Assembly (NCBI GenBank): GCA_949287245.1
Contig: CASEFL010000010.1
Location: 1-36,068 of the forward strand
Direction: 5' to 3'
From: an uncultured Bacillota bacterium
GTDB lineage: Bacteria; Bacillota_I; Bacilli_A; RFN20; CAG-826
DNA: 36,068 nt
Below the pieces are notes generated by a model. That model was not told where the DNA came from. It saw only the letters and a list, made by a program, of their open reading frames with translations, and did not search any database. The position numbers and the translations under genes are program-made. Below are positions 1-36,068 of the stretch, one piece after another (position 1 is the stretch's first letter; the number at the start of each line of letters is the position of its first letter).

Positions 1-358
1 CTTCCAAGGGTTTGGCTGTTCGCCAATTAAAGTGGTACGCGAGCTGGGTTCAAAACGTCGTGAGACAGTTTGGTCCCTATCTGTCGTGGGCGTAGGAAAC
101 TTGAAGGGTCTGGTCTCTAGTACGAGAGGACCGAGATCAACGAAGCACTGGTACACCGGTTGTCGCGCCAGCGGCACGGCCGGGTGGCTACCTTCGGAAG
201 AGATAAACGCTGAAAGCATCTAAGCGTGAAGCTCGCCCTAAGATGAGGTTTCCCATCCTTTATGGAGTAAGGGCCCCCCAATGTCAGGGGGTTGATAGGT
301 TGGATCTGTAAGCGCGGTGACGCGTTCAGGAGACCAATACTAATAGCCCGAGGATTTC
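1..358 (+). rRNA. 23S ribosomal RNA, 3' end (partial)
   Basis: The first 358 bases are the 3' end of 23S rRNA. The sarcin-ricin loop is visible near 116-132 (AGTACGAGAGGACCG), and the typical terminal segment with CCAATACTAATAGCCCGAGG lies just before the end. The 5' part is outside the window. The exact 3' end is estimated by analogy with Bacillus 23S and may be off by a few bases. An 85-base spacer without a tRNA separates it from the 5S gene. Confidence 0.95.
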
Positions 359-443
359 TTATCGATTCATTCTTTATAAGTCGATATCTATATGCAGGAA
401 AGAGCAAATAACGTGTTCGGTTTTTAAAGAGCACAGGAAAAAA

Positions 444-560
444 GCAGTCCGGTGATGTTGGCGCGGTGGCCATACCCGTTCCCATCCCGAACACGGAAGT
501 CAAGCACCGCAGTGGCGATGATAGCCCCCTTGGGGCGAAAGTAGCGCGTTGCCGGGCTGC
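444..560 (+). rRNA. 5S ribosomal RNA
   Basis: This 117-base gene has the conserved 5S core (CCCGTTCCCATCCCGAACACGG) and a terminal stem, GCAGTCCGG (444-452) with CCGGGCTGC (552-560), that pairs along its full length with one G-U. It follows the 23S end in the usual rRNA operon order, and a hairpin terminator follows immediately. Confidence 0.95.
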
Positions 561-562
561 TA

Positions 563-586
563 GCCTCTCAACTGAGAGGCTTTTTT
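563..586 (+). terminator. rRNA operon terminator
   Basis: A perfect 8-bp stem, GCCTCTCA/TGAGAGGC with a two-base loop, is followed by six T. It lies 2 bases after the 5S stem. The next gene's -10 box starts 13 bases later. Confidence 0.9.
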
Positions 587-598
587 CATAGAAATGAA

Positions 599-604
599 TA
601 TAAT
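599..604 (+). promoter_or_regulatory. -10 box for the 137-aa gene (leaderless)
   Basis: An exact TATAAT ends 6 bases before the ATG at 611, so the expected start of transcription (7 bases past the box) is the A of the start codon. No ribosome binding site is present. No convincing -35 box is seen; that region falls inside the preceding terminator. Confidence 0.6.
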
Positions 605-610
605 ATACAT

Positions 611-1024
611 ATGAATTCGTTTATATATCGGACAATTCCTCGTTTCTCTTTCATCGGAAAGAAAAGAAAAACAATTGAAGAGGCGTGGGGAGAGGTTGAA
701 GATCACCTTCATGAAGTTTTAAAAAATCTCGAGATTGATAAAGGGGGTCCAATTTATATTGGCTGTCCTTTTGAAGAGGGTTATCTAGCAGGATTTTTGG
801 GAAAATTAAATGTTTCCTCTTTGCCAAAAGGCTGGGAACTTTATGAAATTTCTGAGGGAGAATATGTTTTTTTAGAAATGGAAGAGGACCGTGAGAACAC
901 CCTTTTTCTCTTAAAAGAAGAAGCGTTAAAGAAAGGCGTTTCTCTTCTTGATCCCCCTTTTGATGTCGCTTATGGAGGAAAAGCTTATCTTGCCTATCCT
1001 CTTTCTTCTCCGCGAAATTGTTAA
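611..1024 (+). CDS. Small GyrI-like (effector-binding-like) protein, uncertain
   Basis: A 137-residue soluble protein with no signal peptide or membrane segment. The middle and C-terminal parts (about residues 60-130) read like a GyrI/AraC effector-binding fold: a strand with ExxEGEYVFLE, a helix, then a final strand pair. I judge this by pattern only, so the function (binding of a small ligand, perhaps) is inference. There is no DNA-binding domain. The ATG at 611 is the first of the frame; the next Met is internal (near residue 90). There is no ribosome binding site, and the -10 box abuts the start, pointing to leaderless translation. It stands alone between the rRNA terminator and the Asp23 gene, with no clear terminator after it. 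Base use resembles its neighbours. Confidence 0.7.
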   Translation: MNSFIYRTIPRFSFIGKKRKTIEEAWGEVEDHLHEVLKNLEIDKGGPIYIGCPFEEGYLAGFLGKLNVSSLPKGWELYEISEGEYVFLEMEEDRENTLFLLKEEALKKGVSLLDPPFDVAYGGKAYLAYPLSSPRNC

Positions 1025-1100
1025 ATCTTCGATATTGTGCGGATTTTTTTGGGGTTTATTCTTAGGATAAAGCGTGCGATAATGCAAAGTGAGGCAAGTT

Positions 1101-1451
1101 ATGGATAAAAAGAAAGAACCAAAAACACTCATTCGAATCTCAGATGATGTCATTTCGGAAGTGGCAAAGGAAGCGGCGTCGATGTGTTATGGGGTTACGG
1201 GTGTAGCGACAAAGAAAAGTGATGGTTTGTCTTCTCTTCTTTCAACAGGGAAAGACTTTAAAGGGGTTATTGTCCGTAATAAAGGAAAAGACGGAATTGA
1301 AGTGGACATTTATGTCATTCTTGCCTATGGCTTAAAAGTAACGGAAGTTATATCCGCGATCCAAAATCAAGTTGCTTTTGCTTTAAAACAGAAATTATCG
1401 TTGCCTTTATTAAAGGTTAATGTTTTTGTCGAAGATATTAAGGAAGTTTAA
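1101..1451 (+). CDS. Asp23/Gls24 (DUF322) family protein, YloU-like
   Basis: A 116-residue protein of the Asp23/Gls24 family. It has the typical N-terminal strand-helix (RISDDVISEVAKEAA), the CYGVTGV segment and a C-terminal VNVFVEDI strand. Family members are small cytosolic proteins linked to envelope homeostasis; the exact biochemical role is not settled. Its place directly before the fakA-like gene matches yloU-yloV in Bacillus and supports the call. I chose ATG 1101 because GAGG at 1091-1094 sits 6 bases upstream. A GTG at 1089 is in frame but would lie at the predicted transcript start from a GATAAT box at 1078-1083. Only 6 bases separate its stop from the next gene, so the two are almost certainly cotranscribed. 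Confidence 0.92.
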   Translation: MDKKKEPKTLIRISDDVISEVAKEAASMCYGVTGVATKKSDGLSSLLSTGKDFKGVIVRNKGKDGIEVDIYVILAYGLKVTEVISAIQNQVAFALKQKLSLPLLKVNVFVEDIKEV

Positions 1452-1457
1452 TTCGTT

Positions 1458-3149
1458 ATGAAAACCATAAATGGACAACTCTTAAAAAAGTTACTCATTT
1501 CTGGGGCAAACAATTTATACAATCACTACCCAGAAATTGACCAATTAAATGTCTTCCCGGTGCCTGATGGGGATACAGGGATGAATATGAACCTTACTTT
1601 ACGAAGTGGGGTAAAAGAAATCGTCAATAAAAGTGATGTTGCTGTCGGGACGATTGCCGATAGTTTTGCCGATGGCGTATTTAATGGTGCACGAGGGAAT
1701 AGTGGTTCCATTACTTCACAAATTTTCCGTGGTTTTGCCGATTCTTTAAAAGGAAAAAGCGAGGCGAAAGTAAGCGATATTGATGAAGCCTTCCGCCAAG
1801 GAAAAACAACTGCCTATCGCGTTGTTGAAAAACCAGTGGAAGGAACCATTCTTACCGTCATTCGTGAAAGCAGTGAGAGAGCCCATGAAAAAGTAAAGAA
1901 AGAACATTCTTTAGAAGATTATTTTGCTCTTTTAGTAAAAGAAGCCCAAATAAGTTTAGAACATACCCCTGATCTTCTCCCTGTTTTAAAACAGGTGGGT
2001 GTTGTGGACTCTGGTGGTGCTGGGTTAGTAACGATTTTAGAAGGCATGTTAAGTGCTTTAGAGGGTCGTTTTGTTGAACGGAACGAAGAAGCTCCAGAAA
2101 GTAGCAGTTCTTCTTCCTATACGCCTCCTTCTGCCTATGCGGGAGCCCAGCTTAGCGAAGATGAAGAAGGTTGGGGTTATTGTACGCAGTTTATGCTGCG
2201 TCTTGGTACCCCAGAAGAAGGGAAGCGTCCTTTCTTTGAAGAGAAGTTTGCAAATTTCCTAAAAACACATGGAAAGTCCCTTGTTTTTATGCGGAATGGG
2301 GATTTTGTTAAAGTTCACGTGCATACTTTAACTCCAGGAAAAATGCTTAATTACGCCCAAAATTACGGAGAATTTGTCACGATTGTGATTGAGAATATGT
2401 CGGAAGAACACCGGAATATTCAAGAAGGACATACGGCAACAGATTTCTCTCACGTGGAGAAAAAGGTGGACACTCCTTTCAAAGAATTTGGTCTTATCGC
2501 GGTTTCTAGTGGTCCTGGGCTTGATCAAATGTTTAAAGATTCTGGGGTTGATCAAATCGTTTCAGGTGGACAAACCATGAATCCTTCCACCGAGGACTTC
2601 TTAAAAGCAATTGATGCCTGTCATGCGAAAAATATTTTTATTCTTCCGAATAATTCAAATATTGTCATGGCCGCTTCTCAAGCCTGCGATAAAGTGGAAG
2701 GAACGGAAATTAGCGCACGTGTCATTCCTTCAAAAACAATTCTTCAAGGGCTTGTTGCTTGTTCGATGTATAGTCAAAGTGGCGATCCTGAACAAATTTA
2801 TGACGATATGAAATCGGTATTAAAAGAGATGCGTGGTGGTTCGGTAACTTACGCGATTAAAGATGCTGATATTGGAGGAATTCATATTACCAAAGATTAT
2901 TATCTTTCGATTAAAGATGATAAGGGCTTGGTGGCTTGTTTAAAGGATAAAGAGGAAGCGTTATTTTCTTTAGTAGAAGCTCTTGTTAACGAAGATAGTG
3001 CCAGCGTTACAATTATTTATGGAAGTGACGTAAAAGAAGAAGATACTCTTTCTATTCAAAAGAACTTAGAAGAAAAATTTCCTGATTTAGAAATTAATAT
3101 CCAAAATGGTGGACAGCCTGTTTACTCCTTCCTTGTAGGAGTAGATTAA
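1458..3149 (+). CDS. fakA: DAK-domain kinase, fatty acid kinase subunit A-like (YloV)
   Basis: A 563-residue protein that in Firmicutes phosphorylates fatty acids carried by a FakB protein, feeding acyl-phosphate into phospholipid synthesis. The N-terminal DhaL-type domain carries PVPDGDTGMN (residues 34-43), whose Asp residues bind Mg-ADP, and GARGNSGSITSQIFRG. The C-terminal half has the SGGQTMNPSTEDFL motif and a segment on NNSNI that is typical of the family. A Ser-rich linker is present near residues 213-222. No fakB lies in the window, so the partner is elsewhere. The gene follows the Asp23 gene and ends in a strong terminator. plsX, the next step for acyl-phosphate, is nearby at 5210. 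Length matches B. subtilis YloV (about 550). Confidence 0.92.
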   Translation: MKTINGQLLKKLLISGANNLYNHYPEIDQLNVFPVPDGDTGMNMNLTLRSGVKEIVNKSDVAVGTIADSFADGVFNGARGNSGSITSQIFRGFADSLKGKSEAKVSDIDEAFRQGKTTAYRVVEKPVEGTILTVIRESSERAHEKVKKEHSLEDYFALLVKEAQISLEHTPDLLPVLKQVGVVDSGGAGLVTILEGMLSALEGRFVERNEEAPESSSSSSYTPPSAYAGAQLSEDEEGWGYCTQFMLRLGTPEEGKRPFFEEKFANFLKTHGKSLVFMRNGDFVKVHVHTLTPGKMLNYAQNYGEFVTIVIENMSEEHRNIQEGHTATDFSHVEKKVDTPFKEFGLIAVSSGPGLDQMFKDSGVDQIVSGGQTMNPSTEDFLKAIDACHAKNIFILPNNSNIVMAASQACDKVEGTEISARVIPSKTILQGLVACSMYSQSGDPEQIYDDMKSVLKEMRGGSVTYAIKDADIGGIHITKDYYLSIKDDKGLVACLKDKEEALFSLVEALVNEDSASVTIIYGSDVKEEDTLSIQKNLEEKFPDLEINIQNGGQPVYSFLVGVD

Positions 3150-3154
3150 GAAAG

Positions 3155-3178
3155 ACGACTCTTCGAGAGTCGTTTTTT
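3155..3178 (+). terminator. Terminator after fakA
   Basis: An 8-bp stem, ACGACTCT/AGAGTCGT with a TCG loop, is followed by a T run. The recG -10 box begins 4 bases after the run, so the two signals are packed end to end. Confidence 0.9.
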
Positions 3179-3181
3179 CTT

Positions 3182-3187
3182 TATAAT
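3182..3187 (+). promoter_or_regulatory. -10 box for recG (leaderless)
   Basis: An exact TATAAT is followed by six bases (GGAGGC) and then the ATG at 3194, so the predicted transcript starts on the start codon. The GGAGG looks like a ribosome binding site but lies 1 base from the ATG, too close to work as one, and most of it would not be in the mRNA. Confidence 0.65.
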
Positions 3188-3193
3188 GGAGGC

Positions 3194-5167
3194 ATGAAAA
3201 AAACCTTACTTCCTCCTACTGTTATCAAAGGCGGTTTCCTAAACGAAGAATCCGTCTTAACGCATTTACCAAAACGTTATGAAGATTTTCATTTCACGCC
3301 GCTAAAATCCTTTTATCAAGAAAAGGAGCGCGTTGTTTTTAAAGGAAGGATTATCAAGGGTTCATTTCGTTTCACGCGTTTTTATAAGCGAAGTTTAATT
3401 TCTTTTTCTTTTGAAAGAGAAGATGGATGTATTTTTCATGTCGAAGCGTGGAATCGCGACTACCTTCTTCATCAAAAAGAAGAGATGGAGATGTTATTAA
3501 CCGGTTTTTACGAAAGAAAAAGAAAGTCCATCCGTTTGGAAAATTTGATTAAAGTTCCTATGAAAGAAGAAAGTCTTTTAAAAGGAATTTATCATTTGCC
3601 AGAATGCATTTCCCAAGCAACCTTTCGTCAAACCGTAAAAGGAATCTTTGAGAAAAAAGGAGAAGAAATTTGCGATGTAATTCCCGAAAAATATCGCTTG
3701 AAATATCGTCTTCTTCATAGAAAAGATGCCTTGTGGTATGCACATTTCCCCAAAAACAAAGAAGAAGTTCATCAAGCATTACGAACTTTAAAATACGAAG
3801 AAGCTTTACGTTTTGAATGTGCAAATGAACTCATTAAAGGGGAAAACTACCGTTTACAAAAAGAAAATCTTCGAGAAATGGATAAGGAAAAGATTGCTTC
3901 TTTTATTAAAAATCTTCCTTATTCTTTATTAGAAGATCAACGGCAAGCCTTTCGCGAAATTTATCGTGATTTAGAGAAAAAAGGCGTAATGTATCGTCTT
4001 TTGCAAGGAGATGTAGGGACAGGGAAAACCTTAGTGGCTGCTCTTGCCTGCTTTGCCAATAGTACTAGACGCGCTCAAAGTGCACTTATGGCCCCAACGG
4101 AATCATTAGCTAGACAGCACTATCGGACTTTTCAGGAACTCTTTGCGAATACTCCTTTAAAAATAGCCCTTCTTACCGGTTCTACTCCTTTAACCGAAAA
4201 AAGAGAAATTCTTACGGATTTATATGCGGGAGAAATTGATATTTTAATTGGCACACATTCCTTATTTTCAAAAAGCGTTCGTTATTTAAATTTAGGGCTA
4301 GTAATTATTGATGAACAACATAAATTTGGCGTTAACCAAAGAAGCAGTTTATTAGGAAAGGGGGAACATTCCGACCTTCTTTTGATGAGTGCTACCCCTA
4401 TCCCGCGAACTTTAAGTCTGGCTTTATTTGGCAATATGGATATTTCTACTCTTCATGAATTTCCGCACGGCATAAGAAAAGTAACAACGAAAATTTTCTC
4501 TCCCGATGATCCTACTATTTTAGAGACTGTATTGTCGATGCTTGATGAAAAACGCCAAATATACATTGTTCTTCCCCATATTGAAGGTGAAAGCGCTCTC
4601 ATATCAGTGAAAAAACTATACGAACAGTTTCAAAAACTTTTTCCTAGCGAATGTATTTTGCTCCATGGGAAGATGAGTCAAGAAGAGAAAAACGAGGCAG
4701 AGAACTGTTTCCGTGAAGGGGAAAAGCACATTCTTATTGCTACCTCTTTAGTCGAAGTTGGTTTAGATGTACCTAATGCTGGGTTAATGATCATATATCA
4801 CGCTTCTTCTTTTTCTTTATCAAGTATTCATCAACTTCGTGGGAGAGTAGGAAGAGATGGGAAAAAGGCTTATTGTTATTTGGTGGATGAAGGAAGCGAA
4901 GAAGGAGAAAAGCTTAAGATTCTAGAAAAAAATAACGATGGATTTGCTATATCGGAAGCAGATTTATCCTTAAGAGGTCCGGGAGATTTTATTGGAGTAC
5001 GACAAGCTGGCCTTCCTGAGTTTAATTATTGTAATGTGGTAAATGATGTGAAGATTTTTGATTGCGCCCTAGAAGATGCCAAGGAAATTCTTAACGATAA
5101 TTCTTATAAAGACTCTCTTCTTCTTGAAGAGGCAAAAGAAGATAGCATGGGTCATTTCCTTTCATAG
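3194..5167 (+). CDS. recG: ATP-dependent DNA helicase RecG
   Basis: A 657-residue branch-migrating helicase that remodels stalled forks and Holliday junctions. Helicase motifs are in order: Walker A GDVGTGKT (about residues 273-280), DEQHKFGVNQR from D373, SATPIPRT, HGKM, SLVEVGLDVPNA and LRGRVGRDG. The N-terminal wedge/OB region spans roughly residues 20-150. The extreme N-terminus is short: after LLPPTVIKGG it goes straight to LTHLPKRYEDF, so about a dozen residues of the usual KGVG helix-hairpin-helix are missing. No upstream in-frame start would restore it, because the terminator and promoter lie there. The start is leaderless. The next gene, plsX, begins 42 bases downstream with its own -10-like TATACT (5188-5193). 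recG-plsX adjacency is conserved in Bacilli. Confidence 0.97.
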   Translation: MKKTLLPPTVIKGGFLNEESVLTHLPKRYEDFHFTPLKSFYQEKERVVFKGRIIKGSFRFTRFYKRSLISFSFEREDGCIFHVEAWNRDYLLHQKEEMEMLLTGFYERKRKSIRLENLIKVPMKEESLLKGIYHLPECISQATFRQTVKGIFEKKGEEICDVIPEKYRLKYRLLHRKDALWYAHFPKNKEEVHQALRTLKYEEALRFECANELIKGENYRLQKENLREMDKEKIASFIKNLPYSLLEDQRQAFREIYRDLEKKGVMYRLLQGDVGTGKTLVAALACFANSTRRAQSALMAPTESLARQHYRTFQELFANTPLKIALLTGSTPLTEKREILTDLYAGEIDILIGTHSLFSKSVRYLNLGLVIIDEQHKFGVNQRSSLLGKGEHSDLLLMSATPIPRTLSLALFGNMDISTLHEFPHGIRKVTTKIFSPDDPTILETVLSMLDEKRQIYIVLPHIEGESALISVKKLYEQFQKLFPSECILLHGKMSQEEKNEAENCFREGEKHILIATSLVEVGLDVPNAGLMIIYHASSFSLSSIHQLRGRVGRDGKKAYCYLVDEGSEEGEKLKILEKNNDGFAISEADLSLRGPGDFIGVRQAGLPEFNYCNVVNDVKIFDCALEDAKEILNDNSYKDSLLLEEAKEDSMGHFLS

Positions 5168-5209
5168 AGAGAGGAAGAAAGTTAGGGTATACTAAGAAAG
5201 GGTGAGGAT

Positions 5210-6190
5210 ATGAAATTAGTAATTGATATGATGGGCTCCGATTTAGGGGCAAAAATGGCAAAAGAAGGGGTCGAACTCTTTTTAAAAAATCATCAAGATG
5301 TTGAAATTTATGCCGTTGGGAAAAAAGAGGAACTTACAGACTTAAAAGGAGTCAACCTTGTTGAGGCAAAGGATATCTTACCAATGGATGCGGGTCCTTT
5401 GGATGTCATGCGTAAGAAAGATAGTTCAATGACCAAAGCCTTATTTTTAACAAAAGAACTTGGGGCAGATGCAGTTATCTCTGCAGGCGGAACCGGGGCC
5501 TTTTTAAGTGCCGCAACCTTAATCTTAAAAAAAGCGCCGCATGTCTTGCGTCCTGCTCTTGCAGCATCTTTTCCTAATTTTCGAAAAGGTGGACATGTAA
5601 TTTGTTTGGATATTGGGGCTAGTAATGAGAATTCTCCGGAAGAAATTGCCCAATTTGCCTTAATGGGCGCAATTTATCAACGGGCAGTGTATTCTCTTTC
5701 TCATGTAAAAGTTGCCCTTTTAGCCAACGGTACCGAAGAAGGAAAAGGATCGCCAGAAGGAAAAAAAGCCTTTCAATTATTAAAAGAAAATCCTTCTTCT
5801 TTGTATGAATTTATTGGCAATGTGGAAGGAAAGGATGTTTTAGAAGGGGAAGCGGATGTTATTGTTACCGATGGCTTTTCTGGGAACATTCTTTTAAAGT
5901 CTACTGAAGGAGCAGCCAAAGCCATGGGCCATCTTTTAAAGAAAGCCTTTTTATCTTCTTTCTTTAGTAAGATTGGCTATTTATTTGCCAAAAAAGGCAT
6001 TTCCTCTTTAAAAAGCCAAATGGATCCAGGAGCGATTGGCGGCGCTCTCTTACTCGGAGTCAACGCCCTTGCGGTGAAGGCGCATGGGGCATCTGATGCA
6101 CGGGCCTTTAGTAATGCGATTACTTTGGCTTATCTTTTAGCCAAAGAAGAAACAACAAAAAAGATTATTGATGGATTAAATCATGAGTAA
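5210..6190 (+). CDS. plsX: Phosphate acyltransferase PlsX
   Basis: A 326-residue enzyme that turns acyl-ACP into acyl-phosphate, the donor for PlsY in phosphatidic acid synthesis. Family marks are DMMGSD at the N-terminus (usually D-x-MGGD), the SAGGTGAFL segment, and DVIVTDGFSGNILLKSTEG near residues 216-234. The start ATG 5210 has AAAGGG at 5197-5202 with 7-base spacing, plus a GAGG very close to the start. A TATACT box at 5188-5193 would give a leader of about 10 bases. It overlaps rnc by 8 bases. In Bacillus the genes fabD, fabG and acpP sit between plsX and rnc; here they are absent. Confidence 0.97.
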   Translation: MKLVIDMMGSDLGAKMAKEGVELFLKNHQDVEIYAVGKKEELTDLKGVNLVEAKDILPMDAGPLDVMRKKDSSMTKALFLTKELGADAVISAGGTGAFLSAATLILKKAPHVLRPALAASFPNFRKGGHVICLDIGASNENSPEEIAQFALMGAIYQRAVYSLSHVKVALLANGTEEGKGSPEGKKAFQLLKENPSSLYEFIGNVEGKDVLEGEADVIVTDGFSGNILLKSTEGAAKAMGHLLKKAFLSSFFSKIGYLFAKKGISSLKSQMDPGAIGGALLLGVNALAVKAHGASDARAFSNAITLAYLLAKEETTKKIIDGLNHE

Positions 6191-6893
6191 CGATATTCTC
6201 TCTTCTCTTCAGCGCCTGGGGATTTATCCTCGTGATGGGCAACTTAAAAATTATGAACTTGCTTTTACTCATAGTTCCGTAAACGGAATTTTAAAAACAA
6301 AACACCAAGATTATGAACGGTTGGAATTTCTTGGGGACTCTTTGATGGGTTTTTGTGTTTCTGAACTTTGCTATCAATATCACCCTGAACTTCAGCAAGG
6401 GGGCTTATCCACATTAAAAGCCCATTTTATTCGTACAGAAAGCGAGGCTAATTTAGCTCGTCGCTTAGGCCTTTCTGAGTTAATTCGTGTTGGGAGTTCT
6501 TATCAAGGGAATCCCGAAGATAGCGATACTTTATTAGAAGATATATTTGAAAGCTTTTTAGGGGCCTTGCTTTTAGATCAAGGTTTTTCTTTTGCCAGGG
6601 AATTTTTACGAAACATCATGGAAGAAGATATTGCCAAGGCAAAAGTTCAACCAAGCGAAAATCCAAAAAGCGAACTTCAAGAAGTGATTCAGGCAGATCA
6701 CCGCGATAGTGTCAGTTATCGTTTGCTTTCTGAAACTGGGCCTGCTCATGATAAAACCTTTGAAGTTGGAGTGTATTTTGAAGACCAAGAATTAGGAAGA
6801 GGGGAAGGAAAAAGTAAGAAGGAAGCAGAGGTCATGGCAGCGCGTTTCGCCTTAGAAAAACTTGCAGGAATCCGAAAAAAGGAGGGGGAATGA
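6183..6893 (+). CDS. rnc: Ribonuclease III
   Basis: A 236-residue double-strand RNase for rRNA maturation and mRNA turnover. The catalytic signature RLEFLGDSLMGF lies near residues 46-57, and the second acidic site is in LLEDIFESFLGALLLDQG. A C-terminal dsRNA-binding domain follows (about 160-230), with the KKEAEVMAARFALEKL helix. The start overlaps the end of plsX and the stop overlaps ftsY (ATGA), so translation is probably coupled. The smc gene normally found between rnc and ftsY in Bacillus is missing. Confidence 0.97.
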   Translation: MSNDILSSLQRLGIYPRDGQLKNYELAFTHSSVNGILKTKHQDYERLEFLGDSLMGFCVSELCYQYHPELQQGGLSTLKAHFIRTESEANLARRLGLSELIRVGSSYQGNPEDSDTLLEDIFESFLGALLLDQGFSFAREFLRNIMEEDIAKAKVQPSENPKSELQEVIQADHRDSVSYRLLSETGPAHDKTFEVGVYFEDQELGRGEGKSKKEAEVMAARFALEKLAGIRKKEGE

Positions 6894-7876
6894 TGGGGTT
6901 ATTTCGATATTTGAAAGAAAAATTTTCAAAAAAGAAAAGCGCGGAAGAAGAACAAAAACAAGAAATATATGAAGCGGGTTTAAAGAAAAGTCGCGAGGCT
7001 TTTGGAACGAAGTTAAAAGAATTAAATCGTCGTTATCAAAAGGTAAATTCTTCTTATTTTGAAGAATTAGAAGAAATTCTTATTGAAGCGGATGTGGGTG
7101 TTTCTTTGACATTAAAACTTGTGAATGAACTCATGGATAAAAGTCAAAAAGAAGGAATTCATGATCCTACTGTTTTAGAAGAAGAACTTGTGGATTTGAT
7201 GTTTATTGGCTATAGCGAGAAGGGCAGGGATGTCATTAATGAAATTCATTATCAAAAAGAAGGCCCTACCGTCATGCTGGTAGAAGGGGTAAACGGAGTA
7301 GGAAAAACCACAACGATTGCCAAACTTGCCTATCGGGCAATCAAACAAGGAAAGAAAGTTTTATTCGTCGCCGGGGACACTTTTCGCGCTGGAGCAAGAG
7401 AACAATTGTCCATTTGGGCTGAACGCTTAAAATGCGATATTGTTTTAGGAAAAGAAGGAGCAGATCCAGCCTCTTTATGTTATGATGGCGCAAAAAAAGC
7501 TTTAGAAGAAAAGGTTGATTTGTTAATTGTGGATACCGCCGGGCGGTTACAAAATAAACAAAATCTCATGGCAGAACTGGCGAAAATGAAAAAAGTTTTA
7601 TCGCGAGAAATTCCTGGGTCTCCTCATGAAACTTTCTTAATCATCGATGCAACAACTGGACAAAATGGAGTTTCGCAAGCGCGCGCTTTTAAAGAAGTAA
7701 GCGAGGTTACGGGTATTGTTATTACGAAGATGGATGGAACAAGTAAGGGAGGAATTATTCTTTCCATTCGTGATGAACTTGGTGTTCCCGTTCGTTTTAT
7801 TGGTTTAGGAGAAAAAATGGAGGATTTGCGGGAATTTGATTTAGATCATTATCTCCACGCGCTTCTTTTAGGATGA
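6890..7876 (+). CDS. ftsY: Signal recognition particle receptor FtsY
   Basis: A 328-residue GTPase that docks the SRP-ribosome complex at the membrane. A short charged N-terminal region (about residues 1-30, many Lys and Glu) replaces the long A domain of enterobacterial FtsY. The four-helix N domain follows. The G domain has VNGVGKTTT (about residues 134-142), DTAGR from D215, and [10 protein letters not shown]. The start is ATG 6890, with a GGAGGGGG stretch just upstream; an immediate second ATG at 6893 is an alternative. It sits with its partner gene ffh, with ylxM between them. Confidence 0.97.
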
Positions 7877-8193
7877 TGAAAAAAGAAAGTTTAGAAGAAC
7901 GTTTATTTCTTATTTCTTTATATGACACCTATGGTGTTTTACTAAGTAAAAGCCAAAAAGAGGCTTTTGAAGCTCATTATTTTGCGGATTTGTCTTTTAG
8001 CGAAATTTCTAGTGAACAAGAAATGTCAAGGGCGGCTGTCGCGGACGCTTTAAAAAAGGCTGTAACAAGATTAAAGAAGTGGGAAAAGTGCCTCCATGAA
8101 GTAGAATTAAAAGAAAAAGCACTATGTCTACTAGAAGAGGGAAGCGAACAATCTTTAAAACAATTAAAGGAGTTATTAACACATGGCATTTGA
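7873..8193 (+). CDS. ylxM: YlxM/p13-like putative DNA-binding protein
   Basis: A 106-residue protein of the YlxM (UPF0122) family with a sigma-70 region 4-like helix-turn-helix: YGVLLSKSQKEAFEAHYFADLSFSEIS, then SRAAVADALKKA (about residues 18-62). It usually lies before ffh and is thought to modulate SRP pathway expression or assembly; the mechanism is not clear. ATG 7873 overlaps the ftsY stop as ATGA; ATG 7876 is an equal alternative. It overlaps ffh by 11 bases, which fits coupled translation of ftsY-ylxM-ffh. Confidence 0.93.
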   Translation: MMKKESLEERLFLISLYDTYGVLLSKSQKEAFEAHYFADLSFSEISSEQEMSRAAVADALKKAVTRLKKWEKCLHEVELKEKALCLLEEGSEQSLKQLKELLTHGI

Positions 8194-9517
8194 GTCATTA
8201 AGCGAAAAATTCCAGCGTCTTTTTAAGAAAATGCGCCGGGAATCCACATTAACCGAACAAAATATGGCGGATGCTTTAAGAGAAATCCGCGTGGCTTTAT
8301 TAGAAGCCGATGTGAACTATAAAGTTGTGAAAGCCTTTATTGAGGAAGTAAGAAATAAGGCTTTAGGACAAGAAGTTTTAACAAAAGTGAATCCAAGCGA
8401 GATGCTGATTAAAATATGCCATGACGAACTTGTTACTCTTTTAGGTAGTGAACAAACGGCATTAATACTCAATAAATCTTCTTTCACGACCATCATGATG
8501 GTTGGTTTACAAGGTTCAGGAAAAACAACGACTGCAGGTAAGCTTGCTAAACTTTATAAAGAAAAATATGGCAAAAAAGTTTTACTTGTTGGTTTAGATG
8601 TTTATCGTCCTGCTGCTCTTGATCAATTAGAAGCGATTGCTCATAAAATTGACGTTCCTTTTTTTAGTTTAGGATTAGAGCATAAGCCTCAAGAAATTGC
8701 CCTTGCCGCTTTAAAAAAAGCAAAAGAAGAAAACTTTGATTTGATGATTCTTGATACGGCAGGACGTTTACAAATTGATGAACTTTTAATGCAAGAATTA
8801 AAGGATATTATTGACGAAGTTCACCCGAATGAATCGCTTCTTTTAGTGGACGCGATGGCTGGACAAGATGCTGTAAATGTGGCAAAAACTTTCCATGAAG
8901 AAGTTCCTCTTACCGGAATTGTAATGTCAAAACTTGATGGCGATGCCAAAGGTGGTGCGGCCTTATCCATTAAATATATTTCTGGCTTACCAATTAAATT
9001 TATTGGTACAGGCGAAAAATTAGGGGATTTAGAACCCTTCCATCCCGACCGTATGGCGGATCGTATTTTAGGGATGGGAGATGTTGTTTCTTTGGTAGAA
9101 AAAGCCCAACAGGTAATTGATCAAAAAGAAGCAGAACGGGAAGGAAAAAAACTTCTTGAAGGGGCGTTCACTTTAGAAGATATGGTGAAGCAAATGAAAA
9201 TGGTTCAACGTATGGGCTCTCTTTCCTCGATTATAAAAATGATTCCTGGTATGCCAAAAATTAGCGAGGAAGATAAAAATCGCGCGGAACGAGAGATGAA
9301 AATGTTTGAAGTGATCATTAGTTCCATGACCCCTTATGAGCGAAAACACCCTGAAGTTTTAAAAAATTCACGGAAAACAAGAATTGCGCGTGGCTCAGGA
9401 ACAACAAATGCGGATGTAAATCGTGTACTTAAAAAATACGAACAAACCAAGACAATGATGAAACAAATGCGACAATTTAAAGGACGGGGATTCCCTCCCT
9501 TTGGTGGAGGTTTTTAA
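8183..9517 (+). CDS. ffh: Signal recognition particle protein Ffh (SRP54)
   Basis: A 444-residue GTPase that binds signal sequences and SRP RNA. The N domain (about 1-95) has the ALLEADVNYKVVK helix. The G domain has GLQGSGKTTTAGKLA from residue 108, DTAGR from D191, and SKLDGDAKGGAAL. The M domain (about 305-444) carries GSLSSIIKMIPGMP, the flexible Met-rich finger, and the RNA-binding helix SRKTRIARGSG, then a basic Met-rich tail. Start ATG 8183 lies inside ylxM, with AAAGGAG about 7-8 bases upstream. A separate gene with its own ribosome binding site starts 14 bases after the stop. Confidence 0.98.
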   Translation: MAFESLSEKFQRLFKKMRRESTLTEQNMADALREIRVALLEADVNYKVVKAFIEEVRNKALGQEVLTKVNPSEMLIKICHDELVTLLGSEQTALILNKSSFTTIMMVGLQGSGKTTTAGKLAKLYKEKYGKKVLLVGLDVYRPAALDQLEAIAHKIDVPFFSLGLEHKPQEIALAALKKAKEENFDLMILDTAGRLQIDELLMQELKDIIDEVHPNESLLLVDAMAGQDAVNVAKTFHEEVPLTGIVMSKLDGDAKGGAALSIKYISGLPIKFIGTGEKLGDLEPFHPDRMADRILGMGDVVSLVEKAQQVIDQKEAEREGKKLLEGAFTLEDMVKQMKMVQRMGSLSSIIKMIPGMPKISEEDKNRAEREMKMFEVIISSMTPYERKHPEVLKNSRKTRIARGSGTTNADVNRVLKKYEQTKTMMKQMRQFKGRGFPPFGGGF

Positions 9518-9530
9518 AAAGGAGAAAGAT

Positions 9531-10409
9531 ATGAATAAACTACAAAAGTTGCTTTATGTTTACAAGATGCGCAGAGGCACGAAAAAAGTCGATGATGCAA
9601 GAGATAGGAAAATTGGGGAAATTGAAGGTGTCACGAGTATTAAAAATATTCGTTATGCTTCCTATAAAGGAAAGTGGGGCTTACTTGATGTTCATACTCC
9701 TGAAAATGCCTCTAGTTTCCTCCCAACCATTGTCGTTGTTCATGGAGGTGGATGGTGTTACGGCACAAAGGAAACGTATTACTTATATGGCCGTTATTTA
9801 GCAAAACAAGGATTTGGCGTTGTTGTTTATAGTTATCCTTTAGCGCCAGAACATCCTTATCCCACTCAACTTCTTGCTTTAGATGAAGCTTTAATTTGGT
9901 TAAAAGATAAAGGAAAAGATTATCACTTAAACGCAGAAAAAGTTCTTTTATTTGGCGATAGTGCTGGTGGTCATTTAGCCCTTCACTACACGGAAATTAC
10001 CCTAGATAAGGGATTAAGGGAGGCTATTTCTCCTCATTTTAGGTGTCCAATTTCTATTCGTGCGTTAGGATTAAACTGCGCGACATTCGCTCATCTTGGT
10101 AAACACGAAGCCATTTCTGAACTTCTTGGATTAAAAGACAAAGAAGATCAAGAACTTGATCCAAAAAATTATTTAAGTAAAAAACTTCCGCCTATGTATT
10201 TGATTACAGGCGATAATGATTTTTTAAAGGAAGAGAATATTGCTATGGATGCTCTTTTAAAAGAAAAAGGCATTCCTCATGGATTCAAGCTTTATATTGG
10301 AAAAGATAAACCTTTAGATCATGTTTTTCCATGTAACATGATTTTAGAAGAGGCGAGAGAGGCAACAAAAGACGAAATCGAATATTTGATGTCGGCTTTG
10401 CAGGGATAA
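9531..10409 (+). CDS. Alpha/beta hydrolase, HSL-like esterase
   Basis: A 292-residue alpha/beta hydrolase of the hormone-sensitive-lipase-like esterase group. It has the oxyanion-hole motif HGGGW (near residue 75), the nucleophile elbow GDSAGG (Ser near 145), a later Asp in TGDNDFL and a catalytic His in LDHVF. There is no signal peptide, so it is probably cytosolic. The substrate is unknown; short-chain esters or acylated carbohydrates are typical for the group. ATG 9531 was chosen because AAGGAG at 9519-9524 lies 6 bases upstream; an in-frame ATG at 9501 lies inside ffh and adds no conserved sequence. It is likely a tail of the ffh operon and faces trmD with only 11 bases between stops. It is not part of this cluster in Bacillus. 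Confidence 0.9.
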   Translation: MNKLQKLLYVYKMRRGTKKVDDARDRKIGEIEGVTSIKNIRYASYKGKWGLLDVHTPENASSFLPTIVVVHGGGWCYGTKETYYLYGRYLAKQGFGVVVYSYPLAPEHPYPTQLLALDEALIWLKDKGKDYHLNAEKVLLFGDSAGGHLALHYTEITLDKGLREAISPHFRCPISIRALGLNCATFAHLGKHEAISELLGLKDKEDQELDPKNYLSKKLPPMYLITGDNDFLKEENIAMDALLKEKGIPHGFKLYIGKDKPLDHVFPCNMILEEAREATKDEIEYLMSALQG

Positions 10410-10420
10410 TGCAATTTTAT

Positions 10421-11200
10421 CTACGATTTTTTTGATTTATTTCCCTTACGAATTGCTTCTATTTCCCAAGAAGACTCTTCTTTAAGAGTAAGTTCCTCTA
10501 GGAGTTTTTTCTCTTCTTTTGTTAAGGCAAGTTTTGAAAATAAATCTGGTCGTGCTTCTTTCGTGATTTGAAGGGCTGCTCTTTTTCTCCATTTTCTAAT
10601 TGCCTCATGATTTCCAGAATAAAGAATGTCAGGAACTTTTTTTCCGTTAAATTCATAAGGTTCTGTATATTGAGGATATTCTAAAAGATTTCCTTCAAAG
10701 CTTTCCTGTTCAAGAGATTGCTCATTAATGGCACCATCGAGTAGTCGGATGACGCTATCGCTTACCGCCATAGCAGGAATTTCTCCGCCGGTAAGAACGT
10801 AATCTCCTAAGGAAATTAATTCATCTACATAATCATTCACTCGTTCATCTACGCCTTCATAATGACCGCATACAAGAATTAATCCTTTTTCTTTGGCGTA
10901 TTCTTTAGCGATTTTTTCGTTATACACTTTTCCGCGGGGGGAAAAGAGAATAACTTTTGCCTCGGGATTATTTTCTTTTGCAAAAGCAATGGCATCGACA
11001 ATTGGCTGGGCTTTTTGAATTAAGCCCGCACCACCACCTATAGGAGGGGTGTCCGTTCGGCCATATTTGTCCTTAGTAAAATCACGGATTTGAATGGTTG
11101 AAAAAGAACATACGCCTTTTGCTAAAGCGCGTTTAATAATACTTTGACTCGTAAAGCCAGAGAAAAAATCTGGGAATAAAGTTAAAACATCAATTTTCAT
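10421..11200 (-). CDS. trmD: tRNA (guanine-37-N1)-methyltransferase TrmD
   Basis: A 259-residue SPOUT methyltransferase that makes m1G37 in tRNAs for Pro, Leu and Arg and so prevents +1 frameshifting. It has LTLFPDFF at the N-terminus, GGGAGLI, the SAM-binding trefoil knot segments CGHYEGVDERV and LTGGEIPAMAVSDSVIRLL, and a C-terminal helical domain ending in a basic tail (KGNKSKKS). ATG 11200 overlaps the rimM stop by 4 bases. It is the last gene of the inverted rpsP-khpA-rimM-trmD unit and converges on the esterase gene. The tRNA-Pro(CGG) and tRNA-Arg(CCT) genes near 33.6-33.8 kb are plausible substrates, since both have a purine at position 37 (G in Pro). Confidence 0.97.
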   Translation of the reverse strand: MKIDVLTLFPDFFSGFTSQSIIKRALAKGVCSFSTIQIRDFTKDKYGRTDTPPIGGGAGLIQKAQPIVDAIAFAKENNPEAKVILFSPRGKVYNEKIAKEYAKEKGLILVCGHYEGVDERVNDYVDELISLGDYVLTGGEIPAMAVSDSVIRLLDGAINEQSLEQESFEGNLLEYPQYTEPYEFNGKKVPDILYSGNHEAIRKWRKRAALQITKEARPDLFSKLALTKEEKKLLEELTLKEESSWEIEAIRKGNKSKKS

Positions 11201-11748
11201 AACAAACCAGGGATGACGTTGATGACGATTGTTTTTTCTTCAAGATTTAAGGAAAGAATAAACTTTTTATCAATAAAAGGGACCATGAAGCGATGCCCAT
11301 CTTTGGCTTTTAAGACAAGATTTAAGGTTGGAGCGTTTTGCATTGTATCCATAACTTCACCAATTTCGTCTCCTTTTTGATCAAAGGCTTTTAGCCCTTT
11401 TAAATCTTCAATGCGGATGTATCCATCTGGTAAAGGGGCTTCTTTTTTTAACATATATAAAGAAAAACCTTTTAACATATTCGCATCTTCTGGCGTTTGA
11501 ATTTCTTCAAATTGCAAAAGAAGTCCGTTAGGAAGAGAACGGTAGTGAAGTAAAGTTAAAGAAACACCTTCCTCTTCCTCTTTTTTCTTTGCCCAAAACT
11601 TTCTTCCTTTTTGAAACCTCATTTCAGGAAAAGAAGTAAAAGAGATAGCCTTGATTTCTCCTTTTAAGGCAAAAGGTTTTCCTAGTTCTGCTACTTTAAT
11701 GAATTCGTCCATAGAGCAAAAAGAACGCCCCTTAGGCGTTCTCTCCAT
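11197..11748 (-). CDS. rimM: 16S rRNA processing protein RimM
   Basis: RimM binds ribosomal protein S19 and helps mature the 30S head. The conserved start of the family is at IKVAELGKPFALKGEIK. The PRC-barrel follows in the C-terminal half (PDGYIRIEDLKGLKAF and the final FVPFIDKKFIL). The start is uncertain. ATG 11712 (MDEFIKV, 171 residues) fits the family length but has no ribosome binding site and follows a terminator-like hairpin by 4 bases. ATG 11748 (183 residues) has AAGGA 4 bases upstream and overlaps khpA; a TTG at 11751 is also in frame. I favour 11748 on the ribosome binding site. The 12 extra residues show no known motif. Confidence 0.9.
   Translation of the reverse strand: MERTPKGRSFCSMDEFIKVAELGKPFALKGEIKAISFTSFPEMRFQKGRKFWAKKKEEEEGVSLTLLHYRSLPNGLLLQFEEIQTPEDANMLKGFSLYMLKKEAPLPDGYIRIEDLKGLKAFDQKGDEIGEVMDTMQNAPTLNLVLKAKDGHRFMVPFIDKKFILSLNLEEKTIVINVIPGLL
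11717..11742 (-). terminator. Terminator-like hairpin at the khpA/rimM junction
   Basis: On the minus strand an 8-bp perfect stem, AGAACGCC/GGCGTTCT with a 5-base loop, is followed by five T. The loop contains the khpA stop codon. It lies inside a unit expected to be transcribed through to trmD, so it may be an attenuator or a partial terminator that sets lower rimM-trmD output than rpsP-khpA. Read-through while ribosomes translate an extended rimM start would disrupt the stem. Confidence 0.6.
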
Positions 11749-12013
11749 CAAGTCCTTCTTCTTGAAAGCTTTCGAACTTTAAATGAATTCGAAGAGAAGA
11801 ATTTTCCGCTTTTGTGCCGATGCGAATGACTTCACGAAGAGCATTCGCGACGACTCCTCTTTTTCCAATGAGGCGTTTTGTATCGTTATCATCAGCACAA
11901 ATAAGAATCGTAACATCTCTATCCGATGGGGAAGGCATTTGACGAATAATAATTTCGTTTGGATGCTCAACCATTGGATCAATAAGAGTATGAATAACTT
12001 TTTCGTAATCCAT
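11732..12013 (-). CDS. khpA: KH-domain RNA-binding protein KhpA
   Basis: A 93-residue single KH-domain protein. The core motif is LIGKRGVVANALREVIRI (residues about 48-65), with the GxxG loop as GKRG. KhpA forms a dimer with KhpB/Jag in Firmicutes and binds RNAs; the partner is not in this window. It lies 2 bases after rpsP, as in the usual rpsP-khpA-rimM-trmD order. The C-terminus EEGLDGENA overlaps the terminator-like stem before rimM. Confidence 0.95.
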   Translation of the reverse strand: MDYEKVIHTLIDPMVEHPNEIIIRQMPSPSDRDVTILICADDNDTKRLIGKRGVVANALREVIRIGTKAENSSLRIHLKFESFQEEGLDGENA

Positions 12014-12015
12014 TG

Positions 12016-12291
12016 TTAGTTCTTCTTTGTTTTACTTTCAGCAAATTTTTGCATGATTCCTTTATCGGAAAGCACTGCACGTACGGAATCGGATGGTGTA
12101 GCCCCATTTTTTAACCACTTTAAGGCGAGTTCTTCATTGATTACGGCTTCTTTGGTGCCTTTTGCAGGATCATAAGTTCCGATTTGTTCAATGATCCGTC
12201 CATCACGGGCAAAACGACTATCTGCAGCAACAATACGATAGAAGGGGTCTTTATGACGTCCGATGCGAGTTAATCTAATTTTTACAGACAT
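12016..12291 (-). CDS. rpsP: 30S ribosomal protein S16
   Basis: A 91-residue protein of the 30S body. It shows the family sequence: [24 protein letters not shown] at the N-terminus, then IGTYDP and [20 protein letters not shown] 12291 has AAAGGAG ending 6 bases upstream on the minus strand. It heads the inverted unit and is transcribed divergently from rplS, with the two starts 189 bases apart. Confidence 0.98.
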
Positions 12292-12314
12292 AATTTTCTC
12301 CTTTACCGGCGGGA

Positions 12315-12343
12315 AATATGCTCTATCTTTATGAGCTTGTCAA
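12315..12343 (-). promoter_or_regulatory. Promoter for rpsP-khpA-rimM-trmD
   Basis: On the minus strand TTGACA (12343-12338) is followed after 17 bases by CATATT (12320-12315), a consensus -35 with a fair -10. The predicted start is near 12308, leaving a short leader that contains the ribosome binding site. The same bases read as TTGTCA on the plus strand. Confidence 0.65.
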
Positions 12344-12371
12344 GTATTTTTGCTTAACACGTATAAAATTG

Positions 12372-12400
12372 TTGTTTCTTTTTTTATATGCGCGTATATT
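12372..12400 (+). promoter_or_regulatory. Promoter for rplS
   Basis: TTGTTT (12372-12377) and TATATT (12395-12400) are separated by 17 bases; transcription would start near 12407. A second, poorer pair lies upstream: TTGTCA (12337-12342) with TATAAA (12362-12367), spacing 19. The first is preferred for its spacing and because its start coincides with the edge of the leader hairpin. Confidence 0.55.
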
Positions 12401-12406
12401 TCTACC

Positions 12407-12480
12407 TGCACAAACGTGCCCAAGGCTCCGCTAGCTTGACCGGCTATGAACCTATGGAAGATATTTGGGAGGAAATGACA
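12407..12480 (+). ncRNA. Candidate L19 leader RNA (rplS autoregulatory 5' UTR)
   Basis: The 5' untranslated region of rplS is GC-richer than its surroundings and foldable. A hairpin GCAC-AAAC-GTGC stands at its start (12408-12419), followed by a second possible stem formed by TAGC and GCTA around the GCTAGCTTGACCGGCTA stretch, then a spacer and GGGAGG. Known Firmicutes rplS genes often carry an L19-binding leader that represses translation. I match it by position and general shape only. An open frame runs through it into rplS, but its lack of conservation with L19 argues that it is leader, not coding. Confidence 0.5.
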
Positions 12481-12843
12481 ATGAACATGAATTTGGTCAA
12501 TGAAGTCACTTCCCGTCAGATTCGGAACGACATCCCGAGTTTCTCTTCAGGCGATACTGTCCGTGTTTCGGTTCGTATCGTTGAGAACAAGAAAGAGCGT
12601 ATTCAAGTATTTGAAGGCGTGGTCATTTCTCGTCAAGGTCATGGAGTTAGCGAAACCTTCACGGTTCGAAAGATCTCTTATGGCGTTGGGGTAGAAAGAA
12701 CTTGGCCCGTCCATGCTCCTTCGATTGCAAAAATCGAAGTGGTGCGTCATGGACGTGTCCGTCGCGCAAAGATTCATTACTTACGCAAACTTTCTGGGAA
12801 AGCCGCTCGTATTAAAGAGACGGAAGCAAAAGCTAGTAAGTAA
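12481..12843 (+). CDS. rplS: 50S ribosomal protein L19
   Basis: A 120-residue protein at the 30S-50S interface. It has the family motifs [55 protein letters not shown] and [23 protein letters not shown] 12481 is set by GGGAGG ending 8 bases upstream and by the family start; the open frame reaches back to 12388 only because the leader lacks stops. It is a single-gene unit closed by a strong terminator. In Bacillus it follows trmD on the same strand; here trmD has been turned around and rplS has its own promoter. Confidence 0.98.
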
Positions 12844-12856
12844 CTTCCCTAACATT

Positions 12857-12877
12857 AAGCCCCTTCAGGGGCTTTTT
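12857..12877 (+). terminator. Terminator after rplS
   Basis: A 7-bp stem (AAGCCCC with GGGGCTT) and TTCA loop is followed by a T-rich tail. The lepB -10 box starts 8 bases later. Confidence 0.9.
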
Positions 12878-12884
12878 CTTTCGC

Positions 12885-12890
12885 TATAAT
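12885..12890 (+). promoter_or_regulatory. -10 box for lepB (near-leaderless)
   Basis: An exact TATAAT ends 9 bases before the ATG at 12900, predicting a leader of about 3 bases. The only purine-rich stretch (AAGG) is 2 bases from the ATG, too close for a ribosome binding site. Confidence 0.6.
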
Positions 12891-12899
12891 GATAAGGTT

Positions 12900-13682
12900 A
12901 TGTCTAATACTTCGCCTTTACCACCTCTTAGAAAAAAGAAACCATTCAGTATAAAAAATACCATTTTTTATCTTGTTCGGATTTTGTGTTTTTTTCTTAT
13001 TGTTCTTGGTATTTCTTGCGGTTCCCAAATTCTTTATTGGCGTTATCGCTATCAAAGTTTTGTTGTTAATGGTTCCTCGATGTATCCAACGTTAAATTTT
13101 GATGCTGAGATGTTTATTGATGGAGTTAAGCAAGAAATTCCTGCCAGTGAGCTTGGGGGTTTTCATGGTGGTGATAATGTTGTTTACCATTGTGATTATG
13201 GTTTGGCCGATTCTTCTGATGATTTTGTTTCAAAGTTGGATCGATTTTCTATTGTCTTGACTTATTATGAAAACGATTTTGACTCTCAAGGAATTGTAAG
13301 AGATGGTGCCTCTTTAAAAGTAAAACGGATCTTAGGTCTTCCTGGTGAGACGGTTTATTTTGATGAGAACGGTGATTTTTATGTAAATGATGAACTTGTT
13401 CCGCAAGATTTTTTAAAGGGAACTGCGTTAGAAATTTTTGAAAGTACGAAGAAAGAAACAGGGGCGACAAAAGCGATTACTTTAAAAGAAGATGAATATT
13501 ATTTGGTTGGTGATAACCGTAAAGAAGGAGCTTCTGACGATAGTCGTTTTGAAGGTCCCATTAAGGAGAGTTGGCTTATTGCTAAGGCAGTAGGCATTGT
13601 GGGAAAATGTGCTTATGAACCAAGTGGAGGAACAACAACTTTTCTTTCTTATCGATATCCATGGGAGGTTCAACTTTTATGA
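12900..13682 (+). CDS. lepB: Signal peptidase I
   Basis: A 260-residue membrane protease that removes signal peptides outside the membrane. A basic N-terminus (RKKK) and one membrane segment (about residues 20-45) are followed by the catalytic Ser60 in NGSSMYPTL, Lys142 in LKVKRILGLPGE, and the late GDNRKEGASDDSR motif. There is no second membrane segment. The region between Ser60 and Lys142 is longer than in the smallest Gram-positive enzymes. The gene starts nearly leaderless after the rplS terminator and overlaps rbgA by 4 bases (ATGA). lepB-rbgA-rnhB adjacency is common in Bacilli. Confidence 0.96.
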   Translation: MSNTSPLPPLRKKKPFSIKNTIFYLVRILCFFLIVLGISCGSQILYWRYRYQSFVVNGSSMYPTLNFDAEMFIDGVKQEIPASELGGFHGGDNVVYHCDYGLADSSDDFVSKLDRFSIVLTYYENDFDSQGIVRDGASLKVKRILGLPGETVYFDENGDFYVNDELVPQDFLKGTALEIFESTKKETGATKAITLKEDEYYLVGDNRKEGASDDSRFEGPIKESWLIAKAVGIVGKCAYEPSGGTTTFLSYRYPWEVQLL

Positions 13683-14554
13683 GTGGCGGTAAGAAAGAGA
13701 TTCATCATTTTCCTGGTCATATGAAACGGGCATTGGATCGTTTAGCCCCTTTTATTCGTCTTTGTGATTTTTTTGTTGAAATAAGCGATGCTCGGGCACC
13801 AGAAAGTTCAAGGAATCCACTTTTCCGTGAACTAATTCATCAAAAACCATTTTTATTGCTTCTTTCAAAAAGCGATCGTGCGGATGAAAAAATCACTGCA
13901 AAATGGCTATCTTTTTATCAAAAAATGGGTATTTCTTCTTTTGCAGGAGATTTAACAAAAGGGAAATTTCTTTCGCTTTTTGCAAAAGAAAGTGCCCCTT
14001 TGCTACAAAAGAAAAGAGAAAAAGAAGATCGTTTTCATATGAAGCATCAAGAAGCACGTGTATTAGTTTTTGGCGTGCCTAACGTAGGAAAATCAACGTT
14101 TATCAATTCTTTAGCAGGGAAAAATCGTGTAAAAAGTGAAAATCGTCCCGGGGTAACTCGTGCTGAACAATGGATTCATCTTCCTGGAAATATTACTTTA
14201 CTTGATACACCGGGAATTTTACCAATGCGTTATGAAGATAAGGAAGAAGCAAAGCGTTTGGCGCTTTTAGGATCTCTTCCTGACGTTATTCTCCCAACCC
14301 ACGATTTATATATTTCTTTATTTTCTTTCTTAAAAGAAAAATATCCGCAATCCCTGCTTGTTCGTTACGATATTGAAGATTTAAGTGTTTTATCTAGCGA
14401 GGAACTCTTGCAGAAAGTAGCTGAGAAAAGAGGCTATTTAGGCAAGGGAGGAAAAATTCAAAGCGAAGAAGTTGAAAAATTAATTTTACGAGAATTCCGT
14501 GAAGGGGTTCTTGGTCGTTTTTCCTTGGAGGAACCGCCCGATGTTGAATTATGA
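13679..14554 (+). CDS. rbgA: Ribosome biogenesis GTPase RbgA (YlqF)
   Basis: A 291-residue circularly permuted GTPase needed late in 50S assembly. Motifs come in permuted order: FPGHMKRAL at the N-terminus, the G4 motif as SKSD near residue 63 (NKxD in most), G1 GVPNVGKST at about 132-140, RPGVTRAE, and G3 DTPGI. The start ATG 13679 overlaps the lepB stop and has GGGAGG about 11 bases upstream; an open frame to 13661 lies within lepB and is not needed. Its C-terminal helical domain ends in LEEPPDVEL. It overlaps rnhB by 14 bases. Confidence 0.96.
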   Translation: MSGGKKEIHHFPGHMKRALDRLAPFIRLCDFFVEISDARAPESSRNPLFRELIHQKPFLLLLSKSDRADEKITAKWLSFYQKMGISSFAGDLTKGKFLSLFAKESAPLLQKKREKEDRFHMKHQEARVLVFGVPNVGKSTFINSLAGKNRVKSENRPGVTRAEQWIHLPGNITLLDTPGILPMRYEDKEEAKRLALLGSLPDVILPTHDLYISLFSFLKEKYPQSLLVRYDIEDLSVLSSEELLQKVAEKRGYLGKGGKIQSEEVEKLILREFREGVLGRFSLEEPPDVEL

Positions 14555-15164
14555 ACAACGTTATTATCATGATGGATTTGCCTATGTAGCAGGTGTGGAC
14601 GAGGCGGGTCGTGGTCCTCTAGCAGGACCCGTAATGGCTGCCGCGGTAATTTTCCCTGCTACTTTTGAAAACGAAGAAATTAATGACAGTAAAAAATTGA
14701 CAGAAGCAAAAAGAAACGAACTATATGAGTTAATCATTCGCGAGGCAATCTCTTGGAGTGTAATCGCCATTCCTCCTGAAGAAATTGATCATTTAAATAT
14801 TTATCGTGCTACGCAAAAGGCCATGCATCTTGCCGTTGCTCGCCTTTTTCCCAAACCTGATTTTATTATTACTGATGCTATGCCTTTAAAGGTTGAAGGG
14901 TCTCTTGTTCTTCCTTTGGTAAAAGCAGATGCTAAATGTTTAAATGTGGCGGCAGCATCAATTATTGCCAAGGTAACTCGTGACCGTTTTATGATGGACT
15001 TAGATACGATTTATCCTCAATATGACTTTAAGAAGAATAAAGGTTATGGGACAAAAGAACATCTTGAGGCATTAAAAAAATATGGTCCGATAAGGGGAGT
15101 TCATCGTTTTTCTTTTCAACCGGTTATTGCCAATCGTGACGAGCAATTAAAACTCTTTCTTTAA
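14541..15164 (+). CDS. rnhB: Ribonuclease HII
   Basis: A 207-residue enzyme that cuts RNA in RNA-DNA hybrids, including single ribonucleotides in DNA. The active-site motif GVDEAGRGPLAGPV (about residues 17-30) supplies Asp and Glu. Later acidic residues are in ITDAMPL and VKADAKCLNVAAASIIAKVTRD. ATG 14541 is chosen because GGAGG at 14527-14531 lies 9 bases upstream; the frame is open to 14499 but that part lies inside rbgA. It is the third gene of the lepB-rbgA-rnhB unit. No clear hairpin terminator follows. Confidence 0.97.
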   Translation: MLNYEQRYYHDGFAYVAGVDEAGRGPLAGPVMAAAVIFPATFENEEINDSKKLTEAKRNELYELIIREAISWSVIAIPPEEIDHLNIYRATQKAMHLAVARLFPKPDFIITDAMPLKVEGSLVLPLVKADAKCLNVAAASIIAKVTRDRFMMDLDTIYPQYDFKKNKGYGTKEHLEALKKYGPIRGVHRFSFQPVIANRDEQLKLFL

Positions 15165-15216
15165 AAAGGCATTTTTCTTCTTTTCTCCTCTATAAGTAAT
15201 TGTAGGAGGAAGAATC

Positions 15217-16020
15217 ATGTTACAAGGTCGAGAAATTATTTTAACTCTTGCCATGCGTTACGGCGGAGATTGGGAAAAGGAGGTGGCGGCAATCCGGCGT
15301 CATGAGTATCTTTCTTCTAGCGACATAGAGGAAGCGAAGGCGCAGCTTGGAGAAGGCAAATATGTAACGCTTATTGATGCAAATTACCCTGTTGCATTAA
15401 AAAATATGTGGAAGCCGCCCCTTTGCCTCTTCTATGAAGGAGATTTTTCTTTAATTGAAAAGGAAGATCGGTGCATCTCTTATATTGGAAGTCGAGAAGC
15501 CTCACCGTATGGCTTAAAGACAACAAAGAAAATGGTAAGTGCTATCGCCAAAGAAGGTTATGTAATTTTAACAGGATTAGCAAAAGGAATTGACGCAATG
15601 GCTACAGAATCCACTTTGGAAGCAGGGGGAAAAGCCGTATGCGTTTTAGGTTCTGGAATTGATGTTTGTTATCCTTCTTCTTGTTATCCTTTATATGAAA
15701 AGGTGAAAGATAAAGGTCTTTTGCTTAGCGAATATCCACCTGGCGTAAAGCCACATGCCTCGCATTTTCCTTTTCGTAATCGGATTTTAGCTGCGTTATC
15801 TTGTCTAATAATTGTCGGGGAAGCAAAGAAAAAAAGCGGAAGCAAAATTACCGTAGATTATGCTTTAGGATTAACAAAAGATATTGGTTGTATCCCTTTT
15901 CCTGTAGGAGAGGATTCTTTATGCAATGAGTTGATTAACCAAGGGGCGTATTTGATTGATAAGCCAGAGGATATTTTCTTTCTTCTTGGGAAAAAAGAAG
16001 AAGAGAAAAAAATTTTTTAA
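15217..16020 (+). CDS. dprA: DNA processing protein DprA
   Basis: A 267-residue Rossmann-fold protein that binds single-stranded DNA and loads RecA, known from natural transformation. Family motifs: YIGSREASPYG, GLAKGIDAMATESTLEAGGKAV, LGSGIDVCYP, and SHFPFRNRILAALS, the ssDNA-binding loop. It ends soon after the Rossmann domain, so the C-terminal winged helix seen in many DprA proteins is absent. It has its own TATAAG box (15191-15196), a 14-base leader and AGGAGG 7 bases before the ATG: a conventional start, unlike its leaderless neighbours. No competence genes are in the window, so transformability cannot be inferred. A hairpin with T-rich tail follows. Confidence 0.95.
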   Translation: MLQGREIILTLAMRYGGDWEKEVAAIRRHEYLSSSDIEEAKAQLGEGKYVTLIDANYPVALKNMWKPPLCLFYEGDFSLIEKEDRCISYIGSREASPYGLKTTKKMVSAIAKEGYVILTGLAKGIDAMATESTLEAGGKAVCVLGSGIDVCYPSSCYPLYEKVKDKGLLLSEYPPGVKPHASHFPFRNRILAALSCLIIVGEAKKKSGSKITVDYALGLTKDIGCIPFPVGEDSLCNELINQGAYLIDKPEDIFFLLGKKEEEKKIF

Positions 16021-16025
16021 AATAT

Positions 16026-16050
16026 GGATAAATAAAATATTTATCCTCCT
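16026..16050 (+). terminator. Terminator after dprA
   Basis: A perfect 9-bp AT-rich stem, GGATAAATA/TATTTATCC with an AAA loop, is followed by a pyrimidine-rich stretch rather than a pure T run. It is weaker than the other terminators here. Confidence 0.6.
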
Positions 16051-16070
16051 TTTATTCTCTTTTTCTTCCC

Positions 16071-16099
16071 TTGTTGTTTTCTTTTTTAGACCCTATATT
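16071..16099 (+). promoter_or_regulatory. Promoter for topA-trmFO-xerC
   Basis: TTGTTG (16071-16076) and TATATT (16094-16099) are 17 bases apart. The predicted start is near 16106, giving a 16-base leader that contains the topA ribosome binding site. Confidence 0.6.
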
Positions 16100-16121
16100 T
16101 TTGAAACGAAAGAGGTTGTGG

Positions 16122-18215
16122 ATGAAATTAGTTATTGTTGAATCTCCTAAAAAATGCGAAACCATTAAAGGTTATTTAGGATCAGAATACAAAGTTCTTG
16201 CTTCTCAAGGCCATATCCGTGATTTATCAACCCATGGAAAAGGTGGTCTTGGAATTAATGTTGAACATGATTTTGAGCCGGATTTTGTTATTAGTCCTGA
16301 GAAAAAACGGATTGTTGACACTTTAATTAAAGAGTCAAAAAAGGCAGAAGAAGTCATCCTTGCTACCGACCCTGACCGTGAAGGGGAAGCGATTTCTTGG
16401 CATTTAGCCCAAGTTCTTCATTTGCCTCTTTCTTCTACAAAACGTCTCCAATTTCATGAAATTACAAAACCTGCTATTGAAGAAGCAATGAAAAATCCTC
16501 GTCATATTGATATGAATCTTGTTTCCAGCCAAGAGACAAGAAGAATGTATGATCGCATTATTGGATTTAAACTTTCTGGGCTTTTACAAAGAAAAATTTC
16601 TTCAAAAAGCGCTGGGAGAGTTCAGTCTGTAACCCTACGCATGATTTGTGATAATGACGAAGAAATTGCTTCGTTTGTTCCTCAAGAGTATTGGACAATT
16701 GAAGTTACTTTTGTTGTGGAGGGAAAAATGCTTACTTGCATGCTTGATCGAATCGATGGCAAGCCGGCAGAAATTCATACTCAAAAAGAAGCAGAAGATA
16801 TTCTTTCGCGAATTTTTGAAGAAGGTACTCTTGTTTCCTTACAAAAAATCGAAAAACACATTTCTTCTAAGCCAGCATTTACGACATCTACTATGCAGCA
16901 GGAAGCCTATAACCGTTATCGTTTCACCCCTTCTCGCACACAAGCTTTAGCCCAACGTTTATATGAAGGCGCGGATGTTGAGGGGGAAAAGGTTGGTTTA
17001 ATCACTTATATGCGTACGGATTCAACTAGAATTAGTCCCGAATTTTATGAACATCACGCGAAGCCTTTTATCCTCGAACGTTTTGGAAAAGAATATTTAG
17101 GAAAAGTAAAAGGCATGAAAAGCGTCGGACGTGTCCAAGATGCCCATGAGGCCATTCGTCCAACAAGCACTCACCGTACACCAGAAGTGGTCAAACCTTA
17201 TTTAACAAGTGATGAATATAAGGTTTATAAATTAATTTATGAGCGCGCTTTAGCCTCGATGATGAGTGATAAAATCGAGGAACAACAAGTAGCCTTATTT
17301 GACATCAATGGTTTAACTTTTAAAGCTCAAGGTTCAAAAACATTGTTTATTGGTTATCAAAAACTCTTAAAAGATGAGGAAGGGGAAAGAAAAGAACTTC
17401 CTTATTTAGAGGAAGGAAAGACGTATTCTGTTCATAAAAAAGATGCGGAACAGAAATTTACAAAAGCTCCAGCTAGATTTACGGAAGCACGCGTGGTCCG
17501 TTTAATGGAAGAAAAAGGAATTGGAAGACCAAGTACTTATGCTTCCACGTTAAAAACATTAAAAGATCGAGGATATGTTACTTCGGATAAAGGAGTTTTA
17601 ACTCCTACCGAATCTGGAAAGAAAACGACGCTTGTTCTTAAAAAATATTTCCCTGAGGTTGTTTCTCCTGAATATACCGCCAATATGGAAACAAAATTGG
17701 ATGAAATTGAAGAAGGAAGCGAAACCCGTTTACAAGCGATGAATGAGTTTTATTTCCCTTTTATGGAAAAATTTACCAAGGTGGAAGAACAAATGTATAA
17801 AGATCCTGATGAAGAAACCGGAGAATCTTGTCCCTTATGTGGCAAACCTCTTGTAGTAAAAAAAGGCCGTTATGGTCCCTTTGTTGCTTGTAGCGGCTAT
17901 CCAACTTGTCACTACATCAAAAAAGAAGAAAAGAAAATCGTATTTACAGGAGAATCTTGCCCCTTATGTGGTAAGCCTCTTGTTGAACGTTATGACCGTA
18001 AAGGAAGAAAATTTGTGGGGTGTAGCGGCTATCCAACTTGTCACTATATCGAAGGAAACGAAAAAGAAAAGGAACAGCCCGTTGTGGTAAAAAAATGCCC
18101 AGATTGCAAAGAGGGAAATCTTGTTATTCGTCATAGCAAAAAGGGTGATTTCCTTGGTTGTACTAATTTCCCGAAGTGCCGTCATATCGAGCCTTTTGAA
18201 AAGAAAAATGACTAA
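16122..18215 (+). CDS. topA: DNA topoisomerase I
   Basis: A 697-residue type IA topoisomerase that relaxes negative supercoils. The Toprim domain starts at MKLVIVESPKKCETIKGYLG and has DPDREGEAISWHLA. The active-site Tyr296 is in GLITYMRTDSTR. The C-terminal part carries three Cys4 zinc ribbons (about residues 567-693), each of the form CPxCx(n)C...C; the first two are almost identical at DNA level. Start ATG 16122 has AGAGG 6 bases upstream; an in-frame ATG at 16071 lies in the promoter region. It overlaps trmFO by 8 bases. The topA-trmFO-xerC order is the same as in Bacillus. Confidence 0.97.
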   Translation: MKLVIVESPKKCETIKGYLGSEYKVLASQGHIRDLSTHGKGGLGINVEHDFEPDFVISPEKKRIVDTLIKESKKAEEVILATDPDREGEAISWHLAQVLHLPLSSTKRLQFHEITKPAIEEAMKNPRHIDMNLVSSQETRRMYDRIIGFKLSGLLQRKISSKSAGRVQSVTLRMICDNDEEIASFVPQEYWTIEVTFVVEGKMLTCMLDRIDGKPAEIHTQKEAEDILSRIFEEGTLVSLQKIEKHISSKPAFTTSTMQQEAYNRYRFTPSRTQALAQRLYEGADVEGEKVGLITYMRTDSTRISPEFYEHHAKPFILERFGKEYLGKVKGMKSVGRVQDAHEAIRPTSTHRTPEVVKPYLTSDEYKVYKLIYERALASMMSDKIEEQQVALFDINGLTFKAQGSKTLFIGYQKLLKDEEGERKELPYLEEGKTYSVHKKDAEQKFTKAPARFTEARVVRLMEEKGIGRPSTYASTLKTLKDRGYVTSDKGVLTPTESGKKTTLVLKKYFPEVVSPEYTANMETKLDEIEEGSETRLQAMNEFYFPFMEKFTKVEEQMYKDPDEETGESCPLCGKPLVVKKGRYGPFVACSGYPTCHYIKKEEKKIVFTGESCPLCGKPLVERYDRKGRKFVGCSGYPTCHYIEGNEKEKEQPVVVKKCPDCKEGNLVIRHSKKGDFLGCTNFPKCRHIEPFEKKND
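17820..18051 (+). repeat. Tandem zinc-ribbon duplication inside topA
   Basis: Two copies of a zinc-ribbon coding unit, about 100 bases each, are offset by 129-132 bases. The stretches around CCTTATGTGG and GGCTATCCAACTTGTCACTA differ at only a few, mostly silent, positions between copies, while the linker between them has diverged. This suggests recent duplication or ongoing conversion between the two ribbons. Confidence 0.85.
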
Positions 18216-19497
18216 AAAGAAAAAAATTCATATTATTGGAGGCGGTTTAGCCGGCAGCGAAGCAGCCTATTTTCTCTTAAAAAGAGGATATGAAGTTTTT
18301 CTTCATGAACGTAGACCCTTGAGTAGCGATTCTGCTCATCACACCGAATATTTTGGTGAACTTGTTTGTTCGAATTCGTTAAAAAGTAAGCGACTTGATA
18401 ATGCTTGTGGGCTTTTAAAAGAAGAGATGCGCCTTCTTGGCTCATTAATGATGGAGGCTGCTTCTTATTCTGAAGTTCCTGCTGGTAACGCTTTAGCGGT
18501 AGATCGTGATTTATTTGCGCAATATATGACGAAACGATTGCGCTCTTTTCCCTCTTTTCATGTGATTCGTGAAGAAGTTAAAGAACTCGATTTTGAAAAC
18601 CCAACCATTTTAGCCACTGGTCCTTTAACAAGTGATTCTCTTCTTTCCTTTTTGAAAAAAACTTTAGGAGAGGAAATGTGTTCTTTTTTTGATGCTTCGG
18701 CACCCATTGTAAAAAAAGAGTCCCTTGATTTTTCTATTTGTTACTATAAAAGTCGTTTTGAACAAGGGGATGATTCCTATATCAATGCTCCTTTTACAAA
18801 AGAGCAATATTTTCAATTTGTTCGCGAATTAGTAAAGGCAAAAACGGCTACTTTGCATGAGGGAGATTCTTCTTATTTTGAAGGTTGTTTGCCACTTGAA
18901 GTCATGGCAAAACGCGATATTGAAACTTTACGTCATGGACCGTTAAAACCTTTTGGTCTTAGAAAAGATGAGAATGCTCGTCCTTACGCCGTAATGCAAA
19001 TGCGGCAAGATGATCAACTTGCCTCTTTATATAATCTCGTGGGCTTTCAAACGAACTTAACGTATGAAGAACAACGACGAGTTTTTCGTTTGATTCCGGG
19101 TTTAGAACATGCCGAATTTGTTCGTTATGGGTTAATGCATCGGAATGCCTTTCTTGATAGTGGAAAAGTTTTAAATGAGGATCTTTCTTTGAAGAAAGGG
19201 AAAAATATCTTTATTGCTGGTCAGCTTTCTGGGGTAGAAGGTTATGTAGAAAGCGCGGCATCAGGAATTGCTGTGGCCATTTCTTTAGCGACTAGATTAG
19301 AAAAAGATTGTTTTTCTCCCTTTCCTATAGAAACGATGTTAGGAGCCTTACTTCGCTATATTACTTTCCCTCGTTATACAAGATTAGAACCAATGAATGC
19401 AAACTGGGGTCTTCTTGGGGTGAATAAAAATCAACGAGAAGAAGCAGTTAAGAAAAGTTTAAAATCATTAAGGGAATATCAAGAAAAATACTTATGA
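18208..19497 (+). CDS. trmFO: Folate/FAD-dependent tRNA-uracil-54 methyltransferase TrmFO
   Basis: A 429-residue flavoprotein that makes m5U54 (ribothymidine) in the T loop using methylene-tetrahydrofolate. The FAD-binding GxGxxG is in IHIIGGGLAGSEAAYFL. Family motifs continue with LVCSNSLKS, GNALAVDRD and FEGCLPLEVMAKRG-like sequence (FEGCLPLEVMAKRD), then GQLSGVEGYVESAASG near the C-terminus. ATG 18208 overlaps the topA stop; frame open back to 18121 belongs to topA. The stop overlaps xerC (ATGA). Length matches the family (about 435). Confidence 0.97.
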   Translation: MTKKKKIHIIGGGLAGSEAAYFLLKRGYEVFLHERRPLSSDSAHHTEYFGELVCSNSLKSKRLDNACGLLKEEMRLLGSLMMEAASYSEVPAGNALAVDRDLFAQYMTKRLRSFPSFHVIREEVKELDFENPTILATGPLTSDSLLSFLKKTLGEEMCSFFDASAPIVKKESLDFSICYYKSRFEQGDDSYINAPFTKEQYFQFVRELVKAKTATLHEGDSSYFEGCLPLEVMAKRDIETLRHGPLKPFGLRKDENARPYAVMQMRQDDQLASLYNLVGFQTNLTYEEQRRVFRLIPGLEHAEFVRYGLMHRNAFLDSGKVLNEDLSLKKGKNIFIAGQLSGVEGYVESAASGIAVAISLATRLEKDCFSPFPIETMLGALLRYITFPRYTRLEPMNANWGLLGVNKNQREEAVKKSLKSLREYQEKYL

Positions 19498-20402
19498 AAG
19501 AAGTTTTAGCAAAATATCTTGATTTTCTTCGTTATGTGCGAGGATATAGCGAAAATACAATTAAGAATTATAGGGAAGATCTTCTTTCTTTTGCTTCTTA
19601 TTTAAAAGCGACGAATTTATCTTTTTCCTCCCTTCAAAAAAAAGATATTCGTGAATATTTAAAAGAAGAAAAAATGCGTGGTCTTTCACAAAATTCGTTA
19701 AATCGAAGAGTTAGTGCCTTACGTGGATTTTATGAGTTTTGTAAGGAAGAAAAAATTGTCTCGTATAGTCCTTTTGCGGGCATTGTTCTTGGGAAGAAAA
19801 GAACTCATTTGCCTGATATTCTCCCTTCAAGAGATGAAAAAGTTTTATTAAAGAAAAATCAAGAACGAAATGACATTTTAGTTTATCGTGATCAAGCGAT
19901 TCTTTTGCTTTTTCTTAGTAGTGGAATTCGGGTTGGGGAAGCAGAAAAACTAACCTTATCTTCGTTAGATTTAAACCGGAGAATTCTTAAGGTGTTTGGC
20001 AAAGGAAGAAAAGAACGCCTTGTCCCTTTTAACGAAGAAACAGAAAGTGTTTTAAAAGAATATTTAGAAAAGTGTCGCCCATTATTGGCGAAAGAAAACG
20101 AGAACGCTTTATTTTTAAATGCACGAGGAAAAAAATTAACGGTGCGGGGATATGAATACATTTTCGCTTCTATAGAGGAAAAAATTGGATTGCATTTTGG
20201 CATTCATCCTCATGAATTACGTCATAGTTTTGCTACGAAACTTTTGGAAAAAGGGGCAGATCTTCGATTAATTCAAATGCTTTTAGGGCATAAAAGTTTA
20301 AATACGACAACCATTTATACTCATGTTTCAACAAAATATTTACAAGAAGAGTATGAAAAAGCTTTTCCTTCTCTTTCTCTAAAAGAGAAAAAGAATGATT
20401 GA
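19494..20402 (+). CDS. xerC: Tyrosine recombinase XerC/CodV
   Basis: A 302-residue tyrosine recombinase that resolves chromosome dimers. The SAM-like core-binding N-terminal domain covers about residues 1-90. Catalytic residues are visible: Arg146 in SSGIRVGE, His240 and Arg243 in HPHELRHSF, His in LGH near 266, and Tyr275 in TIYTHVS. The position after topA-trmFO matches codV/xerC of Bacillus rather than xerD. The clpQ, clpY and codY genes that usually follow are missing. The gene's end carries the -35 box of the rpsB promoter. Confidence 0.94.
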   Translation: MKEVLAKYLDFLRYVRGYSENTIKNYREDLLSFASYLKATNLSFSSLQKKDIREYLKEEKMRGLSQNSLNRRVSALRGFYEFCKEEKIVSYSPFAGIVLGKKRTHLPDILPSRDEKVLLKKNQERNDILVYRDQAILLLFLSSGIRVGEAEKLTLSSLDLNRRILKVFGKGRKERLVPFNEETESVLKEYLEKCRPLLAKENENALFLNARGKKLTVRGYEYIFASIEEKIGLHFGIHPHELRHSFATKLLEKGADLRLIQMLLGHKSLNTTTIYTHVSTKYLQEEYEKAFPSLSLKEKKND

Positions 20403-20427
20403 GAGTAAGAAAAGAGAAGCGTATTAT
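20399..20427 (+). promoter_or_regulatory. Promoter for rpsB-tsf
   Basis: TTGAGA (20399-20404) overlaps the end of xerC and TATTAT (20422-20427) follows after 17 bases, one mismatch from consensus in each box. It is one of the best sigma-A-like promoters in the window. The predicted start is near 20434, giving a leader of about 136 bases. Confidence 0.75.
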
Positions 20428-20433
20428 GGCAAA

Positions 20434-20569
20434 CGGCCGCTTTTTAGTGGCAAATACACACCTTGTGGATGAAGACCCGGTGTTCTTATTGCGGGCAAAG
20501 GCGCTTAAAAATCGCATGAGTGGGAACTTTTAGAAACAAGGGAGGAAAAAACACGAAGGAGTTCAGAAA
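20434..20569 (+). ncRNA. Candidate structured leader RNA of rpsB
   Basis: The 136-base leader is far longer than others here and GC-richer in its first two thirds. Visible stems: GCCGC (20436-20440) with GTGGC (20447-20451); CACA (20457-20460) with TGTG (20464-20467); CCCG (20476-20479) with CGGG (20492-20495). It ends in two ribosome-binding-like sites, AAGGGAGG (20538-20545 region) and AAGGAG (20556-20561). Position suggests S2 autoregulation. No family match could be tested. Confidence 0.5.
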
Positions 20570-21631
20570 ATGTCTGAAGAAACAAAAGAAACCGTTGTTG
20601 AAGAAACAACAGAAGTTACAGGAGAAGAAAACCCTGTAGTAGAAGAAAACATCACGATGGAAGATGTTTATCATGATACGAACGCCCCGATTATGACTGT
20701 TCGTAAATTATTAGAGGCTGGTGTTCAATTTGGTCATCAAACTCGTCGCTGGAATCCGAAGATGCAAGATTTCATTTATGGAGCAAGAAACAACATCCAT
20801 ATCATTGATTTAGTGAAATCTGCTGCGGCAACGGAAAATGCTTATCATAAGCTTTATGAAATTGCTAAAAGTGGCGGTAAAGTTCTTTTTGTGGGAACAA
20901 AGCCATCAAGCAAACAAGCCGTCATTGATGAGGCTACTCGTTCTGGTTCCTTTTATATTACCAATCGTTGGTTAGGCGGAACATTAACGAATTTCCGCAC
21001 GATTCTTACTCGAATCAAGAAATTAAAAGATTTAGAGCAAATGGAAGAAGATGGGAGCATGGATCGTCTTTCCAAAAAAGAACAAGCTACGAACCGTAAA
21101 TTATTAGAAAAACTTTCTAAAAATTTAGGTGGCATCAAGGAAATGCGTCGCACGCCTCAAGCGCTTGTTGTTACCGATCCTACTATTGAACATAATGCCG
21201 TGAAAGAAGCAACAACCTTAGGAATTCCTGTTTTTGCTCTTTGCGATACAAACGATGATCCTACCACCTGCACATATCCTATCGGTGCAAATAATGATGG
21301 TACGGCTTCTGTCCGCTTGCTTGTTGCTGTTTTAGCTGATGCAATTGCCGAAGCAAAAGGTGGGGCTACGGAAGTGGCTTATACCAAAGATGCTGGGGAA
21401 GAAGCAACAATGAAAGATGCGATTCGTGCAGCAGATATTGCAAATGAACAACGGAAAGTATTAATCCGTCAACAACGCAAAGAACGGGAAGAAAAGATGG
21501 CCCGTTTACAAGCAGAACGCGCCGCAAGATGGGCAGCAAAAAAGGCTGAACGTGATGCTGCCGCGAAAGCAGCTTCAGGAGAAACTGCGGCCCAAGTAGA
21601 AGCAGCATCTACAGAAAAGGAGGAAGAATAA
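20570..21631 (+). CDS. rpsB: 30S ribosomal protein S2 with N- and C-terminal extensions
   Basis: A 353-residue S2, about 100 residues longer than most. The core begins near residue 42 at TVRKLLEAGVQFGHQTRRWNPKM and ends near 260 after PIGANNDGTASVRLL. Before it lies an acidic segment of about 41 residues (13 Asp/Glu, one Lys). After it lies a charged, Ala-rich helical tail of about 90 residues (KEREEKMARLQAERAARW...), ending in KEEE. ATG 20570 is supported by AAGGAG 8 bases upstream; no ribosome binding site precedes the internal Met codons at residues 30 and 42. The stop overlaps the tsf start by one base, the usual rpsB-tsf coupling. Confidence 0.96.
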   Translation: MSEETKETVVEETTEVTGEENPVVEENITMEDVYHDTNAPIMTVRKLLEAGVQFGHQTRRWNPKMQDFIYGARNNIHIIDLVKSAAATENAYHKLYEIAKSGGKVLFVGTKPSSKQAVIDEATRSGSFYITNRWLGGTLTNFRTILTRIKKLKDLEQMEEDGSMDRLSKKEQATNRKLLEKLSKNLGGIKEMRRTPQALVVTDPTIEHNAVKEATTLGIPVFALCDTNDDPTTCTYPIGANNDGTASVRLLVAVLADAIAEAKGGATEVAYTKDAGEEATMKDAIRAADIANEQRKVLIRQQRKEREEKMARLQAERAARWAAKKAERDAAAKAASGETAAQVEAASTEKEEE

Positions 21632-22479
21632 TGGCTGAGAAGAATGTCATTGAATTAATCAAACAACTCCGGGAACGTACTGGCGCTGGCATGATGGACT
21701 GCAAGCATGCCTTAGAAGAAAATAGTTTTGATATTGAAAAAGCTATTGACTGGTTACGGGAAAAAGGAATTGCTAAATCCGCAAAACGCGCAGGAAGAAC
21801 CGCTAGTGAAGGACTTGCTGCGGTTAAGATTTGTTCGAAATGTGGAAAAGCGGTTATTGCCGAAATTAACTGTGAAACAGATTTTGTTTCTGCTTCGGAT
21901 AAATTCCACCATTTAGTGGATTCGGTTATGGATTATTTAATGGACAATGATCCAAAAAGTATTGAAGAGGCAAAAGAAGGTACTTTCCAAGCATTCCAAG
22001 ATGCAGGCATTGCTCTAGGAGAAAAACTTGATTTCCGTCGTTTCACCATTCTTCATTTGAATGAGGGAGAAGGATATGGTTCTTATATCCATATGGGTGG
22101 AAAAATCGCCACTCTTCTCATCTTAAAGAAAGAAGACGAGGAATTAGCAAACGGGTTAGCTATGCACATCTGTGCGAATGCTCCTTTATATACAACTCTT
22201 GATTCGGTTCCTGCCCTTGAAAGAGAAAGAGAAGTCAATATTGCCCGCGCCGAAGTGGCCAGCGATCCAAAACTTATTTCCAAACCAGATGCGGTAAAAG
22301 CACAAATTGTTGAAAGAAAAGCGGATAAAGTTCTTAGTGCATCCTGTTTATATCTTCAAGAGTATCTCTTAGACAGCACAAAGAAAGTGGGAGACGTATT
22401 AAAAGAGAAAGGTAATGAGGTTGTTACCTTTGTCCGTTTCGCTGTCGGTGAAGGGATTGAAAAAGGCGAAGAAGAATAA
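21631..22479 (+). CDS. tsf: Elongation factor Ts
   Basis: A 282-residue guanine nucleotide exchange factor for EF-Tu. The N-terminal UBA-like domain has LRERTGAGMMDCKHALEE and AIDWLREKGI. The core has the EINCETDFV motif and the C-terminal VGEGIEKGEEE. An odd point is ICSKCG just before that motif, a CxxC that with the motif's own Cys could be part of a small metal or redox site; most EF-Ts proteins have no CxxC there. AGGAGG sits just upstream, inside the end of rpsB. A strong terminator follows. Confidence 0.97.
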   Translation: MAEKNVIELIKQLRERTGAGMMDCKHALEENSFDIEKAIDWLREKGIAKSAKRAGRTASEGLAAVKICSKCGKAVIAEINCETDFVSASDKFHHLVDSVMDYLMDNDPKSIEEAKEGTFQAFQDAGIALGEKLDFRRFTILHLNEGEGYGSYIHMGGKIATLLILKKEDEELANGLAMHICANAPLYTTLDSVPALEREREVNIARAEVASDPKLISKPDAVKAQIVERKADKVLSASCLYLQEYLLDSTKKVGDVLKEKGNEVVTFVRFAVGEGIEKGEEE

Positions 22480-22489
22480 GATTTTTTGC

Positions 22490-22513
22490 AAGGAGGCTCA
22501 GGCCTCCTTTTTT
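22490..22513 (+). terminator. Terminator after tsf
   Basis: An 8-bp stem, AAGGAGGC/GCCTCCTT with TCAG loop, is followed by a T run. Confidence 0.93.
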
Positions 22514-22539
22514 GATACCTTATTATTTTTATTTCCGTG

Positions 22540-22545
22540 TATAAT
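22540..22545 (+). promoter_or_regulatory. -10 box for pyrH (near-leaderless)
   Basis: An exact TATAAT ends 8 bases before the ATG at 22554, predicting a leader of about 2 bases. AAAGG lies 1 base from the ATG, too close for normal use. A TTGATA at 22512-22517 is 22 bases from the box, longer than usual for a -35. Confidence 0.6.
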
Positions 22546-22553
22546 TCAAAGGC

Positions 22554-23282
22554 ATGAAATCCATATATAAAACAATTATTGTGAAAGTGTCCGGCGAATC
22601 TCTTGCCGACGAACATGATCAAACAATTTTAGATCGTAATAAACTTTCTTCGATTGCAAAATCGATTTTTGCTGCTCATGAAATGGGGGCAAAAATTGGT
22701 TTAGTTGTGGGAGCAGGAAACATTTGGCGAGGGAAACTTGCGCATAAAGTTGGTATTGAACAAGCAACGGGTGACTATATGGGGATGCTTGGGACCATCA
22801 TTAACGCTTTAGCTTTGCAAAGTGCTTTAGAAGAAGTTGGTTTATCAACAAGAGTGATGTCTTCGATTAATGTTCCTCAAGTGTCAGAACCTTATATTAG
22901 AAGAAAAGCATTATCTCATTTAGAAAAAGGGCGTATTGTCATTTTTGCTGGAGGAACAGGAAATCCTTTCTTTACTACAGATACAACTGCCTCTTTAAGA
23001 GCCTTAGAGATGAAAGCAGACGCCATCATTATGGGTAAAAATGGTGTTGAAGGGATTTATGATTCGGATCCTCACTTAAATGAAGATGCAAAGTTCTTAA
23101 GTAGTCTTACCTATCGTGAAGTAATAGAACGCAATCTTGGCGTAATGGATATGACGGCGGTGACCATGCTTGAAGGAAAAGGGATTATCATTCGCGTGTT
23201 TAATATGGACCATTTTTCTTCTTTAACGGATGTTTTATCAGGAAAAGAAGTAGGAAGCATTATTGAAGATGAGGAGGCCTAA
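22554..23282 (+). CDS. pyrH: Uridylate kinase (UMP kinase)
   Basis: A 242-residue amino-acid-kinase-fold enzyme that makes UDP from UMP. It has the N-terminal VKVSGESLAD, GLVVGAGNIWRG, the GDYMGMLGTIINALAL stretch, FAGGTGNPFFTTDTTASLRA and VMDMTAVTM. It opens a pyrH-frr unit behind its own near-leaderless promoter, whereas in Bacillus it is read from rpsB-tsf. Its last codons carry the AGGAGG of frr. Confidence 0.97.
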   Translation: MKSIYKTIIVKVSGESLADEHDQTILDRNKLSSIAKSIFAAHEMGAKIGLVVGAGNIWRGKLAHKVGIEQATGDYMGMLGTIINALALQSALEEVGLSTRVMSSINVPQVSEPYIRRKALSHLEKGRIVIFAGGTGNPFFTTDTTASLRALEMKADAIIMGKNGVEGIYDSDPHLNEDAKFLSSLTYREVIERNLGVMDMTAVTMLEGKGIIIRVFNMDHFSSLTDVLSGKEVGSIIEDEEA

Positions 23283-23284
23283 AA

Positions 23285-23830
23285 ATGGAAGTGGTTGTTG
23301 AGGAAGCAGAAATTAAAGTAGAAGGGGCGATTGAGTCCTTAAAAAGAGGTTTAGCCAAATTAAGAACGGGGCGGGCAAATCCTGCCATGCTCAATGGCGT
23401 GATGTGCGATTATTATGGCGAAAAGATGGAAATTACTTCTTTATCAAGCATTTCCATGCCCGAACCTCGTCAACTTTTGGTAAAGCCTTATAGTCGCGAA
23501 GATTTAAAGAGTATTGCCGCGGGAATTGCAGCTGCAAACTTAGGAATTAATCCACAAGTGGAAGCGGATTGCATTCGTTTAATCATTCCTCCTTTAACTG
23601 AAGATGTTCGTAAGCAAATTGCAAAACAAGCAAAAGGTTTACTTGAAGAGGCAAAAATTGCTTTGCGGAACATTCGTAACGAGGCAAGAGATTGTATTAA
23701 AAAAGATGAAACCATGTCTGATGATTATAAAGAACGGGTCGAAGCTGACTTGCAAAAAGTAATTGATAAGGGAACAAAAGAAATTGAAGCTCTTGTTAAT
23801 GAGAAACAGAAAGACATCATGACAATTTAA
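23285..23830 (+). CDS. frr: Ribosome recycling factor
   Basis: A 181-residue protein that splits post-termination ribosomes with EF-G. Marks: LRTGRANPAMLNGVMCDYYGEKM, SISMPEPRQLLVKPY, LGINPQVEADCIRLIIPPLTEDVRK, and the long C-terminal helix with AKIALRNIRNEARD. AGGAGG 6 bases upstream fixes ATG 23285. It converges on the LRR gene with 23 bases between stops; only a weak AAAAG/CTTTT hairpin lies there. Confidence 0.97.
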   Translation: MEVVVEEAEIKVEGAIESLKRGLAKLRTGRANPAMLNGVMCDYYGEKMEITSLSSISMPEPRQLLVKPYSREDLKSIAAGIAAANLGINPQVEADCIRLIIPPLTEDVRKQIAKQAKGLLEEAKIALRNIRNEARDCIKKDETMSDDYKERVEADLQKVIDKGTKEIEALVNEKQKDIMTI

Positions 23831-23853
23831 AAACCCTGCAAAAGTTTACTCTT

Positions 23854-24759
23854 TTATTGGATATTAATCGTTTTATCCTGACAGACGATGCTTGTTAATG
23901 AAGAATTCACATTCCAAGCATCGTCTTTTTTAATGAGATTCCAACTCGTCGAAGTTCCCTCATAATAAATAGTTTCAATTCCAGAGTAGGCAAAAGCTTC
24001 TCGTCCAATGCTTTCAATGGAGACAGAAAAGGAAAGGGAAGTTAAGGAGGTGCAATATTCAAAAGCGTGCTCTTCTAAACTTGTTAAGGAATTAGGGAGC
24101 GTAATGTTTTCTAATTTCTCGGCATGCGAAAAAGCGTATTTTCCTATGCAAAATCCTTCTTGGCTGCGATAGCCATCCGTAAAATGAATTTCTTTTAAGG
24201 AAGGACTATTTTCAAAACTGTAATCTCCTATCTTTAGGATAGGGGAAGGGAAATAAACTCTTTCAATTAAAGAATCTTTTAATAATCCATTTCCTTTTTC
24301 TTGAGCGGTGGTTCCTAGAATAAAATAAAGAGGTGATGTTTCATTTTCATATTCTAAAGTAGGAAAAATGAGAGAAATGGCTTCCTCTTTAATAGGGGAG
24401 ATATCTTCAACAAAAAAACCGTTATAGTGTTCACCTTTTGTCAATAAAAATGGATTGATTGCTTCTCCATTTTCGCTTAGTCTTATCATTTCTTTATCAT
24501 AAAGTCCGCTTCTTCCATCATCATAATGAAGAGCGTGCGTCTCATTGCTAGGAGTTGGTTTGTTCAGTTCTATTGCTCCAATCGTGATACTTGTAATAAG
24601 AAGAGCAAGGAGCAAGGTACCAATAATGCCCGAAAGGATAAAAGTAAGTTTGGCTTTCTTTTTTATCTGATCGGGATCTTGCGGAGAAAGGTTATCATTC
24701 TTTTTAATACCAAGAGGTGGGAGAGTTACATTTTCTTCGGGTGTTTCATGATTATTCAT
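23854..24759 (-). CDS. BspA-like leucine-rich repeat membrane protein
   Basis: A 301-residue protein with a polar N-terminus, one membrane segment (about residues 32-60, TFILSGIIGTLLLALLITSITIGAIEL-like) and a large, probably extracellular, C-terminal part. Residues from about 165 on are LRR_5-type repeats: IGDYSFENSPSLKEIHF, IGKYAFSHAEKLENITLP, LEEHAFEYCTSLTSLSF, IGREAFAYSGIETIYYEG. Such repeats occur in surface proteins of gut Firmicutes and may bind partners; the function here is unknown. ATG 24759 is chosen because a TACAAT box ends exactly 6 bases upstream; ATG 24765 abuts the box. It sits on the opposite strand inside the normally continuous frr-uppS segment. Confidence 0.88.
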   Translation of the reverse strand: MNNHETPEENVTLPPLGIKKNDNLSPQDPDQIKKKAKLTFILSGIIGTLLLALLITSITIGAIELNKPTPSNETHALHYDDGRSGLYDKEMIRLSENGEAINPFLLTKGEHYNGFFVEDISPIKEEAISLIFPTLEYENETSPLYFILGTTAQEKGNGLLKDSLIERVYFPSPILKIGDYSFENSPSLKEIHFTDGYRSQEGFCIGKYAFSHAEKLENITLPNSLTSLEEHAFEYCTSLTSLSFSVSIESIGREAFAYSGIETIYYEGTSTSWNLIKKDDAWNVNSSLTSIVCQDKTINIQ

Positions 24760-24765
24760 GGGCAT

Positions 24766-24771
24766 ATTGTA
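24766..24771 (-). promoter_or_regulatory. -10 box for the LRR gene (leaderless)
   Basis: On the minus strand TACAAT is followed by six bases (ATGCCC) and then ATG 24759, the same spacing as at recG. A partial -35 (AAGACA) lies about 18 bases upstream. It shares the 92-base divergent region with uppS. Confidence 0.5.
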
Positions 24772-24837
24772 TCGAGTTTTTCTTCATTTGTCTTACGTCA
24801 TATTGTGCATCTTATCCATACAATTGTTCATTTAAGG

Positions 24838-24843
24838 TATAAT
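24838..24843 (+). promoter_or_regulatory. -10 box for uppS operon (near-leaderless)
   Basis: An exact TATAAT ends 8 bases before ATG 24852, predicting a leader of about 2 bases. No ribosome binding site is present and no clear -35 at 17 bases. Confidence 0.6.
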
Positions 24844-24851
24844 GAACAAGT

Positions 24852-25580
24852 ATGAAAAAGCATTTCCCTCCCTTAATGAACATTCCAAACCATGTGGCAT
24901 TTATTATGGATGGGAACGGGAGATGGGCGCAGCAGCGAGGATTACCGCGTTCTATTGGCCATAAAGTTGCTTGTGAACGATTAAAGGATGTTTTTTATGC
25001 CGCAAAAGAATTTGGTATCCGTTACGCAAGTTTATATGCTTTTTCAACAGAAAATTGGAATCGCCCCAAGGAAGAAATAGAACAATTGATGAGATATTTA
25101 GTTGATTTTTGTGAAAAGGATTTCCCTCTTTTGAAAAAGGAAGGAATTCGTTTAATCCATTCTGGGCGAAAAGAACGATTACCCGATAAAACCAAAATTG
25201 CTTTGGAAAAGGCAATTGATGAATCAAAAGATAACAATTGTTTAACTATTAATATTTGTCTTGATTATGGGGGAAGGGATGAAATTGTTCGTGCGATTAA
25301 GAAAATAGGGAAAGATCTTGAAGCAAAGAAAATTGATCTTGCTTCCTTTGACGAAAAAACTTTTCATACTTATTTAGATCATCCTGAACTTCCAGATGTC
25401 GACTTTTTAATACGTACCTCAGGAGAAGAAAGAATCTCAAACTATCTTTTATATGAACTTGCCTATGCAGAACTTTATTTTACCCCAACTTATTGGCCTG
25501 ATTTTAATAAGGAAGAACTTTATAAGGCTTTGGTGGAGTTTGGTAAAAGAAATCGGAGATTTGGAAAGGTTTTTGCATGA
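24852..25580 (+). CDS. uppS: Isoprenyl transferase (undecaprenyl diphosphate synthase)
   Basis: A 242-residue cis-prenyltransferase that builds the C55 lipid carrier for cell-wall polymers. It has the active-site MDGNGRWAQQRG with Asp20, then SLYAFSTENWNRPKEE and the C-terminal DFLIRTSGEERISNYLLYELAYAELYF, DFNKEEL motifs. It starts nearly leaderless and heads the unit uppS-cdsA-dxr-rseP-polC. It overlaps cdsA by 4 bases (ATGA). Its presence argues for a bacterium that still makes envelope polymers. Confidence 0.97.
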   Translation: MKKHFPPLMNIPNHVAFIMDGNGRWAQQRGLPRSIGHKVACERLKDVFYAAKEFGIRYASLYAFSTENWNRPKEEIEQLMRYLVDFCEKDFPLLKKEGIRLIHSGRKERLPDKTKIALEKAIDESKDNNCLTINICLDYGGRDEIVRAIKKIGKDLEAKKIDLASFDEKTFHTYLDHPELPDVDFLIRTSGEERISNYLLYELAYAELYFTPTYWPDFNKEELYKALVEFGKRNRRFGKVFA

Positions 25581-26620
25581 ATTTTCAAGAAGAATTTCAA
25601 ATTAATAAGCCTGGAGAAAACTATAAGGCGTCTTTAAAGAGTAGAGTGATTGTTGCCTTTTTTCTGATTGCGATTCTTGCACCAACCATCTTTTTAGGTT
25701 CGTGGGTGTTTTTTGCGGTAATGGCAATTTTTCTTGGGATTGCTGTTTTTGAAATATGCAAGGCACCAGGAAAAAAATATGGTTGGTGGGTATGGGCAAT
25801 TACCTATCTTTCTACTTTTTTATATGTTTATTGGTTTGTTTTTAAACTTAATTTTGCTGCTTGGCTAGAAAATCCAAATAATTACACTTTCTCATTAGAA
25901 GAATATTTTGGAGGATTCTCCATTTCTATTATTGGAATTGCGGTAAGTTTAGGGCTTTATTTTCTCGTTGCATTATTTGATAAAAACTTTGATTTTGGAG
26001 ATGTTGCTTATTTCTTTTTAATGACCTTCCTTGTGGGTTTAGGCTTCCAAAGTTTCTTCTTTTTGCGTTATTACCCGTTTTATTTAGCGGAAAGCATGCC
26101 TTCTTATCTTTGGTATGAAGGGCTAGGTGGGAAAGATTTGACCTCTTTACCCAATTTCCAGTATTTACTTTCTTCTTCTCTTTTCTTCCTTATGGCTTCA
26201 GGGACCATATTAAATGATACTTTTGCTTATTTCGGGGGAATTTATTTTGGAAAACGAAAATTAACGCATATTTCTCCAAAGAAGACGTGGGAAGGATTCT
26301 TTTTTGGGGTATTTGGTTCTTTTATTTGCAATTTAATTTTGATGTTTACAATGGCGGCATCTGGCTATCCCATCTTACCAACACTTGATTTAGAACATTG
26401 GTATTCTATTTTAATTATTGCTATCGGAATTCCTCTTATTGCGGTATTAGGAGATCTTTCTTTATCTCTAATTAAACGCTATTTTCAATTAAAAGATTTT
26501 GGAACAATTTTAAAAGGACATGGCGGAGTATTAGACCGCTGCGACAGTGTGATGTTTGTCTCAATTGGCCTTTCCATCCTTTTAATTTTTATTGGCCACG
26601 ATTGGAATTTCTTTATCTAA
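25577..26620 (+). CDS. cdsA: Phosphatidate cytidylyltransferase (CDP-diglyceride synthase)
   Basis: A 347-residue membrane enzyme that makes CDP-diacylglycerol, the branch point for phospholipids. About eight hydrophobic segments are visible. The family signature is split between SPKKTWEGF and LGDLSLSLIKRYFQLKDFGTILKGHGGVLDRCDS. It is some 80 residues longer than the Bacillus enzyme (about 270); the extra length is in the central region between residues 80 and 210, with loops such as ENPNNYTFSLEEYFGG. The following gene dxr starts 1 base after its stop and has no clear ribosome binding site, so it may rely on coupled translation. Confidence 0.96.
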   Translation: MNFQEEFQINKPGENYKASLKSRVIVAFFLIAILAPTIFLGSWVFFAVMAIFLGIAVFEICKAPGKKYGWWVWAITYLSTFLYVYWFVFKLNFAAWLENPNNYTFSLEEYFGGFSISIIGIAVSLGLYFLVALFDKNFDFGDVAYFFLMTFLVGLGFQSFFFLRYYPFYLAESMPSYLWYEGLGGKDLTSLPNFQYLLSSSLFFLMASGTILNDTFAYFGGIYFGKRKLTHISPKKTWEGFFFGVFGSFICNLILMFTMAASGYPILPTLDLEHWYSILIIAIGIPLIAVLGDLSLSLIKRYFQLKDFGTILKGHGGVLDRCDSVMFVSIGLSILLIFIGHDWNFFI

Positions 26621-26621
26621 A

Positions 26622-27779
26622 ATGAAAAAAATTATTGTCTTAGGTGCAACAGGAAGTATTGGCACGCAAACCCTTGATTTATTAAAAAACGATCGTCATT
26701 CTTTTTCTTTAGAAGCAATATCAATCGGTCATCAAGAAGATAAAATCCCTGCAATTTTAAGAGATTTTTCTGAAATTAAAGCAGTGTATATCCTTGAAAG
26801 GAGTCATTTGCTTTATTGGCAAAAACGGTATCCAAAAATTCATTTTTATGCAGGGGAAGAGGAAATTTCTACCTTGATCGAGAAAACACCAAGCGATTAT
26901 GTCTTGAATGCTTTAGTCGGTTTTGCTGGCTTAAAACCAACCTTAACTTCTTTATATTTAAACCGTACTGTTCTTTTAGCGAATAAAGAAAGTTTAGTTG
27001 TTGGGGGCGAATTGATTCAAAAAATTCTTGATGAAGGAAAAGGAAAAATCATCCCTATAGACTCCGAACATGTAGCTTTGGCAAAATGTCTTCTACGTCT
27101 TGGAAACAAACCATTTCAAAAAATGATTCTTACCGCTTCTGGAGGCGCTTTTCGCGACTATACACGAGAAGAAATCCGCACGAAAAAGGCGCGAGAGGCT
27201 TTGAAGCATCCTAATTGGAAAATGGGAAAGAAAATAACAATTGATTGCGCAACAATGTTTAACAAGGGTTTTGAATGTATTGAAGCGATTCATTTGTTTC
27301 ATATAGAGCCATCACAAATTGAAATTCTGCTCCATAAAGAATCTTATGTTCATAGTGCAATAAAAGTTGATTCGTCTTTTTATTTCGCAGAGATTGGTGA
27401 ACCCGACATGCATAATGCTATTCATTTCGCTCTTTACGGAGGGTTAGATACAAGTGGAGTTGTTGAAGTTTCTTCATTAAAAGAAATTCCAGGCACACAT
27501 TTTTCTTCCTTTGATCCTATAAGATATCCTGCTGTACAACTTTGTATCAATGCTTATTTAAAAGGAGGCACTGCTCTTGCCATATTAAATGCCAGTAACG
27601 AAGTAGCCGTGTATCGATATTTAAATGACGAGATTTCTATCATTGGGATTGAAAAAGCAGTGAAACGGGCTTTAGACTTATTGCCGGCGAAAGAGGCTCT
27701 TTCTTATGAAGATTACAAAATCGCCGATCAACGTGCTCGAGAGTATGTTTTAGCTCTTCCTCAGGAGGAACTTTTATGA
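26622..27779 (+). CDS. dxr: 1-deoxy-D-xylulose 5-phosphate reductoisomerase
   Basis: A 385-residue enzyme of the MEP isoprenoid pathway: it turns DXP into MEP with NADPH. The N-terminal Rossmann motif is LGATGSIGTQTLDLL; NKESLVVGG, IIPIDSEHVAL, TASGGAFRD and WKMGKKITIDCATMFNKG-like sequence follow. ATG 26622 is the family start; a TTG at 26592 is in frame but lies inside cdsA. The gene supplies isoprenoid units to uppS at the operon head. The stop overlaps rseP by 4 bases. Confidence 0.97.
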   Translation: MKKIIVLGATGSIGTQTLDLLKNDRHSFSLEAISIGHQEDKIPAILRDFSEIKAVYILERSHLLYWQKRYPKIHFYAGEEEISTLIEKTPSDYVLNALVGFAGLKPTLTSLYLNRTVLLANKESLVVGGELIQKILDEGKGKIIPIDSEHVALAKCLLRLGNKPFQKMILTASGGAFRDYTREEIRTKKAREALKHPNWKMGKKITIDCATMFNKGFECIEAIHLFHIEPSQIEILLHKESYVHSAIKVDSSFYFAEIGEPDMHNAIHFALYGGLDTSGVVEVSSLKEIPGTHFSSFDPIRYPAVQLCINAYLKGGTALAILNASNEVAVYRYLNDEISIIGIEKAVKRALDLLPAKEALSYEDYKIADQRAREYVLALPQEELL

Positions 27780-29122
27780 ATGTTGTAATTACCATCCTTA
27801 TCCTTATTTTAATGCTTGGAATTTTGCTTTTGACTCACGAACTTGGTCATTTATTGTTGGCAAAGGGCTTTAATGTTTTTTGTTTAGAATATTCGATTGG
27901 TTTTGGACCTAAACTTTTTTCTTGGAAGAAAAAGGGTGGCGAGACTATGTATTCTTTGCGTGCAATTCCTCTTGGTGGCTATGTTTCCATGTATGCCGAA
28001 GGGGTAGAAACGGAAGGGATTATTATTCCTAAAGAACGTTCAATTGAAGGGATTAGTGCAGGAAAACGTGCCCTTGTTATGATGGGTGGCATTGCCATGA
28101 ATTTGCTTTTCTCTTTGCTTTTTACCTTTATTTACGCGCTGGCCTTTCCTAGTAGTTATCAATCGCAAGCTCTTTATCTTGATTTAGAAAATTCTTCTTC
28201 AATAAAAACTTCTTATGCTCTTTGGGGGGAAGGGACTTTAGGAGAATTTTCTTTTTCTTCCGAAACAAATCGTATTCTTGCGCCGGAAATTGCCGAGGAT
28301 AGTAATTTAAATCAAGCAGGATTTCTCGTGGATTCTGGCATTCTTTTCTATGATCAAGAAACAAATGAATTATTAAGTGACACTCCTTATGTTGCTTTAT
28401 TTATGCCAAGTGGCGTTGTTCATTCTGATTTATTTTCCTCGTTAAAATTTTATCCTACCTCTTCTTCGCTTCCTGTGACGAATGTCGATCAACAATTAGG
28501 AGTTGAAGGTCACGCGGATTTGACAAAACCTGCCTATTATTTTAAGGGGAACGAGTCTTTTACTTTGGAGTTAAGCGTATTTTCTTCTGCTGATAAAGAA
28601 AATCGTCCTACCAGTGAGGAAGTTCTTGCTTATCAAAAAGTACCTGTATCCATAAAGGCAAAAAAAGTTGGCGAGAATATTACATTAGAAGGAGGCTCTT
28701 TTTTGATTACTCCTTTAGAAGAATACGCCCCTTTTGGTGAGCGAATGCTGCTTGGGTGTGAATATTTTGCCAATTTCTTTGTTGCTATTGGGCAAGGATT
28801 AGGCGCCTTATTTACCTTTGATTTTAGTCAATTAGGATCGGTTGTTGCTATGGGTAGCATGCTTTCTCAAAGTAGTGCTGCTTTAGGCTGGGGGAGAACA
28901 TTCTTCTTTTATGGCGGGTATTTGGCTTTAAATCTTGCCATATTTAATTTATTGCCCATTCCTGGTCTTGATGGGTGGCAGCTTCTTGTCACTGGGGTGG
29001 AAAGGGTGTTTAAACGTAAAATACCGGACAAAGTCAAAAACATTGTTTCCTATATTGGTTTGGGGTTACTTTTAATTTTAGGAATTGGAATTATTATCAA
29101 AGACGTTATTGGTTTATTCTAG
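27776..29122 (+). CDS. rseP: Site-2 zinc metalloprotease RseP/RasP
   Basis: A 448-residue intramembrane protease. The zinc site HELGH (His21, Glu22, His25) lies in the first membrane segment, and the second motif is NLLPIPGLDGWQLL near residue 390. The central part (about 125-330) is periplasmic-side in topology but only weakly PDZ-like: the usual GLxxGD pattern is replaced by AGFLVDSG. That segment is longer and more divergent than in Bacillus RasP. AGGAGG 7 bases upstream supports ATG 27776. proS, usually between rseP and polC in Bacillus, is absent. Confidence 0.95.
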   Translation: MNVVITILILILMLGILLLTHELGHLLLAKGFNVFCLEYSIGFGPKLFSWKKKGGETMYSLRAIPLGGYVSMYAEGVETEGIIIPKERSIEGISAGKRALVMMGGIAMNLLFSLLFTFIYALAFPSSYQSQALYLDLENSSSIKTSYALWGEGTLGEFSFSSETNRILAPEIAEDSNLNQAGFLVDSGILFYDQETNELLSDTPYVALFMPSGVVHSDLFSSLKFYPTSSSLPVTNVDQQLGVEGHADLTKPAYYFKGNESFTLELSVFSSADKENRPTSEEVLAYQKVPVSIKAKKVGENITLEGGSFLITPLEEYAPFGERMLLGCEYFANFFVAIGQGLGALFTFDFSQLGSVVAMGSMLSQSSAALGWGRTFFFYGGYLALNLAIFNLLPIPGLDGWQLLVTGVERVFKRKIPDKVKNIVSYIGLGLLLILGIGIIIKDVIGLF

Positions 29123-29130
29123 GAGGATGT

Positions 29131-32100
29131 ATGGAAGACTTAACAGAAAGATTTCTTCGCTCCATTCATTGTCCTTCTCTTGAATATAGCGATTTTAAAG
29201 TTTTGGAAGCAAAACAAGTAAATGGGGTTTGTCATATTTCGATTTGGAAGAAAACTTATTGGACCACAGAAGAATTGTTCCCTTTTTTAAACGCGCTTAC
29301 TACCATTCCTTATGCCTATTCCCTTTCTTTTACCTATGAAACGAGAATGGAGGAGGGAGAACTTGCTCACTTTTTAGAAGATTATGCTTTACAAGAAGAA
29401 CGGTTATTGCTGAAACACATTTCCTTTCTCGCAAAAGGGGTATCTTTTGCTTATGAGAATGAAAAAGAGGAAGAAAAATTAAATCAAATTTCTAAGCGCG
29501 TTAAAGAACTCTTTACTTTTTTAAATTATCCATCTCCTTATAACAAAATTTATGTAGAACCTTTTACCGAAGAAGAGACAATTTCTCTCCCATTAGAAGA
29601 GAAGAAAGAAGGAGAAATTCAAGCTCCTATTGAAAAAAGAGAAGACTGGGAAGAGGAAAGACAATTAGAAGAAGAAAAAGAACGACAGGAAAAAGAGGAA
29701 GCAGGGCAACGTTTTGTGGAAAGCATCCGTTATGCTCATTTCTTAGAGACAAGAAAACGTTCTAGTAAACGGGGGAATTATATTTCTTGCACATCAATTG
29801 AAGAAGCGATTTCTCTTCAAGAAGGGAATGTTGAAATCCGTGCAAAAGTCGCTTCTTTTGATTTTAAATTAACAAAAAAAGGAAGTTATGGTGGCACAAT
29901 TCTTCTATACGATGCAACCTCTGGAATTAATGCGCGCGTATATGAAGGGAAAAGCGTTGATAAAGAGGTTTTACTGAATTTAAAAGAGGATGATTACGTT
30001 GAAATTAAAGGGGGTCTTGAGTTAGAAGAGCATACTCAGGAAATCCAAATTTATGTTCATTCTCTCATAAAAAAGGATGAACCTTTACGTGATGATCTAG
30101 AGGAAGAAAAACGGGTAGAGCTTCATCTTCATACCAAAATGTCCGCAATGGACGCAACGGCCGATATTGATGATTATTGTCGTCTGGCTTCTCATATGGG
30201 TATGAAGGCGATTGCGGTAACCGATCATGGCGTCGTCCAGTCTTATCCCGCTGCGCAAAAAGCGGCAGCAAAGTATGGTCTAAAGATGCTCTATGGTATT
30301 GAATTTTATATGTTCGATTATCCAACCTATGCCTATCGACCATCGAATATTCCCTTACTGCGAGGAAAGTATTGTGTTTTTGACTTTGAGACTACAGGTT
30401 TATCTTCAACTTATGACCGACCAACTGAGTTTGGCGCTGTGTTAGTAGAAGATGGAGTTGTTCGTGCTAGATTTGATACTTTTATTAATCCTGAACAAAA
30501 GATTCCTGTCTTTATTCAAGAGAAAACACACATTACTGACGAGATGGTAAAAGATGCCCCAAAAAATAAAGAAGCATTAGAAAAAATTGAACAATTTATT
30601 GGGGATGCCACTCTTGTCAGCCATAACGCAACCTTTGATATAGGTTTTTTAAATGCCATGCGTGAAAGAGAGGGGAAGGTTCCCATTGAAAATCCGGTTA
30701 TTGATACCCTTGCCCTTTCTCACTATTTATTTCCTGATGCAAAAGGGCATCGCTTAGGGGATTTATCAAAAAACCTTAAATTAGACTTTTATGATGATAA
30801 ACAAGCGCACCGCGCAGATTTTGACGCGGAAGCCCTTGCCCATGTATGGAACGCTATTGTTACAATTTTAACCAAAGATAATGTAAATATGACTCTTGAG
30901 GATTTAGCGAACCTTCATAGCGATTCTTTATCCATATTCCGTCATTTGCGCTCTCAACATTGTTGTGCCATTGCTAAGAATAAAGAAGGCTTACGCGATT
31001 TATACCGTCTTGTTTCAGAAAGTCATGTTACTTATCTTTCTAGTGGAGCCGAACCAAAAATTCCGCGGTCTGAACTTGTTAAATATCGAAAAAATTTGCT
31101 TTTAGGGTCTGCTTGTTTTAATGGAGAAATATTTGAAATTGCTTCACGTAGACGTTATCAAGATTTACTAGAGGCTGTACGTTTTTACGATTACATAGAA
31201 ATTCAGCCTCCTGCTAATTATTCCTATCGCGTAAATATTGGTGATTTTACTTCTGAGCGAATTTTGGAACTTTTAAAAACGATATGTAAAGCTGCAGAGG
31301 AAGCGGGAGTTATGGTTTGTGCAACAGGGGACTGTCACTATTTAAACCCGGAAGATAAACTCTCACGCGATGTATTAATTGCGTCTCGCTCTGTAGGAAG
31401 AGGTACTCATCCTTTAGCTCGCGGACGTTCTTCAGCGAACCCTTTTCCAAATCCCGATCAACATTTCCGTTCAACAAGAGAAATGATTGAATGTTTTTCC
31501 TCCTTCTTGCCTGAAGAGTATGTACGGAAAATTGTTATTGAAAATACAAATACTATCGCTAATTTATGCGACCCTTTGGTCATTTTAAAAGATCGCTTAT
31601 ATTCACCGACTGCTAATTTACCTGGAAGTGACGAAAAATTACGAGAAATTTGTTATGCCAATTTAAAAGCAAAGTATGGAGACCATCCTGATCCCAAAAT
31701 CAAAGAACGTCTTGATAAAGAATTAAACGGTATTATTAGTAATGGATATAGTGTTACCTATTATATTGCTCATTTAATTATTAAAAAGGCGCATGAAGAT
31801 GGTTATATTGTTGGCTCACGAGGATCTGTTGGTTCCTCTTTTGCCGCAACCATGGCCAATATTACTGAGGTAAATCCCTTACCTCCTCACTATTTATGCT
31901 CGAAATGTAAGCACCTCGAATGGGGGGTTGGTGTTCGATCAGGATTTGATTTATCCGAAAAAAGATGCCCGATTTGCGGGGAATTAATGGAAAGAGATGG
32001 TCAAAACATTCCTTTTGAAACCTTCTTAGGTTTTAACGCAGATAAGGTTCCTGATATTGATTTAAATTTCCCTAAAGATTATCAAAGCAAAGCCCATGCT

Positions 32101-33561
32101 TATGCACGTGAATTACTCTCTTCAAAAGAAGAAAACGAACTCATTGCCAAAAATATTCCTGTAACAAGTCCTCATGTTGTTCGAGCAGGTACCATATCCA
32201 CAACGGAAGAAAAAAACGCCATTGGGTATGTCAAAAAGGAGTATATTGAACGCTTTTTGGGAAAAGATTCCTCTACTTTTTCTCGTTCCTATATTCGTGC
32301 TTTAGCGCATCGCATCGTGGGAGTAAAACGAACCACAGGTCAACATCCTGGAGGAATTGTTGTTATTCCTAAAGATATGGAAATTTTTGATTTCACCCCT
32401 TTCCAACATCCTGCTGATGACCCCGATGCCAGCTGGCTAACAACCCATTTTGAATTTGCGAGTATGCATGATTGTCTTTTGAAATTGGACTTATTAGGCC
32501 ATGTTGATCCTTTAGCTTTGCGTAGCTTAGCCTTAAGAACAAAAATTCCCGCTGATGAAGTACCTCTTACGGATGAGAAAGTAATTTCTTTGTTTCGAAG
32601 CCCGGACGCTCTCCATTTATCCTCCAATCCTCTTGGTTTTAAAACAGGAGCGATTGGTTTACCTGAATTTGGTACAGATTTTGTTCAACGAATTCTTATC
32701 GAAGCATTGCCTTCTTCTTTTAACGATTTGCTAATTATTTCTGGAATTAGCCACGGTACAGATGTATGGGCGAATAACATTCAAGATATTGTTCGTGAAG
32801 GAGTGGCCTCTTTACAGGAAGTTATTGGATGTCGTGATGATATTATGACGTATCTTATTTCGATGGGTGTTCCTTCTCTGGACGCTTTTAAAATTATGGA
32901 AAGTGTTCGACATGGGAAAGGAGTTAATGAAGCTCAAGAAAGGTTGATGAGGGAACATGGTGTGCCAGAATGGTATTTAACATCGTGCAACAAAATTCGT
33001 TACTTATTTCCTCGAGCACACGCTACAGCCTATGTTATTAATGCTGTAAGGAATGCTTGGTATAAGCTTTATCGTCCACTAGATTTTTACGCTACTTATT
33101 TCTCTGTTCGCTGTGAAAAATTTGATATTACTGCCATGTTATCCGGTCTTGATGCTGTTTCTCGTGCTTATCAGCAATTAGAGGCAAGACAGCATAGCAG
33201 TGAAGCAAAAAATACGGATCATGACTATATGAAGTCTTTACAAGCCTGTGCGGAACTTTATGCCCGTGGTTTTAAAGTAGATAACATTTCTATTACGCGT
33301 TCTCTTGCTACTGATTGGGCTGTTGACTATCAAAGGAAATCAGTTATTCCTCCTTTTATTGTTTTAAACGGCTTAGGGGAAGCAGTCGCCCAGTCTGTTG
33401 TGGACGCACGGAATGAGGCAGAATTTTTATCACAAGAAGATTTATCTGAGCGTACCTTGTTATCTCAAGAGCATTTAAAACAGCTAGAAAAACTAGGTGC
33501 GCTAGACGGATTAAACAAATCAAATCAAATGTCTTTGTTTGATTTCTTCCCCCTTGAGTGA
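29131..33561 (+). CDS. polC: DNA polymerase III subunit alpha, PolC type
   Basis: A 1476-residue replicative polymerase of low-GC Gram-positives. In order: an N-terminal domain with a Glu/Lys-rich linker (about 140-195), an OB fold (about 220-320), a PHP domain starting at VELHLHTKMSAMDA (His332), the inserted 3'-5' exonuclease with FDFETTGLSS (Asp418, Glu420), SHNATFDIGFL and HRADFDAEAL, then the remainder of PHP. The polymerase domain has the zinc site (Cys923 in CSKCKHLEW, later CPICGEL) and catalytic PDIDLNF (Asp975, Asp977). AGGAGG 4 bases upstream sets the start. It is the last protein gene of the unit and is followed by tRNA-Pro without a terminator between. Slightly longer than the Bacillus enzyme (1437). 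Confidence 0.98.
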   Translation: MEDLTERFLRSIHCPSLEYSDFKVLEAKQVNGVCHISIWKKTYWTTEELFPFLNALTTIPYAYSLSFTYETRMEEGELAHFLEDYALQEERLLLKHISFLAKGVSFAYENEKEEEKLNQISKRVKELFTFLNYPSPYNKIYVEPFTEEETISLPLEEKKEGEIQAPIEKREDWEEERQLEEEKERQEKEEAGQRFVESIRYAHFLETRKRSSKRGNYISCTSIEEAISLQEGNVEIRAKVASFDFKLTKKGSYGGTILLYDATSGINARVYEGKSVDKEVLLNLKEDDYVEIKGGLELEEHTQEIQIYVHSLIKKDEPLRDDLEEEKRVELHLHTKMSAMDATADIDDYCRLASHMGMKAIAVTDHGVVQSYPAAQKAAAKYGLKMLYGIEFYMFDYPTYAYRPSNIPLLRGKYCVFDFETTGLSSTYDRPTEFGAVLVEDGVVRARFDTFINPEQKIPVFIQEKTHITDEMVKDAPKNKEALEKIEQFIGDATLVSHNATFDIGFLNAMREREGKVPIENPVIDTLALSHYLFPDAKGHRLGDLSKNLKLDFYDDKQAHRADFDAEALAHVWNAIVTILTKDNVNMTLEDLANLHSDSLSIFRHLRSQHCCAIAKNKEGLRDLYRLVSESHVTYLSSGAEPKIPRSELVKYRKNLLLGSACFNGEIFEIASRRRYQDLLEAVRFYDYIEIQPPANYSYRVNIGDFTSERILELLKTICKAAEEAGVMVCATGDCHYLNPEDKLSRDVLIASRSVGRGTHPLARGRSSANPFPNPDQHFRSTREMIECFSSFLPEEYVRKIVIENTNTIANLCDPLVILKDRLYSPTANLPGSDEKLREICYANLKAKYGDHPDPKIKERLDKELNGIISNGYSVTYYIAHLIIKKAHEDGYIVGSRGSVGSSFAATMANITEVNPLPPHYLCSKCKHLEWGVGVRSGFDLSEKRCPICGELMERDGQNIPFETFLGFNADKVPDIDLNFPKDYQSKAHAYARELLSSKEENELIAKNIPVTSPHVVRAGTISTTEEKNAIGYVKKEYIERFLGKDSSTFSRSYIRALAHRIVGVKRTTGQHPGGIVVIPKDMEIFDFTPFQHPADDPDASWLTTHFEFASMHDCLLKLDLLGHVDPLALRSLALRTKIPADEVPLTDEKVISLFRSPDALHLSSNPLGFKTGAIGLPEFGTDFVQRILIEALPSSFNDLLIISGISHGTDVWANNIQDIVREGVASLQEVIGCRDDIMTYLISMGVPSLDAFKIMESVRHGKGVNEAQERLMREHGVPEWYLTSCNKIRYLFPRAHATAYVINAVRNAWYKLYRPLDFYATYFSVRCEKFDITAMLSGLDAVSRAYQQLEARQHSSEAKNTDHDYMKSLQACAELYARGFKVDNISITRSLATDWAVDYQRKSVIPPFIVLNGLGEAVAQSVVDARNEAEFLSQEDLSERTLLSQEHLKQLEKLGALDGLNKSNQMSLFDFFPLE

Positions 33562-33577
33562 TAAAGTTTTTTGCCCT

Positions 33578-33654
33578 CGGGACGTAGCACAGTTTGGTAG
33601 TGCGCCTGGTTCGGGACCAGGAGGTCACGGGTTCAATTCCCGTCGTTCCGACCA
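33578..33654 (+). tRNA. tRNA-Pro, anticodon CGG
   Basis: A 77-base cloverleaf with acceptor CGGGACG/CGTTCCG, anticodon stem CCTGG/CCAGG and loop TTCGGGA, T arm CGGG-TTCAATT-CCCG, and an encoded CCA. It follows polC by 16 bases and is probably processed from the polC transcript. G37 after the anticodon fits TrmD methylation. Confidence 0.96.
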
Positions 33655-33663
33655 CGACTAATT

Positions 33664-33687
33664 ACCTCGATAATATCGAGGTTTTTT
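33664..33687 (+). terminator. Terminator after tRNA-Pro
   Basis: An 8-bp stem ACCTCGAT/ATCGAGGT with AAT loop and a six-T tail closes the uppS-to-tRNA-Pro unit. Confidence 0.92.
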
Positions 33688-33710
33688 CTTTTATTATTTT
33701 TCTTTTCTAA

Positions 33711-33740
33711 TTGGAATAAGAGACGAGTAAAATATATAAA
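33711..33740 (+). promoter_or_regulatory. Promoter for tRNA-Arg
   Basis: TTGGAA (33711-33716) with TATATA (33733-33738, spacing 16) or TATAAA (33735-33740, spacing 18). Either predicts a start at or just inside the tRNA gene that begins at 33743, so any 5' leader would be minimal. Confidence 0.5.
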
Positions 33741-33742
33741 GT

Positions 33743-33819
33743 GCGACCGTAGCTCAGCTGGATAGAGCACTTCCCTCCTAAGGAAGGGGTCAGGCGTTCG
33801 AATCGCCTCGGTCGCGCCA
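33743..33819 (+). tRNA. tRNA-Arg, anticodon CCT
   Basis: A 77-base cloverleaf: acceptor GCGACCG/CGGTCGC, anticodon stem CTTCC/GGAAG with loop CTCCTAA, T arm AGGCG-TTCGAAT-CGCCT, encoded CCA. It reads AGG codons. A separate promoter lies directly upstream. The 120 bases after it (33820-33939) are AT-rich with no gene that I can see. Confidence 0.96.
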
Positions 33820-33939
33820 ATTTGCTAGCTTATTGTTTTATTTCTCCTGTCTTATTCGGATGAAATATTTAATATTTATTGAGAAAACAATCTAAAAATA
33901 TCTAAAAAACGATGCAAAACTTATTTAAATTTTCTGTTT

Positions 33940-34275
33940 TTAAAAAGAACCTTCATATGAAGGAATAGGAAAAGCAAACATTGCTCCATGAATCAGTTCA
34001 AAGGATTTTGTATAGTCACGAATTAGTTCTTTAACCTCTTCTAATTTCTCTTCCTCAAGAATGATAAACATAGTTGTTGAACCAGAATATTCAGAGGGGG
34101 TTTCGGCAATATCAGATAAAGATAAGGTTGCGTGTGGTTCCTTCATTTCCTGAATGACGTGCCGCAATCCAGCGGTCTCTAATATGGTTGCGTTGTAGCC
34201 TTTTTTAAAAATAGCGCGATGAAGGGCATCAGTTCTTGGGCCTTTATCGAGAACAGAATAAAGCAATACTTTCAT
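33940..34275 (-). CDS. Small PII-like / DUF970-like protein
   Basis: A 111-residue protein whose pattern of strands and helices suggests a PII-like ferredoxin fold: MKVLLYSVLDKG, a helix, then a strand; after a loop, SGSTTMFIILEEEKLEEVKELIRDYTK resembles the GNTTLLIGVEDEKVDEVLEII part of cyclic-di-AMP receptors (DarA/PstA). The usual TGGFLxxG ligand loop is not present; instead there is a longer loop (MKEPHATLSLSDIAETPSEY). Ligand and function are unknown. AAAGGA 9 bases upstream supports ATG 34275, a conventional leader with a GATAAT-like box. It is divergent from the antiporter gene 96 bases away, which suggests a link to ion homeostasis. Confidence 0.75.
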   Translation of the reverse strand: MKVLLYSVLDKGPRTDALHRAIFKKGYNATILETAGLRHVIQEMKEPHATLSLSDIAETPSEYSGSTTMFIILEEEKLEEVKELIRDYTKSFELIHGAMFAFPIPSYEGSF

Positions 34276-34359
34276 AGTAATTTTTCCTTTACTCTTTATT
34301 ATCTCATTAGTTTTAGAAGAGCAAAAGCGCTTACTTACGCTATCTTGAAGTTGAAGGAT

Positions 34360-34365
34360 TAGAAT
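34360..34365 (+). promoter_or_regulatory. -10 box for the antiporter gene (leaderless)
   Basis: TAGAAT is followed by six bases and ATG 34372, the same spacing as at recG and 611. No ribosome binding site and no clear -35 are seen. Confidence 0.5.
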
Positions 34366-34371
34366 AAAACT

Positions 34372-35748
34372 ATGACGAATTTAATGACGGATTTAGTTAC
34401 GGGAAGTGCCTTCGAAGTGTTGCTGCCTGTAGCGCTTATTCTTGCTTTAGCAAAACTATTAGGAATCCTTTTTGAAAAATTGAAAATTCCTTCGGTTATT
34501 GGTATTCTTTGTGCAGGTTTACTGGTAGGTCTATTAACATTTATTCCCGGAGAAACTGTCTTAACTCCTTATACAAAACAAGGAATCGATATATTAGCGA
34601 AATTTGGGGTAGTTTTTATCCTTTTTACTGCAGGTTTAGAAACCAATGTTAAGCAGATTAAAGCAGTAGGAAAGTCCGCAATTGTAATTACTTCTTTAGG
34701 GGTCATTTGTCCTCTTGTTTTTGGGTTTTTGCTTGCTTTCCTTTTTCGAAAATATGGTGGCTTATCTGTAGATTATTTAGAACAGGGAATTGATCCGATA
34801 TGGAGTGATTTATATTATGGGGTCATTCTTACGGCAACCTCGGTCTCTATTACGGTTACTACTTTAAAGGAACTAGGAAAATTAAATGGGAAAGTAGGTT
34901 CAGCCATTATTTCCGCCGCCATCATAGATGATGTGATTGGAATTGTTCTTCTTTCATTAATTCTTTCTTTTTCGGGAGCTTCTCTTGCAGGTACAGATTT
35001 TAATCTTTTAATTTTCCTTTTAGAAAGTATGGGCGCCTCCATTGAAGGAATTTGGGAGATTGTTTGTATCATTGTCAATATGGGCCTTTTTGTCCTACTT
35101 TCTTTTGCAGTAGGGTACGGGGTACGTAAGCTCTTCAATTGGCTAGGGGAAAAGTATCCTCATCATATTCGTATCCCTATTTTGTCCCTTGCTTTTTGCT
35201 TTTTGTGGGCATATCTCGCACAGGGATTTTTTCAAATTGCGGATATTACAGGGGCATACGTTGCAGGATTAATCCTTGCTCCAACACGCCCCAAGGAGTA
35301 TATCGATCACCGCGCAGAAACGACAATGAATGTCTTCTTTGTTCCAATCTTTTTTGCTTCTGTTGCTTTAAAAATGTATAACGCCTCGCTAGATTTTAGT
35401 GACTATCTCTTTTTAATTTTTGGTTTTACTTACGTTATTGCTGCTTTATTAGGAAAGGTTATCGGCGCAGGCAGTGGCGCTTTATTGTGTCGTTTTAATT
35501 TAAAAGACTCTTTGTCCATTGGTGTAGGAATGATGGCCCGCGCTGAAGTTGTTGTTGTTACTGCACAAACAGGAATTGACGCAGGTTTAGTCAATGCGGG
35601 AATTATGCCTTTTACTCTTTTAATTATTTTATTATCAAGTTTTTTGACACCTATCCTTTTGCGTCTTTTAAGCAAAAACGATGAAGGAAGAGGAAGGGGA
35701 AACATTTTGCATAAAGAAGAAAATCAAAGTTCCTCTATTTGTTCTTGA
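34372..35748 (+). CDS. Cation:proton antiporter, CPA2 (Kef/NapA-like)
   Basis: A 458-residue membrane protein with about 12-13 hydrophobic segments in the Na+/H+ exchanger fold. The ion-binding DD pair (Asp186, Asp187) is in AAIIDDVIGIVLLS, as expected for electrogenic CPA2 transporters. Other family marks are LFTAGLETN near residues 84-92, GVILTATSVSITV before the DD site, and GMMARAEVVVV near the end. There is no RCK/TrkA-N regulatory domain; the protein ends in a short charged tail (EGRGRGNILHKEENQ). The divergent PII-like protein may supply regulation in trans, which is inference. The ion (Na+ or K+) cannot be told from sequence. Only a weak hairpin (35754-35769, no T run) follows. Confidence 0.92.
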   Translation: MTNLMTDLVTGSAFEVLLPVALILALAKLLGILFEKLKIPSVIGILCAGLLVGLLTFIPGETVLTPYTKQGIDILAKFGVVFILFTAGLETNVKQIKAVGKSAIVITSLGVICPLVFGFLLAFLFRKYGGLSVDYLEQGIDPIWSDLYYGVILTATSVSITVTTLKELGKLNGKVGSAIISAAIIDDVIGIVLLSLILSFSGASLAGTDFNLLIFLLESMGASIEGIWEIVCIIVNMGLFVLLSFAVGYGVRKLFNWLGEKYPHHIRIPILSLAFCFLWAYLAQGFFQIADITGAYVAGLILAPTRPKEYIDHRAETTMNVFFVPIFFASVALKMYNASLDFSDYLFLIFGFTYVIAALLGKVIGAGSGALLCRFNLKDSLSIGVGMMARAEVVVVTAQTGIDAGLVNAGIMPFTLLIILLSSFLTPILLRLLSKNDEGRGRGNILHKEENQSSSICS

Positions 35749-35771
35749 TTTCCATTCTTTAAAAAGAATAC

Positions 35772-35800
35772 TTGACGAAAGAAAAGAGAAAGTCTATATT
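35772..35800 (+). promoter_or_regulatory. Promoter for tRNA-Ala
   Basis: TTGACG (35772-35777) and TATATT (35795-35800) at 17-base spacing, the closest to consensus of the plus-strand pairs here. The predicted start near 35807 gives a 20-base leader with a small GCGC-AATAA-GCGC hairpin. Confidence 0.8.
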
Positions 35801-35826
35801 GCACGAGCGCAATAAGCGCAAGCGAT

Positions 35827-35902
35827 GGGGCGTTAGCTCAGCTGGTAGAGCGCCTCCATGGCATGGAGGAGGTCGTGAGTTCGAGCCTCATACGCTCCAC
35901 CA
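35827..35902 (+). tRNA. tRNA-Ala, anticodon GGC
   Basis: A 76-base cloverleaf: acceptor GGGGCGT/ACGCTCC, anticodon stem CCTCC/GGAGG around ATGGCAT, T arm GTGAG-TTCGAGC-CTCAT, encoded CCA. The bases before it (GCGAT) can pair with those after it (ATCGC), extending the precursor stem. Confidence 0.96.
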
Positions 35903-35950
35903 TCGCAATTGAAATATCCCCCATAATTTTGCCCAAGTAGGGTAAGATGA

Positions 35951-36068
35951 ATGGAGGATTTTTTCTATAAAAAGAACACTCGAGGAGAAGTTATTCCTCG
36001 TTAAATTGCACCTCAATGAAAATGTTCCTATTTTTGAAATTGAAAAGAAATATGGATTCGATCATTCG
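35951..36068 (+). mobile_element. Start of a transposase-like (IS3 OrfA-type) gene, cut by window end
   Basis: The last 102 bases encode KRTLEEKLFLVKLHLNENVP followed by IFEIEKKYGFDHS, which reads like the N-terminal helix-turn-helix of IS3-family OrfA or a related transposase. The frame is open from 35946 but has no ATG, GTG or TTG. An ATG at 35951 is in another frame and would join it if the six-T run at 35959-35964 lost one base (giving MEDFSIKRTLEEK). So this may be a frameshifted gene, one using slippage at the T run, or one with a rare ATT/ATA start. The rest is beyond the window. Confidence 0.5.

Follow-up and report, generated by a model that had tools for sequence, protein, structure and literature searches.

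Predicted leaderless and near-leaderless transcripts beside Shine-Dalgarno initiation in a lineage of uncultured Bacilli

Results

Seven -10 boxes close to start codons

We analysed a stretch of 36,068 nt (the window; contig CASEFL010000010.1, coordinates on the forward strand) from the genome of an uncultured member of the Bacilli. At seven of its approximately 14 transcription-unit heads (counted by eye), a -10 box lies a few bases before the ATG (Table 1). Re-reading the sequence directly, we found all seven boxes where the first-pass annotation had placed them; also as annotated, five are exact TATAAT, the other two being TACAAT and TAGAAT. The first is one of the genome's 25 TATAATN6ATG sites, and the protein encoded behind it had no match in a Pfam search. 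The LRR gene has a further in-frame ATG at 24765, right after the box, where its longest ORF starts; we used ATG 24759, since it is the only one inside an mRNA begun 7 bases past the box. By eye, the recG box lies directly 3' of the U-tract of the preceding terminator, and a terminator hairpin precedes the lepB box.

Table 1. Near-start -10 boxes in the window and the genes behind them (gap, bases between box and ATG)
Feature	Position	Strand	Remarks
-10 box TATAAT	599-604	+	gap 6 to ATG 611; unit after 5S rRNA
Unit-head ORF, 137 aa	611-1024	+	predicted leaderless
-10 box TATAAT	3182-3187	+	gap 6 to recG ATG 3194
recG	3194-5167	+	predicted leaderless (0 nt); Pfam RecG_dom3_C, DEAD, Helicase_C
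-10 box TATAAT	12885-12890	+	gap 9 to lepB ATG 12900
lepB, signal peptidase	12900-13682	+	predicted 3-nt leader; Pfam Peptidase_S26
-10 box TATAAT	22540-22545	+	gap 8 to pyrH ATG 22554
pyrH, UMP kinase	22554-23282	+	predicted 2-3-nt leader; Pfam AA_kinase
-10 box TACAAT	24771-24766	-	gap 6 to second in-frame ATG of LRR gene, 24759
BspA-type LRR protein gene	23854-24759	-	predicted leaderless from ATG 24759; Pfam LRR_5
-10 box TATAAT	24838-24843	+	gap 8 to uppS ATG 24852
uppS, undecaprenyl diphosphate synthase	24852-25580	+	predicted 2-nt leader; Pfam Prenyltransf
-10 box TAGAAT	34360-34365	+	gap 6 to antiporter ATG 34372
Na+/H+ exchanger family protein gene	34372-35748	+	predicted leaderless; Pfam Na_H_Exchanger

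Enrichment at unit heads

The genome scan proposed with the annotation, comparing heads with operon-internal genes, was run on 20 stretches and the window, together 436 kb of 1,117 kb (39%). A box was defined as TA...T with at least 5/6 matches, and each gene was started, blind to boxes, at the 5'-most ATG whose overlap with the upstream gene did not exceed 30 nt; a start model based on coding score alone was dropped, as it truncated recG and uppS. Of 376 genes we used 342, leaving out non-ATG starts, starts near the end of a stretch and edge genes, among them the ORF at 611-1024, which is thus outside the boxed heads counted below, as is the LRR gene, for which the rule picked the earlier ATG.

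Boxes at gaps 6-10 were found at 38 of 190 heads (mean of dinucleotide shuffles 5.75, sd 2.46, maximum of 200 shuffles 14). Among the 152 internal genes there were 2, with a shuffle mean of 3.13, so that the peak is confined to heads. Exact TATAAT occurred in this position at 21/190 heads (shuffle 0.63) and 0/152 internal genes (0.37). Around the peak, head boxes were few at gaps 1-5 (2, compared with 38 at gaps 6-10) and 11-15 (1), and rose again over the three bins of gaps 16-30 (11, 17 and 11); the predicted leaders of heads fall at 0-4 nt or at approximately 10 nt and more, with few between. The sample rate, 18-20% of heads (approximately 17% after subtraction of chance), falls far short of the 50% found in the window, and the view of the first-pass annotation that such starts dominate operon heads is not supported. 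In this genus, about one sixth of unit-head genes seem to have a message that starts on the start codon or a few bases ahead of it.

Counts made independently of gene starts gave a similar picture when the box was exact. The whole genome contains TATAATN6ATG 25 times, against 6 for the reversed control; 20 of the 25 sites are intergenic and open an ORF of at least 50 aa, and 5 are not of this kind. In the sample, exact TATAAT anywhere was followed by ATG at gaps 6-10 in 40 cases, with approximately 17 predicted from the level of that codon at gaps 11-44 (computed by hand). By the same calculation GTG (3, predicted 8) and TTG (22, predicted 19) were not raised, the preference for AUG expected of leaderless genes. 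When TA...T with one mismatch was scanned over all sampled DNA, no peak was seen; to become visible, the signal requires either a restriction to unit heads or an exact TATAAT.

No Shine-Dalgarno (SD) word was present at any of the 38 boxed heads, compared with 80 of the 152 remaining heads (p 5e-11), although part of this exclusion is mechanical, because a box at gaps 6-10 fills part of the SD window. Among internal genes 89/152 had an SD word, and 72/152 of the other heads had neither an SD word nor a near box.

Signals at the predicted transcription start

At gap 6, the base at +6 after the box was a pyrimidine in 88%, and the base at +7 was a purine in 78% at gap 8 and 80% at gap 9, but in only 31% at gap 7. 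A rise in purines at +7 (72% after 48%) was also seen at the leadered promoters of the clade. A pyrimidine preceded the ATG in 67% of other heads too, a control that has no counterpart for positions -2 and -3. Taken together, this modest signal suggests that the first transcribed base is the seventh one past the box. A TTGACA-like -35 element (at least 4/6) accompanied 23/104 near-box promoters, versus 10% at shifted places, a signal below that of leadered promoters (39/113).

Distribution among relatives

Relatives were analysed with a separate gene model, which included 334 genes of the source genome. The peak recurred in genus and family and was absent in the class outgroups. It was present in four same-genus genomes, two of them of 61% GC; boxed heads numbered 38/220 in the genus (shuffle 4.3), 25/146 in its 61% GC genomes (shuffle 1.4) and 32/166 in four genomes of the same family (shuffle 8.6). 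One same-genus genome, G010, was weak (4/38 heads, 0 exact TATAAT). In the order's other families, five genomes together gave 17/153, weak and not clearly above the shuffle (8.9, maximum 18), and seven other families of the class showed no peak (11/257 heads, shuffle 16.1), despite similar or lower GC. In whole-genome TATAAT-ATG counts for 97 genomes (summed by hand), gaps 6-9 exceeded gaps 20-23 in 37/37 same-genus genomes, 12/22 from the rest of the family and 4/38 from the rest of the order, the counts outside the genus being blurred by AT-rich background. The near-box trait is heritable in the genus and in at least some other genera of the family.

Most orthologs of recG, uppS and pyrH, the three genes tested, conserved the arrangement in relatives: within the genus the gap is kept (usually 6 for recG, 7-8 for uppS and 9 for pyrH), whereas the upstream DNA diverges. 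For recG the gap was 6 in 22 of 30 loci and 7 in one. A box lay at gap 7-10 in 26/30 uppS loci, the four exceptions directly adjoining the upstream gene (by eye), two of them with GGAGG. For pyrH it lay at gap 6-11 in 27/30 loci (mode 9); RNT preceded the ATG in 16/30, with C before that in 13 of the 16. The 5/6 box was missing in 7/30 recG, 3/30 pyrH and 4/30 uppS loci. Beyond the genus, in the 29 best-scoring of 102 genomes that had a pyrH match (one without a usable start), pyrH had a near box in 0/28 usable loci.

Translation machinery

The S1 family TIGR00717 was above cut-off in 0/41 genomes, the matches of the source genome being single-domain, but this cut-off was reached by just 2/14 control genomes. 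bS21 was above cut-off in 55/61 genomes. The anti-SD sequence, GGATCACCTCCTTT, was exact in 5/7 same-genus genomes and was not found in the source assembly or G010, perhaps because both lack the 16S gene. A source genome with bS21 and without a detected multi-domain S1 is compatible with initiation that does not rely on SD pairing, be it on 70S ribosomes or on fMet-tRNA-loaded subunits.

Discussion

The sequence patterns make it very probable that these bacteria, besides initiating at ordinary SD sites, use mRNAs that are leaderless (0-1 nt) or near-leaderless (2-4 nt). This part of the original proposal, unlike dominance of heads, is upheld in the genome sample, the relatives and the orthologs. 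Where transcription starts and how translation is initiated we infer from the boxes. Immediately before the gene there would be a housekeeping (sigma-A type) promoter. With a gap of 6, and probably 7, RNA polymerase would start on the A of AUG, and with gaps of 8-10 it would start 2-4 bases before it; the predicted mRNA would therefore have no room for an SD site. The AUG would be recognized at or near the mRNA 5' end, as in leaderless mRNAs elsewhere, and the same cells would use SD sites for many operon-internal genes and for heads with leaders of approximately 10 nt or more.

Three other explanations deserve consideration. The boxes could be secondary to a main promoter upstream that yields a long SD-less leader, in which the AT-rich stretch aids ribosomes. 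SD-less leaders may indeed be common, given the other heads lacking both SD word and near box, and promoters further upstream may give leadered transcripts as well. We nevertheless consider this improbable: the conserved letters are promoter-like (TA...T, with an extended -10 TGn at 16 of 23 boxed recG loci) rather than merely AT-rich, the gap is near-fixed for each gene, the pyrH box of the 61% GC genomes G017 and G032 lies within GC-rich DNA, and terminator hairpins seen by eye just upstream of recG and lepB speak against it. Misassigned starts, with the boxes driving leadered transcripts and translation really beginning further downstream, at an in-frame codon that has an SD site, would suit the LRR gene, which has two ATGs (24765, 24759) around its box, and uppS, which has a second ATG 24 bases downstream. 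However, 26/30 pyrH orthologs align from residue 1, the ATG keeps a near-fixed distance from the box in orthologs despite diverged upstream DNA, and wrong starts would not yield gene-specific gap peaks (6, 7-8, 9); we give this reading little credence.

Least credible is that TATAAT-like words occur by chance near starts in AT-rich intergenic DNA. A loose 4/6 definition does give 18/190 in shuffles, the one-mismatch scan of all DNA has no peak, and an individual box, for instance TAGAAT at 34360, may still be of chance origin. For the set as a whole chance is refuted by the shuffles, internal genes and outgroups, which, like the adjacent gap bins, have no peak.

Leaderless and near-leaderless initiation is thus our preferred reading, but the contrast that the annotation drew with Firmicutes as a whole is out of date, as 56 of the 209 Firmicutes genomes covered by Zheng et al. 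(2011; PMC3160421) were already predicted to contain leaderless genes. Those predictions are concentrated in Lactobacillales and Mycoplasma, with a mean of 4.2% of genes in Firmicutes and 18.3% in five Mycoplasma genomes. Like the boxes described here, they involve a Pribnow-like TANNNT near the start codon (TAtAAT in low-GC Firmicutes); the present case differs in concerning uncultured Bacilli with a sampled GC of 37%-61% and in testing orthologs. Our rate corresponds to approximately 10% of genes (38/342, chance not subtracted), besides the 18-20% of heads, and since methods differ the percentages are not strictly comparable. Actinobacteria and Deinococcus-Thermus also have a -10-like box just ahead of the start codon, and leaderless genes are commoner there on average (19.2% and 39.4%, respectively; PMC3160421). 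In Mycoplasma pneumoniae, a leader of at most 8 nt is found in 16% of transcripts and RPS1 is lacking (PMC10568206), a likeness to our genomes both in their predicted leaderless-like transcripts and in the S1 result; its SD motif, by contrast, is reported for just 8.1% of genes, compared with 89/152 internal genes here. Among the matches listed, we found no report of leaderless starts in this lineage in the open-licence literature.

An uncultured Bacilli lineage can therefore be added to the apparent users of leaderless mRNA. Because outgroups without the trait belong to the same class, the gain of leaderless initiation can be compared inside one class, and so can its possible tie to loss of protein S1. 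Gene-start callers that expect SD sites may misplace starts in these genomes. It is also possible, though rather unlikely, that leader length is selected gene by gene (0 nt for recG, 0-2 for uppS and 3 for pyrH, across 37%-61% GC), with SD-led or coupled initiation when the gene is operon-internal (uppS). If so, the 2-4-nt class would form a separate mode of initiation or control and not mere loose spacing, and pyrH would perhaps have a start-site choice sensitive to nucleotide pools.

Leaderless-like heads were more frequent behind short same-strand spacers (32/151 with 16-79 nt, versus 21/210 with longer ones). Compact spacers as the sole driver were rejected, since 51/211 divergent heads were leaderless-like too; compaction does not account for the trait completely. 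Of the 53 same-strand leaderless-like heads, 18 had a detected terminator hairpin.

Start-proximal -10 boxes in the window and its genome

The first-pass annotation had placed a -10 box 6-9 bases before the ATG of seven unit heads (first genes of transcription units) and read these as leaderless or near-leaderless starts dominating operon heads. All seven boxes were located as described when read in the window sequence, which spans positions 1-36068 of contig C10; at the LRR gene, the 6-base gap (bases between box and ATG) holds for the second in-frame ATG, not for the earlier one. Window features are collected in the table.

Coordinates of window features
Feature	Position	Length	Observation
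ORF	611-1024		No Pfam match
Spacer	3150-3193	44 bases	Very short; terminator hairpin by eye, its U-tract heading to the next gene's -10 box
Spacer	12844-12899	56 bases	Very short; terminator hairpin by eye, its U-tract heading to the next gene's -10 box
LRR gene, second in-frame ATG	24759		Gap 6
ORF	33940-34275		No Pfam match

We scanned the window and 20 further stretches of 20 kb each (together 436 kb, 39% of the 1,116,766-base, 13-contig genome; GC 37% in the sample), comparing heads, internal operon genes and 200 shuffles. Genes came from a simple coding-score model with a start rule blind to promoters, and 342 of 376 were used (ATG start, enough upstream DNA, not at a stretch end). A box was TA...T with at least 5/6 matches, 6-10 bases before the ATG. 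Such boxes were enriched at heads (38/190, against a mean of 5.75 and a maximum of 14 over the 200 shuffles) and not at internal genes (2/152; shuffle 3.13), and exact TATAAT stood at 21/190 heads (shuffle 0.63) and 0/152 internal genes (0.37). Box counts at heads in the adjacent gap bins were 2 (gaps 1-5), 1 (11-15) and 39 (16-30). A gene after an opposite-strand neighbour is expected to have its own promoter; 18/68 such heads were boxed, as were 20/122 same-strand heads. A Shine-Dalgarno (SD) word preceded none of the 38 boxed heads, 80/152 other heads and 89/152 internal genes. Over the whole genome TATAATN6ATG occurs 25 times (reversed control, 6), 20 of these sites being intergenic and followed by an ORF no shorter than 50 aa. 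Five of the seven window boxes belong to the 38; the gene at ATG 611 lies outside as an edge gene, and the LRR gene was missed since the start rule picked the earlier ATG.

The observation is thus confirmed, with strong comparative support, and leaderless status is predicted for these genes. The first-pass reading identified the right kind of phenomenon but overstated its extent.

Predicted transcription start

We compared base preferences at the 104 leaderless-like heads (gaps 6-10) of the own, same-genus and same-family genomes, hereafter the clade (gap 6, 34; 7, 26; 8, 18; 9, 15; 10, 11). At gap 6 the sixth base after the box (+6) is a pyrimidine in 88%, so that the A of the ATG, at +7, is preceded by C or T. 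Purines occupy +7 in 78% of gap-8 and 80% of gap-9 heads, and at 150 leadered clade promoters they make up 48% of bases at +6 but 72% at +7. These preferences fit initiation at +7, which would leave a leader of 0 nt at gap 6 and 2-3 nt at gaps 8-9. Against this, however, a pyrimidine also directly precedes the ATG in 67% of other heads and 46% of internal genes, and gap-7 heads have a purine at +7 in only 31%, so that initiation there would more likely be at +8 or +6. Resemblance to a -35 element is weak, with at least 4/6 matches in 23/104 leaderless-like heads (10% at shifted places) and in 39/113 leadered promoters (12%).

Distribution among relatives

Relatives were surveyed with one common pipeline, whose gene model differs slightly from that of the own-genome sample. 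Boxed heads numbered 34/186 in the own genome (shuffle 5.9), 38/220 in four same-genus genomes (4.3; only 4/38 in one of the genus, G010), 32/166 in four same-family genomes of other genera (8.6), 17/153 in five genomes from other families of the order (8.9, highest of 60 = 18) and 11/257 in seven from other families of the class (16.1). The clade thus stands at 104/572 versus 11/257 in the class outgroups (p 8e-9); at gaps 11-15 the figures are 13/572 and 24/257, the latter holding more chance hits. Two genomes of 61% GC had 25/146 heads boxed (shuffles 1.4), which rules out AT-richness as the cause. In whole-genome counts, exact TATAAT-ATG pairs at gaps 6-9 outnumbered those at gaps 20-23 in 37/37 same-genus genomes, 12/22 other family genomes and 4/38 others of the order. 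Together, the head and whole-genome counts show a strong trait in the genus that certain other genera of its family share.

By RecG, the nearest relatives belong to records labelled Bacilli, Bacillota/Firmicutes or Erysipelotrichaceae; one (L049, horse faeces by name) has the same DNA upstream of recG as same-genus G036. The lineage resembles the GTDB orders RFN20/RF39.

Conservation at recG, pyrH and uppS

Among 30 recG loci (28 from the genus, and G060 and G072 from another family of the order), the box lies at gap 6 in 22, including TATAAT in both G060 and G072, and at gap 7 in one; 16 of these 23 carry a TGn extension. Of the seven unboxed loci, a weaker TA...T is visible by eye in three, at gap 6 or 7, and the start position is ambiguous in the other four. 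For pyrH, 27/30 same-genus loci are boxed at gaps 6-11 (gap 9 in 16, gap 10 in 7), and the other three have GAGGAG ahead of the ATG instead. Outside the genus, no such box was found at 28 usable pyrH loci, taken from the best-scoring 29 of 102 genomes with a match; five of these are from the same family or order, including same-family G053 with a weaker TAAGAT at gap 9, and a site resembling GGAGG or AAGG can be made out by eye at many of the others. The uppS box is present in 26/30 same-genus loci (gap 7, 15; 8, 8; 9, 2; 10, 1); in the four exceptions an upstream reading frame stops right before the ATG by eye, with GGAGG in two. The contrast at pyrH within and outside the genus, and the uppS exceptions, indicate that the lineage has switched its initiation mode, which at uppS varies with operon position.

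In the pyrH orthologs (L126-L155), AAT, ACT, AGT or GCT adjoins the ATG in 14/30; the triplet fits RNT in 16/30, with C ahead of it in 13, a possible conserved 3-nt leader. In a class-wide sample, no pyrH match was found in 13 genomes of one family (f17), all listed as 95-99% complete; this family may have lost or replaced its UMP kinase, or the protein may have diverged too far to match.

Known leaderless systems and translation machinery

The first-pass annotation had contrasted these starts with Firmicutes, a contrast overtaken by published work: the phenomenon is already known, Firmicutes included. Passages in the sources give leaderless genes predicted in 56/209 Firmicutes genomes (mean 4.2%), in Lactobacillales and Mycoplasma (Zheng et al., PMC3160421); on average 18% of mRNAs leaderless in Mollicutes (PMC4014445, citing Zheng 2011); leaders of at most 8 nt in 16% of M. 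pneumoniae transcripts (PMC10568206); nine apparently leaderless transcripts in M. gallisepticum (PMC4245973); starts exactly on the start codon for nine Mesoplasma florum genes (PMC7745072); and, as cited in the StartLink paper, leaderless transcription predicted in 21.6% of bacterial species (PMC9581028). Among the matches listed in searches of the open-licence literature we found no paper on this lineage; added here are the lineage, the conservation in orthologs and the contrast with outgroups.

Leaderless mRNAs are described, in a passage of PMC4014445, as needing S21 and dispensing with S1. S1 (TIGR00717) exceeded the cut-off in 0/41 genomes, at a strict threshold reached by just 2/14 control genomes. 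Given that strictness, a multi-domain ribosomal protein S1 is taken to be missing from the own genome on the shortness of its only two hits, both single-domain, within reading frames 745 and 141 aa long. Among seven same-genus assemblies the exact anti-SD GGATCACCTCCTTT was not found in the own assembly or G010 and is present in the other 5/7. bS21 was above its cut-off in 55/61 genomes.

Follow-up and report, generated by a model that had tools for sequence, protein, structure and literature searches.

The window, that is, the whole stretch of 36,068 nucleotides analyzed here, belongs to a 1.12 Mb assembly whose nearest named matches are uncultured Bacilli. It contains, in this order, xerC (19494-20402), rpsB (20570-21631), tsf (21631-22479), a terminator-like hairpin found by sequence inspection 3' of tsf (GGAGGCUCAGGCCUCC-U6), and a further unit that probably comprises pyrH and frr. 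Only the name of rpsB is backed by a search here; the other gene names come from the preliminary description and from gene order. The S2 protein is extended at its N terminus by about 40 residues, many of them Glu, Thr or Val (20570-20690), and has a charged, Ala-rich C-terminal tail, both outside the region matched in distant S2 proteins, and a search of viral contigs for an S2 relative found none. At the start of the window (1-557), the 3' end of a 23S rRNA gene is followed by 5S rRNA. The features of the region between xerC and rpsB and of the two genes that follow are listed below.

20399-20427, plus strand: predicted promoter, with -35 TTGAGA at 20399-20404, a 17-nt spacer and -10 TATTAT at 20422-20427
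20435-20451, plus strand: predicted P0 hairpin at the transcript 5' end (GGCCGCUUUUUAGUGGC), from single-sequence folding; the equivalent segment folds in relatives
20455-20460, plus strand: conserved TACACA, the CACAC signature of the rpsB motif, at the same place in the t44 consensus; C3, C5, A6 and C7 invariant in alignment A1
20461-20466, plus strand: P1 5' strand CCUUGU, pairing with 20536-20541, from covariation
20467-20471, plus strand: 5' side of the internal loop, GGAUG (consensus GRAUU); G13, A15 and T16 invariant in alignment A1
20472-20478, plus strand: 5' strand of upper P1 (P1b), AAG-A-CCC, from covariation
20480-20484, plus strand: junction GUGUU, proposed pseudoknot 5' strand with partner AACAC at 20550-20554, moderately supported
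20485-20493, plus strand: P3 5' strand, from arm pairing and covariation
20493-20511, plus strand: P3 module GGGC-AAAGGC-GCUU-AAAAA, nearly constant across the 43 unique leaders from two genera
20513-20520, plus strand: P3 3' strand CGCAUGAG, from arm pairing and covariation
20522-20529, plus strand: 3' strand of upper P1 (P1b), GGG-AA-CUU, from covariation
20530-20535, plus strand: 3' side of the internal loop, UUAGAA (consensus UUNGAA); T77, G79, A80 and A81 invariant in alignment A1
20536-20541, plus strand: P1 3' strand ACAAGG, from covariation
20541-20545, plus strand: conserved GGAGG, resembling a ribosome-binding site (RBS), located 24 nt 5' of the start codon and belonging to the motif
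20550-20554, plus strand: proposed pseudoknot 3' strand AACAC, from its pairing with the junction GUGUU
20556-20561, plus strand: rpsB Shine-Dalgarno sequence AAGGAG, one base past the pseudoknot strand
20570-21631, plus strand: rpsB, ribosomal protein S2, 353 aa
21631-22479, plus strand: tsf (EF-Ts), in the same operon as rpsB

The preliminary description of this DNA had placed a promoter over the end of xerC and predicted from it a 136-base leader for rpsB, and the present analysis agrees on both points. The promoter hexamers show 10 of 12 matches and the -35 box overlaps the xerC stop codon; with a predicted transcript start at about 20434 and the start codon at 20570, the leader spans 136 nt. 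The promoter count is unremarkable by itself (1 found against 1.5 expected in shuffles), and the nearest relative, L002, has identical hexamers and spacing with a different spacer sequence. Promoter-like sites were detected at 129 of 142 unique leaders, compared with 83 of 142 shuffled regions, so the evidence in relatives comes from the clustering of -10 boxes, which mostly precede the TACACA element by 16-43 nt (mode 24-29), rather than from the count. Two further claims are borne out by the sequence: the leader is richer in GC than the other intergenic DNA of the window (45.6% vs 35.9%), and it holds two RBS-like sites (GGAGG and AAGGAG), of which only the second lies at Shine-Dalgarno distance. 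No terminator was found on the sense strand of the leader, and attenuation was rejected on this ground. Elsewhere in the window, TATAAT lies 4-9 nt before the ATG at the gene starts 611, 3194, 12900, 22554 and 24852, which implies leaderless or nearly leaderless mRNAs. Six sites show this arrangement where 2.3 would be expected, and five of the six are at gene heads, which makes the earlier statement that most unit heads are leaderless plausible within the window.

A DNA search already matched 27 of 193 related genomes. The rpsB upstream regions collected from relatives share a common element. It begins with a 5' hairpin, ACRCA and the six-base 5' strand of a helix; GRAUU then leads into a second helix, a junction and a hairpin. 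The 3' half runs from UUNGAA through the six bases that complete the first helix to GAGG, an A-rich segment containing AAC, and finally the real Shine-Dalgarno sequence. With the covariance model R1, the leader was detected in 237 of the 279 genomes searched from the order and in 104 of the 296 from the class. S2 was encoded downstream in all but eight of 253 loci, and some of these eight are too short to reach the gene or were fetched for another reason. One genome (G025) has two leader matches (L041 and L066) on different contigs, perhaps from two strains binned together.

With respect to structure, at least three stems had been claimed for the leader. Folding of the single sequence gave no more stability than dinucleotide shuffles (z -0.67, or 0.18 with longer ends), and thus stems were accepted from covariation only. 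By comparison among relatives, the helices P0, P1, upper P1 and P3 are all recovered, so the claim stands on comparative grounds and not on the fold of its own sequence. In the order-level alignment, 97.4% of P1 and upper P1 was paired, with a covariation of 0.755 against 0.301 in shuffled and at most 0.25 in slid alignments, and the compensatory changes expected among relatives are therefore present. At the genus level, the full structure (28 leaders) was 94.6% paired with a covariation of 0.390 against 0.186 after shuffling, and 15 of the 27 pairs had changes on both sides; all these figures come from related sequences and do not count independent events. As a control for circularity, both arms were anchored on flanking sequence only, with pairing ignored, and arms were swapped between sequences. 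In this setting, P1 was paired in 93.5% of cells compared with 70.9% with swapped arms, upper P1 in 85% compared with 57%, and the P3 arms in 86% compared with 60% in the control. The 26-nt segment equivalent to P0 had a mean fold z of -2.9 over 143 unique leaders, and the internal loop GRAUU/UUNGAA is near-invariant across the order. The occurrence of several pair types per position across families leaves little doubt that a folded, conserved leader RNA is real.

These results bear on two simpler explanations. The region might be a chance or coding artefact, i.e., the tail of xerC, an antisense ORF or a small peptide encoded in the leader, given that the -10 region contains an ATG that opens a frame of about 35 codons and that the minus strand has a 94-aa ORF at 20233-20517. 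However, that ATG precedes the predicted transcript start and L002 lacks it, for which reason a leader peptide was rejected; moreover, leader lengths of relatives differ by numbers of bases not divisible by three, with the helices retained, and both the covariation and the flank-anchored pairing contradict such an origin, which we regard as almost certainly wrong. It is also conceivable that the RNA is a structural aid, with a 5' hairpin for mRNA stability and a standby platform for strong constitutive translation, and exerts no feedback. The conserved P0 hairpin at the transcript 5' end and the conserved A-rich stretch 5' of the Shine-Dalgarno sequence fit this idea, but the invariant internal loop and the compensatory changes in P1 and P3 demand a specific fold beyond the needs of a platform, and homology to a proven autoregulatory element also speaks against it. 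Such a purely structural role appears very improbable.

It is worth noting that P3 carries a near-invariant module, GGRC(C)-RAAnnA-(G)GYUU-AAAAA-KC, in the genus of the window and a second genus of its family (g1 and g18; 43 unique leaders), and that GGAC/GUUU replaces GGGC/GCUU in four of the 43. The module might be a newly evolved second recognition or docking site that gives this sub-lineage a distinct form of S2 control, for example through S1 or EF-Ts as co-sensor or through an A-rich strand that locks the pseudoknot; we offer this as a tentative suggestion that is more probably wrong than right. One further exact match to the module in the genome lies antisense within a predicted cation/proton antiporter gene and was read as chance.

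A pseudoknot is also indicated. In the window, base pairing is possible between GUGUU (20480-20484) and AACAC (20550-20554), the latter of which ends one base 5' of AAGGAG. Across the class, the core of this interaction pairs GU with AC in 135 of 141 leaders, and a double change to GA with UC is found in four (L231, L234, L237 and L238). Outside the core, covariation is weak, with pairing little higher than in the swapped control (2.98 against 2.78 pairs per leader), and the third position is A-A in many relatives. The GUGUU/AACAC pseudoknot is likely in the clade of the window, while a pseudoknot between the junction and the 3' extension is possible for the class in general. An alternative register directly 3' of P1 (GGNNN with the junction) was good in some relatives (GGCUA/UAGUC, GGCUU/AAGUC) and failed in others, and was rejected. 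In another family of Bacilli (f25-type loci, L200-L233), 17 leaders have a uniform potential pseudoknot, CCGU/ACGG.

The leader had been described as belonging to no known S2 leader class, which the comparison does not support: its anatomy is that of the rpsB motif, or t44, and intermediate Bacilli leaders connect the two. The rpsB motif (Meyer et al. 2009) was reported from Alpha- and Gammaproteobacteria, Cyanobacteria and some Firmicutes; it has a long P1, a variable P3, a P2 that is absent or very short in Firmicutes, and a pseudoknot from the junction to a 3' extension after P1 that is shorter in Firmicutes (PMC2704228). The window leader lies upstream of rpsB in the rpsB-tsf operon, its covariation-supported long P1 is capped by a junction with a variable P3 and no P2, as in that description (PMC2704228), and the signature CACAC...P1' GGAGG...AAC appears as ACACAC ... 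ACAAGGGAGG ... AACAC. The Rfam t44 model (RF00127), by description narrower than the published motif, did not match the window even at E<=10 and its gathering score was not reached; among the window and 19 relatives, t44 in one gammaproteobacterium was the only Rfam match apart from others at E<=10 that were judged chance. Within the class, t44 matches other Bacilli rpsB leaders with scores slightly short of its cut-off, in alignments that extend from CACAC to GUGGAGGC..AAC, and R1 matches the same positions. A bridge model, R2, built from loci matched by both t44 and R1, detected relatives in the order with E values down to 3e-8 (L017) and also matched the E. coli leader in its correct position with E 0.015. 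The E. coli leader was not found by R1, and the window and its own genome are absent from the R2 match list. Class membership thus depends on intermediates, through which the window leader is most plausibly placed on a far-diverged Bacilli branch of the rpsB motif class.

In E. coli, excess S2, helped by S1, represses rpsB translation via the leader and tsf falls too, with the RBS itself reported to lie outside the operator (PMC10931766); repression of rpsB-tsf by S2 through the leader is also described elsewhere (PMC2704228). A candidate S2 autoregulatory RNA had been proposed at this locus, and S2 autoregulation is indeed the best explanation for a conserved, covarying leader with homology to the E. 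coli element. The leader at 20434-20569 is very probably a diverged Bacilli rpsB motif that serves as an S2 autoregulatory leader. By analogy, the most likely mechanism would be translational repression by S2, perhaps with S1: S2 in excess of free 30S subunits would bind the leader RNA, perhaps together with S1 as in E. coli, and stabilize the pseudoknotted form, 30S loading on rpsB would be blocked, and tsf expression would fall along with rpsB; without excess S2, the weak pseudoknot would open and translation would go ahead. Since no terminator was found in the leader and the Shine-Dalgarno sequence lies next to the possible pseudoknot strand, preventing 30S entry would be the simplest step. 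For the lineage of the window, we infer S2 binding, repression and the requirement for S1 from E. coli. It may also be that the RNA regulates rpsB-tsf with a sensor other than S2 alone, such as S1, EF-Ts or an assembly intermediate. E. coli S2 needs its companion S1 (PMC10931766), tsf lies in the operon, and the P3 module is an extra conserved element able to contact another partner; however, the E. coli member of the class is repressed by S2, and the usual ligand of a ribosomal protein leader is a protein that the same mRNA encodes (PMC2704228). We consider another sensor unlikely and prefer control by S2.

These data indicate that S2 control of rpsB-tsf has been kept in small-genome uncultured Bacilli and that a large clade (more than 200 genomes searched here) escapes Rfam t44. 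The approximately 160 unique leaders provide a data set with which the family model can be widened and the parts recognized by S2 can be sought. While the S2-leader class is already known, a branch beyond the standard model and a lineage-specific P3 module on an otherwise plain stem are added here.

Compared with known systems, the 20 ribosomal leader candidates of Eckert and Weinberg (2020) are likewise covarying bacterial ribosomal protein leaders, none of them assigned to S2, and their sole rpsB entry is a Bacteroidia L13 leader (PMC7247131). With the rpsB motif (PMC2704228), the window leader shares the position upstream of rpsB, the long P1, the lack of P2 seen in Firmicutes, the variable P3 and a possible pseudoknot that joins the junction with the 3' extension. 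It differs in the lineage-specific loop GRAUU/UUNGAA (which may already occur in the 2009 Firmicutes alignment), in a 6-bp lower P1, in the 5' hairpin P0 next to the promoter, in the P3 module that is near-invariant in two genera, and in the 5-bp GUGUU/AACAC pairing of its clade. With t44 (RF00127; the E. coli rpsB leader, tff), it has in common CACAC, P1, an upper helix, a hairpin and the GUGGAGGC-AAC 3' end, such that GUGGAGGCAUAACCCC with GGGGU/ACCCC in E. coli corresponds to GGGAGGAAAAAACAC with GUGUU/AACAC in the window.
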